A DNA stretch of 64,000 bases from Pseudomonadota bacterium (GTDB lineage Bacteria > Bdellovibrionota > Bacteriovoracia > Bacteriovoracales > Bacteriovoracaceae), in the NCBI GenBank assembly GCA_027488375.1, contig JAIYBW010000004.1:806001-870000 (forward strand). The letters are read 5' to 3'. The position numbers were made by a program, and so were the translations under genes. The notes beneath the pieces are model-generated. The model had not been told where the DNA came from, did no database searches, and was given only the letters and a program-made list of their open reading frames with translations. Positions within the stretch are counted from its first letter, which is position 1; every line of letters starts with the position of its first letter. Shown one piece after another: positions 1 to 64,000 of the stretch.

Positions 1-228
1 GTGGCGATCCTCTCAAGTGCTTTACCCTACTCCCTCGAAATGATCGCCTTACGTAAAATTCCTGCTAAAACATTTGGAATCCTAGTGAGCCTAGAACCAG
101 CGTTTGCAACTTTATTTGGGTGGATCATTTTAAATGAAATGATGTCAGGGGTTCAAATGATGGCCATGATGATGATTATGATGGCTTCAATGGGAAGCGC
201 CCTTGGTTTCAAGAAGATCAATTTTTAG
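1..228 (+). CDS. EamA/DMT-family exporter, C-terminal fragment
   Basis: The last 75 or so residues of a membrane protein whose start lies outside the window. It has two hydrophobic segments separated by a motif of the type SLEPAFATLFGWIILNE, which is typical of the final repeat of EamA (RhtA-like) drug/metabolite exporters: the conserved glutamate-proline and the following helix. The frame is open from base 1, so the GTG at base 1 is not necessarily a start. The methionine-rich last helix is followed by a short basic tail. The substrate cannot be inferred; RhtA-type relatives export threonine or homoserine. Its stop lies 11 nt inside the facing PilZ gene. Confidence 0.6.
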   Translation: MAILSSALPYSLEMIALRKIPAKTFGILVSLEPAFATLFGWIILNEMMSGVQMMAMMMIMMASMGSALGFKKINF

Positions 229-892
229 CGAGGATTTGCTTTTCTGCTTCTTGCTGAATCATTCTCATCAGGGTTTCACTTAAAAAAACATCTGCCGACA
301 TACCAACCTTCACAAAATTTCTATCGTCTTTTAAAGTGATATGACAGACAGTGAACTTGGCCACCTCGGAGTGAGCAATTCCGCCAACCTTGATAATTTT
401 AAAAACAGAGTTTCGCTGAAAGAAGTCTTTGTTAATATTGGCGACTTGAATACCTAGACCCATCAAGGAAACATCTAAGATTCGAACATCAACATCGATC
501 GCCGTTTTTTCAGAAACTGGTCTTAGAGTTAAAGTCACTTGAGTTCCTTCAGGCATCGCTGTTCTTTCATAGCGTCTCGACTCTATCGCTTTGGCCTCAC
601 GAGGAAAATTACAGACGAGCTGATTTCCATGAGTTTTATAATCTTCAGGATTCAGTTTAAAAATAAGATTTCGATGATTAACTTTCACATAGACAGGAAA
701 GCCAATATCAAACTCAAAAGAAATGGATGTCGTAAAAACAAAAGCATTCGTAAGAACTTCGAGTCTTTTGATTTTATAAATTTCTCGACGATTGGGAATC
801 GTTTGCCAAATCTCCCCAAGTTCCGCTGTAGGAGCCTTCCTGGCCAGTTCGGCCATCTCTGCCTGAATTTCAATTAAGCGGTATTTTTCCAT
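218..892 (-). CDS. PilZ-domain protein, putative c-di-GMP receptor
   Basis: A 224-residue cytoplasmic protein. The second half holds the two PilZ signatures: RxxxR (R106 to R110, in RRYER) and DxSxxG (D140, S142, G145, in DVSLMGLG). These residues bind cyclic di-GMP in characterised PilZ proteins. The first 100 residues form a separate domain, probably a YcgR-N-like beta fold, with an N-terminal helix. I chose the ATG at 892 rather than the upstream TTG at 901. A TATAAT hexamer lies 8 nt before this ATG, so the message may have almost no leader. A role in motility or surface control is likely from the family; the exact target is unknown. Confidence 0.8.
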   Translation of the reverse strand: MEKYRLIEIQAEMAELARKAPTAELGEIWQTIPNRREIYKIKRLEVLTNAFVFTTSISFEFDIGFPVYVKVNHRNLIFKLNPEDYKTHGNQLVCNFPREAKAIESRRYERTAMPEGTQVTLTLRPVSEKTAIDVDVRILDVSLMGLGIQVANINKDFFQRNSVFKIIKVGGIAHSEVAKFTVCHITLKDDRNFVKVGMSADVFLSETLMRMIQQEAEKQILAKN

Positions 893-900
893 TGAATTCA

Positions 901-906
901 ATTATA
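901..906 (-). promoter_or_regulatory. TATAAT -10 box of the PilZ gene
   Basis: On the minus strand the consensus hexamer TATAAT ends 8 nt before the ATG at 892, and no clear Shine-Dalgarno lies between. The matching -35 region is weak. A nearly leaderless transcript is the simplest reading. Confidence 0.4.
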
Positions 907-994
907 CAGCAAAAGGCGAAGGGGAGAAAAAAAACAAAAAAGATCAACTAAATGGAAGAGATGGGACACCTTAAGGCTCCCATCTCTAGATAAG

Positions 995-2281
995 TTAGTT
1001 AAAAAGATTTAGAAGATAGTCTCTCGTAAGAGGTGCTCTCGGAGCATTCAGGACTTCACCTTTGAGCGAAATTGAAGAAACAACTTTAAGATTAATATCA
1101 TTTCTCTTTGCAAGTCTATGATCCATGAGGCCAGAAAGATTAAAAATCATCATCCCATTTTCAACTTTAACCCTTGAAGAAGGAAAAGAATTCTTTAGCT
1201 CAACAACTTTCTTATCACTGCCAAATTTTGGTCGCGAATGAATCACTAATTCAATTTGTCCTTCTTGCGAAAGCCTTCCATTCATTTTCACGGTTAAAAT
1301 TTCACTCTCTTCATCAAAGCGAGCTTCATTCATGTTTTCAGGAAAAATTGGCTCAACTAATTGGGCCTCGAAGACTTCAATAACTAGTTCACCTGAGATT
1401 ATGATTTCTTTATCAAGCTCAGTGGCCTGAATATTTTTCTCTTTCACAACAACCACTGAGCGTGGAGAAGTTAAAAGTTTGGCATTCAAGCTAAAGTTTT
1501 CAAACTTTGAATTAAGCGCCTGAACTTTTACTAAAAGTGGAAATTCTTCAAAGACACCATTAGTGATGAATATCACGTCAATTGATCCTGAAATCGTCTT
1601 AGCAAAAACTTCATCTCGGTATTCAGTCTTCGTACAAGCATATGGCTCACTACGGTAGCGAGTTTCATAACCACAAACTTGCTCTTGATAAGGAGTATTC
1701 TCGCAATGATTACGCCCTGGGATTTGCTGACATTGCTGGCGAGGATAGTTACTACACTCTTGATCTGTATAAGTCACATTACGACATATTGATTGGCCAG
1801 GTCGAGTATCACACTGACGTCCGCCACCAGTTCGATGACAGATACGGCCACTAGGAGCACTTCTACACACTCTTTGTCCTCGAGGGTCAGTATGACAAAC
1901 TTGTTGAGGGGGTTTTTGTTCACAAATTTCTCTTGGAGGAATTTCATGACAGACTTGTTGAGGAGGACCTTGATGGCATTCCTGACGAGTTCTAGTCACT
2001 GGACGACAAATGCGCTCATTCTCTGTCCAACAATTTTGAGAGGCAGGAATCCAACGGCATTCCTGACGATAACGAGTTTCATTACGACATTCATAATTTT
2101 GGTAAGGAACCTGTCTATAGCAAGTATCCGGAACCTGATAGGGAACTGGTCGAGTCACTTGAACGGCCTGATTAAGTTTTATGACTTCACCATTTTGACC
2201 TTTGTACTGGATCACAGACTCAAGTTGCGCGCGCACTGAGACGCTCATGAGTAAACTACAAATCAAAAATAAAAACTGCAT
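995..2281 (-). CDS. Secreted protein with a tandem single-cysteine repeat (cysteine comb)
   Basis: A 428-residue exported protein with a signal peptide (MQFLFLICSLLMSVSVRA). I chose the ATG at 2281 because it has a strong AAAGGGGA ribosome site; the longer open frame to 2356 lacks one. Residues 54 to 216 contain 18 cysteines spaced 8 to 13 residues apart, mostly 9 or 10, in units such as CHEIPPREIC and CRSAPSGRIC, rich in Pro, Gln and Arg. The second half (about 220 to 428) has no cysteine array and looks like a beta-rich domain. I do not recognise a family. The regular cysteine ladder suggests a disulphide-stabilised rod or surface adhesin, or metal binding, but this is inference only. It stands alone between divergent and convergent neighbours. 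Confidence 0.75.
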   Translation of the reverse strand: MQFLFLICSLLMSVSVRAQLESVIQYKGQNGEVIKLNQAVQVTRPVPYQVPDTCYRQVPYQNYECRNETRYRQECRWIPASQNCWTENERICRPVTRTRQECHQGPPQQVCHEIPPREICEQKPPQQVCHTDPRGQRVCRSAPSGRICHRTGGGRQCDTRPGQSICRNVTYTDQECSNYPRQQCQQIPGRNHCENTPYQEQVCGYETRYRSEPYACTKTEYRDEVFAKTISGSIDVIFITNGVFEEFPLLVKVQALNSKFENFSLNAKLLTSPRSVVVVKEKNIQATELDKEIIISGELVIEVFEAQLVEPIFPENMNEARFDEESEILTVKMNGRLSQEGQIELVIHSRPKFGSDKKVVELKNSFPSSRVKVENGMMIFNLSGLMDHRLAKRNDINLKVVSSISLKGEVLNAPRAPLTRDYLLNLFN

Positions 2282-2488
2282 TGATCTTTCCCCTTTCATT
2301 CCAAATTGACACTCATCCTGAGTTAATAAGTCAGAGGGTTGCAAATTAAAGACCAAAACACTTCTAAGTAATCTAAATTACTTGACGCATGACCACAATG
2401 TTACTGGTGCCAATGTGAACCATGATGCAGGGCCCATGACAAATAGCAGTATTGGAATAAGATAAAATAATCACAGAAAGGAAATTCT

Positions 2489-2944
2489 ATGCGCAGACTA
2501 TTGGGAATGGTTTTACTTTTAAGTTCACAGGCCTTTGCTTGTCCAGACCTGAGTGGATTTTATAAAAATTGTCAGTCCACTAGTCCGGAGGGCACCTCTC
2601 AATCGAATGTGCAGATTGAACAAAACGTAAGTAACAATATTTTTCAATTCATCATTCGCTCGACTGACTCGCAAACAGGTGATCAGAGTGTTGAAAAATA
2701 TCTTGCTGATGGAAAAACAAGAGTGAGCACTTTAAAAGATCCTGATAATGGGACAGTAATAAAAACTCAAACAATGGCCGCTTGTACGAATCAAAGCCTC
2801 AATGTGAAACTCTACGTCACCATCGATGGTGAAGCCTTGGCCTCTGTAGATGTCAAAGTGACAAAACAAAATGGACAACTCGTTCAAGTCTTTCGGGGTG
2901 AAAACATGGGAGAACCCGTGAGCGAAACCGTGACTTGTTACTAA
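2489..2944 (+). CDS. Small exported protein of unknown function
   Basis: A 151-residue protein with a signal peptide ending in SSQAFA, then CPDLSGFYKNC at the mature N terminus. The cleavage site resembles a type I site (AFA); a lipoprotein site at the first cysteine is possible but not canonical. The mature chain has four cysteines (two near the start, one in TMAACTN and the penultimate residue), so two disulphides are likely, and its alternating hydrophobic pattern suggests a small beta-barrel or lipocalin-like fold. A good AAAGGAAA ribosome site lies upstream of the ATG. The gene ends 2 bp from the facing gene. No specific function can be assigned. Confidence 0.7.
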   Translation: MRRLLGMVLLLSSQAFACPDLSGFYKNCQSTSPEGTSQSNVQIEQNVSNNIFQFIIRSTDSQTGDQSVEKYLADGKTRVSTLKDPDNGTVIKTQTMAACTNQSLNVKLYVTIDGEALASVDVKVTKQNGQLVQVFRGENMGEPVSETVTCY

Positions 2945-2946
2945 GA

Positions 2947-3303
2947 CTACGGCTTCACTTCATCGCAGAGAACAGCTGCCACTTGAGATTCATTTGCATT
3001 AATTAAGTGCCCTTCTAGGACAGCTTCGTCAGTACATGATTTTAAGATAATTTGAAGACCATTTCCTAGGCCATCAAAACGATGCTGTTTTCCAAATTGC
3101 CCGCATTTAATTCTTGAATGCTGGAGATCAATCGCCTCAGTCTCATTCACCACAAGGACATCATCATTAATTTCAAGTTTTGTAATTCCTTCGACCGTTG
3201 CTTCTGGGTTCTTAAAATAACAATTTAAAGAAGCGCCAAAGGCGTTAGAGTTGAGAGACACCATAATGAAAAGTAAAAAAGAAGCACCTAAAAGCTTTTT
3301 CAT
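2947..3303 (-). CDS. Small exported protein of unknown function
   Basis: A 118-residue protein starting at the ATG at 3303, which has a strong GGAGGAAGG ribosome site. The signal peptide (MKKLLGASFLLFIMVSLNSNAFGA) is followed by a mature chain of about 94 residues with four cysteines. The ORF can be extended by four residues, but the ribosome site argues against that. It faces the small exported gene at 2489 with 2 bp between the stops. Size and cysteine number resemble that neighbour, although the sequences are not obviously alike. Function unknown. Confidence 0.7.
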   Translation of the reverse strand: MKKLLGASFLLFIMVSLNSNAFGASLNCYFKNPEATVEGITKLEINDDVLVVNETEAIDLQHSRIKCGQFGKQHRFDGLGNGLQIILKSCTDEAVLEGHLINANESQVAAVLCDEVKP

Positions 3304-3475
3304 TCCTTCCTCCATCCAGTTGTCGGGAATATTTGATTTGTAACATAGTTAAAGAGGCTGCGGAAGAAGTGCATTTTGACACTACAATAATTTTTCTTAA
3401 GGTATTTTCAGGAAATTTTTACAAGCTCTTTCCCTCTTGTCCTGACTAAAACTTACTTTTTTTCGAAATCCAGAA

Positions 3476-3505
3476 TTGACGATCCTGACCCTACCCCATT
3501 AGTCT
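3476..3505 (+). promoter_or_regulatory. Putative leaderless promoter of the SprT-like gene
   Basis: TTGACG, an 18-nt spacer and TAGTCT, with 6 nt between the -10 box and the ATG at 3512. No Shine-Dalgarno is visible, so transcription would start at or next to the start codon. The same geometry is seen at the UvrD gene. Confidence 0.4.
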
Positions 3506-3511
3506 CAAAGA

Positions 3512-4609
3512 ATGATTATCTACGATCAAGTCAGCATCGCCTTTATCCAAAAGGCCCAAGAAATGCTTAAGGAAATCTTGGGAGATCTTGGATTTCCTGT
3601 GAAAACAAGCCGCTTTCTTTTTCAAAATTACCTCTACCCTATTAAAGTTGTGGTTTTTGAAGGTAAAGAATGGGGTCACTTCCAAAGCGGTTATTTTCAA
3701 ATTGGACTAAATAAAAAACTTATCTATTCGGCCAAAGATTCTGTCATAAGAGACATTCTTAAGCATGAGCTCGCCCATTACCTCACATGGATTAAATATG
3801 GGGATGTAAATTCTCACGGCAAAGAATTTCATGACACCTGCCGCTTATATGGATTTTCTAGCTCTATCTCTGAGGCAACTTTAAATCTAGAGTTCGCCAA
3901 CCAGGCCAAAGAAGGAGATATTGAAGCCGAAAAAGTTCTCGAAAAAGTAAAAAAACTTTTCCAACTGGCCCAAAGTTCAAATCCTCATGAAGCTGAAATT
4001 GCAACGATGAAGGCCAATGCTCTTTTATTAAGGCATAACCTCGATCATCTTAAAAACCAAGATGAAGATCCACTCTACATGGATCGAGTCATGATTCAAA
4101 AAAGAAAAGACGCCAAGCTCATGTCGGTCTATGAAATCTTGAGACACTTCTTAGTGCGCCCTGTTGTGAGTATGGGCAAAGGAACTTGTTCTATTGAAAT
4201 CACTGGGACAAAAACAAATGTGCTACTGGCCTCGTACGTGGCCAATTTTCTTGATTTAGAAATGGAAAGATTGTGGCAAGTCTCAAAACAGGAATATAAA
4301 TTAGAAGGTTTACGGGCCAAAAACTCATTCTTTATGGGGCTCGCCAAAGGCTTTGGAGAGAAGATGAAATCATCCAAAGAAAATTTTTCTTCTGATGACC
4401 AAAAATCACTGATCCTCGTGGAAAAAAATCTCGATGTTAAAATCAGGCAAATTTATGGCCGACTCTCCTCAACTCAATCCTCACATCGAACTGATGAGCG
4501 TGCTAACTCATTAGGTGTTTTAAAAGGAAGAGAACTCCAGATCCGCCAAGGAGTGGAAGGGAAACTAAAAAATCTTTTTTTAACTTATCAAAAAGGGCGA
4601 TCCTCATGA
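3512..4609 (+). CDS. SprT-like zinc metallopeptidase with DUF2786 domain
   Basis: A 365-residue cytoplasmic protein. Residues 1 to about 120 form a SprT-like domain with HELAH (85 to 89) and a downstream HGKEFHDTC segment supplying the third zinc ligand (H102). Residues about 143 to 180 match DUF2786 (VLEKVKKLFQLAQSSNPHEAE), a helical domain often found in proteins linked to DNA-protein crosslink handling or to mobile elements. The last 180 residues are a charged helical region of unknown fold. The start has no ribosome site but lies next to a good promoter. Its stop overlaps the start of the DUF423 gene in ATGA. A protease acting on DNA-bound proteins is plausible by family. Confidence 0.75.
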   Translation: MIIYDQVSIAFIQKAQEMLKEILGDLGFPVKTSRFLFQNYLYPIKVVVFEGKEWGHFQSGYFQIGLNKKLIYSAKDSVIRDILKHELAHYLTWIKYGDVNSHGKEFHDTCRLYGFSSSISEATLNLEFANQAKEGDIEAEKVLEKVKKLFQLAQSSNPHEAEIATMKANALLLRHNLDHLKNQDEDPLYMDRVMIQKRKDAKLMSVYEILRHFLVRPVVSMGKGTCSIEITGTKTNVLLASYVANFLDLEMERLWQVSKQEYKLEGLRAKNSFFMGLAKGFGEKMKSSKENFSSDDQKSLILVEKNLDVKIRQIYGRLSSTQSSHRTDERANSLGVLKGRELQIRQGVEGKLKNLFLTYQKGRSS

Positions 4610-4992
4610 TGAACTCACAATCTCGCAAAATTCTAGTGACTGGTTTTTGTCTCCTTGGTTTGGCCGTTCTTCTTGGAGCCTTTGGGGCCCACGGACTCAA
4701 GAATCTTGTCACCCCTGAAAAACTCGTCACTTTTGAAACGGGTGTCCGTTATCATTTTTATCATGCTTTAGGGATTGTGCTCATAGGATTAGTTCACCAA
4801 TTATTTCCTTTAATCAAAATAAAAATATCATTCATCCTTTTTTTAATTGGAATTGTTCTCTTCTCATTCAATTGTTATCTGTACGTTATCACTGGCCTCA
4901 AGATATTTGCCTTGATTGTTCCAATTGGTGGAACGGCTTTTTTGATTGGCTGGTTTCAGTTAGCGTGGCAAGTACATCGGTTTAGGAATTGA
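4606..4992 (+). CDS. DUF423 family membrane protein
   Basis: A 128-residue inner-membrane protein with four predicted helices. The LLGAFGAHGL motif after the first helix, and the ETGVRYHFYHALGIVLIG segment opening the second, are diagnostic of DUF423 (YgdD/YwdK family). Function is unknown in all family members that I know of. The start overlaps the previous stop in ATGATGA, so translation is probably coupled. The last 33 nt overlap the coding end of the facing lipoprotein gene. Confidence 0.85.
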   Translation: MMNSQSRKILVTGFCLLGLAVLLGAFGAHGLKNLVTPEKLVTFETGVRYHFYHALGIVLIGLVHQLFPLIKIKISFILFLIGIVLFSFNCYLYVITGLKIFALIVPIGGTAFLIGWFQLAWQVHRFRN

Positions 4993-6108
4993 AAATCCAC
5001 ATTTTGATTTTAGATAATCATCAAAAGCTTTATCAGTTGGAAATTTAAATTCAATTGGACTGACATCCATGTTTTCCCAAAAATCAGTTTTAGGTCTTCG
5101 ACATCTTTGCCCAGTGGTCCCATTTAAGATTAAGACTTCGGCAGACCCCTTTAGCCCATAATCCATATCAATTTTTAAGTTCTCAAACTGGCCAAGTTGA
5201 GGAGATTGTCCGCGAGCATTCACTCTTAAAACCACTCCGTAACCTTTATACTTTAAGTCGGCGTAGCGACGCTTGAAGCGATCCGGCCCAATATCAACAG
5301 GACCTTCCTCAAAAACACCTGTGACAATTTCTTTGGACTCTTTTTGAAAAATAATTTTCTCACCTGTAGGTAGAGTCACATCGATGGTGGCCTCTAATTG
5401 TTCAACCACAGGTAATTGGTTTCGAGGAAAGAACATAAACACCGAGTGCATGGTATGAGAAACCGTATCATTAGGTGAATCATCAACCTGAAGAGCGAGG
5501 TTTTGTCTTGCTTGCTCTGGATATTCAAAACTAAAATTCCGAGAAGATTCAGGCTTAGTCACAATACTATTCTCGCCCACATTCACTAAACTAAATTCTT
5601 CTGTCGTTGATTCAGGAGAAGCACTCCCCCTACTGATACTGAGCTCACCATGAGATCTTCCTTCAGAGTATTCATGATGAAGTGGGATCATTTCATCTTT
5701 AAGCGGAGCGTTTGTTGTTTGAAGGATGAGAATATTACTTTTGACTGTGTCTTTCCACTCAACTTGAAGCCTAATATCTGGGCTTTTAACGGCCGGAAGA
5801 ATCGCTGTTTTATAAACTCCCTGCTTAAGCGAGAAAGGCATCGCAGAGACGTCCTCTGAAGCGGAAACAATTAATTCTTCAGGACTAATATGAGTGAGAA
5901 GATTTCCCTCCTCATCAAAAAGTTTTACGGTTAAAAAAGTTGCATCCATACCACTCGCAAAAATCACCGCATCTTTAAGTGATGCTTCAATCCTAGCAAC
6001 TTTTGAAATGGACTGCCCTGAACTTGCAAGAAAACGCTGACCAGATGAGTACTTATACTTAAAGGGAGAAGAGCAAGAAATGAGGATAAAAAGAAGCCAT
6101 AAACGCAT
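4960..6108 (-). CDS. Lipoprotein with beta-rich, Ig-like segments
   Basis: A 382-residue lipoprotein: a short signal sequence with lipobox LISC, then a mature chain without further membrane segments. Residues about 40 to 130 (KLFDEEGNLLTHISPEELI region) resemble an invasin/big-type Ig-like domain. Residues about 210 to 330 look like another beta sandwich. The family is unrecognised. The upstream region contains a FliA-like promoter whose -10 box ends 7 nt before the ATG, suggesting flagellar or attack-phase control and a nearly leaderless message. Its 3' end overlaps the DUF423 gene by 33 nt on the other strand. A surface or periplasmic structural role is a guess. Confidence 0.7.
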   Translation of the reverse strand: MRLWLLFILISCSSPFKYKYSSGQRFLASSGQSISKVARIEASLKDAVIFASGMDATFLTVKLFDEEGNLLTHISPEELIVSASEDVSAMPFSLKQGVYKTAILPAVKSPDIRLQVEWKDTVKSNILILQTTNAPLKDEMIPLHHEYSEGRSHGELSISRGSASPESTTEEFSLVNVGENSIVTKPESSRNFSFEYPEQARQNLALQVDDSPNDTVSHTMHSVFMFFPRNQLPVVEQLEATIDVTLPTGEKIIFQKESKEIVTGVFEEGPVDIGPDRFKRRYADLKYKGYGVVLRVNARGQSPQLGQFENLKIDMDYGLKGSAEVLILNGTTGQRCRRPKTDFWENMDVSPIEFKFPTDKAFDDYLKSKCGFSIPKPMYLPR

Positions 6109-6115
6109 GAGTCTC

Positions 6116-6142
6116 TTATCGGAAACTCCGCCTAAATCTTGA
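6116..6142 (-). promoter_or_regulatory. FliA (sigma-28)-like promoter of the 6108 lipoprotein gene
   Basis: TCAAGATT, 11 nt, TCCGATAA on the minus strand. The FliA consensus in enteric bacteria is TAAAGTTT-N11-GCCGATAA, so this matches 6 of 8 and 7 of 8 positions with exact spacing. Confidence 0.5.
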
Positions 6143-6150
6143 GTAAAAAG

Positions 6151-6852
6151 TTAAACTAATTTTTCGCTTGGACCGTAGGCCCACTTATGCTGTTGACCAA
6201 TCACTCTGAAAGGTAAACCAAAGGATTCATTGAGTTTTATGACCTGCTGAAAACGATTCATAGGAAAGGGCTCCCCTGGCTCATAACAAGGAGTTAGACA
6301 CCATGGAACTTGGGGAACATTTTGAGTCCGGGCAAAATGAAAGGCATCAAAAGTTGCTTCAAAATCTTTTTTATTCGCCACCACGGCCTTAATCTGACTT
6401 TTAAGACCATACTCATTCATAAATTTAACGAGAAGTTCTTTAGATGTCCTGACTTCAGTTGATGGAGTCTTGAAGTCATATGAAATAAAATCCACAAGAT
6501 CAAAAACCTCTTTCACGATTCGAGTTCCGGCCGCTTCAATATTTATAAAATAACCACGGGATTTGAGTTCCTGAATAAGCATCAGCAAGGATGGAATATG
6601 AGAAGGATGTAGAGGATCACCACCCGTAATGGACACTCGCTTGATAAGATCTTGTCCTAAGACTTCAATATTTTCCATCACCTCATCAAGAGATTTGGTG
6701 AAACGTGGATCAAAATCCCAAGTTTCTTTAGTATCGCAGTTTACACAACCAATGTGACATCCCTGAAAGCGAATAAAAATCTGAGGAATTCCAATATGAA
6801 TTCCCTCTCCTTCAGTGGCCCGATATATAGAATTGATCAACAAAGTCGTCAT
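6151..6852 (-). CDS. queE: 7-carboxy-7-deazaguanine synthase QueE
   Basis: A radical-SAM enzyme of about 233 residues that converts 6-carboxy-tetrahydropterin to 7-carboxy-7-deazaguanine, a committed step of queuosine synthesis. The family N terminus is clear: INSIYRATEGEGIHIG, then FIRFQGCHIGCVNCDTKE carrying the CxxxCxxC iron-sulphur triad (C32, C36, C39). A TGGDPLHP motif follows. I prefer the ATG at 6852, because family members start shortly before this motif; an in-frame ATG at 6873 would add seven residues, and neither has a strong ribosome site. It lies 42 bp upstream of the lipoprotein gene on the same strand, but that gene has its own promoter. A tRNA-guanine transglycosylase for the same pathway lies at 18905. 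Confidence 0.93.
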   Translation of the reverse strand: MTTLLINSIYRATEGEGIHIGIPQIFIRFQGCHIGCVNCDTKETWDFDPRFTKSLDEVMENIEVLGQDLIKRVSITGGDPLHPSHIPSLLMLIQELKSRGYFINIEAAGTRIVKEVFDLVDFISYDFKTPSTEVRTSKELLVKFMNEYGLKSQIKAVVANKKDFEATFDAFHFARTQNVPQVPWCLTPCYEPGEPFPMNRFQQVIKLNESFGLPFRVIGQQHKWAYGPSEKLV

Positions 6853-6976
6853 AGATGGTGCGCATCCTAACATAAGCCTAGGAGTGTGAAAACATAGAGC
6901 TCATGGGAGAAGAAGGAGAAGTAAATTTTACAGAGAGTCGCCCTTATGTTATTGTATTTTCAACAACTTGGACTAT

Positions 6977-7519
6977 ATGAATATCGAAGAAACCTACCAA
7001 AAAATTATAAACAATCTTGATGGGACCTCAAGGGGCCTTATTCGCTTCAGCTCTGAGGAAGTAGAATACTTAAGCCTTGCTCTTGAAAGAAATGACAATT
7101 TAAAAAATGAAGGAGAACTTGAGAAACTTCTCTGCCTCATCGATCACAGTGCAACTGATCATCAAGCATGGGAGAAACCATTACTTCATCTTCTTCAACA
7201 AAATCTGACCCCAAGAATACTCGTTTTTGTCCTCAATTGTTCTCGCAAACACATCATTCAGGCGAGATTTAAGAAAGGCCAGCGCCTTCATTATGATTAT
7301 CTTCAAGCTCTTCAAAAACTTCTTTTCTCATCTTCTCCCGAAGTGGTGGAGTGGACTCTCAGGACAATTGAAGAATGTGGAAATCAGGGAGTATTTTTTT
7401 TACAAGATTTTGATAAAATTAAACCACCACCATGGAAGTGGTTTAATGCTCATAATAGGGCCGTGAGAGAAATTATTACTCTTCTCGAGCGCCGATGGAG
7501 ACGATTTGAAAAACCTTGA
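6977..7519 (+). CDS. Conserved-looking helical protein of unknown function
   Basis: A 180-residue soluble, helix-rich protein with Leu and Glu periodicity. Segments such as PEVVEWTLRTIEECGNQ suggest one or two HEAT-like helical pairs. There is no signal peptide. I chose the ATG at 6977; the frame also offers a TTG three codons earlier, and neither has a clear ribosome site. It overlaps the next gene by 14 nt and starts a run of four same-strand genes (6977 to 9291). I do not recognise the family. HEAT-like repeats would point to protein-protein interaction. Confidence 0.6.
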   Translation: MNIEETYQKIINNLDGTSRGLIRFSSEEVEYLSLALERNDNLKNEGELEKLLCLIDHSATDHQAWEKPLLHLLQQNLTPRILVFVLNCSRKHIIQARFKKGQRLHYDYLQALQKLLFSSSPEVVEWTLRTIEECGNQGVFFLQDFDKIKPPPWKWFNAHNRAVREIITLLERRWRRFEKP

Positions 7520-7850
7520 CCACCGTGACCCAAATAAGACTCTTGAGTATATTAAAAAACTTCAAAATGAAGTTGAAACAAACGCTTTTGAAATTGACCG
7601 ACGAGAGGATATTAAGGTTCATTTTAGAGTGGATGAATCTATTGGCCCAGCGATGTTTAAACCTGATCCCCTCGTTCCTGGTGGCTATAAGGCCAATTCA
7701 CTCACTCTCCAGGCCATGAGACCAAACCTCTTTGTCCTTGGAGAATCCACTCAAGATCTTTCAACTTCATATAACTGTGCTTGTGGAAAAGAACTCGATA
7801 TTCAATTCTGGAAGCTATGTCCTTTTTGTGCTCGAACAATATCTCTATAG
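7506..7850 (+). CDS. Small protein with C-terminal zinc-ribbon-like motif
   Basis: A 114-residue soluble protein. The C-terminal 25 residues contain CACGKELDIQFWKLCPFC, four cysteines in CxC...CxxC arrangement that could bind one zinc ion. The rest is charged and lacks recognised motifs. The start is a TTG inside the previous gene; a GGAG 5 nt upstream of this TTG (7497 to 7500) supports it, and no in-frame ATG is available nearby. The 14-nt overlap suggests translational coupling with the helical protein. Function is unknown. An RNA- or protein-binding adaptor is possible. Confidence 0.6.
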   Translation: MKNLDHRDPNKTLEYIKKLQNEVETNAFEIDRREDIKVHFRVDESIGPAMFKPDPLVPGGYKANSLTLQAMRPNLFVLGESTQDLSTSYNCACGKELDIQFWKLCPFCARTISL

Positions 7851-7855
7851 TTTTT

Positions 7856-7884
7856 TTGACGTAGAACAAAAAAAAGATCACAAT
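7856..7884 (+). promoter_or_regulatory. Putative leaderless promoter of the gene at 7892
   Basis: TTGACG, 17 nt and CACAAT, with 7 nt from the -10 box to the ATG at 7892. No ribosome site is visible in those 7 nt. Confidence 0.35.
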
Positions 7885-7891
7885 TAACGTA

Positions 7892-8926
7892 ATGCTAATT
7901 GTTCAAAAGTTTCACTCTATTCATGAGATCGATCAGGAATTTATTCCAAGTCTGGAAATCCTCCTTCAAGAGGATGCACCTAGCTTTGATAGTCTCAAAG
8001 AAAAACATGATTCAGCACCGGCCGACGCAGTTTTTACTTACTTCTTATTTTTTGGGCCGACTCAAAATACACCGATTGGTTTTGCTCAACTTGCTCTCAG
8101 AACCCTTCCAGGAAAGGAACTAGTGCCTTGGTGGAAAAGATTCTTTTTCTTTTGGAAAAAAGATTATCTCCATTGGAAGCAAATAACCTGGAAAGTTGGT
8201 GATGGGAATTCAGGACTCTTTGTCTTTGATCCGCGCTATGCTCGCAGTGGACGAGAGAAAGTTCAGGAAATCATCAAAGAGTATGAAACGAGAATTGAAA
8301 TTCAATCTCAAGAATTTTTCTTTATTAAAGGTCTGCAAGACTTTAAATCATCATGGACTCCAATTGTAGAGCAACAAAAAGATCGTTATGTTCTTGAGCC
8401 CATGGTGAAATCAGTTAAAACTTACCAAGAATATCTGAACTCCCTTAATGCTCAAACTCACCAATTCATTAAAAGTAGTTGGCGAGATATGCATGTAAAA
8501 AATCAAGTTGAACTTGGAGATTACCCAAATCCCAAAGACACACCGACAACCTTTCCAATCGAAGAAAAACTTCTTCAACGTTGGGAAAAGCTTGGGGTAC
8601 AAATATTAACTTTTGAAAAAGATTTAAAAGTATTAGGTTGCCTTGTTATGTTCAAAGGAAAAAATGGTAATATCTTTTTTGAGCCTTTTCCGTTTGAACC
8701 ACAGGGTGAGGAAACAATTGTTCCCGACGAACTCTATACACAATATGCCTTAATTAAATTTTTTGAAATGCCAGAGGCAAGAAAATGCCATCTGTTAAAA
8801 TTTGGTTCAAAACTTGTTTTTGAAGAGAAAGAAGATCTTAAATTCTTTCAAGAGCAAAACTTTCAATTCAAAACTCTATCACATCAATATCTTTCACAAA
8901 TGCCTCAGCTCACTCGTCCTCTATGA
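7892..8926 (+). CDS. Unknown protein, possibly duplicated acyltransferase (GNAT/FemAB-like) fold
   Basis: A 344-residue soluble protein with many aromatic residues. The C-terminal part (about residues 230 to 335: ILTFEKDLKVLGCLVMFKG, then PDELYTQYALIKFFEMPEA) has the strand-helix order and the tone of a GNAT or FemAB acyltransferase half, and the N-terminal part could be a second copy. No catalytic residue can be pointed out, so this is weak. It starts next to a TTGACG promoter without a ribosome site. Its stop overlaps the globin start in ATGA, so the two are probably co-translated. Confidence 0.5.
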   Translation: MLIVQKFHSIHEIDQEFIPSLEILLQEDAPSFDSLKEKHDSAPADAVFTYFLFFGPTQNTPIGFAQLALRTLPGKELVPWWKRFFFFWKKDYLHWKQITWKVGDGNSGLFVFDPRYARSGREKVQEIIKEYETRIEIQSQEFFFIKGLQDFKSSWTPIVEQQKDRYVLEPMVKSVKTYQEYLNSLNAQTHQFIKSSWRDMHVKNQVELGDYPNPKDTPTTFPIEEKLLQRWEKLGVQILTFEKDLKVLGCLVMFKGKNGNIFFEPFPFEPQGEETIVPDELYTQYALIKFFEMPEARKCHLLKFGSKLVFEEKEDLKFFQEQNFQFKTLSHQYLSQMPQLTRPL

Positions 8927-9291
8927 ATCAACATGATTGGATTAAAAATATTGTGACCTGTTTTTATGATAAGGCCAAATCAGATATCTTAATTGGTTAC
9001 CACTTTAGACATATCGAAAATTTTGATGAGCATATTCCGAGAATCATCAGTTTCTGGGAAATTCAGTTATTGGGTAAGTCCCTCAATCCGATCGAAAATA
9101 ATTTTGATGTCTTAAACATTCATGTTCCCCTTCACATTAAGCGGGGTGAGCTTGGAAGATGGCTCCTTCTTTTAAAAGAAACGATTCATCAAGAACTCTT
9201 GCAGACACCAGAGATGAAAGACCTTAGTGAAATTTGGATGAAGAAACTTGATTTTTTTGAGAAGACTTTTTCAGGGTTTTTTCGCTTCTAA
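8923..9291 (+). CDS. Group III-type truncated globin, divergent
   Basis: A 122-residue protein that follows the group III (HbP/CtrHb) truncated globin pattern: FYDKAKSDILIGYHF near the start, then FWEIQLLG, then HVPLHIKRGELGRWLLLLKE. The last segment aligns position for position with the family F-helix, including the proximal histidine (HVPL) and the RWL that follows. It is therefore likely to bind haem and to act in oxygen or NO chemistry. The substrate is unknown. It overlaps the upstream gene by 4 nt (ATGA) and the facing lipoprotein gene by 21 nt. It lacks the typical glycine pair before the proximal histidine, so it is a diverged member. Confidence 0.7.
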   Translation: MNQHDWIKNIVTCFYDKAKSDILIGYHFRHIENFDEHIPRIISFWEIQLLGKSLNPIENNFDVLNIHVPLHIKRGELGRWLLLLKETIHQELLQTPEMKDLSEIWMKKLDFFEKTFSGFFRF

Positions 9292-9639
9292 GTGCTCAGT
9301 AACAAATCTTTCTAGAATAGGCTCCCCGGCCACATCATCAAAAAGCCAATTCCTAGAATAATAGCCTCTCACTTTTTTCGCCGCATAGATGGCCTGGGCT
9401 TCAGTCATAAACTCAACAGCTATAAAATCTAATCTACGAACTTGAACATTATGTCCGGCCACACACCCCTCTGTGTAGTCCGTACAGTGAACCCCATCAG
9501 TTAAATTTTTAGGTAAGATAAATGTCACACTTGAATCTGCTTTAAGGGCCTTGGAGTAAAGTTGCTCTTTCGAATACTTGAGCTCTTTGGTGCAACCCAA
9601 CAAGATAAAAAGAGAAGTTAAAAAACTGAATAATTTCAT
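9271..9639 (-). CDS. Small lipoprotein
   Basis: A 122-residue lipoprotein with signal sequence MKLFSFLTSLFILLGC and a clear LLGC lipobox. The mature part has two further cysteines (HCTDYTEGC) that may form a disulphide. The AIYAAKKVRGYYSRNWLFDDV segment resembles the tail of small periplasmic alpha-beta domains. The family is unrecognised. Only a weak ribosome site is seen. Its 3' end overlaps the globin gene by 21 nt in the opposite direction. Confidence 0.65.
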   Translation of the reverse strand: MKLFSFLTSLFILLGCTKELKYSKEQLYSKALKADSSVTFILPKNLTDGVHCTDYTEGCVAGHNVQVRRLDFIAVEFMTEAQAIYAAKKVRGYYSRNWLFDDVAGEPILERFVTEHLEAKKP

Positions 9640-9777
9640 TCTTTAAGTTTAAACCAAGAACGCAGGAGATCAAAGTAGGAAGAATAGCTTAATTTTAAAT
9701 GAAGATTGCTCAAGCGCTCTAGGCAAGTTTTCCAGGAATAAGATAAACCTCCAATGAGCATAAGCTAGGGGGCGTGA

Positions 9778-10581
9778 GTGAGTACAGTTATCTTACTAGT
9801 CTTTTTCTTTTTATTTATCCCAAGATTAGAGGCCGAAACATTTTTTGCTCATTTAATTGGGTCTGAAAAAATTAATCCCCAAACAACGTTGCTAAAATTT
9901 AGCAATGGAAGAGTCGCCCTGACGGATGACGTACTCCATTTAGAAACTAATGATCCCTATGCAGTTATCGTTGATGAAGAGCAAAATCTTCTCCAAATCC
10001 AGTCCGATGATAAGGCCCTCCCTCTTGATTCGGAATCACCTCATCATTTTCATATATCAGCGCCGCCGACACCAACTTTAATCAGTGAAAATGAAGCTTA
10101 TGACATTTTTAATCGCCTTAATTCCCGATACAAAAGATCCTCAGAGTGTTCAAACCGTGCTCATGTTTGGGCGTGGGAGGAATTCACAAAACATCATATG
10201 ACGTCAGAGAAAGTTTATGTGCTCTTCACTGCGTCCTATATCAATAAACATCGTTTTAAGTGGTGGTTTCACGTGGCCCCTCTTTTCTCTATCAAGAAAG
10301 ATAACAACGTTGAAAAATGGGTTTTTGATTTCATGTTTAATCCACGCCCAGTGACGATAAAAGAATGGACTGATGGCTTTGTTTTTACCAAGAGGTCATG
10401 CCTCTATACTGAAAAGTTTTCAGAATATGATGTGAATCCCCAAACCGAAGATTGCTACCTCATGGTTGATTCTATGTTTACTTGGAATCCCATTGATTTG
10501 AAAAATAAAGAGCTCTCTGGTCAGAGCAAAAGTCAATTTTCTAGAGGTGAAATCAATTTTGCCTATAAGCAAGCTTTCTAA
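9778..10581 (+). CDS. Exported protein-glutaminase-like enzyme
   Basis: A 267-residue secreted protein starting at a GTG with an AGGGGG ribosome site. A hydrophobic signal (ILLVFFFLFIPRLEAE) is followed by a linker to about residue 100. The rest matches the protein-glutaminase (Gln deamidase) fold: SSECSNRAHVWAWEEF with candidate nucleophile C124, KWWFHVAPLF with H165, and KWVFDFMFNPRPVTIKEW with D184, together a Cys-His-Asp triad in the expected order and spacing. Such enzymes deamidate glutamine side chains in target proteins. It is followed at 12 bp by a lipoprotein gene. Secretion and a role on host or prey proteins are inference. Confidence 0.62.
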   Translation: MSTVILLVFFFLFIPRLEAETFFAHLIGSEKINPQTTLLKFSNGRVALTDDVLHLETNDPYAVIVDEEQNLLQIQSDDKALPLDSESPHHFHISAPPTPTLISENEAYDIFNRLNSRYKRSSECSNRAHVWAWEEFTKHHMTSEKVYVLFTASYINKHRFKWWFHVAPLFSIKKDNNVEKWVFDFMFNPRPVTIKEWTDGFVFTKRSCLYTEKFSEYDVNPQTEDCYLMVDSMFTWNPIDLKNKELSGQSKSQFSRGEINFAYKQAF

Positions 10582-10593
10582 AAAGGATCCTCC

Positions 10594-11268
10594 ATGAAAA
10601 AATTAAACCTCGCCTTATCAACTCTATTTTATTTTGGGCTCATCTCTTGTGGCCAGAACACAAGTGTTTCAAAAGATATTATGACAATAGAAACTCCGGC
10701 CTCCCCTGATGGAGACTACCAAGTCATTTTAAGACCGCTCAACAATCATCTCTCTGGTTGGATACCTAATGGCAAATCAGACATTAAAATAAATAATGGG
10801 CAGATCTCAGTTTATTCATGGCTTGAAGATGCAGCCCCTGAGTTTCATCAACAATTCATTCTGACTGGAAAAAGGTGTCCAGATCAAGCCGATGATAAGA
10901 ATGGGGATGGAGTGATTGATATTAGAGAAGCGTTTAGAGTCAGTGGAAAGATTCTTATCCCTCTAGATAATAATCTTCGTGTCCAAAATGGATCACAAGA
11001 TCAATTCCCCTTTGGTAATTTTTCATACACTCAAAAAACGGATCTCAAATTTATCGAGGAAGATCTTAAAACTCCGGACCTTGATCCCCATGATTTTTTT
11101 GTGAAACTCAATCGTAACGAGTCTTTAAATTTAGAAAATAAAGTCATGATCATCCTAGGGATAAATAGGAAAACGACTCTCCCACTCTCAATCCAAAGTT
11201 TTGATCAGAGTCCCAGTCAGCTTACAATTCCCGTCGTCTGTGGTCTCATCAAAAAAAGCCCCTTATAA
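10594..11268 (+). CDS. Lipoprotein with calcium-loop-like DxNGDG motif
   Basis: A 224-residue lipoprotein (lipobox LISC after a 19-residue signal). The mature chain opens with SVSKDIMTIETPASPDGDY and contains ADDKNGDGVIDIREAF (around residues 102 to 117), a DxNxDGxID calcium loop of the EF-hand or dockerin type. The remainder is beta-rich. It lies 12 bp after the glutaminase-like gene with a good AAGGA ribosome site, so the two are probably one operon. It could tether, inhibit or serve the secreted enzyme, but no evidence goes beyond position. A terminator for the opposite strand lies across its stop codon. Confidence 0.68.
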   Translation: MKKLNLALSTLFYFGLISCGQNTSVSKDIMTIETPASPDGDYQVILRPLNNHLSGWIPNGKSDIKINNGQISVYSWLEDAAPEFHQQFILTGKRCPDQADDKNGDGVIDIREAFRVSGKILIPLDNNLRVQNGSQDQFPFGNFSYTQKTDLKFIEEDLKTPDLDPHDFFVKLNRNESLNLENKVMIILGINRKTTLPLSIQSFDQSPSQLTIPVVCGLIKKSPL

Positions 11269-11287
11269 TATTTAAATCATAAGGGGC
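11251..11287 (-). terminator. Intrinsic terminator of the transglutaminase gene
   Basis: A 9-bp stem (GCCCCTTAT at 11258-11266 with ATAAGGGGC at 11279-11287) with a 12-nt loop. On the minus strand it is followed by seven T. It overlaps the stop codon of the facing lipoprotein gene. On the plus strand no T-run follows, so it acts one way. Confidence 0.8.
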
Positions 11288-11295
11288 ATACCTTG

Positions 11296-12462
11296 CTAGA
11301 TAGGACGATAAATTTTTGCTAATCCCCCAAGAGGTATAGGAGCATTTCTAAAACTTCTTGATCTTTGATAAAGCCATAAAAAATCGGGTCTCGTGTCTGA
11401 AATCCAACTCCCTCCAGAAATTTTCCCATTTCCATCGACTTCTAAGAAATATTCATATTCTTTTGATCTAAATTCTTGATGGGGAGTCCCCGTCACAGGA
11501 TTTTTAGAAACAAAATTTAAGATGCCTGTTGCTGCCAGCTCTGGTGTGAAAAACTTAAGCTCCTCACCATAGATCATTTTCGTTTTCACTCTTATTTTTC
11601 TCACGATCCCCAAAAGAGACTCCTCGCTAGAGATGGCCTCTTCGGCTAAAAATTCGGTTGAGTAACTAGTCACGGGCTGATTCCACACATCATTAAAACG
11701 ATCTATGTCGGCAACAAAACCCATTCCATGAATGCCAATCATATTTGTTAAGACCACATGAAAAGCACCGGCGTTCACATCTTTGCACTCAGGAGTATTC
11801 GCCTCTTCATCTGATGGTGGATCCACATGACGATCACGAGTCCCTGCTTCTCCTGGGACTTTGCCATTGACTCGACATCTTCTGCCTGTAAATGAAAATG
11901 CGCCTCCATAATTATAGGCATCATGCATAGCGAGCAAGGCCTTTACATCCGATGACCCAAAGGGAACTTTTATTCCATCAGGGTTAGTCACAATAACTTT
12001 TGCAGGTTCAGGATAATTAGTGGCGGCCATGGACCAACCATGACAAATCCCCTCCCACCACAAATCTCTGGAACTTACCATACTGAGTGTTTTTCGAGTT
12101 AAGCTAAATTGATAGTCACCTTGGGCCACATCATAGAGTTCGGCCGGAGAGAGTTGAGATATTTCTTCAAAGCTCATTTTCATTAATTCTTGCTGACTCT
12201 TCATTCGATAACGAAAGGGCTCTGGATTCGGATGATTCCATCTATAAGCAATACCTCCCAGCTGGCTAGGCCAGTAGGTTTCTGACCACCCATAGCGACT
12301 ATCTAAAATCTCTCCTTTCGAAGGAAGAAGTTCAAGATGATAGATCATTTCAGTGCCTGCTAATTTTCGAAAGAAATAAGGACTATTGCCCTCTTCAAAT
12401 GGCTCAGCGTAGGCCCAATGGTGAAGCAAACTCAGCATAACGAGTAGAAATAAATTTTTCAT
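11296..12462 (-). CDS. Exported elicitor-type transglutaminase-like protein
   Basis: A 388-residue secreted protein with signal peptide MKNLFLLVMLSLLHHWAYA. It matches the transglutaminase-elicitor family (the Phytophthora M81/GP42 type): WEGICHGWSMAA with candidate nucleophile C140, PFGSSDVKALL, then NAGAFHVVLTNMIG with H235, and an aspartate shortly after in FVADIDRFNDVWNQPV. The papain-like Cys-His-Asp order is complete. These enzymes crosslink or otherwise modify glutamine residues. An AGGGAG ribosome site lies upstream. It faces the glutaminase-like operon, with a terminator between the two stops. Confidence 0.75.
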   Translation of the reverse strand: MKNLFLLVMLSLLHHWAYAEPFEEGNSPYFFRKLAGTEMIYHLELLPSKGEILDSRYGWSETYWPSQLGGIAYRWNHPNPEPFRYRMKSQQELMKMSFEEISQLSPAELYDVAQGDYQFSLTRKTLSMVSSRDLWWEGICHGWSMAATNYPEPAKVIVTNPDGIKVPFGSSDVKALLAMHDAYNYGGAFSFTGRRCRVNGKVPGEAGTRDRHVDPPSDEEANTPECKDVNAGAFHVVLTNMIGIHGMGFVADIDRFNDVWNQPVTSYSTEFLAEEAISSEESLLGIVRKIRVKTKMIYGEELKFFTPELAATGILNFVSKNPVTGTPHQEFRSKEYEYFLEVDGNGKISGGSWISDTRPDFLWLYQRSRSFRNAPIPLGGLAKIYRPI

Positions 12463-12555
12463 TAAACTCCCTTGGATAAATGACCAATGGGCTTATAACT
12501 GAGAAGGATCAAAAGAAAAAAGAGCTGAAGATGAAATTAAGGATAAATTAAATTA

Positions 12556-12582
12556 AAAGGGCCCTCTTTAAGAGGGCCCTTT
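12556..12582. terminator. Symmetrical terminator hairpin after the epimerase gene
   Basis: A 13-bp perfect inverted repeat around one central base (AAAGGGCCCTCTT and its complement). It lies between the end of the epimerase gene and the start of the transglutaminase gene, both on the minus strand. Runs of T or A flank both sides, so it could end transcription in either direction. Confidence 0.75.
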
Positions 12583-12609
12583 GCATTAAAGTCAAAAATT
12601 TATTTTATC

Positions 12610-13524
12610 TTAAGATGGGCTGATTGATTCCTTAAGCGCCATTTCTAATGTCGGCATGCGAAATCTAAATTTAGCTTCTTTGAATTTTACAGGAAGAACC
12701 TTTTGTCCTTCTAAAAGAATTTGCGACATCTCTCCAAAAGCAATTTTGATCGCAAATGAAGGAGCAGGAAGGAAGGCCGGTCTTCTCACAACTTTACCAA
12801 GAACTTTGGTGAATTCTGCATTTGTCACTGGATAAGGTGAAGTGCCGTTTAATACACCTTTGATCTCATGATTCTTTAAAGCTTCAACATACATTGAAGC
12901 AAGATCATCGATATGAATCCAGCTCATAAATTGACGACCAGAACCAAGAGGTCCTCCACCACCAAGTTTAAAAATAGGAAGCATTTGGGCCAGGGCCCCA
13001 CCGCCATGGCCTAAAACAATTCCAACACGGATGATAGCGACTCTCGCCTCTTGATTACGGGCCTTATTCGCTTCGTTTTCCCAATCTAGACAAACTTTTG
13101 CAAGGAAATCACTCCCTACTGTTGATGCCTCGTTAATTTCCTCAGGCCCACGATTTCCATAAACTCCAATAGCAGAAGTTGACACAAAAACCGAAGGCTT
13201 CTTTTTTAGTTTCTCCATCGCCTCAACAAGTTTGCGAGTCCCAAAAATGCGCGAGTTATAGATTTTCTTTTTTTGATTTTCATCCCAACGTTTTGAAATT
13301 GATTCACCCATAAGGTTAATAATTCCATCCGCTCCCTCTAAAGCCTCAAGAGGTGGGAGTTCTTCATTTTCATTCCACTGATAATACCGGCATGAACTGC
13401 CTAAAGTGATGGCCGCTCTTGCTACATTTCGTGTCAGCACAATAACTTCATCACCAGCTGCAAGCAATTGCTTTACAATCACTTGACCAACAAAACCTGT
13501 AGCACCAGTTATGACGACTTTCAT
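12610..13524 (-). CDS. TIGR01777-type NAD(P)-dependent epimerase/oxidoreductase
   Basis: A 304-residue short-chain dehydrogenase-like protein of the TIGR01777 (SDR39U1/YfcH) family. It opens with VVITGATGFVGQVIVKQLL, the GxxGxxG nucleotide site, and has INLMGESISKRWDENQKKKI, STSAIGVYGNRG and MSWIHIDDLASM, all typical of the family. The C-terminal domain of about 45 residues (PSFAIKIAFGEMSQILLEGQ) matches DUF1731. The AGAAGGA ribosome site is good. The substrate is not established for this family; YfcH relatives have been linked to cell division or sugar metabolism without proof. Confidence 0.9.
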   Translation of the reverse strand: MKVVITGATGFVGQVIVKQLLAAGDEVIVLTRNVARAAITLGSSCRYYQWNENEELPPLEALEGADGIINLMGESISKRWDENQKKKIYNSRIFGTRKLVEAMEKLKKKPSVFVSTSAIGVYGNRGPEEINEASTVGSDFLAKVCLDWENEANKARNQEARVAIIRVGIVLGHGGGALAQMLPIFKLGGGGPLGSGRQFMSWIHIDDLASMYVEALKNHEIKGVLNGTSPYPVTNAEFTKVLGKVVRRPAFLPAPSFAIKIAFGEMSQILLEGQKVLPVKFKEAKFRFRMPTLEMALKESISPS

Positions 13525-13693
13525 ATTTTTTCCTTCTGATCGTTTATTAAAGTATTTTATCTCGTTTTAAGTATCTCTAGGGGGCAAACAACTCAACTAA
13601 ATCTTAGTAATAGTATATACAAATTTTAGACACGGAGAAGCTCTAACTGTAATCTTGGAGTATCTTGACTCAAGAGGATATTTGGAGAAAAAC

Positions 13694-14542
13694 ATGGACT
13701 ACATCATTATAGGGGCAGGATTAACAGGTTTACATATCGCCCAAGCGCTACAAAACCGAAACCAAACTTACACTATTCTCGAAAAATCCAAAGGACTGGG
13801 TGGAAGATTGGCCACTCGTCGCATAGATGATCTAGGACTTGACCACGGTGCTCTCTTTCTTGACAGCATCGACAATAATTTAACCCTAGAGACCATCTCC
13901 ACAGATTTAGGACATTATGTTCCTGGCGGCATGAACCAAATCGCCAAAATCATGGCCAAAGATTTAAAGATCATGAAGGAGCAAAAAGTTACAAAATTAA
14001 AACCTCAAAATCAAGGTTGGCACATTGAAACAGAAGAAGGATTAGTTTTAGAATCAAAAAATGTCATTTTAACTGCTCCTCTTCCTCAGGCGCTAGATCT
14101 TCTCTCACAAAATCACCTCGCGCCAAACGAAAACCATGAGCTTCATTCAATCAAATACACAAAAGCCTTGATCCTTTTAGTCACGCTTGAATCAACAGAA
14201 AATTTTTCAAGTAGCATCTTCGAAGGACATCACTTCCAATTCATGAAGGAAAGAAAACTTCATCCAAAAGGACTCGTGATTCAATGCTCTCCAGAATTTT
14301 CAGAGAAATATTTTGATCAAGCAGAAGCTGTGTCAACTGATGAAATACTTAAAATTTTCAAGCGCTCACCTTTGGGCAATCTAAAAATTGAAAAATTAGA
14401 ACTCAAGAAATGGCGCTACTCTCGACCTATGACAACATACTCACAAAAATTTTTGGAGCTCTATCCAGGTCTCTATCTCTGTGGCGATGGATTTGGTTTA
14501 CCTCTCGAGAGCTCCAGGGTCTTAATTAACCATCTACTTTGA
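13694..14542 (+). CDS. FAD-dependent oxidoreductase, renalase-like
   Basis: A 282-residue flavoprotein. The start DYIIIGAGLTGLHIAQALQ is the dinucleotide-binding GxGxxG, followed by EKSKGLGGRLATRR and LDHGALFLDS, as in renalase/YobN-like amine-oxidase-fold proteins. The C terminus has the second FAD contact LYLCGDGFG. The ATG at 13694 has GGAG 6 nt upstream; the longer frame from a TTG at 13655 lacks support. The substrate is unknown. It is shorter than most amine oxidases, as bacterial renalase-like proteins are. It is separated by 50 bp from the patatin gene on the same strand. Confidence 0.78.
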   Translation: MDYIIIGAGLTGLHIAQALQNRNQTYTILEKSKGLGGRLATRRIDDLGLDHGALFLDSIDNNLTLETISTDLGHYVPGGMNQIAKIMAKDLKIMKEQKVTKLKPQNQGWHIETEEGLVLESKNVILTAPLPQALDLLSQNHLAPNENHELHSIKYTKALILLVTLESTENFSSSIFEGHHFQFMKERKLHPKGLVIQCSPEFSEKYFDQAEAVSTDEILKIFKRSPLGNLKIEKLELKKWRYSRPMTTYSQKFLELYPGLYLCGDGFGLPLESSRVLINHLL

Positions 14543-14577
14543 TCTGATAACTAAATTAATGCAAGAAAGTTTGAATT

Positions 14578-14586
14578 TGGCATAAT
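14578..14586 (+). promoter_or_regulatory. Extended -10 promoter element of the patatin gene
   Basis: TGG followed by CATAAT, with 6 nt from the -10 box to the ATG at 14593. The -35 region is weak. The six nucleotides are AGAGGG, too close to the ATG to work as a normal ribosome site. Confidence 0.35.
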
Positions 14587-14592
14587 AGAGGG

Positions 14593-15717
14593 ATGAGCAA
14601 TCGACTTGGTCTCGTCATGACTGGTGGAGGAGCTCGCGCTGCTTATCAAGTTGGAGTGGTGCGGGGTCTGTATGAAATCTTAAAAAAAGATACAAATCTT
14701 TTTGATATCATTACTGGTAATTCTGCCGGTGCGATCAATTCATCTTACCTGGCCAGCAATGCTAAAGACTGGGACATGGCCACGTCTAATCTCATCGATC
14801 TCTGGAACAAACTGAAGCCCCAAAATATTTATGACCTCCGTGCTCGAACAATTTCAAGTTTAGGTATTAAAATTATGGGGGGAGCGATTTTTGGTGGTCT
14901 CTCTCCCAGAGAAACCAATGTGAATCATCTTCTCGACACTACACCTTTAAGAAATTTATTAAAGCGTGAACTAGATTTTAATGACATCAAAAAAAACATT
15001 GAAGACAAAACTCTGAGAGGCGTTGCTCTTTCAACCACAAACTATAATTCTGGAAGTAACGTTGTTTTTTACCAAGGCTCACCGGATATTCAAGATTGGT
15101 CGCGATCAGATCGCTTCTCCATACGAGAAAATTTAAAACTTGATCACATCATGGCTTCGGCTGCCATTCCCTTTTTCTTTCCTCCTATCAAAGTGGGAGA
15201 TAGTTATTACGGTGATGGATGCATTCGACAAACGACTCCTCTTTCTCCGGCCATCCATCTGGGTGCTGAAAAAATTATTGCGATTGGAGTTCGCTTCCCT
15301 CACCATCAAAAAATAATGCGTGAGAAAGCTCTCTCTCCCTTTAGAGATCCTACGATTGGCCAAATCACTGGTGTGATGATGAATGCGGTCTTTTTAGATT
15401 CTCTTGAAGCAGATGTTGAGCGGATGATGAAAATTAATTCACTCATAAAAGAAGGTCACAAGGATGACTTCAAATCCATTCCCATTCTCATGCTTAGGCC
15501 ATCTAAAGATCTTGGTAAAATGACGGAAAGGCTGAATGACGAAATGCCACCCATGCTCCGCTATCTCTTAAAAGGGATTGGAGTTTCCGATAAAGAGGGA
15601 CTCGATCTCTTAAGCTATCTCGCCTTTGATAAATGCTACACCGTTCCCCTGATGGAGCTCGGTCTTGAAGACACCCTCAAGAGACGTCAAGAGATTGAAG
15701 ATTTTATCGGCGCTTAA
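14593..15717 (+). CDS. Patatin-like phospholipase
   Basis: A 374-residue protein of the patatin family. It has the oxyanion glycine loop (MTGGGARAAYQVG), the nucleophile elbow GNSAG with S44, and the catalytic aspartate D208 in YYGDGCIRQ. The canonical DG[GA] is DGC here, a mild variation. The Ser-Asp dyad is complete, so lipase or phospholipase A activity is likely. There is no signal peptide. In other bacteria such proteins are intracellular lipid hydrolases or secreted effectors; this one looks cytoplasmic. It overlaps the end of the facing helicase gene by 14 nt. Confidence 0.85.
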   Translation: MSNRLGLVMTGGGARAAYQVGVVRGLYEILKKDTNLFDIITGNSAGAINSSYLASNAKDWDMATSNLIDLWNKLKPQNIYDLRARTISSLGIKIMGGAIFGGLSPRETNVNHLLDTTPLRNLLKRELDFNDIKKNIEDKTLRGVALSTTNYNSGSNVVFYQGSPDIQDWSRSDRFSIRENLKLDHIMASAAIPFFFPPIKVGDSYYGDGCIRQTTPLSPAIHLGAEKIIAIGVRFPHHQKIMREKALSPFRDPTIGQITGVMMNAVFLDSLEADVERMMKINSLIKEGHKDDFKSIPILMLRPSKDLGKMTERLNDEMPPMLRYLLKGIGVSDKEGLDLLSYLAFDKCYTVPLMELGLEDTLKRRQEIEDFIGA

Positions 15718-17083
15718 CACCACGATTACGCTTCACTGGAGCGACAGCAGTTCCCTTCTTATAATCAGCACCAACACCAGAGCGACCACGCCCAGAGGTT
15801 TTAACTCTCTTACCAGCGCGATCCACAAGTTCTGTTTTTGTTTTTGATTTCGAAGTTTGTCCTCTAAAAGTCGCTTGCTTGATCTCAATTTTTTTCTCAA
15901 GACGCTCACGCTGATTTTTAAGTTTTTCTTCAGGGATAATGTCGAGATTCAAATGCTTTTGATTCGCAATCGCTTCATTGATCTGAGTAATCATTTTGTA
16001 ATCATGAGACGCCACGAGATTATACACAATCCCTTTTCGTCCACCGCGGGCCACACGACCGCAGCGGTGAAGATAATAGATCGCCGTTTTTGGTAAACCA
16101 TAATTCACCACCCAAACGAGATCTTTAATATCAATCCCTCTGGCCGCAATATCTGTGGCCACAAGAACTTGCGCCTTCCCTTCAACAAAAGATTTAATGG
16201 CTGATTCTCTTTCCTTAATCTCTAAATCACCGTGCAATATTTTTAACTTAAGCTTCGGCATTTTCTCGGTGAGATATTTAAAAACTTCTTCGGCCTGATT
16301 CTTTTGGTTCGTGAAAATAATTCCACGCCCTTGCGCCTGTTGCTCCATAAACATCCGAACCACCATATTTTTTTCGGCCGGAGTCACAGTCACATTATAC
16401 GTTTCAATTCGGCTTTGAGGAGCATGAGAACCTGTTCCAGTGAGGCGCTCAAAGCGAATCATCGGGAAACGCTCAACGATGAACTGCTCAACTTCAGTTG
16501 GTAAAGTGGCCGTAATGAAACCAAACTGAGTCATGTTCATATCAAAATATTCAATAATAAAATCTAAATCTTTTTTGAAACCCATATCAAACAACTGATC
16601 GGCTTCATCAAAGATCACATACTGCAATTGATTCAAGTTAAGTTCTTTGTGGCGTAGAGCACTTTTAATTCTTGAAGGTGTTGCGATCAACACTTCGTAT
16701 GTTTGCTGGGCCACCGATTTCATCTTGGCATTTGTATCGCCACCAGTAAGTTCACGAACGCGAAGTTTCGTGTGGTGAGAGATCCCTTTAAACACACCAT
16801 AGATTTGCGTCGCGAGTTCTCTCGTTGGCGCCACGATAAGTGCATAAGGTGCACCTTTCATTTTATTTTGAATGCCTTCATCCTCTTTCGTTTTAATCTT
16901 GCTGCAAATAGGAAGGGCATATGAAAGAGTTTTTCCAGAACCAGTTTCCGATAAAACAATAATCGATTTCCGATTTAAGATCTCAGGAATAACCTTCTTC
17001 TGAATTGGTGTAGCGCTTTTAAGGCCCTGTTCTTTAAAAAAAGCCTCTAGTCCAGAGTGCATGGGTGTATCAATAAAAGACAT
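15704..17083 (-). CDS. DEAD-box RNA helicase
   Basis: A 459-residue ATP-dependent RNA helicase of the DEAD family. It has Walker A (SETGSGKT), PTRELA, TPSR, DEAD, a TAT version of motif III, and HRCGRVARGG near the end of the RecA-2 domain. The C-terminal 80 residues are a basic tail rich in Lys, Arg and Gly (RGRSG, KKGTAVAPVKRNRGVKRR), typical of RhlE-like enzymes that bind RNA. An AGGAAAC ribosome site is present. A role in ribosome assembly or mRNA turnover is expected. The last 14 nt overlap the patatin gene. Confidence 0.93.
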   Translation of the reverse strand: MSFIDTPMHSGLEAFFKEQGLKSATPIQKKVIPEILNRKSIIVLSETGSGKTLSYALPICSKIKTKEDEGIQNKMKGAPYALIVAPTRELATQIYGVFKGISHHTKLRVRELTGGDTNAKMKSVAQQTYEVLIATPSRIKSALRHKELNLNQLQYVIFDEADQLFDMGFKKDLDFIIEYFDMNMTQFGFITATLPTEVEQFIVERFPMIRFERLTGTGSHAPQSRIETYNVTVTPAEKNMVVRMFMEQQAQGRGIIFTNQKNQAEEVFKYLTEKMPKLKLKILHGDLEIKERESAIKSFVEGKAQVLVATDIAARGIDIKDLVWVVNYGLPKTAIYYLHRCGRVARGGRKGIVYNLVASHDYKMITQINEAIANQKHLNLDIIPEEKLKNQRERLEKKIEIKQATFRGQTSKSKTKTELVDRAGKRVKTSGRGRSGVGADYKKGTAVAPVKRNRGVKRR

Positions 17084-17233
17084 AAATGTTTCCTAATCTA
17101 ATAATTTTAACTAGGTGGGTATCACCTCTAGTGGAGTTTGTCAGTCGAGAAGGTAAAATATTCTGACTCCCCTTAAATCACCAAACCCATTAGAATCGTT
17201 GGATTATCTCTGCCAACCTAAGGACCTCAGGCC

Positions 17234-18331
17234 ATGCTTAAAAAAATCCTCCACCTCCTTACCATCGCAACTCTTGGACTCTATGCCACTGATTCGAGTG
17301 CGCAGATTTTTAAGCTGACCTTGACACCAGATGGTGGGTTACCTGCTCCACTTGTTACTGCTCTTCAAGCTGAAGTTCAAAAGATCGAGGATGAAATTAA
17401 CGATGGCCTCCCTAGTGCAACAACTCCAGATCGATTAATGGAAGGAATGGCGAACTCATCAGTTATGGCAGGTAAAGGTATTGGTTCAGATTATGCCTCA
17501 AATATGAGTGTCTTTCTTGTGGGTGCAGGCGTTGGCGTTGGAGCTGATCTCGAAAAAAATAAGGAAGCAGACTCTCCCATTTCTGGAGCTGGTATTCAAG
17601 GTGGGCTTATTATTGGTACGAACTTATCTTGGCTTCCAACTAATACCATCCTTGGTTTGGAAACCAAAAAACTGAATGTTTACCTGAATGGGATGAAATA
17701 CAAATATGAAATGAATAATAAGGAGACCAGCGGAAGTGCAGATCTTTCTTCATATGGTGTTCACTTCAGTTATGACTGGATAAAGAGTCGCGGAAATCGT
17801 TTACTTGGTTGGGGTGGTATTAAAATTCACACCGGTTATGAGTATAACCATACAAACTTAAAAGTGAATTCTGCAATCACTAAAGATTTAACTTACGAAG
17901 ATAGTGGTGACACTTATTCTTCTCAAATTTCAGCATCACCAAATGCTGAAATTGATGTGGCCACTCACTCGATCCCTCTAGAAATTTCAACATCAGTCCA
18001 AGTTCTGTATTTCGTCAGCATCTACACTGGACTTGGTGTGGACTACAATATGGGTAAAGCGACAGGTAAAGGAGATCTCAATTCCACAACTTCTACTTTA
18101 TGTCGAAATGACGGCAACGGTACATCAGCAGGATGTGGAACTGGACAGGATGTTGGAGATATTGACACTGAAGCCAACGTTGATGGTAAAGGAAAAGTGA
18201 ACCCATTTTTAACACGCGGATTTGCTGGTGTTCAGTTGAATCTTCCATGGACTCGCGTTTTTGTTCAAGCGGACAAGGCTTTTGGAAATGATCTTGTTGG
18301 AGTTTCTACCGGTCTCCGTTTCGCTTTTTAA
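17234..18331 (+). CDS. Outer-membrane beta-barrel-type exported protein
   Basis: A 365-residue exported protein with a signal peptide ending near DSSAQ. The chain alternates hydrophobic and polar residues in long strands (for example KIHTGYEYNHTNLKV and VLYFVSIYTGLGVDYNMG) and ends in GLRFAF, a C-terminal phenylalanine typical of barrels inserted by BamA. Two cysteines (TLCRNDGNGTSAGCG) probably close a loop. Similar proteins are common in predatory Bdellovibrionota; I cannot name the exact family. An AAGGAC/CAGG ribosome site lies upstream. It overlaps the facing nuclease gene by 26 nt. Confidence 0.72.
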   Translation: MLKKILHLLTIATLGLYATDSSAQIFKLTLTPDGGLPAPLVTALQAEVQKIEDEINDGLPSATTPDRLMEGMANSSVMAGKGIGSDYASNMSVFLVGAGVGVGADLEKNKEADSPISGAGIQGGLIIGTNLSWLPTNTILGLETKKLNVYLNGMKYKYEMNNKETSGSADLSSYGVHFSYDWIKSRGNRLLGWGGIKIHTGYEYNHTNLKVNSAITKDLTYEDSGDTYSSQISASPNAEIDVATHSIPLEISTSVQVLYFVSIYTGLGVDYNMGKATGKGDLNSTTSTLCRNDGNGTSAGCGTGQDVGDIDTEANVDGKGKVNPFLTRGFAGVQLNLPWTRVFVQADKAFGNDLVGVSTGLRFAF

Positions 18332-18833
18332 CTCTCCCCTTTCTCCAAGCCTTTGGTTGCTTAATGCCGCCAAAGGCCCAGTAACCTCGCCTCTTATTTT
18401 TCGCCTCCATCATCGCCTTCAAAAAAAGATATTTCGCGGCCACTGATTCAAACTTCGCATACGGATAAAGACTCGCGCATCCTTGCCTTACTAGCTTGAT
18501 GGCCACGTGATCAAGATCTCCTAACATTCGATGGTAAATGTCGTAACCGTGAAGTCTTAAAATCCCCGTTGAGCTTAGATTTTTTTTCAGACAAGTTTGG
18601 GCAAGTTGGCCCGCCCCCGGTTTTCCATTCCAAAAGGGTTGCATGAGTTCCGGCGCATCGATAGGTGAAAGCCTCAGCTTCTGAGACCAGTTGCCCTTTT
18701 GAACCAGCACCGTATCCCCATCATAAACCTTTAAAATCCTGACCCTCATTTCAAGGGGCCAGAGGTCTGTAAGATCTACTCGAACTAGAAAAAGGCTCAA
18801 CAAAGGCACAAGGATTTGATAAGGTCGGCGCAT
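18306..18833 (-). CDS. Thermonuclease-family (SNase-like) protein, exported or membrane-anchored
   Basis: A 175-residue protein of the staphylococcal-nuclease family. The start at the ATG at 18833 has an AAGGAAG ribosome site. It begins with a basic region and one hydrophobic segment (YQILVPLLSLFLVRV), either a signal or an anchor. The SNase domain has RILKVYDGDTV, RLSPIDAPE and YHRMLGDL, carrying the calcium-binding Asp residues and the catalytic Arg/Glu positions. It would hydrolyse DNA or RNA outside the cytoplasm, which suits a predator or scavenger. It overlaps the outer-membrane gene by 26 nt at its 3' end. Confidence 0.8.
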   Translation of the reverse strand: MRRPYQILVPLLSLFLVRVDLTDLWPLEMRVRILKVYDGDTVLVQKGNWSQKLRLSPIDAPELMQPFWNGKPGAGQLAQTCLKKNLSSTGILRLHGYDIYHRMLGDLDHVAIKLVRQGCASLYPYAKFESVAAKYLFLKAMMEAKNKRRGYWAFGGIKQPKAWRKGRVKKRNGDR

Positions 18834-18904
18834 TCGTACTTCCTTACTGGAAATGCAGGCGGCTTGCCGTCTTGAAAACAACTTATGCCAAGGATAGTTC
18901 TTTT

Positions 18905-20035
18905 ATGAATGTTCGTTCAGATGTAAACCAGCACTTTAAATTCACTCTCCAACACGTTGATAAAAATTGTGGCGCTCGGGCCGGAATTATTCATACACCT
19001 CACGGTGATATTGAGACTCCTGTCTTCATGCCCGTTGGAACTCACGGCGCGATCAAGGCCCTTCAGCCTAAAGAACTCGTTGATCTTAATATTCAAATCA
19101 TGCTCTCAAATACTTATCATCTTCACTTAACTCCAGGCTCAGAGCTGGTGGCGAAGGCCGGAGGATTGCATAAGTTTATGGGATGGGATCGCCCTATCCT
19201 CACAGACTCAGGTGGCTTCCAGGTTTTTTCTCTTCAGAAAAATTCCATTACTGAAGAAGGGGCCAACTTCAAGGGAGCAAAAGGAGAGAACGTTCTCCTC
19301 ACGCCAGAAATCTCCATTCAAGTTCAGCAAAATCTTGGGTCAGATATCATGATGGCCTTTGATGAATGTATTCCATATCCAGCGACAGAAAAATATGTCG
19401 AAAACTCTATCGCCAGAACTCACCGCTGGCTCGATCGCTGTATCGAGGCATGGAATAATCCAAAGCAAGCGCTTTTTGGAATTGTTCAGGGTGGTGTTTA
19501 TGATAAATACCGCGAAATCTGTATCGAAGAAGTCACAAAAAGAAATCTACCAGGATACGCTATTGGTGGAGTTTCCGTCGGTGAAGGTCCTGAGCATATG
19601 GAAAAAGTAGTTAAATTCACCGCACCCCTTATGCCAAAAGATAAGCCCCGCTACGTGATGGGTGTTGGTATGCCTGAGGATCTTCTTATGATCTGGGAAA
19701 ATGGCATAGACATGAGTGACTGTATCATACCGACGAAATTTGCTCGTGGTGGTACTCTCTTCACGAACCGCGGAAAAATCCGCATTGAACACAAAAATTA
19801 TCGCAGAGACTTTTTTCCAATTGAGCCTAATTTAAAAGACTATGTGAATACAAACTTCACACGGGCCTATATCAAGCATCTATTTGACTCAAATGAGATT
19901 TTGGGACAAATCCTCGCCACGGCCCACAACATTTCTTTTTATAAGTCACTTGCCTCAAGAGCGAGACAAGCGATCCTTGAGGATCGTTATCTCGAATTTA
20001 AAAAGCAATTTCTCGATGGATACAAAAGAGATTAA
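18905..20035 (+). CDS. tgt: Queuine tRNA-ribosyltransferase (Tgt) lacking the zinc cysteines
   Basis: A 376-residue enzyme that exchanges guanine-34 for a queuosine precursor in tRNA. Catalytic features are intact: DSGGFQVFSL, MAFDECIPYP, AIGGVSVGEG and GIDMSDCIIPT with the nucleophilic aspartate. The C-terminal zinc site is altered. Where E. coli Tgt has PECDCYTCRNY, this protein has PNLKDYVNTNF, so all three cysteines are replaced by Leu, Asp and Asn, while the downstream histidine in IKHL is kept. I chose the ATG at 18905, which fits the family length. It partners functionally with QueE at 6151. Zinc loss could affect folding or dimerisation, or define a zinc-independent subgroup. Confidence 0.9.
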   Translation: MNVRSDVNQHFKFTLQHVDKNCGARAGIIHTPHGDIETPVFMPVGTHGAIKALQPKELVDLNIQIMLSNTYHLHLTPGSELVAKAGGLHKFMGWDRPILTDSGGFQVFSLQKNSITEEGANFKGAKGENVLLTPEISIQVQQNLGSDIMMAFDECIPYPATEKYVENSIARTHRWLDRCIEAWNNPKQALFGIVQGGVYDKYREICIEEVTKRNLPGYAIGGVSVGEGPEHMEKVVKFTAPLMPKDKPRYVMGVGMPEDLLMIWENGIDMSDCIIPTKFARGGTLFTNRGKIRIEHKNYRRDFFPIEPNLKDYVNTNFTRAYIKHLFDSNEILGQILATAHNISFYKSLASRARQAILEDRYLEFKKQFLDGYKRD

Positions 20036-22623
20036 AAGTGCTCTTTAAAAATCTTGAGTTGCAGACGACGGCGGGAAAGATCGAGCTTCGACTTCAGGGC
20101 AGCCACGTCGATTTGAAATTTAATAACCAGTGGATCTGCTTGAAATTCTCTTACGGCCTGAGATTCAAGATTCGCCCAAGCATTGAGTAAACAATCCTCT
20201 CGATCTTTTTTAAATTTAGTTCTATTTAAACTCGTATCTACAGGATAAGGGACAAGACATTTCTTGGCCTCCTCAACTCCAAGAGAATAAATTCGTGATT
20301 CTAAATTTGTATAAGATTTAGAAGTCAGCTCAGATTTTGATCTTTCAATCCAATCGAGATAACTAGAAGACTGAGTTATATTGAAGCAAACATCTTTGAC
20401 CAGCTGACTAAAGACCACAGATTTCTGGTCATAAAGGACTGAGAAACTTATTTCTTTAAGGGCTTTTTTCTGACAATCACGTTGAATATTTAAATCAGAA
20501 ACCACATCTGAGACCCAGTTAAAATCAGCAGTCATTTTAGCTCTTAGAGGAGCAACTTCTTTATCTGTAAAAGCTTGAAGAACAAGGGCTTCTTTTTTGC
20601 GGGCCTCCATCAATAAAGTTTCTAAACTATTTAAAAACTCTGGCACGACTTCTGCTTTAATAAGAATTTCTTCTTTCGGATGCTGAATTTTCTCCCCTCT
20701 ATAAGAGAGCTGCTTTACTAATCCTTCGACTTCAAAATTAAAATTTTCATTGAGACAATTATACAGAGAACTAATCAAATATCCTTCTCTGACCGTGAAA
20801 ATACGTCCTCTTGGGGAGGCATCATCCGAAGGAAGTAATTCATGACATGATTCCCATAGTTTTTTCGCAGCTGATTCGACGCCTAACTTTTCTGATTGGA
20901 TAAACGCCTTGTAGTAAGTAGAAAGATAATTCTTTATGCTTTCAAATGTATGGGCTTCACTATAAAGGCGTGCCAGGTCTTCACTATGAGCTTCAGGCAA
21001 ATCTAAAGAAGCCAAAGAATTGATAACTTTTTTATTAACCTCTTCTCGGTAACATGATTCTTCTTCCTCAGGATCTCCGCATGTTAGAAAAGCATCAATG
21101 GCCATTTCTTTTTCAGGAATTTTTTCCATGAAAGATTGGACTTTCGCAAAATAACCAGGATCCATTTGTAGCTGCTTAAGATACTTATTTAAATAACTGC
21201 GTGCCTCAATCTTAAAAAGAACATCCCATTCATCTTTTGCTTGATAAGCATTCAGGATTGAGCACCCCTCGATTTCTTTCGTCTTAATTTCAGAAGAGAT
21301 GTCTAGTGATAATTCATTGGCCCGAGACCCTAAACACTGCACCATGGCCGGCAAAACAGGAACGATGAAATCACTTTTTGTGAAATAAGATGACTTGTAA
21401 GCTTGAGTCGTTCTTGAACATTCTTCAACCATCTGAAAAGACCGCGAAGATAATTCAGAAGATTTTTTGGCGAGCCAATTCTTCATCAGCTCTTTATTTT
21501 CAAAACTACTATCAAAGAAATATTTATCTGAAACAAAATTCCAATGATCTTCTGATATAGATTTTCTGGTTTTTGTCCCTTCTAATCTAAAAAGTGAAAT
21601 AGTTTCTGCAAAATTTTCAGCAGGTGAAGTCCCGGCATAGCTTGAAACCAGTTTTATCCCATCATGATGTTCCCACTGCCGAACAGTCTTACCAGACTCA
21701 TCTTTAAACTCTTTGAGATAAAATTTAGCGACATCAAGGTAATCTTTCTCGGAAGAGCGATAAATACCTTTTTTCTCTCGTCCCTGGTGATAGTCCAATT
21801 GGTGAGTTATTTCGTGCATGACTGCTTGGTAAAAATAGCCAAAGTCTTTATCTGAGCTAACTTGAAGACAAAGATCTTGAAGAATCACATAGCCAGACGA
21901 CCACGCAAGGCCACAGGTTTCTCCAAATCCACCACCGCCATTTTTCCGTTCTTCCACTTCAAAATCAAAACTTTCACCCTGAGGCACGCGATGAATTTCT
22001 GTAAAATCTAAAAGTCTTGTATGAGGCTCCCTTAAGAGTTGCAAGAGACGCCAAAAAGCATAGAGTTCATTTTCTTTATAGAGATAGGCCGAGACTGGAA
22101 ATTCTTTGCCATTATAGATACCAGGCTTCGACTGAGATTTTGCATTATAAACAGTATTTGTCGCTGCGAGAAGGTTCCCCATTTTGAGGTACCACAAGTA
22201 GTGAACATACCCAGCGACATCTCCCTCTTTCTGATAAATTTTATTGAACACACAGGGAACGTCTTTACATGAGGAAAAATCAAAAGCCTGAGTATTATTG
22301 AGATCACCTAATCTATTGCCGTACTTCTTCAGAAAATTGGCCTGAGGGACCGGAAGAGATGAGAGATCTAAATGTTTCCATTTCCCAGAGACCTTATTTA
22401 AGTTTAAAAACTTATCTTCGATCTCTTTAATTTCTTTTTTAACAACTTCAACGGAGAAAACATCTTTAAGGCATTTTTGGGCCTCAATGGTGGCCACATG
22501 ACGGGCCATTTCTTGTTTGGGATGCTGTGAAATTTTTTTGATGAGTAAATGGCCTGAGGGTTTTGAGCAACTCACCAAATTTAACATCAGAGTAAAAAAG
22601 ACGATAAAACTAACGGACTTCAT
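20032..22623 (-). CDS. Large lipoprotein with HExxH metallopeptidase-like motif
   Basis: An 863-residue lipoprotein (lipobox LVSC after a 19-residue signal). Residues 270 to 274 form HEITH, in VMHEITHQLDYHQ, and a candidate third ligand lies 62 residues later in SPAENFAETISLF (E336 or E340). This arrangement is that of gluzincin-type zinc peptidases, but the family is not recognised. The C-terminal 500 residues are helical, charged and contain about ten cysteines. The gene overlaps the upstream small lipoprotein gene by 14 nt, so the two form an operon, which has a FliA-like -10 box. A periplasmic or surface protease is likely, with unknown substrate. Confidence 0.7.
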   Translation of the reverse strand: MKSVSFIVFFTLMLNLVSCSKPSGHLLIKKISQHPKQEMARHVATIEAQKCLKDVFSVEVVKKEIKEIEDKFLNLNKVSGKWKHLDLSSLPVPQANFLKKYGNRLGDLNNTQAFDFSSCKDVPCVFNKIYQKEGDVAGYVHYLWYLKMGNLLAATNTVYNAKSQSKPGIYNGKEFPVSAYLYKENELYAFWRLLQLLREPHTRLLDFTEIHRVPQGESFDFEVEERKNGGGGFGETCGLAWSSGYVILQDLCLQVSSDKDFGYFYQAVMHEITHQLDYHQGREKKGIYRSSEKDYLDVAKFYLKEFKDESGKTVRQWEHHDGIKLVSSYAGTSPAENFAETISLFRLEGTKTRKSISEDHWNFVSDKYFFDSSFENKELMKNWLAKKSSELSSRSFQMVEECSRTTQAYKSSYFTKSDFIVPVLPAMVQCLGSRANELSLDISSEIKTKEIEGCSILNAYQAKDEWDVLFKIEARSYLNKYLKQLQMDPGYFAKVQSFMEKIPEKEMAIDAFLTCGDPEEEESCYREEVNKKVINSLASLDLPEAHSEDLARLYSEAHTFESIKNYLSTYYKAFIQSEKLGVESAAKKLWESCHELLPSDDASPRGRIFTVREGYLISSLYNCLNENFNFEVEGLVKQLSYRGEKIQHPKEEILIKAEVVPEFLNSLETLLMEARKKEALVLQAFTDKEVAPLRAKMTADFNWVSDVVSDLNIQRDCQKKALKEISFSVLYDQKSVVFSQLVKDVCFNITQSSSYLDWIERSKSELTSKSYTNLESRIYSLGVEEAKKCLVPYPVDTSLNRTKFKKDREDCLLNAWANLESQAVREFQADPLVIKFQIDVAALKSKLDLSRRRLQLKIFKEHF

Positions 22624-23032
22624 ATTCCACCACTCTTGAAATAAGGTCCGAACCTTGAGTATAAATCACAGAGATTCCCGACTCAGGACAAGCAAGTTCT
22701 ATTTCTCCGGGAGTGTGAGAACCAGGAATTTTATCGAGGTCTTTTGAAATAGTGAGGCAATCTTTAAACTTATGTTTCCAAAAAATAAGAAGTTGTTCAT
22801 CACCTTGTGGGGCCTTAAAACTCGAAACAACCACATCTCCTTTAAGCTGATATTTTTCATCATTCTCATAGACCATGACCTGTCCGTCTTTCACTGGAAT
22901 CTTATCTTCTTTTAAAGGCTCACCTTTGACGGCCACGAGCTCGGCACGAGTCGTGACCCCCATTTTGACGGAAGTATTTTTCTGTCCACAGGAAGACATG
23001 AGAATAAAAAAGAGAATGAAATAGGCGCGCAT
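22610..23032 (-). CDS. Small lipoprotein, possibly BamE/SmpA-like
   Basis: A 140-residue lipoprotein with lipobox MSSC. The mature part starts with KMGVTTRAELVAVKGEPLKED, which resembles the helical hook of BamE/SmpA-type domains (G-x-T-xx-E-L---G-P), followed by a beta sheet. Two cysteines may be paired. It has a near-perfect AAGGAG ribosome site 7 nt before the ATG, overlaps the HExxH lipoprotein gene and heads that operon. Its upstream region carries both a GCCGATAA box and a 9-bp inverted repeat that covers the ribosome site. Confidence 0.65.
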   Translation of the reverse strand: MRAYFILFFILMSSCGQKNTSVKMGVTTRAELVAVKGEPLKEDKIPVKDGQVMVYENDEKYQLKGDVVVSSFKAPQGDEQLLIFWKHKFKDCLTISKDLDKIPGSHTPGEIELACPESGISVIYTQGSDLISRVVEYEVR

Positions 23033-23033
23033 G

Positions 23034-23067
23034 AGTATCTCCTTAGATGCTTATCGGCGGAGATACT
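23034..23067 (-). promoter_or_regulatory. Inverted repeat that includes the ribosome site of the 23032 gene
   Basis: AGTATCTCC and GGAGATACT, 9 bp perfect, 16 nt apart. On the minus strand the 3' arm contains the Shine-Dalgarno of the small lipoprotein gene. If the message starts upstream, the ribosome site would be hidden in a stem. Confidence 0.4.
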
Positions 23068-23077
23068 TAACCACTAA
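23051..23077 (-). promoter_or_regulatory. FliA-like promoter (weak -35) of the lipoprotein operon
   Basis: GCCGATAA on the minus strand matches the FliA -10 consensus completely. The -35 (TTAGTGGT) at 11 nt is poor. A start from it would leave about 11 nt of leader, just enough for the AAGGAG site. Confidence 0.35.
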
Positions 23078-23113
23078 AGTCAGTTATACGCTTTCTCTTT
23101 ATAAATCAGTGAC

Positions 23114-24229
23114 TTACTGATCCTCAACGGCCAGTGAAATGATCTGGGTCAGCTTCTCAAGATTCTCATAACTCACATTATGAAAAAGCCCGATTCTGAA
23201 TTGATTGCGCCCTAATTTTCGATAAGCATCGATATCATAAACGACACCTTGAGCTCGTAGAGATTGGGCAAGATCATCGGCCTTAAATTTTTCATCGAGA
23301 TCAATAGTGGCCACGGCAATAGAGCGAAATTTTTCTTCTTCGATGAAAGGTTTTAAGTAGGATTTTGAATTGGCCCAACCATACATCAGATCTGCTTTTC
23401 TTTTTGCTTCTTTAACAACAGCTTCCTCACCTAATTTATTCATGAGTTTGACTTGTTCATTTAAAAAGAAAATCGTAGAGATCGCCGGTGTATTATAAGT
23501 TTGATTTTGTCTTGAATTATCGATGGCGTGAGTCCACTTAAATGATTCAGGAATAAAACGAGATGAATCTTTTGCTATTTTCTGGGCCCGCTCAATCGCC
23601 TTTGGTGACATGATCGCCACATAAAATCCCCCCTCAGAAGCAAAGACTTTTTGAGGAGAAAAATAATAAAGATCTGATTTTTTAAAATCGATTTTAATCT
23701 GACCTGCGCCAGAAGTGGCATCGATCGCAAGCAAACAATCCTGAGGCACATCAGGAAGTTCTGAGAGCATCACACCCGTTGATGTTTCATTCAGAGTGCA
23801 GGCTATAAAATCTGATCCTTTCTTGTATTCTGGATTAATTCCTTTTCCAAAGTCGACTTTACTGATTTCAGGTTGAAGCCATGGAATATTTTTATTTGCG
23901 CGAAACCACTTATCGGAAAATTCTCCGCAAACAAAGTGATGAGGATTTTTTTCAATCAATCCCAATCCAATCATATCCCAAAGAAGAGTCGCCCCTCCAT
24001 TTCCAATGACCACTTCATAATCAGTTGGAAGTTTAAAATAAGCCTTTATGCCTTCTTGCATTTCTTGAACGACTTTACGAACAGCTTCCCTCCGATGACT
24101 TGTTCCCAGGAGTTCATGACCAGTTTTGGCCAATTTTTCAACTGCTTCAATCGGGATCAAAGAGGGCCCAACCCCAAACCGAGGATCTGAGGGGGTAAGA
24201 TTTTTCGGGACCTTAAAGCTTTCAAACAT
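23114..24229 (-). CDS. serC: Phosphoserine aminotransferase SerC
   Basis: A 371-residue PLP-dependent class V aminotransferase that makes phosphoserine from 3-phosphohydroxypyruvate. The pattern FGVGPSLIPIEAV, LLGTSHRREAV, IGNGGATLLWDM and YYFSPQKVFASEGG (with the PLP lysine) is that of the mycobacterial/archaeal-like SerC branch. I chose the ATG at 24229, which has a GGAG ribosome site; the frame extends to 24292 without support. It lies 81 bp before the small lipoprotein gene on the same strand, and is followed by no clear partner of the serine pathway. Confidence 0.9.
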   Translation of the reverse strand: MFESFKVPKNLTPSDPRFGVGPSLIPIEAVEKLAKTGHELLGTSHRREAVRKVVQEMQEGIKAYFKLPTDYEVVIGNGGATLLWDMIGLGLIEKNPHHFVCGEFSDKWFRANKNIPWLQPEISKVDFGKGINPEYKKGSDFIACTLNETSTGVMLSELPDVPQDCLLAIDATSGAGQIKIDFKKSDLYYFSPQKVFASEGGFYVAIMSPKAIERAQKIAKDSSRFIPESFKWTHAIDNSRQNQTYNTPAISTIFFLNEQVKLMNKLGEEAVVKEAKRKADLMYGWANSKSYLKPFIEEEKFRSIAVATIDLDEKFKADDLAQSLRAQGVVYDIDAYRKLGRNQFRIGLFHNVSYENLEKLTQIISLAVEDQ

Positions 24230-24298
24230 AAATTTCTCCACAAAAGTGCTCGCTCTATGATAGCGAGGGCCAAAGAAATTTGGTAGCTTCATGAGTAC

Positions 24299-24895
24299 AT
24301 GAAACTTATTTTAATTCTTTGCCTTAACTTATTGATCTGGGCCAACACTGCGCAAGGTGGCACTAAGCTATTAGAAAATAAAAAACTCTACTTTAATTTA
24401 GGCTCTCACACTGAATTCTATAATGCTGTTCAAAATGATGACTCAGGTGGTCTGCGAAAATTTGATTTCGCCCCAACTGTTGGCGTGGGACTTTTATGGC
24501 CTACGCAATCTCAGTTTTCATTTTTACCGGAATTTAACTGGGTGCTGCCACAGACCATGGAAAACTCCCACATCATGATTAACACCTTCATGCTGAGGGC
24601 CGATGCTGGTTACGATCTTGTTTCTTGGCTGCGTTTGAGATTAGGAACATCTCTGATGTGGCAAAACCAACAGGGCAAGGGCGGAACCGCTCAGATGAAT
24701 AATGGGAATACCACTTCTAATTTTTATTACCCTGATGAAAACCGCTCAAGTCTCAATAACACTCTTGATTTTGGTTTTGAAACTCTCTTTGATTCTTTTG
24801 CCATAAGACTTCAAGTTTATACTTACTCTGTTTTCAAAAAAGAACAGCGGCAATTTTCTTATACCCTTTTTGCAAGCTATTACTGGGACAAATAA
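24299..24895 (+). CDS. Exported beta-barrel-like protein coupled to the matrixin
   Basis: A 198-residue exported protein with a signal peptide (LILILCLNLLIWANTAQG). The remainder has alternating strands (TVGVGLLWPTQSQFSFLPEF, FAIRLQVYTYSVF) and ends in ASYYWDK, in keeping with an eight-stranded outer-membrane barrel. No recognised family. Its stop overlaps the start of the matrixin gene by one base (TAATG), so the two are translated together. It may present, secrete or anchor the protease, but only the arrangement supports this. No strong ribosome site is seen. Confidence 0.65.
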   Translation: MKLILILCLNLLIWANTAQGGTKLLENKKLYFNLGSHTEFYNAVQNDDSGGLRKFDFAPTVGVGLLWPTQSQFSFLPEFNWVLPQTMENSHIMINTFMLRADAGYDLVSWLRLRLGTSLMWQNQQGKGGTAQMNNGNTTSNFYYPDENRSSLNNTLDFGFETLFDSFAIRLQVYTYSVFKKEQRQFSYTLFASYYWDK

Positions 24896-25722
24896 TGAAA
24901 CGAATGATCTTTCTTTTTATTTTTCTTTCAAGTCACGCTCTTGCTTATACCTTCAATAATAATTTTGGAGCCTCTTTCAAAGATAATGACGTGAAGGTGA
25001 TGATTGCAGGGAATACTTACTGTGACGAGCTTGGAGCAGGCTTAACTCAAGGTGAGCTTGAAGATCTTATAGGCCCGGCCATCGATAAATTCTGGAATCG
25101 CGTACCGACTTCTGCTTTACGTCTGAGTTTTGGCGGTTATACCGAGGATATTACTTCAATTAATACTCGTAAGCTCTGCGCTCCAACCGATGAAGCTTGT
25201 ATTTCTGGAGCCCCTGGAGCCACCATCGCTCCGGTCACAGAAATTGTTATTGCTTGTAATGAAAGAGAAGATAATTTTGGAAGCGGAAATGTTCTGGCCG
25301 TCACGATTCCAAATAATTTTGCCGGTAAAGATATTGTTGGTTCTGTGATTTTGATAAATAACATGGCGACTTCTGTTTTTAAAAATCTTAGCCGTGCCGA
25401 TCAAATTGGCGTCATCGCTCATGAGATCGGACATGCGATTGGACTTGGCCATACGGACGATAAAGCGGCCATGATGTATTACCGCACAGTGGACCTCAGG
25501 CGTGCTCTCGGTGAAGATGATATGAGAGGAGTGAGCTACCTCTATCCCATGAAGCTTGATGGATTTGGACTCTTAGGCGGTTGTGCAACTATTGATGAAA
25601 ATAAAAAACTCCCCCCCTCAGGAGGAAGTTTTTTTACCATGATTTTGAGTTTATTTTTACTTGTGATGATCTGGGAGATCAGACGCTTACTTAAGCGCTC
25701 TCAAGCTCGTCCCACGTTTTAA
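24895..25722 (+). CDS. Matrixin-type metallopeptidase with C-terminal anchor
   Basis: A 275-residue secreted M10-like zinc protease. Signal peptide FLFIFLSSHALA; zinc motif HEIGHAIGLGH at residues 176 to 186; Met-turn AAMMYY soon after. There is no obvious pro-domain with a cysteine switch. The C terminus has PPSGGS (240 to 245), a hydrophobic stretch to 261 and then RRLLKRSQ, a tripartite tail like the GlyGly-CTERM sorting signals, although no rhombosortase is seen here. It overlaps the upstream barrel gene by one base and the facing aminopeptidase gene by 36 nt. It probably degrades external proteins. Confidence 0.82.
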   Translation: MKRMIFLFIFLSSHALAYTFNNNFGASFKDNDVKVMIAGNTYCDELGAGLTQGELEDLIGPAIDKFWNRVPTSALRLSFGGYTEDITSINTRKLCAPTDEACISGAPGATIAPVTEIVIACNEREDNFGSGNVLAVTIPNNFAGKDIVGSVILINNMATSVFKNLSRADQIGVIAHEIGHAIGLGHTDDKAAMMYYRTVDLRRALGEDDMRGVSYLYPMKLDGFGLLGGCATIDENKKLPPSGGSFFTMILSLFLLVMIWEIRRLLKRSQARPTF

Positions 25723-27453
25723 ACATTCAGCTTCATAATCCTCGAGAAGAGCTTTCTCTTCATCATTAAGAAGCTTCATATCGACAAGGGCCGGATCAAA
25801 CCCAATATAGACGAAAGGTTTAAATCGGAGCATGCCTGGATAAACTGGATGCTTTTCCACATAAACAATATTTTCTAAGCGCACTCCTCCAAAACCTGGA
25901 AGATAAATTCCCGGCTCAATAGAAACAGCTTGGCCCGCTTTCATCGGTACATTTGAAATAGAAGAAATTCTCACTCCTGGCTCATGGACATGAATGCCAA
26001 TCCCGTGACCAGTGCCGTGAGCATAGTCATAACCTTTTTTACGAAGAGGAGCTCGGGCCAGTCCATCGAGAACAATTCCCTTCGTCCCATCAGGGAAAAT
26101 GGCATTTTGACAGGCCAGAAGACCTTTGAGGACGAGAGTATAGATTTCTATCTTCTTAGGATCAGCTTTATCTGAAGCAGATCCAGCAAAAAAGGTGCGG
26201 GTTGTATCTGTCGCAAAACCGCCATCAAAATAACCTCCAGAATCAAGGAGGATCATATCATCTGACTTAATCAGAACTTGATCAGATGGATTACCGTAGT
26301 GAATGATCGAACCGTTGGGCCCGACACCAGCAATCGTATTAAAACTTTGATCTCTTGAACCTTGCTCATCATATTTTTTTGAAGTCTCGTGATAGAGATC
26401 TAATTCTGTGATTCGCTTTGAGGCCTTAATCGAATCCTTTACCCATTTGATAGTATTAAAAATCGCTTTATCTGATCTTTTAAAAGAAGCTTCCATCTGT
26501 TGAATTTCAACAGGCTCTTTAATTGATTGCCACTCATAAAGTCCACCAGCTTTCTCCAGCAGTCTCTCGGTGCCAAAAATCTTCACGAGCATGCCAAAAT
26601 CTGCAGCATTAATCATGCCTGGATCAAACCAGACTGTTTGCAAATGAAGAGTGTTTTGAATCCTTTCCAATTCTTTATTTAATTCAGCAAAGGGTAACAC
26701 TATAAACTCAAGGCCAAACTCTTTTTTGATGGATGCAGGCACTGGAGTTTCGGGAGTCACAAATATATAGGCCTTCTCTTTGGTAATGAGCGCACGAGCA
26801 TAGAAGCTACTCAAGAAAGGTAAATGATAGCCTCTACAATTCGTAATCCAAGCAATGGAATCCAAGGCCGTAAGATACATGGCTTCAGTATCCGTCTTAA
26901 AAATGGCACGAGTTTTCTCTAATGTGTCTCGCCCACGAAATTCACGTGGAATAAATTGCAAAGGTTTTAATTCGGGCAGTTTTTCAAAGGCAATCACTTG
27001 CGCAAGTTCATGGGAACCTAGGGCGACAATTTCATGAGCGGCATTAGCCATTCTTTTTAAAAAGCCCAGTGAAGTTCGATCGGCCTCATAACCAAGTCTT
27101 TTGATTCCAAGGGCCGTAATATCTTTGACTAAATCTCCCGTTGTCGATCCGTCCCCTCCACATTTCATGACTTCTATTTCTTCATGGTCAACTTCAAGAT
27201 CGGCCTGCTCGTGGTAGCGCCCATCCACATAAAGACGCACTTTTCCCTCAAGCGGAACCAGAACTTCGGCCATGGAGCCCGTAAATCCTGTAATGTAGTA
27301 TCGGTGATTATCCTCAAGGGGAACATATTCATTAAGGAAGGGGTCAAAGCTAGAAATATACATAGCGTCGAGGTGGCGCTCGCCCATGATTTTTTTAAGG
27401 CTTTTTATGTGAGATTTAATAGTTTGATTTGATAGACTGATAGACTTTTTCAT
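25687..27453 (-). CDS. Xaa-Pro aminopeptidase (M24 family)
   Basis: A 588-residue cytoplasmic aminopeptidase P. Two N-terminal creatinase-like domains precede the pita-bread catalytic domain, which has the five metal ligands in LLDSGGYFDGGFATDTTR, HGTGHGIGIHVHEPG, SIEPGIYLPG and RLENIV. It removes the first residue when proline is second. The length near 590 is that of the large form found in many bacteria and eukaryotes. A GGAG ribosome site lies about 10 nt before the ATG. Peptide breakdown fits a proteolytic lifestyle. Its last 36 nt overlap the matrixin gene. Confidence 0.93.
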   Translation of the reverse strand: MKKSISLSNQTIKSHIKSLKKIMGERHLDAMYISSFDPFLNEYVPLEDNHRYYITGFTGSMAEVLVPLEGKVRLYVDGRYHEQADLEVDHEEIEVMKCGGDGSTTGDLVKDITALGIKRLGYEADRTSLGFLKRMANAAHEIVALGSHELAQVIAFEKLPELKPLQFIPREFRGRDTLEKTRAIFKTDTEAMYLTALDSIAWITNCRGYHLPFLSSFYARALITKEKAYIFVTPETPVPASIKKEFGLEFIVLPFAELNKELERIQNTLHLQTVWFDPGMINAADFGMLVKIFGTERLLEKAGGLYEWQSIKEPVEIQQMEASFKRSDKAIFNTIKWVKDSIKASKRITELDLYHETSKKYDEQGSRDQSFNTIAGVGPNGSIIHYGNPSDQVLIKSDDMILLDSGGYFDGGFATDTTRTFFAGSASDKADPKKIEIYTLVLKGLLACQNAIFPDGTKGIVLDGLARAPLRKKGYDYAHGTGHGIGIHVHEPGVRISSISNVPMKAGQAVSIEPGIYLPGFGGVRLENIVYVEKHPVYPGMLRFKPFVYIGFDPALVDMKLLNDEEKALLEDYEAECLKRGTSLRALK

Positions 27454-27509
27454 ACAATGATCTCCGTCCTATAAAAATACTCTCCTCACCCATTGTTGGG
27501 AAGGCTTTT

Positions 27510-28607
27510 ATGAAAATTCAGCACCCAGTTTATTACGGCGACTACCTGCAACTGCCTAAAATTCTTAACGCTCAGGCACCAGAAAGTGCCAAGTATGGTC
27601 AAGTGGCCCATGACGAGACGCTCTTTATCATTATTCATCAAACCTATGAGCTATGGTTTAAACAAATTCTGCACGAGCTAGAGTCCATTCGTTCATTAAT
27701 GATCAAACCTTTTCTCCCTTCAACCGATCTGGCCGTCATCAATGCTCGCCTTGAAAGGATCACCTCTATTCAGCAAATTTTGATTGATCAGATCCAAGTG
27801 ATGGAAACAATGACCTCCTTGGATTTTATGGATTTTAGAGACTATCTTGTTCCAGCTTCTGGGTTTCAAAGTCTTCAATTTCGTTTAGTCGAAGCCTTTT
27901 TAGGCATTAAACCTCAGCACCGGATGGAAATTGAGCGCCAGTTTTTTAACTCCCGCTTAAAACCTGAAGACAAAAAAATCCTTGAAGAAGCCGAACAAAA
28001 AACAAGCCTCCTTGAGCTTCTGGAAGCTTGGTTAACGCGCATGCCTTTTTCAAAATTTGAAAATTTTGACTTTTGGGGTGCCTACTCTGGAGCTGTTGAG
28101 AAAATGCTCAACAATGATTTTCAAATTATTTCAACCAACCCAAGCCTCGATGAAAAACAAAAAGCCTTGGAATTAAAAAATCTTGAAGCCACCAAAGAAA
28201 CTTTTGCAACGCTTTTAGATGAAACAAAATTTGAAGCTCTGAGGACTCAAGGGAAAATTCGCCTTTCTCAAAAAGCCATGCTCTCTGCGGTTTTTATCCA
28301 TCTTTACCGAGAGTATCCGGCCCTTCAAATGCCTTATAAGATTCTTAATAATCTGGTTGAGATTGATGAGAAATTTACTACGTGGCGCTATCGTCATGCG
28401 ATCATGGCCCAAAGAATTCTGGGCACCAAAATCGGAACTGGTGGCTCTTCTGGGCATGAGTATTTAAAATCAACCACGGAAAGAAACCGCGCCTTTATTG
28501 ATCTCTTCAATCTGGCGACTTTTTTAATTCCTAAGTCATCAATCCCTCAACTTCCTCATGTGATAAAAGGACAACTCGATATCGTTTATGATTTCGTTCA
28601 ATCCTAA
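27510..28607 (+). CDS. kynA: Tryptophan 2,3-dioxygenase
   Basis: A 365-residue haem enzyme that opens the indole ring of L-tryptophan to N-formylkynurenine. Recognised by YYGDYLQLPKILNAQ, AHDETLFIIIHQTYELWFKQ with the distal histidine, and WRYRHAIMAQRILGTKIGTGG with the haem-binding histidine. It is longer than the roughly 280-residue bacterial average, closer to the eukaryotic and myxobacterial type, through an insertion around residues 130 to 240. A GGAAGG ribosome site is present. It overlaps the kynureninase-like gene by 20 nt, so the two are an operon. Confidence 0.95.
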   Translation: MKIQHPVYYGDYLQLPKILNAQAPESAKYGQVAHDETLFIIIHQTYELWFKQILHELESIRSLMIKPFLPSTDLAVINARLERITSIQQILIDQIQVMETMTSLDFMDFRDYLVPASGFQSLQFRLVEAFLGIKPQHRMEIERQFFNSRLKPEDKKILEEAEQKTSLLELLEAWLTRMPFSKFENFDFWGAYSGAVEKMLNNDFQIISTNPSLDEKQKALELKNLEATKETFATLLDETKFEALRTQGKIRLSQKAMLSAVFIHLYREYPALQMPYKILNNLVEIDEKFTTWRYRHAIMAQRILGTKIGTGGSSGHEYLKSTTERNRAFIDLFNLATFLIPKSSIPQLPHVIKGQLDIVYDFVQS

Positions 28608-29778
28608 AACTCTCTATCAACGTTTTCTCGAGGGCCATCAAGGCAAGCTGCATTTTGCAGCTCACTCCCATCACTTTTGGCCAGATATCACTCGAGAGGC
28701 TCAGCTGGCCTACTGGGATGATTCTGCCATTTTGAGTGATGAGAAGTGGAACAAAATTTTTGGGGAGGTTATTCCTCAAACTCAAAAATATATGGCAAAG
28801 ATTTTAAACCTTAAAGATCACGAGCAAATTGCATTAGCTCCGAATACCCATGAACTTTCAGCACGTCTCCTCTCACTTTTTCTTGGTCGGTCTGAAATCA
28901 AAATCCTCACCACGTCGAGTGAATTTCATTCCTGGAGGCGCCAATTCCTGAGACTCTCTGAATTGACTCAAGTTAAAGTTCATGAAGTCTCAACTCAAGA
29001 TTTGCTCTCAAATAAAACTCATTTTTTAGCTGAAGTAAAAAATCAGTTAAGTAAAAATTATGATCTCATTTTTTTAAGCCAGGTATTTTTTGATTCAGGT
29101 CTCGCCCTGACTGATGAAGAGCTGGCCGATCTCATCAAAGAGGCCCCCAGCAGGACTCTTTTTGTTCTGGATGGCTACCATGGCTTTGGCGCACTCCCAA
29201 CTTCACTCGCTGCCGTTGAGGGAAAAATCTTTTACCTCGGTGGTGGCTATAAGTATGCCCAGGCCGGTGAAGGCGTGGGTTTTATGGTTGTTCCAAAAGG
29301 TGATTGGCGTCCCAGCTATACAGGTTGGTTTGCAGAATATGGAAACCTTTCAAGACCGCCTGGGACACAGGTGGGCTACACCCAGGATGCGATGGCCTTC
29401 ATGGGGGCCACTCAAGATCCAAGCGGCTTTTATCGCTTTAATGCCACCTGGAAGCTCTTTAATGATTTAGGACTTGATGTGGCCCAGATCCATCAATACG
29501 TTCGGAACCTGCAGCTTCACTTTCTCGCGCAACTGCCAAAGTCTTTTGTTGAAAATAATCAGCTTTCCTCCCTCTATCATTCATCCCTCACTTATCATGG
29601 GCATTTTCTCACCTTTGAAGCTCCTGATACAGATCAGGCCATAAAGCTTCAGGAAAAGCTTAAAGAGGCCAAGGTTTTAATTGATCGTCGAGGTGCTCGA
29701 TTAAGATTTGGGTTCGGTCTTTACCAAGATAAAAGTGACGTCGAAGCTTTATGCCTTTGCCTTGAAAAATTGGCATAA
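28588..29778 (+). CDS. Kynureninase-like PLP-dependent enzyme
   Basis: A 396-residue fold-type I, class V PLP enzyme. The PLP lysine is K222 in YLGGGYKYAQAGEG and the cofactor aspartate is D195 in LFVLDGYHGFG; the sequence GxxYKYxxxGxG is typical of kynureninase. The N-terminal segment KLHFAAHSHHFWPD is also kynureninase-like. Together with the overlapping dioxygenase gene (20-nt overlap) this suggests conversion of kynurenine to anthranilate and alanine. A kynurenine formamidase gene is absent from the window. It diverges from standard KynU, so another substrate is possible. Confidence 0.72.
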   Translation: MISFNPKTLYQRFLEGHQGKLHFAAHSHHFWPDITREAQLAYWDDSAILSDEKWNKIFGEVIPQTQKYMAKILNLKDHEQIALAPNTHELSARLLSLFLGRSEIKILTTSSEFHSWRRQFLRLSELTQVKVHEVSTQDLLSNKTHFLAEVKNQLSKNYDLIFLSQVFFDSGLALTDEELADLIKEAPSRTLFVLDGYHGFGALPTSLAAVEGKIFYLGGGYKYAQAGEGVGFMVVPKGDWRPSYTGWFAEYGNLSRPPGTQVGYTQDAMAFMGATQDPSGFYRFNATWKLFNDLGLDVAQIHQYVRNLQLHFLAQLPKSFVENNQLSSLYHSSLTYHGHFLTFEAPDTDQAIKLQEKLKEAKVLIDRRGARLRFGFGLYQDKSDVEALCLCLEKLA

Positions 29779-29817
29779 AGGCCCAATAAATTCTAACCTA
29801 ACATTCGACAAATTATC

Positions 29818-29844
29818 TAAAGTTTTGAATTTTTATGCCGATAG
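29818..29844 (+). promoter_or_regulatory. FliA (sigma-28) consensus promoter of the 55-residue peptide gene
   Basis: TAAAGTTT, exactly 11 nt, GCCGATAG. It matches the enteric FliA consensus at 15 of 16 positions. It lies 46 nt upstream of the ATG at 29891, leaving room for the AAGGAG and AGGA ribosome sites. It is the best promoter match in the window. Confidence 0.8.
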
Positions 29845-29890
29845 AAGGATTGAGTACAATAATTCTCATTGTAAGGAGTGAGGACTTGTT

Positions 29891-30058
29891 ATGGGTGTAA
29901 AGTTTAGTTCAATTGTGATGGTCCTTTTAGTTTGCTTCATCGCCAAGATTTCTTTTGAGTCAGCAACTGCTTCAAACAAAATGGATCCTTCTCACATGAA
30001 CGATCGCTCTCCCGCTTCCATTGATCAAAGCTATCATGATCATTTGAATAAGCGATAA
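29891..30058 (+). CDS. 55-residue exported or membrane-anchored peptide, FliA-type promoter
   Basis: A small ORF of 55 codons: MGVKFSSIVMVLLVCFIAKI, then a hydrophilic tail rich in Ser, Asn, His and Asp ending in HDHLNKR. The N terminus is a hydrophobic segment of about 15 residues with a positive start, either a signal peptide (possible cleavage near SFESATA) or a single anchor. AAGGAG and AGGA ribosome sites precede the ATG. The upstream sigma-28 consensus means it is probably expressed with flagellar or attack-phase genes. No family is known to me. It sits between the kynureninase-like gene and the facing murD. Confidence 0.7.
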   Translation: MGVKFSSIVMVLLVCFIAKISFESATASNKMDPSHMNDRSPASIDQSYHDHLNKR

Positions 30059-30084
30059 GAGAGTTTTAATTTTTCCTTCTTCGT

Positions 30085-31407
30085 TTAAATCAAAATTTCT
30101 TTGACCCACGCTTTAAATTTATCTCCTCTATCAACATAATTCTTAAATTGATCAAAAGACGGAAAGGCTGGAGAGAAAACGAGATCCCCTTTGAGGTTTT
30201 CATTTTTTGCTAATTCTAAAACAGTGACGAGATCTTGAGCTTCTGTGACTTCAAAGTGCTCACGAAGTTCTTGGCCCAGTCTCTGGGTCACCTCACCTAT
30301 GACAAAAATCCTCGTGATCTTATCTTTAAAGGGCATGAGATCTGGCAAAACACGGTCAGCTTCATTTCTCAACTTACCACCTAGAATCAAATAAAGGGGC
30401 ACCTGTGAGTCAGCAAAAGCCTTGATCGCCGTTGTCGTTGCAAGAGTGTTAGTACTCTTGGCATCGTTATAAACGGAGAGGCCCTTAAAATTTGTGACGT
30501 ACTCAAGCCGGTGAGCAACGCCTGAAAATTCATTGATAAATTCTTGAAAGAGGTTTTTGAGATCTGGGATTCCGAGGAGCTCGAGGACCTTGAAGGCAGC
30601 ATAGAAATTCGCCTCATTATGCTCACCTCGAACTTTGGCCTCTTGAAAATGAAACTGCTTTTTGAATGAATCGGGTAAATTCCCTTTCATAAAAAAAGAT
30701 TTTTGAACCTCATGGGTCTTAATCTCAGAAAGATAAGAATTCTCCTCACCTAAGATAAGATGATCCTTTGAAGTCATATTTTTAAGTAAACGAAATTTCG
30801 CCAAAGCATAATCTCTGACGTGGTCGTAGCGCTCAGAGTGATTAGGGAAAATATTTAAAATGAGACCAATCTGAGGATGAAATTCATGAATCGTCTCTAA
30901 TTGAAAACTTGAAACCTCAATGACCGCATAATCCACTTCTTCACCCGATAAAGGAAGATCGCAATAAGGAATTCCAATATTGCCACCGCAGAAGACTTTT
31001 TTTCCAGCTTTTTTTAATGCCTCGGCTATCATCGTGGTGGTTGTGGTCTTTCCATTCGTTCCTGTGATCGCAATAACTGGAACATGATTTGAATACCTAA
31101 AAGCATATTCAATTTCTGAAAGGATCGTCACGCCGTTGGCAACAGCTTGAGCGAGAGAGGGATGGGTGACAGGGATGCCTGGAGAAATAACGATTTCATC
31201 CATTTTATGAAAATGAGCGGCAAAATCCTCTTCAGAATAGCAAGCGCACTTCTCAATAAGGCCCTCAAGTTGTTCTGTTTGGTACCAATTTTCAACAGGT
31301 CCCTTATTCACAGCATAGAGATCTTGTTTATTTTTTATGGCCAAAGCAACTGCGGCTTTACCAGACTTTCCCATCCCAAAAATAGCGACTTTGTTTATCT
31401 TATTCAT
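30085..31407 (-). CDS. murD: UDP-N-acetylmuramoylalanine-D-glutamate ligase MurD
   Basis: A 440-residue cytoplasmic ligase that adds D-glutamate to UDP-MurNAc-L-Ala in peptidoglycan synthesis. It has VAIFGMGKSGKA at the N-terminal nucleotide-like fold, the ATP P-loop AITGTNGKTTTT, EVSSFQLE, LNIFPNHSERYDH and YNDAKSTNTLAT, all conserved in MurD. It stands apart from other mur genes here. It shares a 21-bp divergent start region with the METTL25-like gene, and the -10-like TATAGC lies only 7 nt upstream of its ATG. Confidence 0.96.
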   Translation of the reverse strand: MNKINKVAIFGMGKSGKAAVALAIKNKQDLYAVNKGPVENWYQTEQLEGLIEKCACYSEEDFAAHFHKMDEIVISPGIPVTHPSLAQAVANGVTILSEIEYAFRYSNHVPVIAITGTNGKTTTTTMIAEALKKAGKKVFCGGNIGIPYCDLPLSGEEVDYAVIEVSSFQLETIHEFHPQIGLILNIFPNHSERYDHVRDYALAKFRLLKNMTSKDHLILGEENSYLSEIKTHEVQKSFFMKGNLPDSFKKQFHFQEAKVRGEHNEANFYAAFKVLELLGIPDLKNLFQEFINEFSGVAHRLEYVTNFKGLSVYNDAKSTNTLATTTAIKAFADSQVPLYLILGGKLRNEADRVLPDLMPFKDKITRIFVIGEVTQRLGQELREHFEVTEAQDLVTVLELAKNENLKGDLVFSPAFPSFDQFKNYVDRGDKFKAWVKEILI

Positions 31408-31414
31408 AAGCTAT

Positions 31415-31422
31415 GCTATACC
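31415..31422. promoter_or_regulatory. Shared divergent -10 region between murD and the METTL25-like gene
   Basis: The two start codons are 21 bp apart. The segment TATGCTATA contains TATACC 6 nt before the plus-strand ATG (31429) and TATAGC 7 nt before the minus-strand ATG (31407). The overlapping -10 boxes imply mutual exclusion and leaderless messages. The -35 regions are weak. Confidence 0.4.
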
Positions 31423-31428
31423 CCTGTT

Positions 31429-32676
31429 ATGGATCTAAAAAAACGCCTAAAGGACATTGCTGAGTTCCTAAAACCATATCAAAAAATATGGGAAAACGAA
31501 ATCATGCTGATGTACCCAGATCCTCTGGCCGATTATCCCGCTGAATGGATAGAAGATCTTATTCGTTTGAAAGATACTGATGATCAAATCCGACTTGAAC
31601 GTCGAGATTTTAAGGGATTAATTCAAAATCTCTCGCTGCTTGATTTCTATGAAAGAATCGAGGAACTCTGTCAGATTGATCACTCTCCTCAGTTACCCGA
31701 TTTCCCAGAAACGCCTTTCTCTTTTTTATATGTCATCCCAAAAAAACAACATGAAATAAAAAAGCTTGCCCCCATCATCAATGATTTCTATGTGAAAAAT
31801 CATATTAGTTCAGTCGTCGATATAGGGGGAGGCATTGGACTTCTTGCTCAATCTCTTGTGAATCACTATCCCTTGAAAGTGATCAGCCTTGATATGGATC
31901 ATGAACTTCAGGCCACGGGAAAAAATAGACACGAAAAAAATGCAAAAGATAAATCGAACAAAGTTGATTATCAACTGATCAAGATTGATGAAGGGAACAA
32001 AGAGTTTCAGGACCTCCTTCGGCCTCAGATGATGAGTGTTGGCCTTCACACTTGCGGTCCTCTGGCCATTCACCAAATCAAGGCTTCCCAAGAGTCAGGT
32101 ATCAAAGGAATACTTAATTTTGGTTGTTGCTATCATAAACTGGCGAAAGGTAAGAATTGGCAGAATATTTCAAGATTTGCGCAAAGTCTTGAATCTCCTA
32201 TTGAGCAAAATGTTTACTCCCTCACCCTCGCCTCTCGTGCTCATCGAAAGATGAATAAAAAAGATTATGATTTCAAACTCAGAGTTAAACTTTATCGATA
32301 TGCGATTCATTTTTTACTCATCGATGAATATGCCCAGGACAAATTGATTTCTTTAGGTAATACGGCAGAAAAAATTTATAACGAATCTTTTGCGGTTTAT
32401 GCTCAAGAACAATTTCAACGTATCAAGCTCCATTGCCATCATTCCCCAGATGAGCTTAATTCATATTTTGCCAATGAAAAAAGAATCAAACTTATTCATG
32501 ACATGCTCGCGGCGGGCCTCATTAGAAATGCCCTGGGGCGCTTGCTTGAAATTTATCTTTTACTTGATCGGGCAATATATCTTGAAGAGCAAGGCTATGA
32601 GGCAAAACTCATGGAATGCTTTGATGAATCCATCTCGCCTCGAAATATTGGTGTGCAGGCCCAATTAAAAAACTAA
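31429..32676 (+). CDS. METTL25-like SAM-dependent methyltransferase
   Basis: A 415-residue protein of the Methyltransf_32/METTL25 type. It has PKKQHEIKKLAP (about 105 to 116), the SAM site SVVDIGGGIGLLAQSLV, the acidic VISLDMDHELQATGK, GLHTCGPLAIHQ and FGCCYHKL. The HTCG and GCCYHK motifs, with the upstream KKxHE, are hallmarks of the eukaryotic METTL25/RRNAD1 group, whose methylated substrate is not firmly known. I chose the ATG at 31429; the open frame to 31147 runs through murD. No ribosome site is visible. It faces the PAP2 gene with a 4-nt overlap of stop codons. Confidence 0.75.
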   Translation: MDLKKRLKDIAEFLKPYQKIWENEIMLMYPDPLADYPAEWIEDLIRLKDTDDQIRLERRDFKGLIQNLSLLDFYERIEELCQIDHSPQLPDFPETPFSFLYVIPKKQHEIKKLAPIINDFYVKNHISSVVDIGGGIGLLAQSLVNHYPLKVISLDMDHELQATGKNRHEKNAKDKSNKVDYQLIKIDEGNKEFQDLLRPQMMSVGLHTCGPLAIHQIKASQESGIKGILNFGCCYHKLAKGKNWQNISRFAQSLESPIEQNVYSLTLASRAHRKMNKKDYDFKLRVKLYRYAIHFLLIDEYAQDKLISLGNTAEKIYNESFAVYAQEQFQRIKLHCHHSPDELNSYFANEKRIKLIHDMLAAGLIRNALGRLLEIYLLLDRAIYLEEQGYEAKLMECFDESISPRNIGVQAQLKN

Positions 32677-33308
32677 GAGTCTTGATGATAAGAGAAGTAA
32701 CGATAAAAAAGACCATAACTCAAGATCGCCACAGTAAACCCACCTAAAACGTCCAAGAAATAGTGCTGTTTTGTGGAGAGAGTCGAAAAAGAAATAATAA
32801 TCGCCCAAGCAAAAAAAAGAGGGAATTTTTCCTTCTGCTCCTCGAGAAAAACAAATGAGGTTAGAAAAGCTGTACTGACATGTAGACTTGGGCAACAACT
32901 GGCCGGTGTATCAATATTCCGAATAAGTGAAAAAATAAATTCTGTCGCCCCATTTAATTCTGTCGGTAAGGGATAAAGGTGGCGCGGATAGATGGTTGGC
33001 CACATCATGAAGATAAAAATACTCACGATGACCTGAAATAAAGAAGCATAAAGATACTTACAAAGATTCAAAAGATCTTTAGTCATGAAGTAGGTCAGTG
33101 CATACATCAAGTAGACACTAATATAAATCCATACCGAATCCGCCCAGAGCGGAATGGCCTCATCTGGCCACAGGAGTGGTAACTCTTGAGGTCTAAAAAA
33201 ATAGATTCGATTAAAAAAAAGATAAAGGGCCATCCCAATTAAAGACACGAGACTCGAGATATACATTTTTTTCTCTGGAGTCACGACGTGAGGTAATTTA
33301 ACTCTCAT
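32673..33308 (-). CDS. PAP2-family membrane phosphatase
   Basis: A 211-residue inner-membrane protein with about six helices and the PAP2 motifs CCPSLHVS (C2) and STLSTKQHYFLDVLGG (C3, catalytic histidine and following aspartate). The first motif (KxxxxxxRP) is not obvious; HVVTPEKK at the N terminus is a poor match. It resembles the InsP-ceramide-synthase/PAP2-like branch. The likely role is lipid phosphate removal or head-group transfer. It follows speD by 12 bp on the same strand, with only a weak ribosome site, and its stop overlaps that of the methyltransferase. Confidence 0.82.
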   Translation of the reverse strand: MRVKLPHVVTPEKKMYISSLVSLIGMALYLFFNRIYFFRPQELPLLWPDEAIPLWADSVWIYISVYLMYALTYFMTKDLLNLCKYLYASLFQVIVSIFIFMMWPTIYPRHLYPLPTELNGATEFIFSLIRNIDTPASCCPSLHVSTAFLTSFVFLEEQKEKFPLFFAWAIIISFSTLSTKQHYFLDVLGGFTVAILSYGLFYRYFSYHQDS

Positions 33309-33320
33309 GAAATCTTAAAA

Positions 33321-34097
33321 TTAGTTAAGATGAAAAACTTCTCTCATCTCTTGATTAAGAAGCATCATCTTATGATCAATATCAGGATGATTTTTATCAG
33401 ATGGATCTAAGAGATAGTTATCCGGCCCCATCGCCTTTACCATAAGTTTAGTCTGCCAAATATTATCATGGGCCATATTAATATCTTGGCGATACTGGAA
33501 TTTTTCTAGAGTTTCTTTGGCAATATAATCTTGAATTGAGTTGAAATAATGATCGTTGTAGATCTTCTTCCCATTCTCAAGACGAGTATAACCACGAACA
33601 ACGTAATCGATATAAACGACATCACATTCGAAGACTTCAAACATATAATTCAAAGCTTTAAGCGGAATGATTTCTCCACATGTGGCCACATCAAGGTCCA
33701 GACGGAAAGTACATATCCCTTCTGGATCAGAAGCATCTGGATAAGTATGAGTTGTAATGTGAGATTTATCGAGGTGCATTTTTACGGCCGCTTGTCCTTG
33801 AGCCCCCATCTCCCAATTACCTCCACCTTTAATATCCGACATAAGAGTCATGGTTGAAGCCCCCACTGGCTCATAGTTCTGAACTGTTTCAGAAAGAATA
33901 TTGGCCTCAATAATTTCACAAACCTTTCGAGCGATGGCCGAAATATTTTCTGCACAATATTTTGTATGAATATAATTGATGTAATCTTGTTTTTGCTTCT
34001 CATTCATAGCGATACAAAAATCATAAAAATTAAATGAAAGGATTTTTGTGAGGTTATTAAAGCCTGAGAGCTTAATTGTTTCCTGCATGTTTTTCAT
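33321..34097 (-). CDS. speD: S-adenosylmethionine decarboxylase proenzyme, long type
   Basis: A 258-residue pyruvoyl enzyme that makes decarboxylated SAM for spermidine. It is the long, E. coli-like type. The self-cleavage site is LDKS-HITTHTYP, with S112 as the future pyruvoyl group, at the same number as in E. coli SpeD. SDIKGGGNWEMGAQ and FRLDLDVATCGEIIPLKALN are conserved. A GGAG ribosome site lies upstream. No spermidine synthase gene is near; the next gene encodes the PAP2 protein, 12 bp downstream. Confidence 0.95.
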   Translation of the reverse strand: MKNMQETIKLSGFNNLTKILSFNFYDFCIAMNEKQKQDYINYIHTKYCAENISAIARKVCEIIEANILSETVQNYEPVGASTMTLMSDIKGGGNWEMGAQGQAAVKMHLDKSHITTHTYPDASDPEGICTFRLDLDVATCGEIIPLKALNYMFEVFECDVVYIDYVVRGYTRLENGKKIYNDHYFNSIQDYIAKETLEKFQYRQDINMAHDNIWQTKLMVKAMGPDNYLLDPSDKNHPDIDHKMMLLNQEMREVFHLN

Positions 34098-34172
34098 GGC
34101 AAAAACTCCATTACAAAGTGTGAGTCCGAAAATTGAAGCTAGGTTATAGGAAATGAGAGAGATTCTGACAAT

Positions 34173-34206
34173 AAAAAAAGGGCCCGAAGCGTTAAGCTCC
34201 GGACCC
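34173..34206 (-). terminator. Intrinsic terminator of mdh
   Basis: On the minus strand an 11-bp stem (all Watson-Crick or G-U) with a 5-nt loop, followed by seven T. The two G-U pairs occur only in the minus-strand RNA, so the direction is clear. It lies 15 bp after the mdh stop. Confidence 0.85.
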
Positions 34207-34221
34207 CAGAAAGGCTTGAAA

Positions 34222-35211
34222 TTAGATTAATCCAAGAGATTTTACAGCATCTCTTTCGCCACGAAGTTCTTCTAGAGTAAGTTTGAACTTTTCTTGACCG
34301 AAATCATTATGCTTAATGCCTTCAACCACCTTAAGTTTTCCACCTTCTATGCGGCATGGATATGAGAAGATAAGACCTTTATCAACTCCGTATTCACCAT
34401 TAGAAGCTAAACACATAGAAAAAGTATCACCAGCTGGAGTTTCAGTCACAAGACTTCTAATCCCGTCGACGGCAGCATTAGCAGCAGAAGCAGCTGAAGA
34501 AAGACCGCGGGCCTTAATAATAGCAGCACCACGCTGTTGAACAGTCTTAATGAAATCACCTTTGAGCCATTCATGATCAGCAATCACATCTGTAACAGCT
34601 TTGCCATTAATGGTGGCATTGTAAAAATCTGGATATTGAGTAGCAGAATGGTTACCCCAAATAGTGAGATTTTTTACTGATGTTGTATCGACTCCGGCCT
34701 TAATCGCTAATTGAGCACGGGCGCGATTTTCATCAAGAGAAGTCATCGCGAAGAAACGATCCGAAGGAATACCTTTGGCATTATTCATAGCAATGAGAGC
34801 ATTTGTATTACAAGGGTTACCCACAACAAATATTCTCACATCAGAAGCAGCACTTTTTTCAACAGCTTTCGCTTGTGCTGTAAAGATTCCACCATTGATC
34901 TTTAAAAGATCTGAGCGCTCCATTCCATCTTTACGAGGAACCGCACCAACACAAACAACCCAGTTCGCATCTTTAAAAGCCGTATTTAAATCTGCAGTGA
35001 GGACGATATTTTTAAGCAGAGGAAATGAGCAATCCTCAAGCTCCATGGCCACACCCTTTAGAGCAGGAAGTGCTGGCTCAAGTTCTAAAAGTTGGAGTTC
35101 AACTTCAGTCTCCATGCCAAACATCTGGCCTGAAGCAATTCTAAATAATAAAGCATATCCAATTTGGCCGGCAGCACCTGTGACAGCAACTTTGACTCTT
35201 TTCTTAGTCAC
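34222..35211 (-). CDS. mdh: Malate dehydrogenase
   Basis: A 329-residue NAD-dependent enzyme of the TCA cycle, of the 'type 2' cytosolic-like group. It has [36 protein letters not shown] with substrate arginines, [21 protein letters not shown] and the catalytic histidine in [12 protein letters not shown] chose the GTG at 35211, preceded by GGAGG at 7 nt, over the GTG at 35223, which would place the ribosome site inside the gene. A TATAAT box lies about 25 nt upstream. Confidence 0.96.
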
Positions 35212-35293
35212 AAAAACCTCCACTCATGTGAGTTAAATAATGCTGTTATTATATGTGAAATCGGGGTGTTTCTCATCTTTTATTCATCTCGCC

Positions 35294-35323
35294 TAGACAA
35301 AATAATTTCATGAAGCATAGTAT
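35294..35323 (+). promoter_or_regulatory. Putative housekeeping promoter of the RGG protein gene
   Basis: TAGACA, 18 nt and TAGTAT, about 34 nt before the ATG at 35357, which has an AAGGA site. The match is moderate. Confidence 0.35.
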
Positions 35324-35356
35324 TAAGACTAAATAAGTTCATCAAAAAGGAAATCC

Positions 35357-35959
35357 ATGCAAGGATCACAAAATAATTCAAATCAAGGCGGCCAGGGCGG
35401 TGGCGGTAACCGTAGACGCCGCTTCAGAGGCGGAGGCAATCGCGGACCTCGTCCAGAGGGTGGTCAACGTCCAGGGGGCAATCCAGCGGAAAATAGAAAT
35501 TTTCAGCACCAATCTGGCAGCCGCGGACGTCGCGGGGGACGACCTCTGACATCTAATCAGGTATTGGTAAAATACGATAATCTCCTTGAACAGCACCTTA
35601 TTACTCGTCGTAAATACTATGAATACTATAACCGCGTCGACGAGCGTCAATTATACCGCTTAGAAAAAAACTTTTTTGATAGTATTGAGCATTTAAGAAG
35701 GTTTGAGGCCAATCTTGAGCCTTGGCAAAGAGAAGCCCTCGAGAAACGCAAAACAGAACGCTACAAACTCGATCTCACCTACTCTAATAACCGGGGCTGG
35801 AACCCTGAAGAAGTCTCTAAAGCTGATTTTCAACCTGACGAAAATGAAGATCCTCACTTTAAAGATACTCAAAAAGAAGCATTTGAAGAATATAGAGAGG
35901 ACACTGAAGAATCTGAGGGAACTTACGAAGACTATTTAAAAATGAAAGGCCTCAATTAA
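35357..35959 (+). CDS. RGG-rich putative RNA-binding protein
   Basis: A 200-residue protein. Residues 1 to about 65 are a low-complexity region rich in Gly, Arg, Asn and Gln, with repeated RRGG/RGG motifs (NRRRRFRGGGNRG, SRGRRGGRP), as in RNA-binding disordered tails. Residues about 68 to 140 are a conserved-looking helical domain (KYDNLLEQHLITRRKYYEYY, LEPWQREALEKRK). The last 50 residues are very acidic. The strongly basic head and acidic tail suggest an RNA-linked assembly protein that could form condensates. The family is not known to me. It has its own promoter and terminator, so it is a single-gene unit. Confidence 0.7.
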   Translation: MQGSQNNSNQGGQGGGGNRRRRFRGGGNRGPRPEGGQRPGGNPAENRNFQHQSGSRGRRGGRPLTSNQVLVKYDNLLEQHLITRRKYYEYYNRVDERQLYRLEKNFFDSIEHLRRFEANLEPWQREALEKRKTERYKLDLTYSNNRGWNPEEVSKADFQPDENEDPHFKDTQKEAFEEYREDTEESEGTYEDYLKMKGLN

Positions 35960-35974
35960 GAGGCCTTTTTTTTT
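35945..35974 (+). terminator. Intrinsic terminator of the RGG protein gene
   Basis: Stem AAAGGCCTC (35945-35953) with GAGGCCTTT (35960-35968), 6-nt loop, followed by a T-run to 35974. It overlaps the stop codon. Confidence 0.85.
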
Positions 35975-36002
35975 GGAATCTATTTTATTTTCTAAAGAGA
36001 GA

Positions 36003-36347
36003 TTAAATACCGTCCGTTCCTGTGGCAGAAAATTGCTGAACAAGAGCAGGGCCTGCCTGAACCTCTTTTTCTTTCTTAGATGGCTTAATATTATAAAGAT
36101 AGTTATTAAGAGTCTCTTCTTGGTCTCTAAGAATTGCATTTTTTAAATCTTCGGCAGGAATGTCTAGGACTTCTGAAACTTTACGAAGCATTTTTAGAGG
36201 GATATTACAAAGAGCACGCTCAACGTTTGAAATAAACTGGCCATTTTTATAGCCAAGTAAATGTGAAAGTTCAGATTGAGAATAACCTTTTGGGTGATTC
36301 ATTCTTTTTGTGCGAATAAGTTGAGCAATGTTCTTAAAGCAACGCAT
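36003..36347 (-). CDS. XRE-family DNA-binding regulator
   Basis: A 114-residue protein with a Cro/C1-type helix-turn-helix: IAQLIRTKRM, YSQSELSHLLGYKNGQFISNVERALCNIP and MLRKVSEVLDI (about residues 7 to 62). The last 40 residues are low complexity and Lys-rich, perhaps disordered. The GGAGAA ribosome site is good. It is divergent from exonuclease III, and a GAATG-T-CATTC inverted repeat lies in the shared upstream region, a candidate operator. Targets are unknown. It does not look like part of a toxin-antitoxin pair. Confidence 0.85.
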   Translation of the reverse strand: MRCFKNIAQLIRTKRMNHPKGYSQSELSHLLGYKNGQFISNVERALCNIPLKMLRKVSEVLDIPAEDLKNAILRDQEETLNNYLYNIKPSKKEKEVQAGPALVQQFSATGTDGI

Positions 36348-36397
36348 GTGTTCTCCGTAGAATGTTCAAAGAGTGGAAATAATATTCATTTTTTTCA

Positions 36398-36408
36398 GAA
36401 TGTCATTC
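36398..36408. promoter_or_regulatory. Possible operator for the XRE regulator
   Basis: An 11-bp perfect palindrome, GAATG-T-CATTC, in the divergent region between the XRE gene and exonuclease III, with more GAATG/CATTC half sites beside it. Short, so it may be chance. Confidence 0.3.
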
Positions 36409-36476
36409 ACCATTCGAAAAAAAATTATTATTCATCTTATCGACATTTTAATTTCTTTCTAACTAGGAAAATTTTG

Positions 36477-37235
36477 ATGAAAATAATTTCGTGGAACGTC
36501 AACGGGATACGCGCTGTTTACAAGAAGGGATTTCCTGAATGGTTCGCTAAAGAATCACCAGATATCCTATGCCTACAAGAGATTAAAGCTTCTTCTGACC
36601 AAATTCCTTCTGAATTAAAGGAAAAGTGTGAGTACGAGATATTCCATAGTTCCGCCGTGAAGAAGGGGTACTCGGGTGTCGCTACATTTTCTCGAGAAAA
36701 AATTCTTGACACAAAAAAATCTGAAAAAGAACTTTACGATGATGAAGGAAGGGTTTTAGTCCACGAATTAAAAGATTTTTACTTGGTCAATGCTTATTTC
36801 CCAAATGGCTCACGAGACCATCATAGAGTTCCCTTCAAAATGAAATTCTGCGAAGAGATGTTGAAAAAAATGAATTCTTTAGAGAAAAAAAAGCCCGTCA
36901 TCATCACAGGAGATTTTAATACTGCTCATAAAGAAATTGATCTTGCCAACCCTAAAGCGAATATAAAGACAACAGGCTTCCTGCCAATTGAAAGAGAATG
37001 GTTCGATAAAATGATTCAGGATGAATGGGTCGATATTTTTCGTCAATTACATCCCTCTGAAACCGGAGCTTATACATGGTGGAGCCCAAGGGCGACAGTC
37101 AGAGAAAGAAACATTGGATGGAGAATTGACTATTTTATAATTTCACCAAAACTTGTAAAAAAAATAAAAAGAGCAGAAATCTTATCCCAGGTAAAGGGAT
37201 CTGATCACTGCCCAATTCTTTTAGAACTCAGTTAA
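36477..37235 (+). CDS. xthA: Exodeoxyribonuclease III
   Basis: A 252-residue AP endonuclease / 3'-5' exonuclease for base-excision repair. The start KIISWNVNGIRAVYKKGF, then DILCLQEIKA with the metal-binding glutamate, GDFNTAHKEIDL with the catalytic Asp-Asn, WRIDYFIISP and GSDHCPILL with the final Asp-His pair are all present. I chose the ATG at 36477, where the family begins; the frame to 36276 is only open sequence. An AGGA site lies 10 to 13 nt upstream. The stop abuts that of the facing amidohydrolase (TAATTA). Confidence 0.96.
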   Translation: MKIISWNVNGIRAVYKKGFPEWFAKESPDILCLQEIKASSDQIPSELKEKCEYEIFHSSAVKKGYSGVATFSREKILDTKKSEKELYDDEGRVLVHELKDFYLVNAYFPNGSRDHHRVPFKMKFCEEMLKKMNSLEKKKPVIITGDFNTAHKEIDLANPKANIKTTGFLPIEREWFDKMIQDEWVDIFRQLHPSETGAYTWWSPRATVRERNIGWRIDYFIISPKLVKKIKRAEILSQVKGSDHCPILLELS

Positions 37236-38540
37236 TTATCTTTTAAAAATAAATTTACCTTTAAAACAGGTATGGGAAACAATTGTCTCATATTGAGAAC
37301 GCTGTTTTTTGAGAGGGCCGACTATTTTTGTAAGTAGCTCTTCCCCATTTCTTACGTCGAGCTTTCCTGGAACGGGAACAACGATAAAATTAGCTTCTTT
37401 ATTCTTTTTAAAATTACCCGTTTTTTTATCACAACCTAAAATTTGAGCTCCGGCCAAAGTGGATCGATATAAAGCTTTGGTATAAGTTGCCTCGCGTGGA
37501 GCTTTCTTTTTGTTTTGATCAACAAAGCTTCTCATGACATCAAACATGGATAAGAAAGGGCCACCACCAATATCTGAACCGAGGGCCCATCCTACCTTGA
37601 ATTTTTCAATTTTTTTAAAATCAAAAAGACCTGACCCTAAACCAAGCTCTTTTATGGGAGCATTAGAAGTTGGGCAGTGGATGACAGAAGTTTTAGTCTT
37701 TTGGAGTGTCTTAAGTTCTTTATCAGAGAGGTGAATTCCATGTCCCATTAAAGAACGCTTTCCGAGCATGCCTGTTTTTTTATAAATATCAGTATAGCTC
37801 TCAACTTTTTCAAATCCTGGAAGCTTTCTATAGATAGACAAGACAAAATCAATCTCGGCTGGCGTCTCAGATAAATGAGTTTGCTTAAAACAATTTGCCT
37901 TATCTGCTAAGCGACTTCCCTCTTTCATCACTTTCGGAGTCGTCGTAATAGCAAAACGTGGAGTAAAACAGTGTTTTTTTCCAAAGCGTGAGATTAATTT
38001 TTTCGTCAGATTTATTGATTCATCCTCGGACTGAGTGAGCTCTTCAGGTGAATGCATATTCATTAACACATTTCCGATAACAAAATCCCCCCGAATTTCC
38101 TTCATGGCGGCGACGAGTGCAGTTTCATGAATTGAACTGTAACACGCCCCCCCCAGAGTTCCCGTCGCAGACAATTTCTTAAAAAAAGTCTGCGCTTTTT
38201 TTTGAGCAAACTTTTTATCAGCAAACTTCATCTCTGTTGGAAAAGTGTATTTCTGAAGCCATTCAAGAAGAGAATCCTTGGGCATTTCACGCACATCATC
38301 CTGAACCCAATGAAAAAAAAAAAAAAAAAATGAGGGTAAAATGACAGACTTAGTAAAATGAATGAGGTTTTTTGAATTTATCTCTTTTGAATAATTCTTT
38401 AAGCCTTTAGGAAAGGGCAAAATATCTTTAATTTTATCCCCTAAAACAACTAAAAGACCATCAGAGTAAAAATCACATTCTTTGTCAGATTTAGGGTTGA
38501 GAATTAATCCCCTGTAAAAAGCATATTTTTGCATTGCCAT
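37236..38540 (-). CDS. Amidohydrolase (guanine-deaminase-like) with damaged HxH motif
   Basis: A 434-residue TIM-barrel amidohydrolase close to guanine deaminase and TRZ/ATZ enzymes. QTHLSETPAE and MGHGIHLSD supply two histidine ligands, and ALGSDIGGGP the catalytic aspartate. The N-terminal metal motif is abnormal: after VILPS there are six phenylalanines (71 to 76) and then HWVQ, where family members have a D-x-H-x-H segment. The first histidine (position 75) is therefore missing. The six codons are all TTT, from an 18-nt homopolymer. Either the gene is inactivated, or the tract is variable, or the sequence is wrong here. The AAGGATC ribosome site is good. Confidence 0.8.
   Translation of the reverse strand: MAMQKYAFYRGLILNPKSDKECDFYSDGLLVVLGDKIKDILPFPKGLKNYSKEINSKNLIHFTKSVILPSFFFFFFHWVQDDVREMPKDSLLEWLQKYTFPTEMKFADKKFAQKKAQTFFKKLSATGTLGGACYSSIHETALVAAMKEIRGDFVIGNVLMNMHSPEELTQSEDESINLTKKLISRFGKKHCFTPRFAITTTPKVMKEGSRLADKANCFKQTHLSETPAEIDFVLSIYRKLPGFEKVESYTDIYKKTGMLGKRSLMGHGIHLSDKELKTLQKTKTSVIHCPTSNAPIKELGLGSGLFDFKKIEKFKVGWALGSDIGGGPFLSMFDVMRSFVDQNKKKAPREATYTKALYRSTLAGAQILGCDKKTGNFKKNKEANFIVVPVPGKLDVRNGEELLTKIVGPLKKQRSQYETIVSHTCFKGKFIFKR
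38313..38330. repeat. A18/T18 homopolymer inside the amidohydrolase gene
   Basis: Eighteen consecutive A on the plus strand (T in the coding sense), in frame as six Phe codons. It replaces the expected metal-binding DxHxH codons. It is the longest single-base run I see in the window. Confidence 0.9.
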
Positions 38541-38596
38541 ACTTGATCCTTTTCACTGGCCCAAAAGTTGTTAAGAGAGTTAAGCTATTATCCAAT

Positions 38597-39913
38597 ATGA
38601 GAAATTTTATCCTACAATTTTTGATCGTTTTTGTCTTGATCCTTTTGCCAAAAATGGGTCATGCAAAACCCTATGAAGTCAAAGAAATTAGAGTCTTTAA
38701 TGTAAACTCGGCCATCTCCCCTGCCACCTTCGACTATCTTCAATCAAATCTTAAAGATCTACCGGAAAGCAGCTTAATTTTAATTAAAATTAATACACCT
38801 GGTGGACTTATCACGACGACGAAAGATCTCATTACAATGATAGGAGAAATTAATAAACCCATCGTTGTGTGGGTCACTCCAGAAGGGGCCTCCGCTTCAA
38901 GTGCAGGGGCCATCATCGCCAGTAGTGCTCATTTCATTTTAATGTCTGCCGGGACAAATATGGGAGCCGCGACACCAGTTGGACTTGGAAAAGATATCGA
39001 TGAAAAAGATGGAAGATCTAAAGCACTCAATGATTTAAAGGCCCTCGTCAGGTCTCTTAGTCATCTTCGCAATAGGCCCTCAGCTCCTTTTGAACAAATG
39101 ATTGAATCCGCAAAATCTTTTACGACACAAGAAGCTCTTCAGTTAAAAATAATTGATGGTGAACTTTCATTACAATCCGATATCTCGACAATACTGAATG
39201 GTAAAAGTTTCAAAATTAAAAATGATCAGTTTGAATTAGATTTTTCAAAAAATCTAAATTTTAAAGACATGCCACAAAGTCTAGGTCAAGAGCTCTTAAG
39301 TGTTCTTGCTAATCCTTCTACGGCCTACGTTCTTTTCCTCGTTGGGATTGCACTTATTTACTTTGAGTTTCAAGCTCCTGGAGGCTATGTCGCCGGTGGA
39401 GTTGGGGTGACGTTGCTCATCTTGGCCGCGATATCATTTCAAGTTCTCCCTTTAAATTGGGGTGCCTTTGGTCTTATCCTGGTTGGGTTAATTTTGCTCA
39501 TCTTAGAGATCTATGTCACAAGTTATGGTCTTTTAGGGCTTGGTGGACTTGCTTCATTTATTTTTGGGTCACTTTTTCTTTTTCACGGAGATGCTGGATT
39601 TATTTCAATTGAATATCCGGTTCTGATTTCAACTCTATTGGGTGTTCTTATCTGTGGTGGGGTTTTAACTTGGTACCTTTTGAGAGAAAAAAGAAAACTT
39701 TCTTCCCATCAAGATTTTTTCCTTCCTCTGGGGGCCACTGGGCATGTTCAAGGCGTTCTCGATGAGAAAGAACTTATCTATCAAGTTAAAGTGCGCGGTG
39801 AAATTTGGAAGGCCAAAGCAGATGCCCAACTTGAAAATAATGAATTAATTGAAATTACATCGATAGATAAAGATAAATTAATGGCCAAGATAAAAAAGGT
39901 CCATAAGGAGTAA
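38597..39913 (+). CDS. NfeD-type membrane serine protease (long form)
   Basis: A 438-residue membrane protein. A signal ([19 protein letters not shown]) precedes a ClpP-like protease domain (about 30 to 210) with [22 protein letters not shown] carrying the nucleophilic serine (S102 by analogy with PH1510) and [12 protein letters not shown], then a lysine candidate at K142. Four to five helices and a C-terminal OB-fold domain follow. Long NfeD proteins cleave the C terminus of stomatin-like partners. The slipin gene is 2 bp downstream, as expected. The ATG at 38597 opens the signal peptide, so I chose it over the longer frame to 38534. Confidence 0.92.
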
Positions 39914-39915
39914 AT

Positions 39916-40659
39916 ATGTCTATTACGTTTCTGCCAGTTATTATTATCGTGGCCGTCTTTTTCTTCAGTACCTTTAAGGTTCTGGATGAATATGAGAGAG
40001 GGGTTATTCTTCGACTGGGTAAATTTACAGCTGTCCGTGGTCCAGGTCTTATCATCCTCGTCCCAGGACTAGAGAAAATGATTAAGGTAGATCTTCGTCT
40101 CGTCACGATGGATGTTCCGGCCCAAGATATTATCTCAAAAGATAACGTAACTTTAAAAGTGAATGGTGTTGTTTACTTCAAAGTAAGTAGCCCAAAGCAT
40201 GCGATTATCACTGTCGAAAATTACTATCGTGCAACAGCTCAAATTGCACAAACAACACTTCGTTCTGTCGTAGGCCAGTACGAACTTGATGAAATTCTTG
40301 CTCATCGTGATCAAATCAATGGTCGACTTCAAGAAATCCTAGATGAAGTCACTGAACCATGGGGGATTAAAGTCACGAACGTTGAAGTTAAGGCGATTGA
40401 TCTTCCGATTGAAATGCAAAGAGCGATGGCCAAACAAGCAGAAGCTGAAAGAGAAAAACGTGCAAAAATCATTTCTGCTCAAGGTGAATTTGAAGCTTCT
40501 CAGAAATTAGCTGAAGCGGCGAAAGTGTTGGGTGAACAAAAAGATGCTATCACTCTCCGTTATCTAGAAACGATGAGAGAAATCTCTGGGACGGGTAATA
40601 ATACGACGTCGTTTTTTCCAGTTCCTGTGAACTTTTTAGATAGAATTCTCACGAAATAA
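39916..40659 (+). CDS. Slipin (stomatin/SPFH family) protein
   Basis: A 247-residue SPFH protein: one N-terminal membrane hairpin ([18 protein letters not shown]), then the band-7 domain with [41 protein letters not shown], and a C-terminal coiled coil rich in Ala and Glu ([15 protein letters not shown]). It forms membrane oligomers and is the usual partner and substrate of NfeD. AAGGAG lies upstream and only 2 bp separate it from nfeD, so the pair is one operon, ended by a good terminator. Confidence 0.95.
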
Positions 40660-40668
40660 ATAATGATC

Positions 40669-40704
40669 TTGGTAAGGGGGGCAAATCCCTCTTACCAATT
40701 TTTT
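40669..40704 (+). terminator. Intrinsic terminator of the nfeD-slipin operon
   Basis: A 12-bp stem, TTGGTAAGGGGG (40669-40680) with CCCTCTTACCAA (40687-40698), one G-U pair, 6-nt loop, then six T. It overlaps the stop codon of the facing small gene. Confidence 0.88.
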
Positions 40705-40952
40705 GAACCAATCTGTCTAAAGCTTTTATCAATTTTACTTTCTTCTTCAATTTCTTCAGATCGACTTTCCTCAACTGATTCGACCGACGCCGGAGATCGA
40801 GTTATAGATTCTTTTGTTTTGAGATCGTAATCATTGTCTTGCTTGATATCTTTTTGAACATCCTCAATAAGCGCTTTATTAAAGTCTTGAACTGACTTAC
40901 CCAGGATTTGAGTTGAGAAACAAGTTAGAAGAATCAAAAAGGTAAATTTCAT
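40692..40952 (-). CDS. Small exported acidic protein, possible FliA promoter
   Basis: An 86-residue protein with a signal peptide (MKFTFLILLTCFSTQILG) and a mature chain of about 68 residues that is very acidic and probably disordered (VESVEESRSEEIEEESKID). It has a strong GAGGAGAC ribosome site. A sequence TAATTTTC-N11-ACCGATAA lies 22 nt upstream of the ATG, close to the FliA consensus. It is a single-gene unit between the slipin terminator and the typA terminator. Function unknown; a periplasmic adaptor or charge-modulating peptide is possible. Confidence 0.65.
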   Translation of the reverse strand: MKFTFLILLTCFSTQILGKSVQDFNKALIEDVQKDIKQDNDYDLKTKESITRSPASVESVEESRSEEIEEESKIDKSFRQIGSKNW

Positions 40953-40974
40953 GAATATGTCTCCTCTATGACTC

Positions 40975-41001
40975 TTATCGGTTGAGGAGCTGGGAAAATT
41001 A
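40975..41001 (-). promoter_or_regulatory. FliA-like promoter of the small acidic exported protein gene
   Basis: TAATTTTC, 11 nt, ACCGATAA. The -10 box matches 7 of 8 and the core TAA of the -35 is kept. Leader of about 15 nt with the ribosome site GAGGAG. Confidence 0.5.
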
Positions 41002-41034
41002 ATCCTTTATAGGGAGTTAACTCATTGAATCTAC

Positions 41035-41060
41035 AAAAAAAAAGGGGGCCCGAAGCCCCC
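41035..41060 (-). terminator. Intrinsic terminator of typA
   Basis: Minus strand: GGGGGC stem with a UUCGG loop and GCCCCC, then nine T. Eight bases after the typA stop codon. Confidence 0.85.
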
Positions 41061-41068
41061 CTTTTTGT

Positions 41069-42877
41069 CTAGCGAACAACTTTTCGCATATTCTGATTAA
41101 GTTCTTTTTTACGGATTCGGATACTTTTAGGAGTCACTTCAACCCACTCATCATCATCAATCCAATCAAGGGCCCAATCAAGAGTTCTTGGGGTGATTGG
41201 TGGAAGAATGACGTTTTCATCCTTACCGGCCGTACGGACAGATGAAAGATGTTTTTCACGACAGACGTTTACGTTCAAATCATTTGGACGAGTGTGCTCT
41301 CCAACAACTTGACCTTCATAAGTCATCTCAGTTGGAAGAACAAATTGCTTACCAGAAGCAAGAAGATTGAAAAGTGCATAAGGAGTTATTTTTCCTGCAC
41401 GGTCTGAAATAAGAGCACCGTTTTGTCGGGCAAGCATCTTACCAACAAACGGCTCATAGCCTACAAAGTAAGAAGACATGAGCCCCTGACCTTTTGTATC
41501 AGTCAAGAAAGTCGAACGATATCCAATGAGTCCACGTGAAGGCACATGAAACTCCATTCTCGTTCTTCCTTCACCAAATGGTGCCATCGCTTCAAGGCGC
41601 CCTTTACGAGAGGCCATTTTCTCCGTGATGGTTCCGCATGAATCATTTGGAACATCAAGAACGAGTCTTTCGAAAGGCTCATTTAAAACACCATCAATTT
41701 CTTTTGTAATAACTTGAGGACGAGCAATCATAAGCTCGAAACCTGCTCGACGAATTTCTTCAAAGACCACGGCGACCTGAAGTTCACCACGAGCTTTAAG
41801 AATGAAAACTTTTGGATCATTCGTTGGTTCATATTTTAAAGAAACGTTTTTACGAATAGCATCGATTAAAAATTCTTCAAGCTTTCTCGATGTTAGATAC
41901 TCCCCTTCTTGGCCAGACATTGGAGAAGTCGAAACAGAAACCTGAACAGAAACTGTTGGTGGTTCAACTTCAATACGAGGAAGGGCTTCAGGTTTTTCAG
42001 GAGCAGCAAGCGTATCACCGATATCACCATGCTCAAGACCAGAAACGATGACGATCTCACCAGCTTCAGCAGATTCAACTTGGGCCATTCCAAGACCATC
42101 AAAAATTTGAAGTGAAGTCACTTTAAATGTTTTAACTTTTCCATCAGCATTTATGTGGGCCAGCTGTTTACTATTCTGAATCAGACCGCGCTGAATACGT
42201 CCTACCATCAAAGTACCAAGGTAGTTCGAATAAGAAAGGTTTGTCACAAGCAACTGGGCCGGACCTTCTTTATCAAATTTCGGAGAAGGATAGTAATCAG
42301 AAACAAGGAAATCCAAAAGTGGATCCATCACACCTTCACGGCGATTTTTATCTGTTGAAACATAAGCATTACGGCCAGAACCATAATAAAATGGGATATC
42401 AAGATCGATTTCATGCCCAGACTCAGCAGCGAGCTCTAAAAGAAGATCTTCAACTTCTCTTTGAACTTCATCAATACGTTCATCGGCACGGTCAACTTTG
42501 TTAATAAACACACCTACGTGAATCCCGCGCTCAAGTGCTTTTGAAAGCACGAAACGAGTTTGAGGAAGAGGTCCTTCAGAAGCATCTACGAGCAGGAGAA
42601 TACCATCCACCATCATGAGAGATCTTTCCACTTCACCACCAAAGTCGGCGTGACCAGGAGTATCTAATAAATTAACTTTTGTACCTTTCCATCTAATGGC
42701 ACAGTTTTTCGCTTTAATCGTAATTCCGCGCTCACGTTCAAGTTCACCAGAGTCCATCACACGGTCTTGAACTTGCTCGTGTTCAGAGAAAGTTCCAGAG
42801 TACTTTAAGAGTTGGTCAACGAGTGTCGTTTTACCGTGGTCCACGTGGGCCACAACGGCAATGTTCTTTAAATTCAT
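41069..42877 (-). CDS. typA: Translational GTPase TypA/BipA
   Basis: A 602-residue ribosome-binding GTPase involved in stress adaptation and 50S assembly. G1 is AHVDHGKTTL, G3 DTPGHADFGGEV, G4 NKVDRADER, with the switch-I RERGITI. EF-G-like domains III and V and the family-specific C-terminal domain (VPSRGLIGYRSTFLTDTKGQG, GEHTRPNDLNVNVCREKHL) follow. I chose the ATG at 42877 with a GAGGAC site 6 nt upstream, and not the ATG 12 nt earlier. Single gene with its own terminator. Confidence 0.97.
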   Translation of the reverse strand: MNLKNIAVVAHVDHGKTTLVDQLLKYSGTFSEHEQVQDRVMDSGELERERGITIKAKNCAIRWKGTKVNLLDTPGHADFGGEVERSLMMVDGILLLVDASEGPLPQTRFVLSKALERGIHVGVFINKVDRADERIDEVQREVEDLLLELAAESGHEIDLDIPFYYGSGRNAYVSTDKNRREGVMDPLLDFLVSDYYPSPKFDKEGPAQLLVTNLSYSNYLGTLMVGRIQRGLIQNSKQLAHINADGKVKTFKVTSLQIFDGLGMAQVESAEAGEIVIVSGLEHGDIGDTLAAPEKPEALPRIEVEPPTVSVQVSVSTSPMSGQEGEYLTSRKLEEFLIDAIRKNVSLKYEPTNDPKVFILKARGELQVAVVFEEIRRAGFELMIARPQVITKEIDGVLNEPFERLVLDVPNDSCGTITEKMASRKGRLEAMAPFGEGRTRMEFHVPSRGLIGYRSTFLTDTKGQGLMSSYFVGYEPFVGKMLARQNGALISDRAGKITPYALFNLLASGKQFVLPTEMTYEGQVVGEHTRPNDLNVNVCREKHLSSVRTAGKDENVILPPITPRTLDWALDWIDDDEWVEVTPKSIRIRKKELNQNMRKVVR

Positions 42878-43044
42878 GAATGTCCTCATTTAATGAAATA
42901 TGAATGGCCAGAATCTACACCATTGAATGAGATATGACGAGTCATACTTCTTCAGAATTGAATAATTTACATTGAGGCTGGAATGAACTTACGGGGACTT
43001 ATATTTCCCCTGAAGATACAGTAATAATTTCAACGAGAGTTGTC
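42878..43044. other. Intergenic region upstream of typA
   Basis: 167 bp of AT-rich sequence between typA and a broken small gene. It holds the typA start region and a weak GGGGA/TCCCC hairpin (42993-43010). I see no RNA gene and no convincing ORF. Confidence 0.5.
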
Positions 43045-43304
43045 ATGCAAAAGACAAGTTTTAATATTCGAGTAAAACTTAATTCTTAAAACTCCGACTG
43101 CTTGATGGAATCGGCTATGATGATGCACGCTACTCATGTGAAGTTCATACATCTTACCCCGCCTACAAAATTTTTCTCAAACACTACAGCGAGAATAAAA
43201 ACAGAAACAGAAAAGCCATCTACGAACTCGGGCTTGCTGCTCTTGAAAAAGGTTTCTCTGGTGAAAAAAAGACTCTTGTTCTAGCTGAAATAAACGCGAA
43301 ATAA
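43045..43304 (+). pseudogene. Possible frameshifted small gene
   Basis: A short start (MQKTSFNIRVKLNS, then a stop at 43087) is followed in another frame by about 70 codons without a stop, from 43083 to 43304. The second frame has protein-like composition (GIGYDDARYSCEVHTSYPAY, KAIYELGLAALEKGFSGE) but no ATG of its own. Joined by one frameshift near 43083-43089 it would give a protein of about 85 residues. No family is recognised. The shift could be a real mutation, a sequencing error, or the second part could be a gene with an unusual start. A third frame with many methionines is a shadow. Confidence 0.35.
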
Positions 43305-43329
43305 TGATTCCAGAAGGTCTAATCAATCA

Positions 43330-44886
43330 CTAACTGATTAAGCCTTCTTGCTTTAAAACACTCAAAGCACATTTAACACCATCAACTGCAGCTGAAGTGA
43401 TCCCTCCTGCATACCCCGCACCTTCCCCACATGGATACAACCCCTGGTGGGATTGAGAAATTAGAGTTTCTTTATCTCTTAATATTGTAAGCGGAGCTGA
43501 AGTTCTTGTTTCCGGTGCAATTAAAAGCCCTTCGTCATAGATAAATCCAGGAAGATCCTTGTTAAATTCCTCTAGACCTTTTTTTAAGTGCTCAACAATA
43601 AACGGAGGGAAAATCTGACGGATATCTGCTTTAAAAATATTTGAAGGGCTCGATGATTTTGGAAGTGGTTGATCAGTCAGTTTACCTGTCATGAATTCCT
43701 TAATTGTCATGGCGGGAAGCTCTCTGCCCGTAGCAAATTTCTTTGAGAGAGCAAAAGCTTTTTGCTCGATCTCATGCTGAAATCGCAGTCCGGACAGCAG
43801 ATCATTTTCTTTGAGGTCTGACTCTGATTTTACAGACACTACTAAAGCTGCATTAGACCAAGGTGAGTTACGGGCATAATTACTCATCCCATTAACAACA
43901 ATCCCCTCTTTTTCTGTTCCTGAGGAGAGCACATAGCCTCCTGGACACATACAAAAACTATAAACCCCATGATCACTCCATTTATCATGCCAGCTCAATC
44001 GATATCTTGCAGATCCCATTTCAGGGGCCTCACAAAATTTTCCATGCTGAAGTTGATCGATATAACGTCGAGGATGCTCCACGCGAACACCCACGGCAAA
44101 ATCTTTTCTCTTCATAGAGACATTTTTCTTAGCAAGATGCTCGTAAAGATCTTGGGCCGAGTGACCTGTCGCTAAAATAACATGATCAGAATAGAGAATC
44201 TCTCCATTACCCAGTTTTACACCTATGACTTTATCATTTTCTGTGATGAGCTCTTCGACTCTCGTGTTGTAGCGGATGTCACAATTTTGTGATCTTAACC
44301 AATTTGAAATATGAGTGATTATTCCTCTTATTTTATTTGATCCTAAATGCGGATTTGAAATATAGGCCGTATCAGCTGGGGCCCCAAAATCTACAAATTT
44401 CTCCATCACATACTGAACAAGATCTGATTTAATTCGTGTAATGAGTTTTCCATCCGAAAAGAGACCGGCCCCACCTTCACCGTAACAAACGTTTGTTTCT
44501 GGATCGAGTTCACCATAGCGCCAAAATTTTGCAATATGAAGCATACGCTTACTCGCTTCATCACCTCTTTCTAAAACAATCGAAGGCACCCCATGTTCGG
44601 CCAGCCTAACAGCACAAAAAAGTCCCCCTGGCCCGGCACCAATAATGATGGGCTTTTTCTTGAGTGGAGAAAAATGAGGGAAGGACTCAGATTGAGGATA
44701 CTTATCTTCTGGAGTCATCAAGGCATCAATAATATAAAGAAAAACAGGTTTCTTGCCACGAGGGGCACCACGAGCATCTAAACTTTTAGATACAATTCGA
44801 TAGTCTCTAACTTCTGGATAAGTTTTTTTAATGTAGGCTTCAACATCCACATCGAAGGGAAGTTGAAATTGATATTTCTTAGACAT
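43330..44886 (-). CDS. FAD-dependent dehydrogenase (COG2509-type)
   Basis: A 518-residue flavoprotein related to the uncharacterised FAD-dependent dehydrogenases of COG2509. A small N-terminal domain (FDVDVEAYIKKTYPEVRDYRI) precedes the FAD site PIIIGAGPGGLFCAVRLAEHG. It continues with CYGEGGAGLFSDGKLITR, HLGSNKIRGII, ILATGHSAQDLYE, GVRVEHPRRYIDQLQ and MCPGGYVLSSGTEKEG, all conserved in the group. The end carries GEGAGYAGGITSAAVDG. The substrate is unknown. It is divergent from cinA with 87 bp between starts. Confidence 0.88.
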   Translation of the reverse strand: MSKKYQFQLPFDVDVEAYIKKTYPEVRDYRIVSKSLDARGAPRGKKPVFLYIIDALMTPEDKYPQSESFPHFSPLKKKPIIIGAGPGGLFCAVRLAEHGVPSIVLERGDEASKRMLHIAKFWRYGELDPETNVCYGEGGAGLFSDGKLITRIKSDLVQYVMEKFVDFGAPADTAYISNPHLGSNKIRGIITHISNWLRSQNCDIRYNTRVEELITENDKVIGVKLGNGEILYSDHVILATGHSAQDLYEHLAKKNVSMKRKDFAVGVRVEHPRRYIDQLQHGKFCEAPEMGSARYRLSWHDKWSDHGVYSFCMCPGGYVLSSGTEKEGIVVNGMSNYARNSPWSNAALVVSVKSESDLKENDLLSGLRFQHEIEQKAFALSKKFATGRELPAMTIKEFMTGKLTDQPLPKSSSPSNIFKADIRQIFPPFIVEHLKKGLEEFNKDLPGFIYDEGLLIAPETRTSAPLTILRDKETLISQSHQGLYPCGEGAGYAGGITSAAVDGVKCALSVLKQEGLIS

Positions 44887-44973
44887 GGCCGGTTTTTACA
44901 TCATGCACAAGCAAAAATCAAAGCTATTCTTGTTATATTCTCAATTGGAAGATAAAGAATTATATTAAGGTCT

Positions 44974-46230
44974 ATGAAAATTGGACTTCTTATAATTGGA
45001 AATGAAATCCTACAAGGTAAAATCACGGACTTAAATACCCGTTCCCTAGCTTCTTTTTTGAGGGGATTTAATCTTGATCTAGAAACTTCAATGGTCGTTC
45101 AAGACTCTGAAGCTTCCATTCACAACGGGCTAAAGACCTTATTTGAAGTTTGTGATGTGGTGATCACTTCTGGTGGCCTAGGACCGACTAAAGATGATCT
45201 TACCAAAGAAACTATTGCAAGTTTCTTTGATCAAAAAATATCTTATTCTGAAGAATCTTATCAAGTCGCTCTAAAAAATTATCAACGATTCAATAGACCC
45301 TTTGAAAATAAAAATCACGGTTATTGCTTCCTCCCAAATGGTTTCACAGCTCTTGAAAACTCGACTGGCTTTGCTCCTTGTTTATTCACAGAACAAGCAG
45401 GCAAGTTCATCCTTTGTGGGCCGGGTGTACCAAAAGAATTTAACAGTCTCTTAAGTGATCATTTTGAAAAAATAATCCTCACTCGCTTTCCTCGAAACAA
45501 TTTTGTTTTTGATCTCTTCACTGTTAGAACAAAAAAAATACCTGAAGAAAAAATATTCGGAGAAGTTGATCCTCATCTTTGGGATAAATTATCTTCTTAC
45601 GGAAGTGTAAGCTCTTTACCGACTGTCATGGGTGTTGATATTGGCGTTAAGATCGTGGCAAAAAATGATCATGAATTGACTCAAAAGAAAAATGAACTCA
45701 TTAGCATTTTCAAAGACTCTCCAGTCGCTCCAGCGATATGGCAATTTGGAAATATTCCCCTGGAAGATTATATTGTCCAATTGGCCAATCAAAAGAAACT
45801 AACCTACGGTTTTGCTGAATCCTGCACGGGCGGTCTCTGCTCTCACCGAGTGACAAATGTGTCTGGAAGTTCAAAAACCTTTCTCGGTTCTGTGGTGAGT
45901 TACTCAGAAGCCGTGAAAGCTTCTGCTCTTGGAGTCAGTCAGCAAACGCTTTCCCAATACGGAGTGATTAGTGCTGAAGTCGCTGCGGAAATGTCCTATG
46001 GTTTATCTAAAACTTTTGCCTTGGACATAGCTCTGTCTATTACAGGTCTTGCAGGCCCAGGTGGTGAAAGTGATGATAAACCAATCGGTACTGCCTTCAT
46101 TGGAATCACCTCGAAAGGTGAAACCTTAACTCATAGGCTACAACTTTTTGGAGATCGTGAACAACTCAAGCTTCGCTTCTCACAAGCTGTACTCTTCAAT
46201 CTGTTGGAAGAGTTGGAAAAAATTGCCTAA
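44974..46230 (+). CDS. cinA: CinA: competence/damage-inducible protein with PncC domain
   Basis: A 418-residue two-domain protein. The N-terminal MoCF-like part (about 1 to 170) has IGLLIIGNEILQGKITD and TSGGLGPTKDDLT. The C-terminal part (about 260 to 418) is a nicotinamide-nucleotide amidase with AESCTGGLCSHRVTNVSGSS, GVISAEVAAEMS and ITGLAGPGG. It recycles NMN to nicotinate mononucleotide and removes ADP-ribose damage. AAGG lies just before the start codon, with TATATT 7 nt upstream of the ATG. No recA follows, unlike in many genomes. Confidence 0.95.
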   Translation: MKIGLLIIGNEILQGKITDLNTRSLASFLRGFNLDLETSMVVQDSEASIHNGLKTLFEVCDVVITSGGLGPTKDDLTKETIASFFDQKISYSEESYQVALKNYQRFNRPFENKNHGYCFLPNGFTALENSTGFAPCLFTEQAGKFILCGPGVPKEFNSLLSDHFEKIILTRFPRNNFVFDLFTVRTKKIPEEKIFGEVDPHLWDKLSSYGSVSSLPTVMGVDIGVKIVAKNDHELTQKKNELISIFKDSPVAPAIWQFGNIPLEDYIVQLANQKKLTYGFAESCTGGLCSHRVTNVSGSSKTFLGSVVSYSEAVKASALGVSQQTLSQYGVISAEVAAEMSYGLSKTFALDIALSITGLAGPGGESDDKPIGTAFIGITSKGETLTHRLQLFGDREQLKLRFSQAVLFNLLEELEKIA

Positions 46231-46361
46231 TCCTGACTCATTTTATAGGCATAGATCACTCACCAACCCCAAAAAAACAATGTCCTTCCAAAGAGTTATC
46301 AATAGAGCCTTAATCTAGTCAGGCAAACCAATGTCTTAGGCTAAAATCTGGGTATAAAGAT

Positions 46362-46389
46362 TAAAAATAAACACCAAAAATTCCGATAC
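46362..46389 (+). promoter_or_regulatory. FliA-like promoter of the giant lipoprotein gene
   Basis: TAAAAATA, 12 nt, TCCGATAC. The core TAAA and CCGATA are kept, with spacing one longer than consensus. It lies 23 nt before the ATG at 46413. Confidence 0.4.
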
Positions 46390-46412
46390 TTATAGCAAGA
46401 GGAATGACACGG

Positions 46413-49400
46413 ATGTTGAACTCGAAACTAAAAAAACTCAATTTTGATCTTATGAAATCGCTGATTCTAGTGATTGGATTAATGTTTTTTGTTTCCTGTT
46501 TACCACAACAAACTGCTCCTTCAATAGAAGAGGGACAAAGCACTTCTCCCTCACCTACAGGTTCATCAACACAATATTCAGAACCAACTTTCCCTTTTTC
46601 AAATACATTTGTTCAAGAGGGAGGAGTCCAAAGTAATAATTATTTTTCATTAAATTTAGATTTTACAGACTCTTTTTTAGTGCGCGGAAAAGAGCTTTCA
46701 TTGTTTTTGAGAAATATTCCTAATACAACGAAGTTTTGTCTCGTAGGTAAATATACTTACTCACCAGGCAACGATAAATTTCTTATCCTCAGTGCCAAGC
46801 CTAAATCTTACACAGACCTTGTGAATAGAACGACTGAATTTTACCTTCAAGTTGAACCCTCGAATGATCAGGCCAATCAAAATGATTGCTTGACCTACAA
46901 TCTCACAAGCTCACTCTTTAATCAGGGGTCCTCACCCAGTGCTTATTTTAGTTTAAATCAAGTTTGTTCAAGCTGTAATACGACTGTCACCTCAGAAGGG
47001 TTAAGACTCTACTTCAATAACGGAGAAGCGGTTCCTTCATTAAATTTGGCCAGTCTCGCTCTTACTATTTCAGGTTCAACCTCTACCACAAATAATACAT
47101 GTGTAGAATCGAATGCCTGTGTAGCGAGAGGTTATAGTTGCTGCCTCAATGGTCAGTGTGTGAATGATGGGGCGATCAGGCCTGGCGCCATCACATCAAT
47201 TGGTTTTAATGAAGCTCAAACTGAAGTCGCATCAAATCCCAATAAATTTGTACTCTATCCTCAATTTTATTTTGTGTGTGCTAATCGCCCAGAAGGAGAT
47301 GGAACCTCTAATCAAACCGATCCAGTGGATGCATCTTATGATGCAAGCATTCGCAAGATGGAATTGAGTCAATTGCACCAATGCTTAAATAAGGTCGATG
47401 AGGAATTTTCATATTGTACTGTCAAATTCGATTCGGCTAGCCAAAAAATACAGGCCGGCTCTTCCTTCTCTGCTTCAGATAAGGGATTTAAAGATGATAT
47501 CACATTTAAGAATCTAAATCCGAACTTGAGTACTGGTGATCATTCACAAAACATAACGAAAATATTTTACGCAGGCCAAGTCTTATTTGAGGCCAATAAA
47601 ACACCATTAATAGAAGGCTCATTTGTCACCTCTGGCAATGATTCTCTCTCTGTCGCTCAGGGTGTAAAAATCACTAAGACCCTACCGGCCAATGCTCTCG
47701 ATGATAATCTTTACTTAACATATAAGATTGATGGCAGTTGTGAAAAGATAGGTTCAAATCTTGCCCGCTGTAAAAAGAATTACATCTTTAATTCAAGCGA
47801 TACACTTAAACCAACTTACCAAAATGGGACTAAGATTTTCAATCTTCCTGAATACGCTGATACATCAGTGACCGCAAATATCATCATTAAAGTCTCTGGT
47901 ATTATCGTACCTGAGCATGCGACGACTTGGGCAAAGGCACAAAACCCAAACCGTATAATTTTTAGTTCAAGCTATCCTCTTTATCAAAACCAAAATATTG
48001 AGATTACGTATTATGTAACAAGCTCTGTTTCGACTCTTCTTGCTTCCAAAACGTCGGCGCAGGAAAAAGTAAATGCCATGTGCTTATGTAGCACATCGGA
48101 AAAATGTAACCTCAGGCCTTTAATGGATGCCAACCAAGGTATCGTTAATTACGAGTGTGTTCACTCTCTTCCGACAACAACCGAACCACCAGTCAATCAA
48201 ACGGTTTTTATATCTGGTAAGAATGTTCCCCATCGTTATTATGATCTCAATGGAGTCAACTACGACGAGGATCTTTCTGGAGCTCCTGATCAAGAAGGAA
48301 CTGCTTTTTTCTATAAAAACAATGATGTCTTAAAACCTTCAAATTTAGATGCTTACACTGGTTACACTGGTTTTAATGAAATCTATGGATCATTCTCAAA
48401 ACTTAATCCTTCATCAGCAAAGCCTGCTAAGATGGTGAAAGTTAAAAAAGATAAGGTTTATGATATTTTTGCCAACAGTGGTGTGTTCTCAACTTGTTTA
48501 ACCTGTGGATCAGACTATTACTCTTCAGTCATAAAATTATTTCCGCAAGCGATGAATGCTATCGGAGGTGGATACTCACCAGATCAATTTGCCTCAAAAA
48601 GAACTGCAATTACGGGCTCAACCTATCGATCAGATGACTTACTTTTTGGACGGGCCTGTTTTGTTCCTGCGACGATGATTCCATGGGCCCATCAAGCTTC
48701 GAGCACTGTCAAAGATCAAAGGACTAAAAGACTTGCTTCACAGCATTTTTTATTTGCGAATGGTTATAATCGTGATTGGTACGGATTTGACTACGGCTCA
48801 CTTATTGGTTCCTTTGACGGTGTCACTTGGTTTTCAATTGGAAATCAGCGAAGAATAAAGGCCTTGTCGAATAAACTTTTTATTGCCGTAAATGCTTATT
48901 ATGGTGATCTCAACCTCGACAGTAATTTTAATGTAAGTGTGACAGAGACAACTATTTTTTCACCAGAAATTCCAGATCATGATACGGAAACAACAGGTGG
49001 AGAATGTCAAAAATCTCACTTCTGCTCAAATGATAATGACTGTTTTAGACAATTGGGTTTTGATTATACCTGCCAAAATGTTGCAACAATAAGTACCAAC
49101 TGGCCACAGTCTGACTCGAATGGAAATGAAATTGTTGGCGTTCTCAATAAAGGTCTTGCCTCTCTCGTTGGCGGAACAAATGGACAAAGCAAGCGTTGTG
49201 TTTATCGTGGTAGAGGGGCTCCTTGCGAAATTAACTTGGCTTCACTTGCAAATACCTTTAACAGTTCTTCAGTTCCCGGTCAGTTATCTTGTTCCAGTAA
49301 TTCTATGTGCCAGTCACTTACATCGGGATCGTCTAATCGCTTTAATGATCGAATCGCAAGATTTGCGAATACGCCGATCGCTCAGAATTCAGCCTCAGCA

Positions 49401-51350
49401 TCACCTACACCTACAGACACTGTTGGCTTGGGAGCAAGGGTTTTAGGAAGACCATTTGATTTTTATGGAAACAAATCAGTCCCTTCAGCCTCTCTGAACG
49501 CACTAGTCGCTAATAATGTAAAAGCTGTTTGCATACCTGGAAATATTAATTCTCCATCTAATCGAATAGACTCCTCAGACAAAATTCTCTCCATTGGTTC
49601 TACACTTTCAGGAGCACAAAACTCAAATTATCTCAATACTTGTCCGGCGACAGATAATTATGGTGTTCAAGTTCAATATTCAGCACAAGCTCTTGGAGTC
49701 GCGAGCTCGCCTCTCAATATTTTTACCGCTACCCAAAATTTATCTTCAAACTTACTAGATCTTCCGGCCTTAAGTGGACAAAATATTTTTAGCTCAACCT
49801 CAGGATCGCAAATCACCTCAATTGGCTATCAACGAAATTCATGTTTAAGAGCACCAGGGGCTTCTTGTTTTTCTGATATGGACTGTGCTCCTTCAGAATT
49901 TATTGCAAGCAAGGTAAAACCAACAACTCTCAATGGAATTCTCAATCAGGCCGAGAAGAAATTCTGGGAAGAAGAACTTGTTTGTGGGAACCCTGACTAC
50001 AAGTATATTCAAACTGGAGTTTTGAATACTGCAACTTTTAATGTAAAAAATAATGTGTGTTGTCGAGAATATGGAAAAGCATTTACAGTATTCACTCAAA
50101 AAGATGATTCCGATCACCATTGGTGTGACACGACCACATCCTCTATCAAAGTTGCAGGTGTGAATACAAACATTTCATCTTTTAATCGGTACTCCCGGGT
50201 CCATACGGCCTACGATAAAATGACATGTAATCAATCTGAAGTATCTAGCACAAAATCATTTGCCCTCTCATTAAAATCTCTTAATGCCGCCGATCGCTAC
50301 AAACAACAACAAACGCAATTCAAAACTCTTGATACTGTGAACTCAAGAACTTGCTGTACAAAGAACTGGGTTCGACATTTTTCAACAGAAAACGGTGGTG
50401 GGCATAAATGGGGCCAGGGTAAATCTCAAAACATTGATAAATCTAATTTTATTACTCTCAATTGGATTCCAAACAATTATTCAGACTCCTCAAATTCAAC
50501 TCCATATGAATGTGATGTTGATGCCTATATGAATCCAAGTTGTGAAATTAAAGATTTTACTCAAGCAGAAGTTGATCTCTACTCCAAATTTTTTGGGTCA
50601 CTAGAGCTTATTGGAATTCCTCAAGCAGCCATTATTTCTGAAGATCAAGTAAAAAAGCTGACTGATGGGACAAGTGGTATGGCGCCAAGTACTAATGAAC
50701 CTGTGACAGGAACCTTGCTTTCAGTCTTTTTTACAGGCTCTCAAAACTTGCCAGTAACACCGGACTTTATAAACAGTACAAGCAAGAATCTTTATTCAGG
50801 TGCAAATTATAATGCTCTTCAAAGCACTCTTAAAAAAGTTTTCTCTGAAGATGAATTCAGCTGTTGCCTTCCTACAGGACAACAAGTTCCAGACTATACA
50901 ACACCAGAGCAATGCTGTACTGGTTATCTTGCCAATTCCGGCTCTAGCAACCTCCTTAGATGTTGCCTACCCGACTTCACTGACCTTACTGTTTATTTAA
51001 GCCGATATGTTTCTTCTGAAGGTAGAGGTCTTCCTGATTCAGCTTATGATCCAGACACTGGATATATTAAAGAACCAGGCGTTGTGGCGCAAATGGCAGC
51101 TCAGAAAAATCTATGTTGTTCTGGTAAATTCGCAACAGGTGTTGCGATTAGAAAACTCCCCATCCCTATTAATGGTGGGACATGGATCAATGAACAGTCG
51201 GCCTGGACGAGAAGATTTACTTATCTTTCAAGTGCAGTAGATAACAACACAGAATTTGGGCCAATTGGCGGAATATTCGATGCTGGAGTGAGATGGAATA
51301 ATCATGTTTATTGCATACCGGAGAGCTTAGAAATTCCTGCAGAGAAATAA
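46413..51350 (+). CDS. Giant cysteine-rich lipoprotein
   Basis: A protein of about 1645 residues. I chose the ATG at 46413 because AGAGGA lies 9 nt upstream; an ATG nine bases earlier touches that site. A positively charged start and a long hydrophobic segment end in a lipobox (FFVSC, then LPQQTAPS), so it should be lipid-anchored. The mature chain is Ser, Thr, Asn and Gln rich. Near residue 230 there is a compact cysteine cluster (CVESNACVARGYSCCLNGQC), and paired cysteines (CC) recur at least six more times toward the C terminus (CCREYGKA, CCTKNW, CCLPTGQ, CCTGYL, CCLPDF, CCSGKF). No family is recognised. It resembles the large disulphide-rich surface proteins of predatory or gliding delta-type bacteria. 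A FliA-like promoter precedes it. Confidence 0.8.
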   Translation: MLNSKLKKLNFDLMKSLILVIGLMFFVSCLPQQTAPSIEEGQSTSPSPTGSSTQYSEPTFPFSNTFVQEGGVQSNNYFSLNLDFTDSFLVRGKELSLFLRNIPNTTKFCLVGKYTYSPGNDKFLILSAKPKSYTDLVNRTTEFYLQVEPSNDQANQNDCLTYNLTSSLFNQGSSPSAYFSLNQVCSSCNTTVTSEGLRLYFNNGEAVPSLNLASLALTISGSTSTTNNTCVESNACVARGYSCCLNGQCVNDGAIRPGAITSIGFNEAQTEVASNPNKFVLYPQFYFVCANRPEGDGTSNQTDPVDASYDASIRKMELSQLHQCLNKVDEEFSYCTVKFDSASQKIQAGSSFSASDKGFKDDITFKNLNPNLSTGDHSQNITKIFYAGQVLFEANKTPLIEGSFVTSGNDSLSVAQGVKITKTLPANALDDNLYLTYKIDGSCEKIGSNLARCKKNYIFNSSDTLKPTYQNGTKIFNLPEYADTSVTANIIIKVSGIIVPEHATTWAKAQNPNRIIFSSSYPLYQNQNIEITYYVTSSVSTLLASKTSAQEKVNAMCLCSTSEKCNLRPLMDANQGIVNYECVHSLPTTTEPPVNQTVFISGKNVPHRYYDLNGVNYDEDLSGAPDQEGTAFFYKNNDVLKPSNLDAYTGYTGFNEIYGSFSKLNPSSAKPAKMVKVKKDKVYDIFANSGVFSTCLTCGSDYYSSVIKLFPQAMNAIGGGYSPDQFASKRTAITGSTYRSDDLLFGRACFVPATMIPWAHQASSTVKDQRTKRLASQHFLFANGYNRDWYGFDYGSLIGSFDGVTWFSIGNQRRIKALSNKLFIAVNAYYGDLNLDSNFNVSVTETTIFSPEIPDHDTETTGGECQKSHFCSNDNDCFRQLGFDYTCQNVATISTNWPQSDSNGNEIVGVLNKGLASLVGGTNGQSKRCVYRGRGAPCEINLASLANTFNSSSVPGQLSCSSNSMCQSLTSGSSNRFNDRIARFANTPIAQNSASASPTPTDTVGLGARVLGRPFDFYGNKSVPSASLNALVANNVKAVCIPGNINSPSNRIDSSDKILSIGSTLSGAQNSNYLNTCPATDNYGVQVQYSAQALGVASSPLNIFTATQNLSSNLLDLPALSGQNIFSSTSGSQITSIGYQRNSCLRAPGASCFSDMDCAPSEFIASKVKPTTLNGILNQAEKKFWEEELVCGNPDYKYIQTGVLNTATFNVKNNVCCREYGKAFTVFTQKDDSDHHWCDTTTSSIKVAGVNTNISSFNRYSRVHTAYDKMTCNQSEVSSTKSFALSLKSLNAADRYKQQQTQFKTLDTVNSRTCCTKNWVRHFSTENGGGHKWGQGKSQNIDKSNFITLNWIPNNYSDSSNSTPYECDVDAYMNPSCEIKDFTQAEVDLYSKFFGSLELIGIPQAAIISEDQVKKLTDGTSGMAPSTNEPVTGTLLSVFFTGSQNLPVTPDFINSTSKNLYSGANYNALQSTLKKVFSEDEFSCCLPTGQQVPDYTTPEQCCTGYLANSGSSNLLRCCLPDFTDLTVYLSRYVSSEGRGLPDSAYDPDTGYIKEPGVVAQMAAQKNLCCSGKFATGVAIRKLPIPINGGTWINEQSAWTRRFTYLSSAVDNNTEFGPIGGIFDAGVRWNNHVYCIPESLEIPAEK

Positions 51351-52163
51351 TTAGATCACAAAATACAAAATTGCAGCAGCAAGAATCCAGCGATAGAGTG
51401 CAAAATAAAAAAGTTTTATTCTAGCAATAAGTCCCATAAAAAAGTGAATAGTTAAAAAACCCACCGTAAATGAACTTAGAACTCCTATTAAAAGAACACT
51501 CAAATTCTCTTGAGAGGAATTGAGCAGGTCTGGAATTTCTTTTAAGATACCGGCCAGAATAATAGGAAGTGACATGAGAAAAGAATAAGATCCAGCTTCC
51601 TTTCTTTTCATTCCTAAGAGAAGAGCTGCACTTAATGTAATTCCAGATCGGCTGACACCAGGGAAAATAGCAATTGCTTGGGCCATTCCTATAAGGGCCG
51701 CCATCTTCCACTGTAAGCCTTTTTCCATCGGAGAATCAAGATGGGAGGATCGCTTCCAGTGACTACGATCGACAAGCCACAAGATGAGACCAAAGAATGA
51801 TAGATTAAAGACGATGATACTTGGATCTCTAGCTAATTTAGAAATTGGTAAAAGGAGGACAATACAAACAACACTTACAAAGGTTGAAATGATAAAATTT
51901 CGAGTAAACCACAGGGAAGAATTTCCATGGTTAAAATTAATCAATTTTAAATTCAAAGACTGTGCATGGAGGAATAAATCTTTTCTAAAATAAACGATAA
52001 CCGCTAAAGCGGTTCCCAAATGCATCATCAAATCGAAAACAACACCTGGGTCTTGAATTTTCATAATATGAGGTAATAAGGCAAGATGTCCCGAACTGCT
52101 CACAGGTAAAAACTCTGAAAGCCCTTGAATCACGCCATAAATTGTTGCTTCTAATGCATTCAT
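51351..52163 (-). CDS. uppP: Undecaprenyl-diphosphate phosphatase UppP
   Basis: A 270-residue inner-membrane phosphatase (BacA type) that recycles undecaprenyl carrier for cell-wall and surface-polymer synthesis. VIQGLSEFLPVSSSGHLALL and GVSRSGITLSAALLLGM, the two active-site regions with essential Glu, Ser, His and Arg residues, are present, along with several helices. It overlaps the FHA-RDD gene by one base (TAATG on the minus strand), so the two are co-translated. Its stop touches the stop of the giant lipoprotein gene (TAATTA). Confidence 0.96.
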   Translation of the reverse strand: MNALEATIYGVIQGLSEFLPVSSSGHLALLPHIMKIQDPGVVFDLMMHLGTALAVIVYFRKDLFLHAQSLNLKLINFNHGNSSLWFTRNFIISTFVSVVCIVLLLPISKLARDPSIIVFNLSFFGLILWLVDRSHWKRSSHLDSPMEKGLQWKMAALIGMAQAIAIFPGVSRSGITLSAALLLGMKRKEAGSYSFLMSLPIILAGILKEIPDLLNSSQENLSVLLIGVLSSFTVGFLTIHFFMGLIARIKLFYFALYRWILAAAILYFVI

Positions 52164-54550
52164 TAAATGGCCTCTTCATTTGAGTCAGACACTTCAATTT
52201 GAAAATAGTTTCTGTTATTTGTCTCAAAGGCCTCTTTGAGCTCTGAAAATTTTTGAAATAACTTTAGTCGTGGATCTTCATCAACTTCAGTTCCCTCAGC
52301 TGGAACTTGTAATTTATTAGTTTCTTTCATTTTCTCAACAATCAAGAAGATAGACTCAAGAGATTTTTTCCATACTTCAGATTCTGAGGAATCAGATCGC
52401 TTAAGAACGTCAGCACTTTTTTCAAAATAATAACCATATAGGGCCTGGGCCTTAGCTTGATCCATGACCTCATTTTTAATTTTGAGAGTTGAAAAGAAAT
52501 CAAGCACCTGAAATGGATTTAAGGTCTCAGCAGCTTCAGTGACTTGATAATCTGGGAACCAATTTGTCGTATCTAGTATGAATTTATAAAGCTTGCTCGA
52601 TAAATTATGTACGTTTTCTCTCTTATCATAATCCACTTTAAAAATTCGGCCTTGTCCCTTTATCAATGGTATTAACAAATCAAAAGGTTTTTGTTTTAAG
52701 TAAGAAAATCTTAAAAAATAAGCATTCCCTATTTTTATAAAATTGATTTCATCTACATTTTTGTATTCAACCAGGCCAAGTAAATTCAAACGATAATCCA
52801 TCATACCTTTTAACCAGGGCGAATATGTCTCCATATACTCAATCGCATTTTCTGCATTTAGATTTAAGCTCAACTTAGTAAAGCTTAGAACTTCATCTGC
52901 AAACTTGCGGTTTGATTTTTCGTCATTTTTTGCCTTGAAAGACTTATTTGAATTCTCTTGAGAGTAAACAAAATTATATATTTCAGGAAATTTTTCATAA
53001 AGGAGGAAATTGCCAGAGATGCCAATTCCTAAGAGTTCTTTCAAATCAAAACTTTTCATCAGTTCAACTTGGACACTTCGCTTAAGCTCAAGGTCATAAA
53101 TACCAAGTGAAGTTTTATACACAATCTTCTTCTTTTCAGCTGAAAATTTAAAGAGTGGAATGAAGTTTGTTTGAGCAGGATCATATTTGAGACTTAATCC
53201 AAGGAACTGAGATTCAGCAGGTATTTTATCTCCTTCTGTTTTCTCAAGTTGGGCCGGATTAACTTTGACTCTTTTCTCTGGAGTATCATTAACATAGATC
53301 GATTCAGGCAATTCAAATCCCTGAAATAGAGGAGAAAAAAGAGCAACGGCGAGAACTAAAGGAAGATAAAGGAGAATACCAATAATCGCAAAAAACTTCG
53401 AGCTCAGATAAGTATGTGTAAAAGTCATGAACTCTTTGAAAGTTCTTCTTGAAAAAATAGCAGGGAGATCAAATATGAGTAAAGGCCCTGTGACAAGCCC
53501 TAAAATGACTCGAACTCCACCACCAATTCTTTTCCAAATCATATTCCCATGAGATCTAATGCCTAAACCTATCTCAGAGATCGTCACTCCAAAGAGTAAG
53601 GTTGATAAAAATCTCACCATAAAGAAAAGAAAGACAAATGGCCCAAGGGCCGGAACCGTAGAAAACAAGGACTGAAGTTCTGTCGCGATATCTCCTAAAA
53701 TAGGATAATCATCCTTTACACCCATCCAGACGCCTGCCAAATCCATTTGGAAAAGATCATTAAGCATTCCAGGTAAATCGGCAACAAATGTCCTGAACTC
53801 ATCAAACGGAGAAACTATAATAAGCAGCGAATAGGCCAGCAACAGATCCGCCCCAACAGCAAAGACTCTCATCAAACTATTTGTTGCCGTTGAAGAATGA
53901 CCAGAAATAGAAACGGAAGCTGATTTTTTGCCCTTATTTTTGTTTTTATTTTTTTTAAGATTCTCTAAGATTGCATTTTTGTCCGACTTCTTCTCAACAG
54001 GAGCTTTATCTTTCTTCTTAAAGAAGCGTTTAAAAAATGATTCTTTTGAAGCCTCATCTGAGGCAGGCCCAGGTTTAGACTGAGGAATATAAACTTGCGT
54101 TGATTCCTTTAACTTGGCCAGAGACCCTTTAACTTCTTCCTTTGAAGCTTCTTCGACTTCAACAGGTGTATTTTTAGTAATAATCCTGATCTCCAGATCA
54201 CCAACCTGGATGACATCGGACTCCTCTAAGATAATGTTTCTACCCTGTGGTATTTTTTTTCCATTAACAAGAGTTCCGGAAACGCTCGCATGATCGAGAA
54301 GTGAAATCACTTCATCTTGAATCGTGAATGTACAATGACGAGGAGATATTGAAGGATCAGAAATGACAACATCCCCAACTTCACTCCCCAGAGATAATTG
54401 GGAGGTCAAGTCGTAAGTTGGAGTCCCCTCCATGTTGGTTAACTCAAGGGTGTGTGTTTTAACCCAACGAGAGCCGTCAACCTTTCCTAAAAGGCTTTCT
54501 GTGCCATCTTTTTTTGGCGCATCCTTACGACCAAAGAGTTTTTTGAACAC
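52163..54550 (-). CDS. FHA-domain and RDD-domain membrane protein
   Basis: A 795-residue protein starting at a GTG with a GAGGAAC site. Residues about 45 to 125 form an FHA domain (LGSEVGDVVISDPSISPRHC, SGTLVNGKK), but the usual G-R is G-S, so phosphothreonine binding may be weak. A Lys/Ser/Glu-rich linker (130 to 220) leads to an RDD membrane domain from about 226 (MRVFAVGADLLLAYSLLIIV, VRFLSTLLFGVTISEIGLGI), with three or more helices. After a last helix (385 to 408) there is a 390-residue domain that would be periplasmic. This combination suggests signal-controlled membrane assembly. It overlaps uppP and is divergent from the 1070-residue exported protein. Confidence 0.82.
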   Translation of the reverse strand: MFKKLFGRKDAPKKDGTESLLGKVDGSRWVKTHTLELTNMEGTPTYDLTSQLSLGSEVGDVVISDPSISPRHCTFTIQDEVISLLDHASVSGTLVNGKKIPQGRNIILEESDVIQVGDLEIRIITKNTPVEVEEASKEEVKGSLAKLKESTQVYIPQSKPGPASDEASKESFFKRFFKKKDKAPVEKKSDKNAILENLKKNKNKNKGKKSASVSISGHSSTATNSLMRVFAVGADLLLAYSLLIIVSPFDEFRTFVADLPGMLNDLFQMDLAGVWMGVKDDYPILGDIATELQSLFSTVPALGPFVFLFFMVRFLSTLLFGVTISEIGLGIRSHGNMIWKRIGGGVRVILGLVTGPLLIFDLPAIFSRRTFKEFMTFTHTYLSSKFFAIIGILLYLPLVLAVALFSPLFQGFELPESIYVNDTPEKRVKVNPAQLEKTEGDKIPAESQFLGLSLKYDPAQTNFIPLFKFSAEKKKIVYKTSLGIYDLELKRSVQVELMKSFDLKELLGIGISGNFLLYEKFPEIYNFVYSQENSNKSFKAKNDEKSNRKFADEVLSFTKLSLNLNAENAIEYMETYSPWLKGMMDYRLNLLGLVEYKNVDEINFIKIGNAYFLRFSYLKQKPFDLLIPLIKGQGRIFKVDYDKRENVHNLSSKLYKFILDTTNWFPDYQVTEAAETLNPFQVLDFFSTLKIKNEVMDQAKAQALYGYYFEKSADVLKRSDSSESEVWKKSLESIFLIVEKMKETNKLQVPAEGTEVDEDPRLKLFQKFSELKEAFETNNRNYFQIEVSDSNEEAI

Positions 54551-54711
54551 TCGAACGTTCCTCGCTAAAACTATTGAAATTACTTATTTTAGTTTCACTT
54601 TTTTTTGTTGAAATGCCAAGCGTCTCAATAAGTTGGATAAATTTTCTCTGCCTTTTAAAAAACAGGCTTAAAATGCCTAAAGCTTGAGTGAAATCGTTTC
54701 AAGATGAAACT

Positions 54712-54738
54712 TAAAATTTTTGAGCAAATAACCGAAAA
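54712..54738 (+). promoter_or_regulatory. FliA-like promoter of the 1070-residue exported protein gene
   Basis: TAAAATTT, exactly 11 nt, ACCGAAAA. The -35 matches 7 of 8 and the -10 6 of 8. It lies in the 221-bp divergent region, 33 nt before the ATG at 54772. Confidence 0.5.
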
Positions 54739-54771
54739 ACAAGAAGATACAGTAAACATCAAAGGTAGCTC

Positions 54772-57700
54772 ATGAAAAAAAACAATCTCTCTTCTCTTAT
54801 TACTCTCAGTTTGAGTTTAGAGATGATCCTCTCACCTCTGCCAGCTCTGGCCGATAACACCAGCAAAGTGAATGCTTCTCAAGTCATGGAAGGATTAAAT
54901 TTTGGAATGGGCCTTTATAATCAAGTCAGAGGTAATAACCCAAACTATGGTGACCCTCTTAATGGCTCCATGATGCCAGCTTCCCAGATGCCTCCGCAAA
55001 TGGCTTCAGATATGGCCGAACTTCAAAAACAACAAACACCTCTACCAGATAAATACTTTACTCTACAAAACATGCAAAAGATTCCTGGCCTTATGGAATA
55101 CATAGGAGTCATGAATGGTCTTACAGCTGCAACTCGCGGCAAACCGATCAATCCGGCACAACTCAATTGTACGACTTTACCGACAACACTTTTTGAGGCG
55201 AATAATGAAGTTTGTCGAAACGGTACCATTAATGCCATGGCCGGTAACATTGAATTCCAAAAAGCCGAAGCCGGGGCCTATTACAATCAGTACCTTCAAG
55301 TAGAAAAGACTTACAAAAATTATTCTGAAGATTCAAACGTCGGCGGCCAGGCTTATGGTACAGGATGTATGAACGATGCCATGCAAATCCTAAAGGGTTT
55401 CTTTGATTATAGAACTGCCCAACTTGATGCCACGATCGGAGAAATGGAAAAAGCTCTCACTAACTTTGAGGAGCAACGGAAGGCAGAATTAACCAGCATT
55501 AAACAATCGACGGCAGTCCTAAATGGTGAGGACTCTCAATTTGCCAAGGAATTCAAGAACTCTGGTATTTTTGATTATGAAAAACGCTTCAATGATCCGG
55601 CCTGTAACTCTATCTTTCCTCAGAAAGGTAAAGATGGCGTTTCAAAACTTGGTAAGAGTAAAGGTCTTTTGGGTATTGAAGAAAAACTTCAAAATGATTT
55701 TTCAACAGCTCCTGAAGGATCAAAGTATTCTCCAGAACAATTTTTCTCAAAGAATGCAGAGATTGTTGCAGATATTACAAAAATGGCAGATCAAGTTTCA
55801 GAGCAGGCCAACCTTAACTTCAACGAAATTTCCAGTGGAAACCAAGGCTACAGTTCCTTCCTTGATAGAGTCGGCCAAGATGTCTCGTCTGAAACTGGCG
55901 CTAGCCAAGCCTTAAATAAATCTTTCTTTGCAGATCTTCAGGGGAAATTTACCAAAGTTAGAAATCAACTTGATGAAGAAAGCAAACTTATAGCTTCAGA
56001 ATTAGGTCAAGGTAGCAAACTAGCACTCGATCAAGTAAGTAAAATTGAAAGTGAGACATCCTTTAATGCTGAGGTCACTTCTCTTGAGAACGCCATGAAA
56101 GCAAAATGTGTAAGCGAAACGGGAGTTGATACGGCCCTCAGTAGAGTTTATGATCCAAAACTTTCAAAAGAAGCCAATAAGCAAACATCTGCTCAGGTCA
56201 GAAAAAAACTAACGGCCATTCTTAATGACATTAATCTCTCACCAGAGAAAAAAATTGAGCGCCTCAAGGAACTCGACACTCAAAGTGCGAATCGTTATGA
56301 AATGAAGCTTGATGCCAATTATGAAATTCAAGAATTAAAGGCCGATGGTTCAATCGCTAAAAAAACAGTCAGTGCCGCTGGCCGAGTCACTCCTGGTGGC
56401 TACTTCACAGATGTCATCAAAAATTGTGAAACTCAATTCCAAGTTAATAAACTCAATAATAAGCTCTCAGGTAAAGAAGCCATTAAAAGACTTCGTACTC
56501 TAAAACAAGATTATAAAAAAGCTGCTCGTCAGCACTCTCAAGATATCCGTGGTGAAATCATCAAAAAAATGATTGATTGCGGAGGCAATGGCGCCAAAGC
56601 TGCAAGTGCTGGAGTTGGAACTTGTGGACCAGATAAACTTGATATGACGAAATCTGGTTTTTGTACCAAAGCTGCCTTTTCTTGTTCATCAAACATGAAA
56701 ACTTGTACTGATAAAGCACAAAAGTTTGTAAAAGAGATCAAAGATGAGAGACTGAAATTAACAACAAATTATAATGCCAACGTTGAACTTCATCGCAAGC
56801 AACTTGTTATGATCTTTGACAACTCTTTAAAAAAATACACTGTTGAAGCTGAAGCCATGCGTGCACAATTCGGTGCGGGCTTTACTGTGCCAACAGGAAT
56901 CAATCGGGACATTCAAGATGGCACTCAATTTGATTCTAGCTTTCAAGCTGACGCTAATGACAAGCTAGAGATTAAAGATCCAAAGAAATATCTTAATATG
57001 GTCAAGACCAACATGCTCGCATTGAAGGATCAAGTTAAAGCTCAGCAAGATGAGATTATTGGTAGCAATGGTCTACTTGCCTCACATATCAAAGCCACTA
57101 AAGAGAACTATCAAAAAAATGTTATCGGACAGGCCCAGAGCTTTGCTCAGAGATGTTTAGCTGCTTACAACTCTTATGGAAGCATCGTTAAAGAGCAACA
57201 GGATCAATATAACAAAACCATGGGTGAAATGGGCCAAAAAAATACCGAGCTTTGTTCTAAGTATAATCAGATCATGAGCAATAATCCAAATGGTGCTTGT
57301 GATACATTCGAATCCGTAGGAACCGATGCTTTAAAAGCTGCAGCAGCTGCCGGAGGAAATGTATCGCAGATTCAGTACACTATAGATACCATGCAGAAAC
57401 GCTGTGCTGGTGCTGCCAAAGAAATGGATGATGCTGACGAGATCTGTGCCATGGATAATAGAGCTCCATTTGAGGAATACTTTGAATCAAAATATAAAGG
57501 TAAAGGTGGTCTTGAAGTTGCCTGTAATATTGATTTAAAAGATGATGCAAATAAAGAAAATTGGTGTAGTAAAACTCCTGCGAAAGAGACAATTGATAAA
57601 TTTAGTGTTCCAAAGACTGATATCAATGCCGCTCGATTACAAGCCAATGGAGAAGTTGGTGGAAAAGGAGATGGTTGCATCATTACTAATAAGGATGGTG

Positions 57701-57984
57701 AATCGGCTGGAGATTTCTCTGAGGGTGGTGTAAAAATGGGTTATTACTTTGCGTACAAATGTACCGGCAAAGCAACTTACGACTGTTCCGGGGTTAAAAA
57801 CAAAATCAAATTTGCATACTCCGCTGCTCTCTCGGCTGGAAAACTAAATGATGAATCTGAAGCCGGATCAGTCCCAGCAAGCTGCCCGGCGAACAATAAC
57901 TCAGGTCAATTTAATACGAAATCTCTGTTTCCTGATGGCTCAACTCCAGCAGCCTACCAGGGAACAAATGCGACAAGGCAATAA
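54772..57984 (+). CDS. Large exported, helix-rich protein
   Basis: A 1070-residue exported protein. The signal peptide (SSLITLSLSLEMILSPLPALA) has an AxA site. After it comes a Met, Asn and Gln rich segment, then long stretches of charged helix (KALTNFEEQRKAELTSIKQ, RLKELDTQSANRYEMKLDA, ALKDQVKAQQDEIIGSNG) with coiled-coil character. A cysteine cluster sits near the middle (CGPDKLDMTKSGFCTK, CSSNMKTC) and others near the C terminus. There is no transmembrane segment or lipobox. The family is unknown. AAAGGTAG precedes the ATG. It is followed by a hairpin and then the metallopeptidase lipoprotein gene 55 bp later. Confidence 0.78.
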   Translation: MKKNNLSSLITLSLSLEMILSPLPALADNTSKVNASQVMEGLNFGMGLYNQVRGNNPNYGDPLNGSMMPASQMPPQMASDMAELQKQQTPLPDKYFTLQNMQKIPGLMEYIGVMNGLTAATRGKPINPAQLNCTTLPTTLFEANNEVCRNGTINAMAGNIEFQKAEAGAYYNQYLQVEKTYKNYSEDSNVGGQAYGTGCMNDAMQILKGFFDYRTAQLDATIGEMEKALTNFEEQRKAELTSIKQSTAVLNGEDSQFAKEFKNSGIFDYEKRFNDPACNSIFPQKGKDGVSKLGKSKGLLGIEEKLQNDFSTAPEGSKYSPEQFFSKNAEIVADITKMADQVSEQANLNFNEISSGNQGYSSFLDRVGQDVSSETGASQALNKSFFADLQGKFTKVRNQLDEESKLIASELGQGSKLALDQVSKIESETSFNAEVTSLENAMKAKCVSETGVDTALSRVYDPKLSKEANKQTSAQVRKKLTAILNDINLSPEKKIERLKELDTQSANRYEMKLDANYEIQELKADGSIAKKTVSAAGRVTPGGYFTDVIKNCETQFQVNKLNNKLSGKEAIKRLRTLKQDYKKAARQHSQDIRGEIIKKMIDCGGNGAKAASAGVGTCGPDKLDMTKSGFCTKAAFSCSSNMKTCTDKAQKFVKEIKDERLKLTTNYNANVELHRKQLVMIFDNSLKKYTVEAEAMRAQFGAGFTVPTGINRDIQDGTQFDSSFQADANDKLEIKDPKKYLNMVKTNMLALKDQVKAQQDEIIGSNGLLASHIKATKENYQKNVIGQAQSFAQRCLAAYNSYGSIVKEQQDQYNKTMGEMGQKNTELCSKYNQIMSNNPNGACDTFESVGTDALKAAAAAGGNVSQIQYTIDTMQKRCAGAAKEMDDADEICAMDNRAPFEEYFESKYKGKGGLEVACNIDLKDDANKENWCSKTPAKETIDKFSVPKTDINAARLQANGEVGGKGDGCIITNKDGESAGDFSEGGVKMGYYFAYKCTGKATYDCSGVKNKIKFAYSAALSAGKLNDESEAGSVPASCPANNNSGQFNTKSLFPDGSTPAAYQGTNATRQ

Positions 57985-58001
57985 TAGCCTGAGTAAAACT
58001 C

Positions 58002-58029
58002 TCGGTTGAGATCACAAAATCTCAACCGA
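58002..58029 (+). terminator. Strong hairpin between the 54772 and 58040 genes
   Basis: An 11-bp perfect stem (TCGGTTGAGAT with ATCTCAACCGA) and a 6-nt loop. No T-run follows, so it may be a processing or partial-termination site. Its 3' arm overlaps the FliA-like box ACCGATAA (58025-58032), next to the AAGG ribosome site of the next gene. Confidence 0.45.
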
Positions 58030-58032
58030 TAA
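58025..58032 (+). promoter_or_regulatory. FliA-like -10 box before the metallopeptidase lipoprotein gene
   Basis: ACCGATAA, 7 of 8 to consensus, 7 nt before the ATG at 58040. No good -35 exists at N11 (TTGAGATC). A start from it would exclude the AAGG ribosome site, so it may be a coincidence of the hairpin arm. Confidence 0.25.
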
Positions 58033-58039
58033 GGTTCTT

Positions 58040-60604
58040 ATGATAGTAAGTCAATGGATGACCAACACTTTCAAAACAACCGCAACAGCACTTTTTCAGT
58101 GTGTAATCCTTATTAGTTTTTTTGTCTCATGTAATCCCACAGAAATTACATCAAGTGGTCAGCGGGCCGGAACTTCATACGCCAACGGCGAGCTGGCCAA
58201 TATGGCCTTTATCTATCGCGATAGTCCCTACATTCTTGAAGGTCCAAATTATGGGCCAAATGCAGATATGAAAGGCTCAGTGGATTTTAGTATTCCTGAA
58301 TTTATTACGAATAAATCATCTCTCAAAGGTGACTGTACTCTCCAACTCTTTTCAGGTGTCGTAACGATTCAAGACTGCATTCATTCGTATGATTCAAAAT
58401 CACCTTCTCAGCAACTTCTACCAAGAAAAGCTGATGGCACATGGATTTTTGCTCCAAACTCTTCTGAGTTTTATCAAGTGAACGCTCTTTACCATATCCA
58501 GCAAGGTGTAAACACATTCTTTGATAAACTTTCGTTTGCCTACAATGAACTTCATGCTCCAACTTCATCAATGGCGTCAAAAGCAAAATCGATTCCTAAA
58601 TATTTACCAAGCACAGGACTCTTTTGGTTCCAGGCCATCACACCAGCAAACGATAATTATTTCAGAAATAGTTTTTTAAGTTCCTATGCCCTTTGTAACT
58701 TAGAGAATAATGCTCGATTCAGTGTGGCGGCACCGGAATTGTGTTTTGGAAAATCTTCTCAGTATAAATCTTTCTTTTTTATTCAAGACCCTTCAATCGT
58801 CTATCATGAGCTTGGTCACGCCCTGATCGCCATCATGATGAATTTTAGAAACGGACGTCCGCAAACTCTAGCACCATCAACATACCATCCTCTTCGGTCA
58901 AACTTAGGCTCCTATGGTTATGATGAAGCAGGTTCGTTAGGTGAAGGTTTTGCTGATTACTATAGCTTTGTGATGAACAAGAGAACCCATTTTGCTGAAT
59001 GGTCATTGGGAAAATTTCAATCATCACGTCCTATCAGTGAAGAAGATCCCTCTCACATCACAGGTATCAACACAACAGCTGAGGGAAGACTCTCCTATCC
59101 TCAATTTCTTCTTTATGATTCAAATCATCCAACGGTACCGATTGAAGATATCCATCTATCTGGACAGATTACTTCACACTATCTTGTGGCCCTCACGAAA
59201 TCTCTTCAAACTGAATGTTCAATGCCAACGGCCGAAGCCCATAATATTTCAACATCCTATGTGATGATGCTGGTTGCTGAGACATTTAGTGAGCTTGGTG
59301 ACTTAAATGCCGTCGGTATAGATACCTCTTCTGGCTCTGCCTTTAATCCAAGTACTTTCCCTTATCGATTGAATAATCTTGATGAGAATGCCTCTTTCAC
59401 TTGGGCCCATTTAATTAACCCTCCAACGTACAGAAAGTTTTATCAAATCTTTGCCAAAAATTTAAATCGTTATGTGACTGAAAAATTATGTCCAACTTTT
59501 ACTCAAGATGAATCTGAAAAACTCCTCGATGATTATGGTCTTCTGCTTTTTAAAACTTACAATAATAATGGTTCAACAACGAAGAGTAAGACTGTTCAGC
59601 TTAATTTAAATAGCCCTGGTCAAACAATCACAGGTGTTGCACCGAAACCAGTACTTGAAAATAACCGCCGAAAATCTGTCCTCGTTTCAAAAGAACTTTT
59701 AGACCTTGCACCGGTTGATACAGAAAAAGATGTGGCCACCTACTATATTATTGATGACCAAGAAAGCATGAGTGCGATTGTTCAAAATCTTTTATTTAAA
59801 GGCACACCAGTTCCTATCACAAAGAATGTGGCCAGTGTTGAGTACAACAACTCAAACATTAAAGTTTCACCAGGTGAAGTGATAGCGATTATCCCTAACC
59901 TCTTCAATAACTCTAACAGCACGATGGGTGGAATTCACCTCCTCGCTACGGACTGGGATCATGCCCATATTGAGGAAACATCGACAGGAAACTTCAAACC
60001 TTGCGTGATTGATGGTGTCACAACCGTCGCCCAAGGAGCAGAAGCAGGAAAGACATGTACCTCGACCATGACGAGCTATAAGAGAAATATCAAGAACGCA
60101 TCAACTGGCGAATTCAGTACTGAAGCTGCAGCACCAGTTTGCCTTGTTCAAGTTGAAGACGGAGATGTGACTCGTTGGGTTTCTCAAAATGAATTTAGAC
60201 GAAAACAAGGACTCACCCTTAATGATAAAGATTGTCTAGGCTATGGCGGAACTGGGGCTTTTGAAGATTTTACATTCAATCCTCACGAATGCCTCGTTCG
60301 AGTTCTTCCGGGTTCAAGTTCTGCTTATTTTTCAAAAATTGATCCTCAGAAATCTTATGTTGAGACAGTCAGGACTGGAAATCCAGATCATATCTTCAGT
60401 CCGACCAATGCGATCCTTTTTGAAGTTAATAAATGGATTCCACCTGGGACGAAATTTAGATGCCGGATGAGAGCAAAATTCAGTAACTGCTCAGACTGCT
60501 TTAATGATCCTAATGATGCAACAAAAGATGATTATATTGATGCTGAGTATAATGGAGCGAAGCCATTTAAAATTATTAACGTTGAGTTTGATGTAAATGA
60601 CTAA
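58040..60604 (+). CDS. Lipoprotein with gluzincin-like metallopeptidase motif
   Basis: An 854-residue lipoprotein (lipobox SFFVSC). HELGH at residues 256 to 260 and, 42 residues later, GSLGEGFADYYSF with E302 form the HExxH...E pattern of gluzincins, like the fungalysin/thermolysin clan (NEGxxD-type). The N-terminal 240 residues may be a separate domain, and the C-terminal 500 residues hold several cysteines near the end (CRMRAKFSNCSDC). AAGG lies 6 nt upstream of the ATG. It overlaps the next gene by 8 nt. It probably acts outside the cytoplasm; the substrate is unknown. Confidence 0.75.
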   Translation: MIVSQWMTNTFKTTATALFQCVILISFFVSCNPTEITSSGQRAGTSYANGELANMAFIYRDSPYILEGPNYGPNADMKGSVDFSIPEFITNKSSLKGDCTLQLFSGVVTIQDCIHSYDSKSPSQQLLPRKADGTWIFAPNSSEFYQVNALYHIQQGVNTFFDKLSFAYNELHAPTSSMASKAKSIPKYLPSTGLFWFQAITPANDNYFRNSFLSSYALCNLENNARFSVAAPELCFGKSSQYKSFFFIQDPSIVYHELGHALIAIMMNFRNGRPQTLAPSTYHPLRSNLGSYGYDEAGSLGEGFADYYSFVMNKRTHFAEWSLGKFQSSRPISEEDPSHITGINTTAEGRLSYPQFLLYDSNHPTVPIEDIHLSGQITSHYLVALTKSLQTECSMPTAEAHNISTSYVMMLVAETFSELGDLNAVGIDTSSGSAFNPSTFPYRLNNLDENASFTWAHLINPPTYRKFYQIFAKNLNRYVTEKLCPTFTQDESEKLLDDYGLLLFKTYNNNGSTTKSKTVQLNLNSPGQTITGVAPKPVLENNRRKSVLVSKELLDLAPVDTEKDVATYYIIDDQESMSAIVQNLLFKGTPVPITKNVASVEYNNSNIKVSPGEVIAIIPNLFNNSNSTMGGIHLLATDWDHAHIEETSTGNFKPCVIDGVTTVAQGAEAGKTCTSTMTSYKRNIKNASTGEFSTEAAAPVCLVQVEDGDVTRWVSQNEFRRKQGLTLNDKDCLGYGGTGAFEDFTFNPHECLVRVLPGSSSAYFSKIDPQKSYVETVRTGNPDHIFSPTNAILFEVNKWIPPGTKFRCRMRAKFSNCSDCFNDPNDATKDDYIDAEYNGAKPFKIINVEFDVND

Positions 60605-61112
60605 TCAAAAAAAGAAACTCACCTTCCTTCTTGCTTCTTTATTTCTGCTCGCAGGAATTGGATTCTGGTTTTCCTCTCATTCAAAAATTAAAGTCCCAAA
60701 ACAGGCCCATCTGGAAAAGGGATCTCCCTTAAATCCCCAAATGATCCCACCGAAATCACCTTTTATAGAAATTAAAAAAGGTGAAAAAAACTTTTTTGTA
60801 AATAATCCTCAGAAAGAATGGAAGAAGCAACTTGAGCAAACACTCCGCGATCAAGGTGGAGATTTTATTACAGATGTAGAGATTAAACATGAAAGGTCAT
60901 TAATTTGGAATAGAGATGATCAACCACTGAGAGTTGAATCTGTGATGATTACCCTCACTAACAAACATAAATCACAATCACACTTTCGCGCGATGATTGA
61001 ACCTCAGACAGGTAAAATCCTAGAGACATGGGATAAAACAATTTTCGAGCCCGCTGACAAACAAGAAGAGTTTCGTTTTAAACTTGATCCTCGTTACACC
61101 ACCGCTATTTAA
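60597..61112 (+). CDS. Membrane-anchored PepSY-like protein
   Basis: A 171-residue protein with an N-terminal anchor (LTFLLASLFLLAGIGFWF) and a C-terminal domain in which VESVMITLTNKHKSQSHFRA and IEPQTGKILETWDKTIF follow the PepSY pattern: a strand, then a D/E-P-x-TGxI turn. PepSY domains are propeptides or inhibitors of thermolysin-like peptidases. The gene overlaps the metallopeptidase lipoprotein gene by 8 nt, so a protease and its regulator are plausible. It also overlaps metG by 4 nt at the stops. The assignment to PepSY is by motif only. Confidence 0.62.
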   Translation: MTNQKKKLTFLLASLFLLAGIGFWFSSHSKIKVPKQAHLEKGSPLNPQMIPPKSPFIEIKKGEKNFFVNNPQKEWKKQLEQTLRDQGGDFITDVEIKHERSLIWNRDDQPLRVESVMITLTNKHKSQSHFRAMIEPQTGKILETWDKTIFEPADKQEEFRFKLDPRYTTAI

Positions 61113-62812
61113 AGAGTCGCCTTCTCTTTTAATTTCTTATCTAGCTCCTCAATAACTTTGGGATCAATTTTAGGAACAAGCCCCTGAGGATCAACCATAA
61201 GTTTGAAGTCTTTTGAGAAGAATTCTTTCATGGCTTTTAAATCACCTCGGTAAATCTTTTGAACGAGATCACTTTTTTGATCAAGACCAAAATAACTTAA
61301 TATCGATTGAGAAAGTTGAGGCAAATATGGGGCAAAGAAGGTTCCTATCACCAGCACATAGGCCGTCGAGATAGCGATGGTTTCACGGGCTTTTTCAGGA
61401 TCTGTTTTAAACTCAGTCCAAGGAGCTCTCTCTGTAATGAACTGATTCACCTTTGAGCCAAGACCCATGATATGTTCTTGCCCTTTTTTAATTTGATAGG
61501 AATCAAGAAGTTCGTGATACTCCTTGATAAAGGATTCAACTTCAGATGCATGGGAGGCAAAGAAAGCCTCAAATTTTTCGGCCTTAATCCCTTCAGGGAA
61601 TTTTGACGCTGAAAATTTCATGGCGCGATTAATGAAGTTACCCACATTATTGGCGAGCTCTGAATTGATTTTTAACTCCAAGCCTTTCCAGGTAAAACTA
61701 GAATCTGAAGTTTCAGGGATAAGAGATGTTAAATAAAAACGAAGAGCATCAGAGCCGAATTGAGCAATCGCTTCATCCGCATCCACATACCAACCCTTTG
61801 ATTTTGAAAACTGCTTCCCCTCTAGATTCACATACTGATTGGCCGGAAGATCCGTCACCGGATTCACAAAACCAGTGCCAAGACACATAACAGGGAAAAT
61901 GATCGAGTGAAAAATAATATTATCTTTTCCAATAAAATTGACGATTGTGACGTCTTTATTTCCCCACCAGTCCTTAATATGATCTTCTTTTGAGCCTGAC
62001 TCTTTTAAAAATTGCGCTGTATTTGAAACATAGCCAATCGGAGCATCAAACCACACATAGATTTTTTTACCCTTTGCTTCAGGTAGAGGAACATCTATCC
62101 CCCAATCCAGATCCCTTGTGATCGCTCGATCGACAAGATTATCTTTAGTGAGTGATTCAACGAAAGGAACCACATTCTTTCGCCAATGAGGCTTTCTCGT
62201 TTCAAACCAAGCTTGAAATTTTTCATGCATTTTTGAAAGCATGAGGTACCACTGGAAAGAATCCACTGCTTTCACTTCTTTAGATCCACAAAATTTACAA
62301 ACAGGTTTTAAGAGTTTAAGAGGGTCAATCCACGTCCCACAATCTGGACACTCATCACCTCGGGCTTCAGGATAGTGACAGACATAACACTCACCTTCAA
62401 CAAAACGATCCGGCAGCATATTATGGCAACTCTGACACTGGAGCTGCTGTTCCGCTTTTTTCTCAATCAATCCTTTAGAGAGAAGATCATTAAACCAAAC
62501 GAGAGTTTCCTCTTTGTGATAAGGGGCCGATGTTTGGCCAAAAAAATCGAAACTTATTTCATACTTCTCAAATAAATCTTTATGAGTTTTGTGCCACTCA
62601 TTCACATACTCTTGGTATGACTTTTTTGCCTTTTGAGCATTTTGCATGATGGCCACACCATGCTCATCTGAACCACAAATATGAATCGCCTTTTCGCCTT
62701 TTAACTTCTTATGACGGGTAAAAATGTCGGCCGGAAGATAAACACCAGCTATGTGTCCAAAATGTATAGGGCCATTGGCGTAAGGAAGAGCAGAAGTAAT
62801 AAGGTATTTCAT
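61109..62812 (-). CDS. metG: Methionyl-tRNA synthetase
   Basis: A 567-residue class I synthetase. HIGH is HFGH (residues 17 to 20) and KMSKS appears as QFSKSKG. Two zinc knuckles (CQSCHNML...CYVC and CPDCGT...CKFC) place it in the E. coli-like four-cysteine-pair group, and the stem-contact fold and anticodon domain follow. The C-terminal tRNA-binding domain found in longer MetG proteins is absent. GAGGC lies about 5 nt before the ATG. It is divergent from the helicase gene. Confidence 0.96.
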   Translation of the reverse strand: MKYLITSALPYANGPIHFGHIAGVYLPADIFTRHKKLKGEKAIHICGSDEHGVAIMQNAQKAKKSYQEYVNEWHKTHKDLFEKYEISFDFFGQTSAPYHKEETLVWFNDLLSKGLIEKKAEQQLQCQSCHNMLPDRFVEGECYVCHYPEARGDECPDCGTWIDPLKLLKPVCKFCGSKEVKAVDSFQWYLMLSKMHEKFQAWFETRKPHWRKNVVPFVESLTKDNLVDRAITRDLDWGIDVPLPEAKGKKIYVWFDAPIGYVSNTAQFLKESGSKEDHIKDWWGNKDVTIVNFIGKDNIIFHSIIFPVMCLGTGFVNPVTDLPANQYVNLEGKQFSKSKGWYVDADEAIAQFGSDALRFYLTSLIPETSDSSFTWKGLELKINSELANNVGNFINRAMKFSASKFPEGIKAEKFEAFFASHASEVESFIKEYHELLDSYQIKKGQEHIMGLGSKVNQFITERAPWTEFKTDPEKARETIAISTAYVLVIGTFFAPYLPQLSQSILSYFGLDQKSDLVQKIYRGDLKAMKEFFSKDFKLMVDPQGLVPKIDPKVIEELDKKLKEKATL

Positions 62813-62882
62813 AAAGCCTCAAATAAAGGTATTTAGAGAGAGAAAATAGTCTACAAAGTAAGGGCTTTTTTGTCTTTTAATT

Positions 62883-62911
62883 TTGACACTTCCGAAGGTG
62901 TTTTTTAATCT
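62883..62911 (+). promoter_or_regulatory. Strong promoter of the UvrD-like helicase gene, apparently leaderless
   Basis: TTGACA, 17 nt and TAATCT, with 6 nt to the ATG. Transcription would begin at the start codon. Nothing resembling a ribosome site lies in between. The spacer holds an inverted repeat, CTTC-C-GAAG, a possible operator. Confidence 0.65.
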
Positions 62912-62917
62912 CCCCTT

Positions 62918-64000
62918 ATGATTTCCCTCAGTGGTCTCAATCCAGAACAACGCGAAGCTGCCGAAACGGTCAATGGGCCCGTGCTCATCCTTGCGGGGGC
63001 CGGTTCAGGTAAAACTCGAACAGTAACCTATCGCATCGCCCATATGCTCGAAAACCTAAAGATTCCTGGGAAAGAAATCCTGGCCGTGAGCTTTACCAAT
63101 AAAGCCGCCGCAGAAATGAAAGAGCGTGTGGCCCACCTGGTTCCACCAAAAGTTCGCAAAGGCATTACCCTTTCAACCTTTCACTCCCTTGGAATTAGAA
63201 TCTTACGGGAAGATATCCACCATCTTGGCTACAATAATCTTTTCACTATTTATGATCAGGCCGATCAGATGAGTATTGTGCGTGAAGGACTTAAGTCTTA
63301 TCGCTCAAGCAAAACCTACGATAAGAGCATCGTGATGTCCAAGATTGGTCTTCTTAAAAACAAAGGGATTTCCCCAGAAGAATTTCCAAAGTCTAGAGAA
63401 TATGACCCCGAAAATAATTACGATGGGGCAACAGAATACGTTTATCACTTCTATCAAGAGAAACTGCAGTTTTATAATGCCCTTGATTTTGATGATATTC
63501 TTTTTCTTGTCGTAAGACTCTTTAGGCAGTTTCCAGAAGTCGCTAAAAAATATTCCCAGCGTTTTAAATACATCATGATTGATGAATATCAAGATACGAA
63601 TCAATTGCAATTTAGCATGATTCAGGCCCTGACGAGCACTCATGAAAATATTTGCGTGGTTGGAGATGATGATCAGGCGATTTATGCCTTCCGGGGTGCA
63701 GATATTTCAAATATTTTGAATTTTGAGAAACAATACCCAAATACCAAAGTCATTAAACTTGAGGAAAATTACCGCTCCACTTTCCCAATTTTAGATCTTG
63801 CTAATCAGGTTATTAAAGAGAACACGAACCGCAAAGAAAAAACAATGCGGACATCTCTTCACGAAGGCGAACTTCCTCTTTTGTGGGCGACAGGTGACTC
63901 AGATCATGAAGCGGCCGTGGTGGTTGAAGAAATTATTAAACTCCAATCACATGGGGTTCATCTCTCAGATATTGCCATCCTTTACCGATCAAATACCCAA
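62918..64000 (+). CDS. UvrD/Rep/PcrA-type DNA helicase, N-terminal part
   Basis: The first 361 codons, open to the end of the window. The superfamily 1A motifs are in order: LNPEQREAA (Q motif), AGAGSGKTRT (Walker A), SFTNKAAAEM, STFHSLG, DFDDILFL, IDEYQDTNQ (Walker B with DEYQD), VVGDDDQAIYAFRGA (motif III) and ENYRS (motif IV). It unwinds DNA in replication restart or repair. No stop has been reached, so the full length is not known. The ATG at 62918 directly follows a strong promoter. Confidence 0.95.
   Translation, partial: MISLSGLNPEQREAAETVNGPVLILAGAGSGKTRTVTYRIAHMLENLKIPGKEILAVSFTNKAAAEMKERVAHLVPPKVRKGITLSTFHSLGIRILREDIHHLGYNNLFTIYDQADQMSIVREGLKSYRSSKTYDKSIVMSKIGLLKNKGISPEEFPKSREYDPENNYDGATEYVYHFYQEKLQFYNALDFDDILFLVVRLFRQFPEVAKKYSQRFKYIMIDEYQDTNQLQFSMIQALTSTHENICVVGDDDQAIYAFRGADISNILNFEKQYPNTKVIKLEENYRSTFPILDLANQVIKENTNRKEKTMRTSLHEGELPLLWATGDSDHEAAVVVEEIIKLQSHGVHLSDIAILYRSNTQ

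Follow-up and report, generated by a model that had tools for sequence, protein, structure and literature searches.

FliA machinery and seven boxed genes

The 64,000-nucleotide stretch of DNA analysed here (G000:C7:806001-870000, hereafter the window) comes from a draft genome of 3.2 Mb in 11 contigs, G000, whose host is a member of the Bacteriovoracaceae and a relative of the predatory Bacteriovorax. The genome encodes a FliA/WhiG sigma factor that passes both curated cut-offs (TIGR02479, 271.9 bits with a cut-off of 189.6; NF005413, 261.8 with a cut-off of 201), as well as FlgM and seven matches to flagellin domains. The nearest named records of the FliA protein, 93-97% identical, all stem from metagenome assemblies and are mostly labelled Bacteriovoracaceae or Bacteriovorax stolpii.

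An earlier note on this DNA had named seven places where a FliA-type box precedes a gene on the coding strand, and all seven boxes are present, that of 58040 included. Each upstream region carries a CCGATA or CCGAAA box in the correct orientation and, as had been claimed, a hydrophobicity rule predicts every one of the seven genes to be exported or anchored. The features are as follows.

6116..6143, minus strand: candidate FliA promoter of lipoprotein gene 4960-6108; CTCAAGATT-N11-TCCGATAA, 7 nt before the ATG, leaderless candidate
23051..23079, minus strand: candidate FliA promoter of lipoprotein gene 22610-23032; CTTTAGTGG-N12-GCCGATAA, 18 nt before the ATG
29817..29844, plus strand: candidate FliA promoter of the 55-aa anchored peptide gene 29891-30058; CTAAAGTTT-N11-GCCGATAG, 46 nt before the ATG
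40975..41002, minus strand: candidate FliA promoter of small exported protein gene 40692-40952; TTAATTTTC-N11-ACCGATAA
46361..46389, plus strand: candidate FliA promoter of lipoprotein gene 46413-51350; TTAAAAATA-N12-TCCGATAC, 23 nt before the ATG of 46413
54711..54738, plus strand: candidate FliA promoter of exported protein gene 54772-57984; TTAAAATTT-N11-ACCGAAAA
58005..58032, plus strand: candidate FliA promoter of lipoprotein gene 58040-60604 (followed by 60597-61112); TTGAGATC-N11-ACCGATAA, 7 nt before the ATG, leaderless candidate
58002..58029, plus strand: 11-bp inverted repeat (TCGGTTGAGAT / ATCTCAACCGA) that holds the 58040 promoter

The seven first genes have no NCBIfam match, and a Pfam scan of ten window proteins matched only 20032 and its neighbour 23114; the 55-aa peptide of 29891-30058 went without a match in both the Pfam and the NCBIfam scans. 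At 23032, a Shine-Dalgarno sequence lies between box and ATG, and 22610-23032 is followed by the M90-peptidase-like lipoprotein gene 20032-22623. The product of the latter matches Peptidase_M90 (glucose-regulated metallopeptidase) with an E value of 3e-8 and has relatives in 22 of the 25 other genomes of the genus. The peptide gene 29891-30058 and its FliA box sit between a kynureninase-like and a murD-like gene (both named by eye) in all 13 relatives that have this stretch. The start proposed at 46413 is preferred over the one at 46404, where some relatives lack the ATG. Around it, at 46395-46425 (GAGG-AATGACACGG-ATGTTGAACTCGA), the nucleotides are unusually alike among relatives, into the first codons, a likeness that partly reflects the search pattern itself; the N-termini of the relatives diverge soon after. 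This segment could be an RNA or translation element.

A motif learned from the lineage

As a yardstick, the E. coli consensus proved too narrow for the Bacteriovoracaceae lineage. The earlier note had fitted the seven sites to TAAAGTTT-N11-GCCGATAA: this holds closely for 29891 (1 mismatch) and at 3 mismatches for 6108 and 54772, and fails for 23032, 40952, 46413 and 58040, none of which fits at up to 3 mismatches. With an intragenic chance site at 10054, the window holds four such matches where 0.94 are expected, a number reached by 3 of 100 shuffles. The motif CCGATAA, estimated at about eight occurrences, was counted 12 times, with 5.64 expected and 2 of 100 shuffles reaching 12; four of the 12 are indeed followed within 30 nt by a start codon on the coding strand, which agrees with the earlier count. 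Genome-wide, the bare pattern TAAA-N15/17-CCGATA is hardly enriched (41 matches vs 34 for a reversed control).

Since this consensus was too strict, we learned the motif anew from the upstream regions of orthologues within the genus, in which 25 relatives were searched, and from flagellin promoters. The G000 copies of six window families and the whole 58040 family were left out of training, while the G000 flagellin promoters were kept in; the matrix was seeded with the E. coli FliA consensus, a point that counts against the interpretation preferred below. The learned motif approximates CTAAAGTTT-N11/12-nCCGATAAG, and a flagellin promoter conserved throughout the genus, around CTAAAGTC and GTCGAAAAG, matches it in its -35 box and spacing.

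With the tested family excluded from the matrix, the held-out scores were 21.4 bits for 6108, 21.1 for 29891, 16.3 for 40952, 15.7 for 54772, 11.9 for 23032, 10.2 for 58040 and 9.0 for 46413. The share of 160-nt stretches of the window that reach these scores is, in the same order, 0.2%, 0.2%, 0.5%, 0.5%, 1.4%, 3.6% and 6.7%, so that four sites stand out on their own and those of 58040 and 46413 do not. Compared with the lineage motif, and with the right spacing throughout, the boxes are strong at 6108, 29891, 40952 and 54772, moderate at 23032, and weak, taken alone, at 58040 and 46413. When both strands of the window were scanned with the full matrix, the top four positions were the sites of 29891 (the best), 6108, 54772 and 40952, with 23032 ranking sixth, 46413 tenth and 58040 thirtieth. 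Four window sites reach at least 16 bits (0.05 expected), five at least 14 bits (0.9 expected) and 11 at least 12 bits (5.5 expected).

The weaker sites are credible because their boxes are kept in orthologues, with relatives often carrying TAAAGTTT where the -35 of G000 is poor. Box tallies were counted by eye from listings, and the number of relatives varies by gene because contigs end. Among the orthologues of 29891, GCCGATA is kept in 13 of 13 relatives; those of 6108 have the box 6-7 nt before the ATG in six of six. A CCGA box precedes the orthologues of 54772 in 24 of 24 relatives, those of 23032 in 20 of the 20 with upstream sequence, and those of 40952 in 11 of 12; several of the last carry TAAAGTTT, as in G002, G003, G008 and G018, where the -35 of G000 is poor. 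For 46413, CCGATA is found in 12 of 14 relatives, with CCGATT in G011 and none seen in G014, and a looser CGA box precedes the start of 58040 orthologues in 23 of 23.

The 58040 hairpin and the 7-nt gap

At 6108 and 58040, the box stands at a fixed short distance from the ATG that leaves no room for a Shine-Dalgarno leader. With the -10 box ending 7 nt before the ATG, the first base of the mRNA would be the A of the AUG or a neighbour of it.

The 58040 promoter lies within the inverted repeat, the 5' arm holding its -35 and the 3' arm its -10 box. Taking the best register within a short loop limit, a choice that favours pairing, 9-11 of the 11 positions pair in 21 of 24 species, with 8 in G010 and 7 in G015 and G024. 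A 56-nt RNA of the repeat folds at -18.4 kcal/mol (z -4.2), and the window contains no known RNA family at gathering thresholds. The exact repeat has one copy in the G000 genome; a role as a multi-site operator was rejected on this single match and on the finding of any match in only 13 of 26 genomes. A classic terminator is unlikely, as no T run follows the hairpin. A FliA transcript starting at the 58040 AUG would lack the hairpin, whereas read-through RNA from 54772 would carry it; in that longer RNA, the only one to hold it, the hairpin may block translation of 58040 or protect the RNA's end.

One alternative is that the hairpin, as RNA or operator, is the conserved feature at 58040 and that the likeness of one arm to a FliA -10 box is secondary. 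We consider this unlikely. It draws on the score of just 10.2 bits and on the conservation of the pairing, in which G-U pairs are frequent and both arms have changed together in G011. However, the repeat is eroded in G009 and G010 (7 Watson-Crick pairs), yet the box and a TTAATTTY -35 remain there, and 21 of 24 species keep the gap at 7 nt; both points speak against it.

The 7-nt gap recurs well beyond these two genes. In the window and a 0.8-Mb genome sample together, the distance from box to start, for boxes of at least 12 bits, shows a spike at 7 nt and nothing at 9-11 nt. Our gene caller rewards Shine-Dalgarno sequences and thereby hides some leaderless starts (G000:C7 81056 and 192782); the spacing test was therefore rerun without gene calls, on any ATG with at least 50 open codons. 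An ATG exactly 7 nt after the box was then found for 8 of 70 boxes of at least 14 bits in G000, 2 of 19 in G025 and 2 of 18 in G003. The counts are 11/147, 4/48 and 2/48 in the same genomes at 12 bits or more, and 6/40, 2/8 and 0/7 at 16 bits or more. Given a chance of about 0.4-0.5% per position, the binomial P is 2.4e-9 for the 8 of 70 in G000, 3.9e-5 for the 4 of 48 in G025 and 0.003 for the 2 of 18 in G003.

The control was TANNNT, the main sigma factor's box, which has its peak at another distance: in 46 called genes of the genome sample (L264-L303) it ends exactly 6 nt before the start, vs 8-25 genes for distances of 2-5 and 7-13 nt. Genes that the main sigma factor transcribes without a leader thus seem common in G000, where a loose Shine-Dalgarno-like pattern precedes 48% of 806 genes. 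That the FliA box and TANNNT are each locked at one distance from the ATG is as expected if transcripts start on the AUG.

Across 290 genomes of the phylum, CCGATAA-N7-ATG was compared with CCGATAA-N11-ATG, with sums for two genera read off tables. The window genus has 273 matches with N7 vs 150 with N11 over 18 genomes (N7 commoner in 16), and the genus g79 has 511 vs 202 over 21 genomes (N7 commoner in 20). For gaps of 4 to 12 nt in turn, the g79 genome G094 gives 8, 10, 5, 35, 14, 11, 6, 9 and 2 among the 100 of 101 matches listed, and G000 gives 5, 6, 5, 18, 12, 6, 4, 14 and 5; the peak of the bare box at 7 nt is thus clear in G094 and modest in G000. In gap-7 matches, a pyrimidine directly precedes the ATG in 30 of 35 cases in G094 and 14 of 18 in G000.

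Could the short-gap CCGATAAG boxes, those of 6108 and 58040 among them, act in translation instead, with AAG(G) as the Shine-Dalgarno sequence of transcripts that start further upstream? A G does follow CCGATAA in 23 of 35 gap-7 matches of G094 and 10 of 18 of G000, and TAAGG precedes the ATG at 58040. However, this G belongs to the general motif (0.56 in the matrix), no AAGG follows the box at 6108, many gap-7 boxes have correctly spaced -35 boxes, and the gap is fixed at one value while the TANNNT box has its own. We regard a translation signal as improbable. Promoters that start transcription on the AUG are preferred: the enrichment of the 7-nt spacing in the window genus, and its still stronger enrichment in a second genus of the phylum, make leaderless FliA mRNAs likely.

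These genes may lean towards exported and anchored proteins. Samples of three genomes contain 17 gap-7 boxes of at least 12 bits, and 13 of the 17 genes encode, by rule, an export or anchor segment at the N-terminus, compared with 305 of all 752 sampled G000 genes (P 0.003, with a base rate from G000 only and the 17 from three genomes). G000 alone gives 8 of 11 (P 0.03), and leadered FliA genes at 14 bits or more 16 of 39. The rule also counts membrane anchors: by eye, 148127, 319949 and G003 195044 look anchored and not secreted, while 192782, which it missed, has a clear signal peptide. In G003:C19, a flagellin gene (L324-L343, start 175636 of the joined stretch, within G003:C19:275648-276058) has a 20.1-bit FliA box 6 nt before its ATG, and this flagellin may itself be leaderless.

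Breadth of the regulon and its probable place in the life cycle

To the earlier note, the regulon consisted entirely of exported proteins. Inside the window this description fits, as no cytoplasmic gene has one of the named sites (7 of 18 exported genes vs 0 of 36 others). The window is an extreme patch of exported targets; if seven sites were distributed at random, P would be 0.00018 for all to fall on exported genes, a value to be read with the fact that the sites had been chosen in the note.

Elsewhere the description breaks down. In the 0.8 Mb of G000 sampled outside the window, with 752 genes called by script and export labelled by a hand-made hydrophobicity rule, 32 genes have a site of at least 16 bits up to 200 nt upstream. 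Sample and window together give 37 such genes, vs 0 in reversed sequence and 2 in the genes' own coding sequence. If these upstream regions are read on their opposite strand, sites of 16 bits turn up for 15 genes, and divergent neighbours may lie behind these. The 32 include fliA itself and a flagellin, and a MotA/PomA-like gene (below curated cut-offs) has a 14.6-bit site. A Pfam scan of 30 of the 32 left 19 without a match; the 11 matched include a GGDEF-FHA diguanylate cyclase, a protein kinase, a DksA-like protein, a PAS protein, a CheA-type hybrid kinase and a 5'-nucleotidase. At L291:17242-18528, two divergent genes without a Pfam match have a common intergenic region with two FliA boxes facing apart, of 22.7 and 21.2 bits.

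That FliA promoters belong essentially to exported surface proteins, in a regulon defined by function, is thus very improbable. It has the seven of seven in the window and, under a start-tolerant rule, an exported share of 21 of 45 sampled genes at 14 bits or more vs 243 of 752 overall (Fisher P 0.047). However, the excess is weak at other cut-offs (3 of 13 at 18 bits or more; 15 of 32 at 16, P 0.08; 24 of 62 at 12, P 0.26), the first rule gives 17 of 45 (P 0.32), and cytoplasmic signalling genes have strong sites. The matrix scan of the sample shows exported proteins to be at most mildly favoured among the predicted FliA targets, and the regulon, as read from these sites, extends well beyond them. 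As for seven chance matches picked by eye, the merely modest enrichment of the plain consensus and of CCGATAA speaks for it, but the held-out scores, the Markov null and, for each gene, footprints in 6 to 24 relatives make it scarcely credible.

We therefore favour, with a probability of about 0.85, the reading that the sites are promoters for FliA (sigma-28) RNA polymerase, in a regulon that includes two leaderless units and the 58040 hairpin promoter. For the seven sites as predicted FliA promoters the evidence is strong: the control by FliA proposed in the earlier note agrees with the presence of fliA, flgM and flagellins, with a motif common to the flagellin promoters and with conservation. 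FliA, once freed from FlgM, would transcribe flagellar, signalling and exported-protein genes, the seven units of the window included. Five of these would yield mRNAs with short leaders, and the mRNAs of 6108 and 58040 would be translated without one. The seven units are probably transcribed in the swimming attack phase, a timing carried over from published Bdellovibrio work.

In that work, 140 attack-phase promoters of B. bacteriovorus were mapped, of which 92 have a FliA-type box (TTAAG-N16-CCGATA) (PMC3627812); a reporter test showed the TAD operon to be driven by FliA, and fliA could not be deleted and appears essential (PMC5430801). A toolbox paper of 2025 used FliA promoters with an added ribosome site (PMC12622784). 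The present regulon resembles this one in its FliA-type boxes before flagellar, surface-protein and other genes (PMC3627812, PMC5430801, PMC12622784, as excerpted). It differs in belonging to the Bacteriovoracaceae, where it is known from sequence alone with conservation across the genus, and in target families that lack a Pfam or NCBIfam match. The excerpts of the same three papers contain no mention of the recurring 7-nt spacing from box to ATG.

The arrangement is also that of known leaderless genes, with a box fixed a few nucleotides before the ATG (PMC3160421; PMC12340547 for Deinococcus-Thermus). As excerpted, these descriptions of the class concern the sigma-70 box TANNNT, whereas here a FliA box takes the same arrangement in several genomes (PMC3160421, PMC12340547). 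Excerpts of the former report leaderless genes in 8 of 33 delta-proteobacterial genomes, and a transcript of whiH of Streptomyces coelicolor that starts at the start codon behind the GCCGACAA box of sigma-WhiG (PMC3160421). The literature, as represented mostly by listings, yielded no report of leaderless FliA messages in Bdellovibrio or Bacteriovorax predators, and the only mention of "leaderless" in the available text of a Bacteriovorax genome paper is in the title of a reference (PMC9753608). The FliA attack-phase regulon is thus already known in Bdellovibrio, and the leaderless branch looks like a novel form of it.

A wider picture can be offered only tentatively. Predators of this phylum might have a leaderless FliA branch that fixes transcription starts on the AUG of genes rich in secreted and anchored proteins; part of the surface of the swimming cell might then be made by leaderless translation, and the promoter of 58040 might sit in a hairpin that keeps read-through RNA untranslated.

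With these results, the FliA regulon of Bdellovibrio gains a counterpart in the Bacteriovoracaceae that is conserved throughout a genus, and several families of proteins that match no database probably find their place in the programme of the swimming cell. A sharp prediction follows that bears on the published maps of Bdellovibrio start sites: there should be FliA messages whose first base lies on the AUG. Leaderless messages start translation by a different route. If true, leaderless FliA messages could therefore link the phase of the life cycle to the mode of translation.
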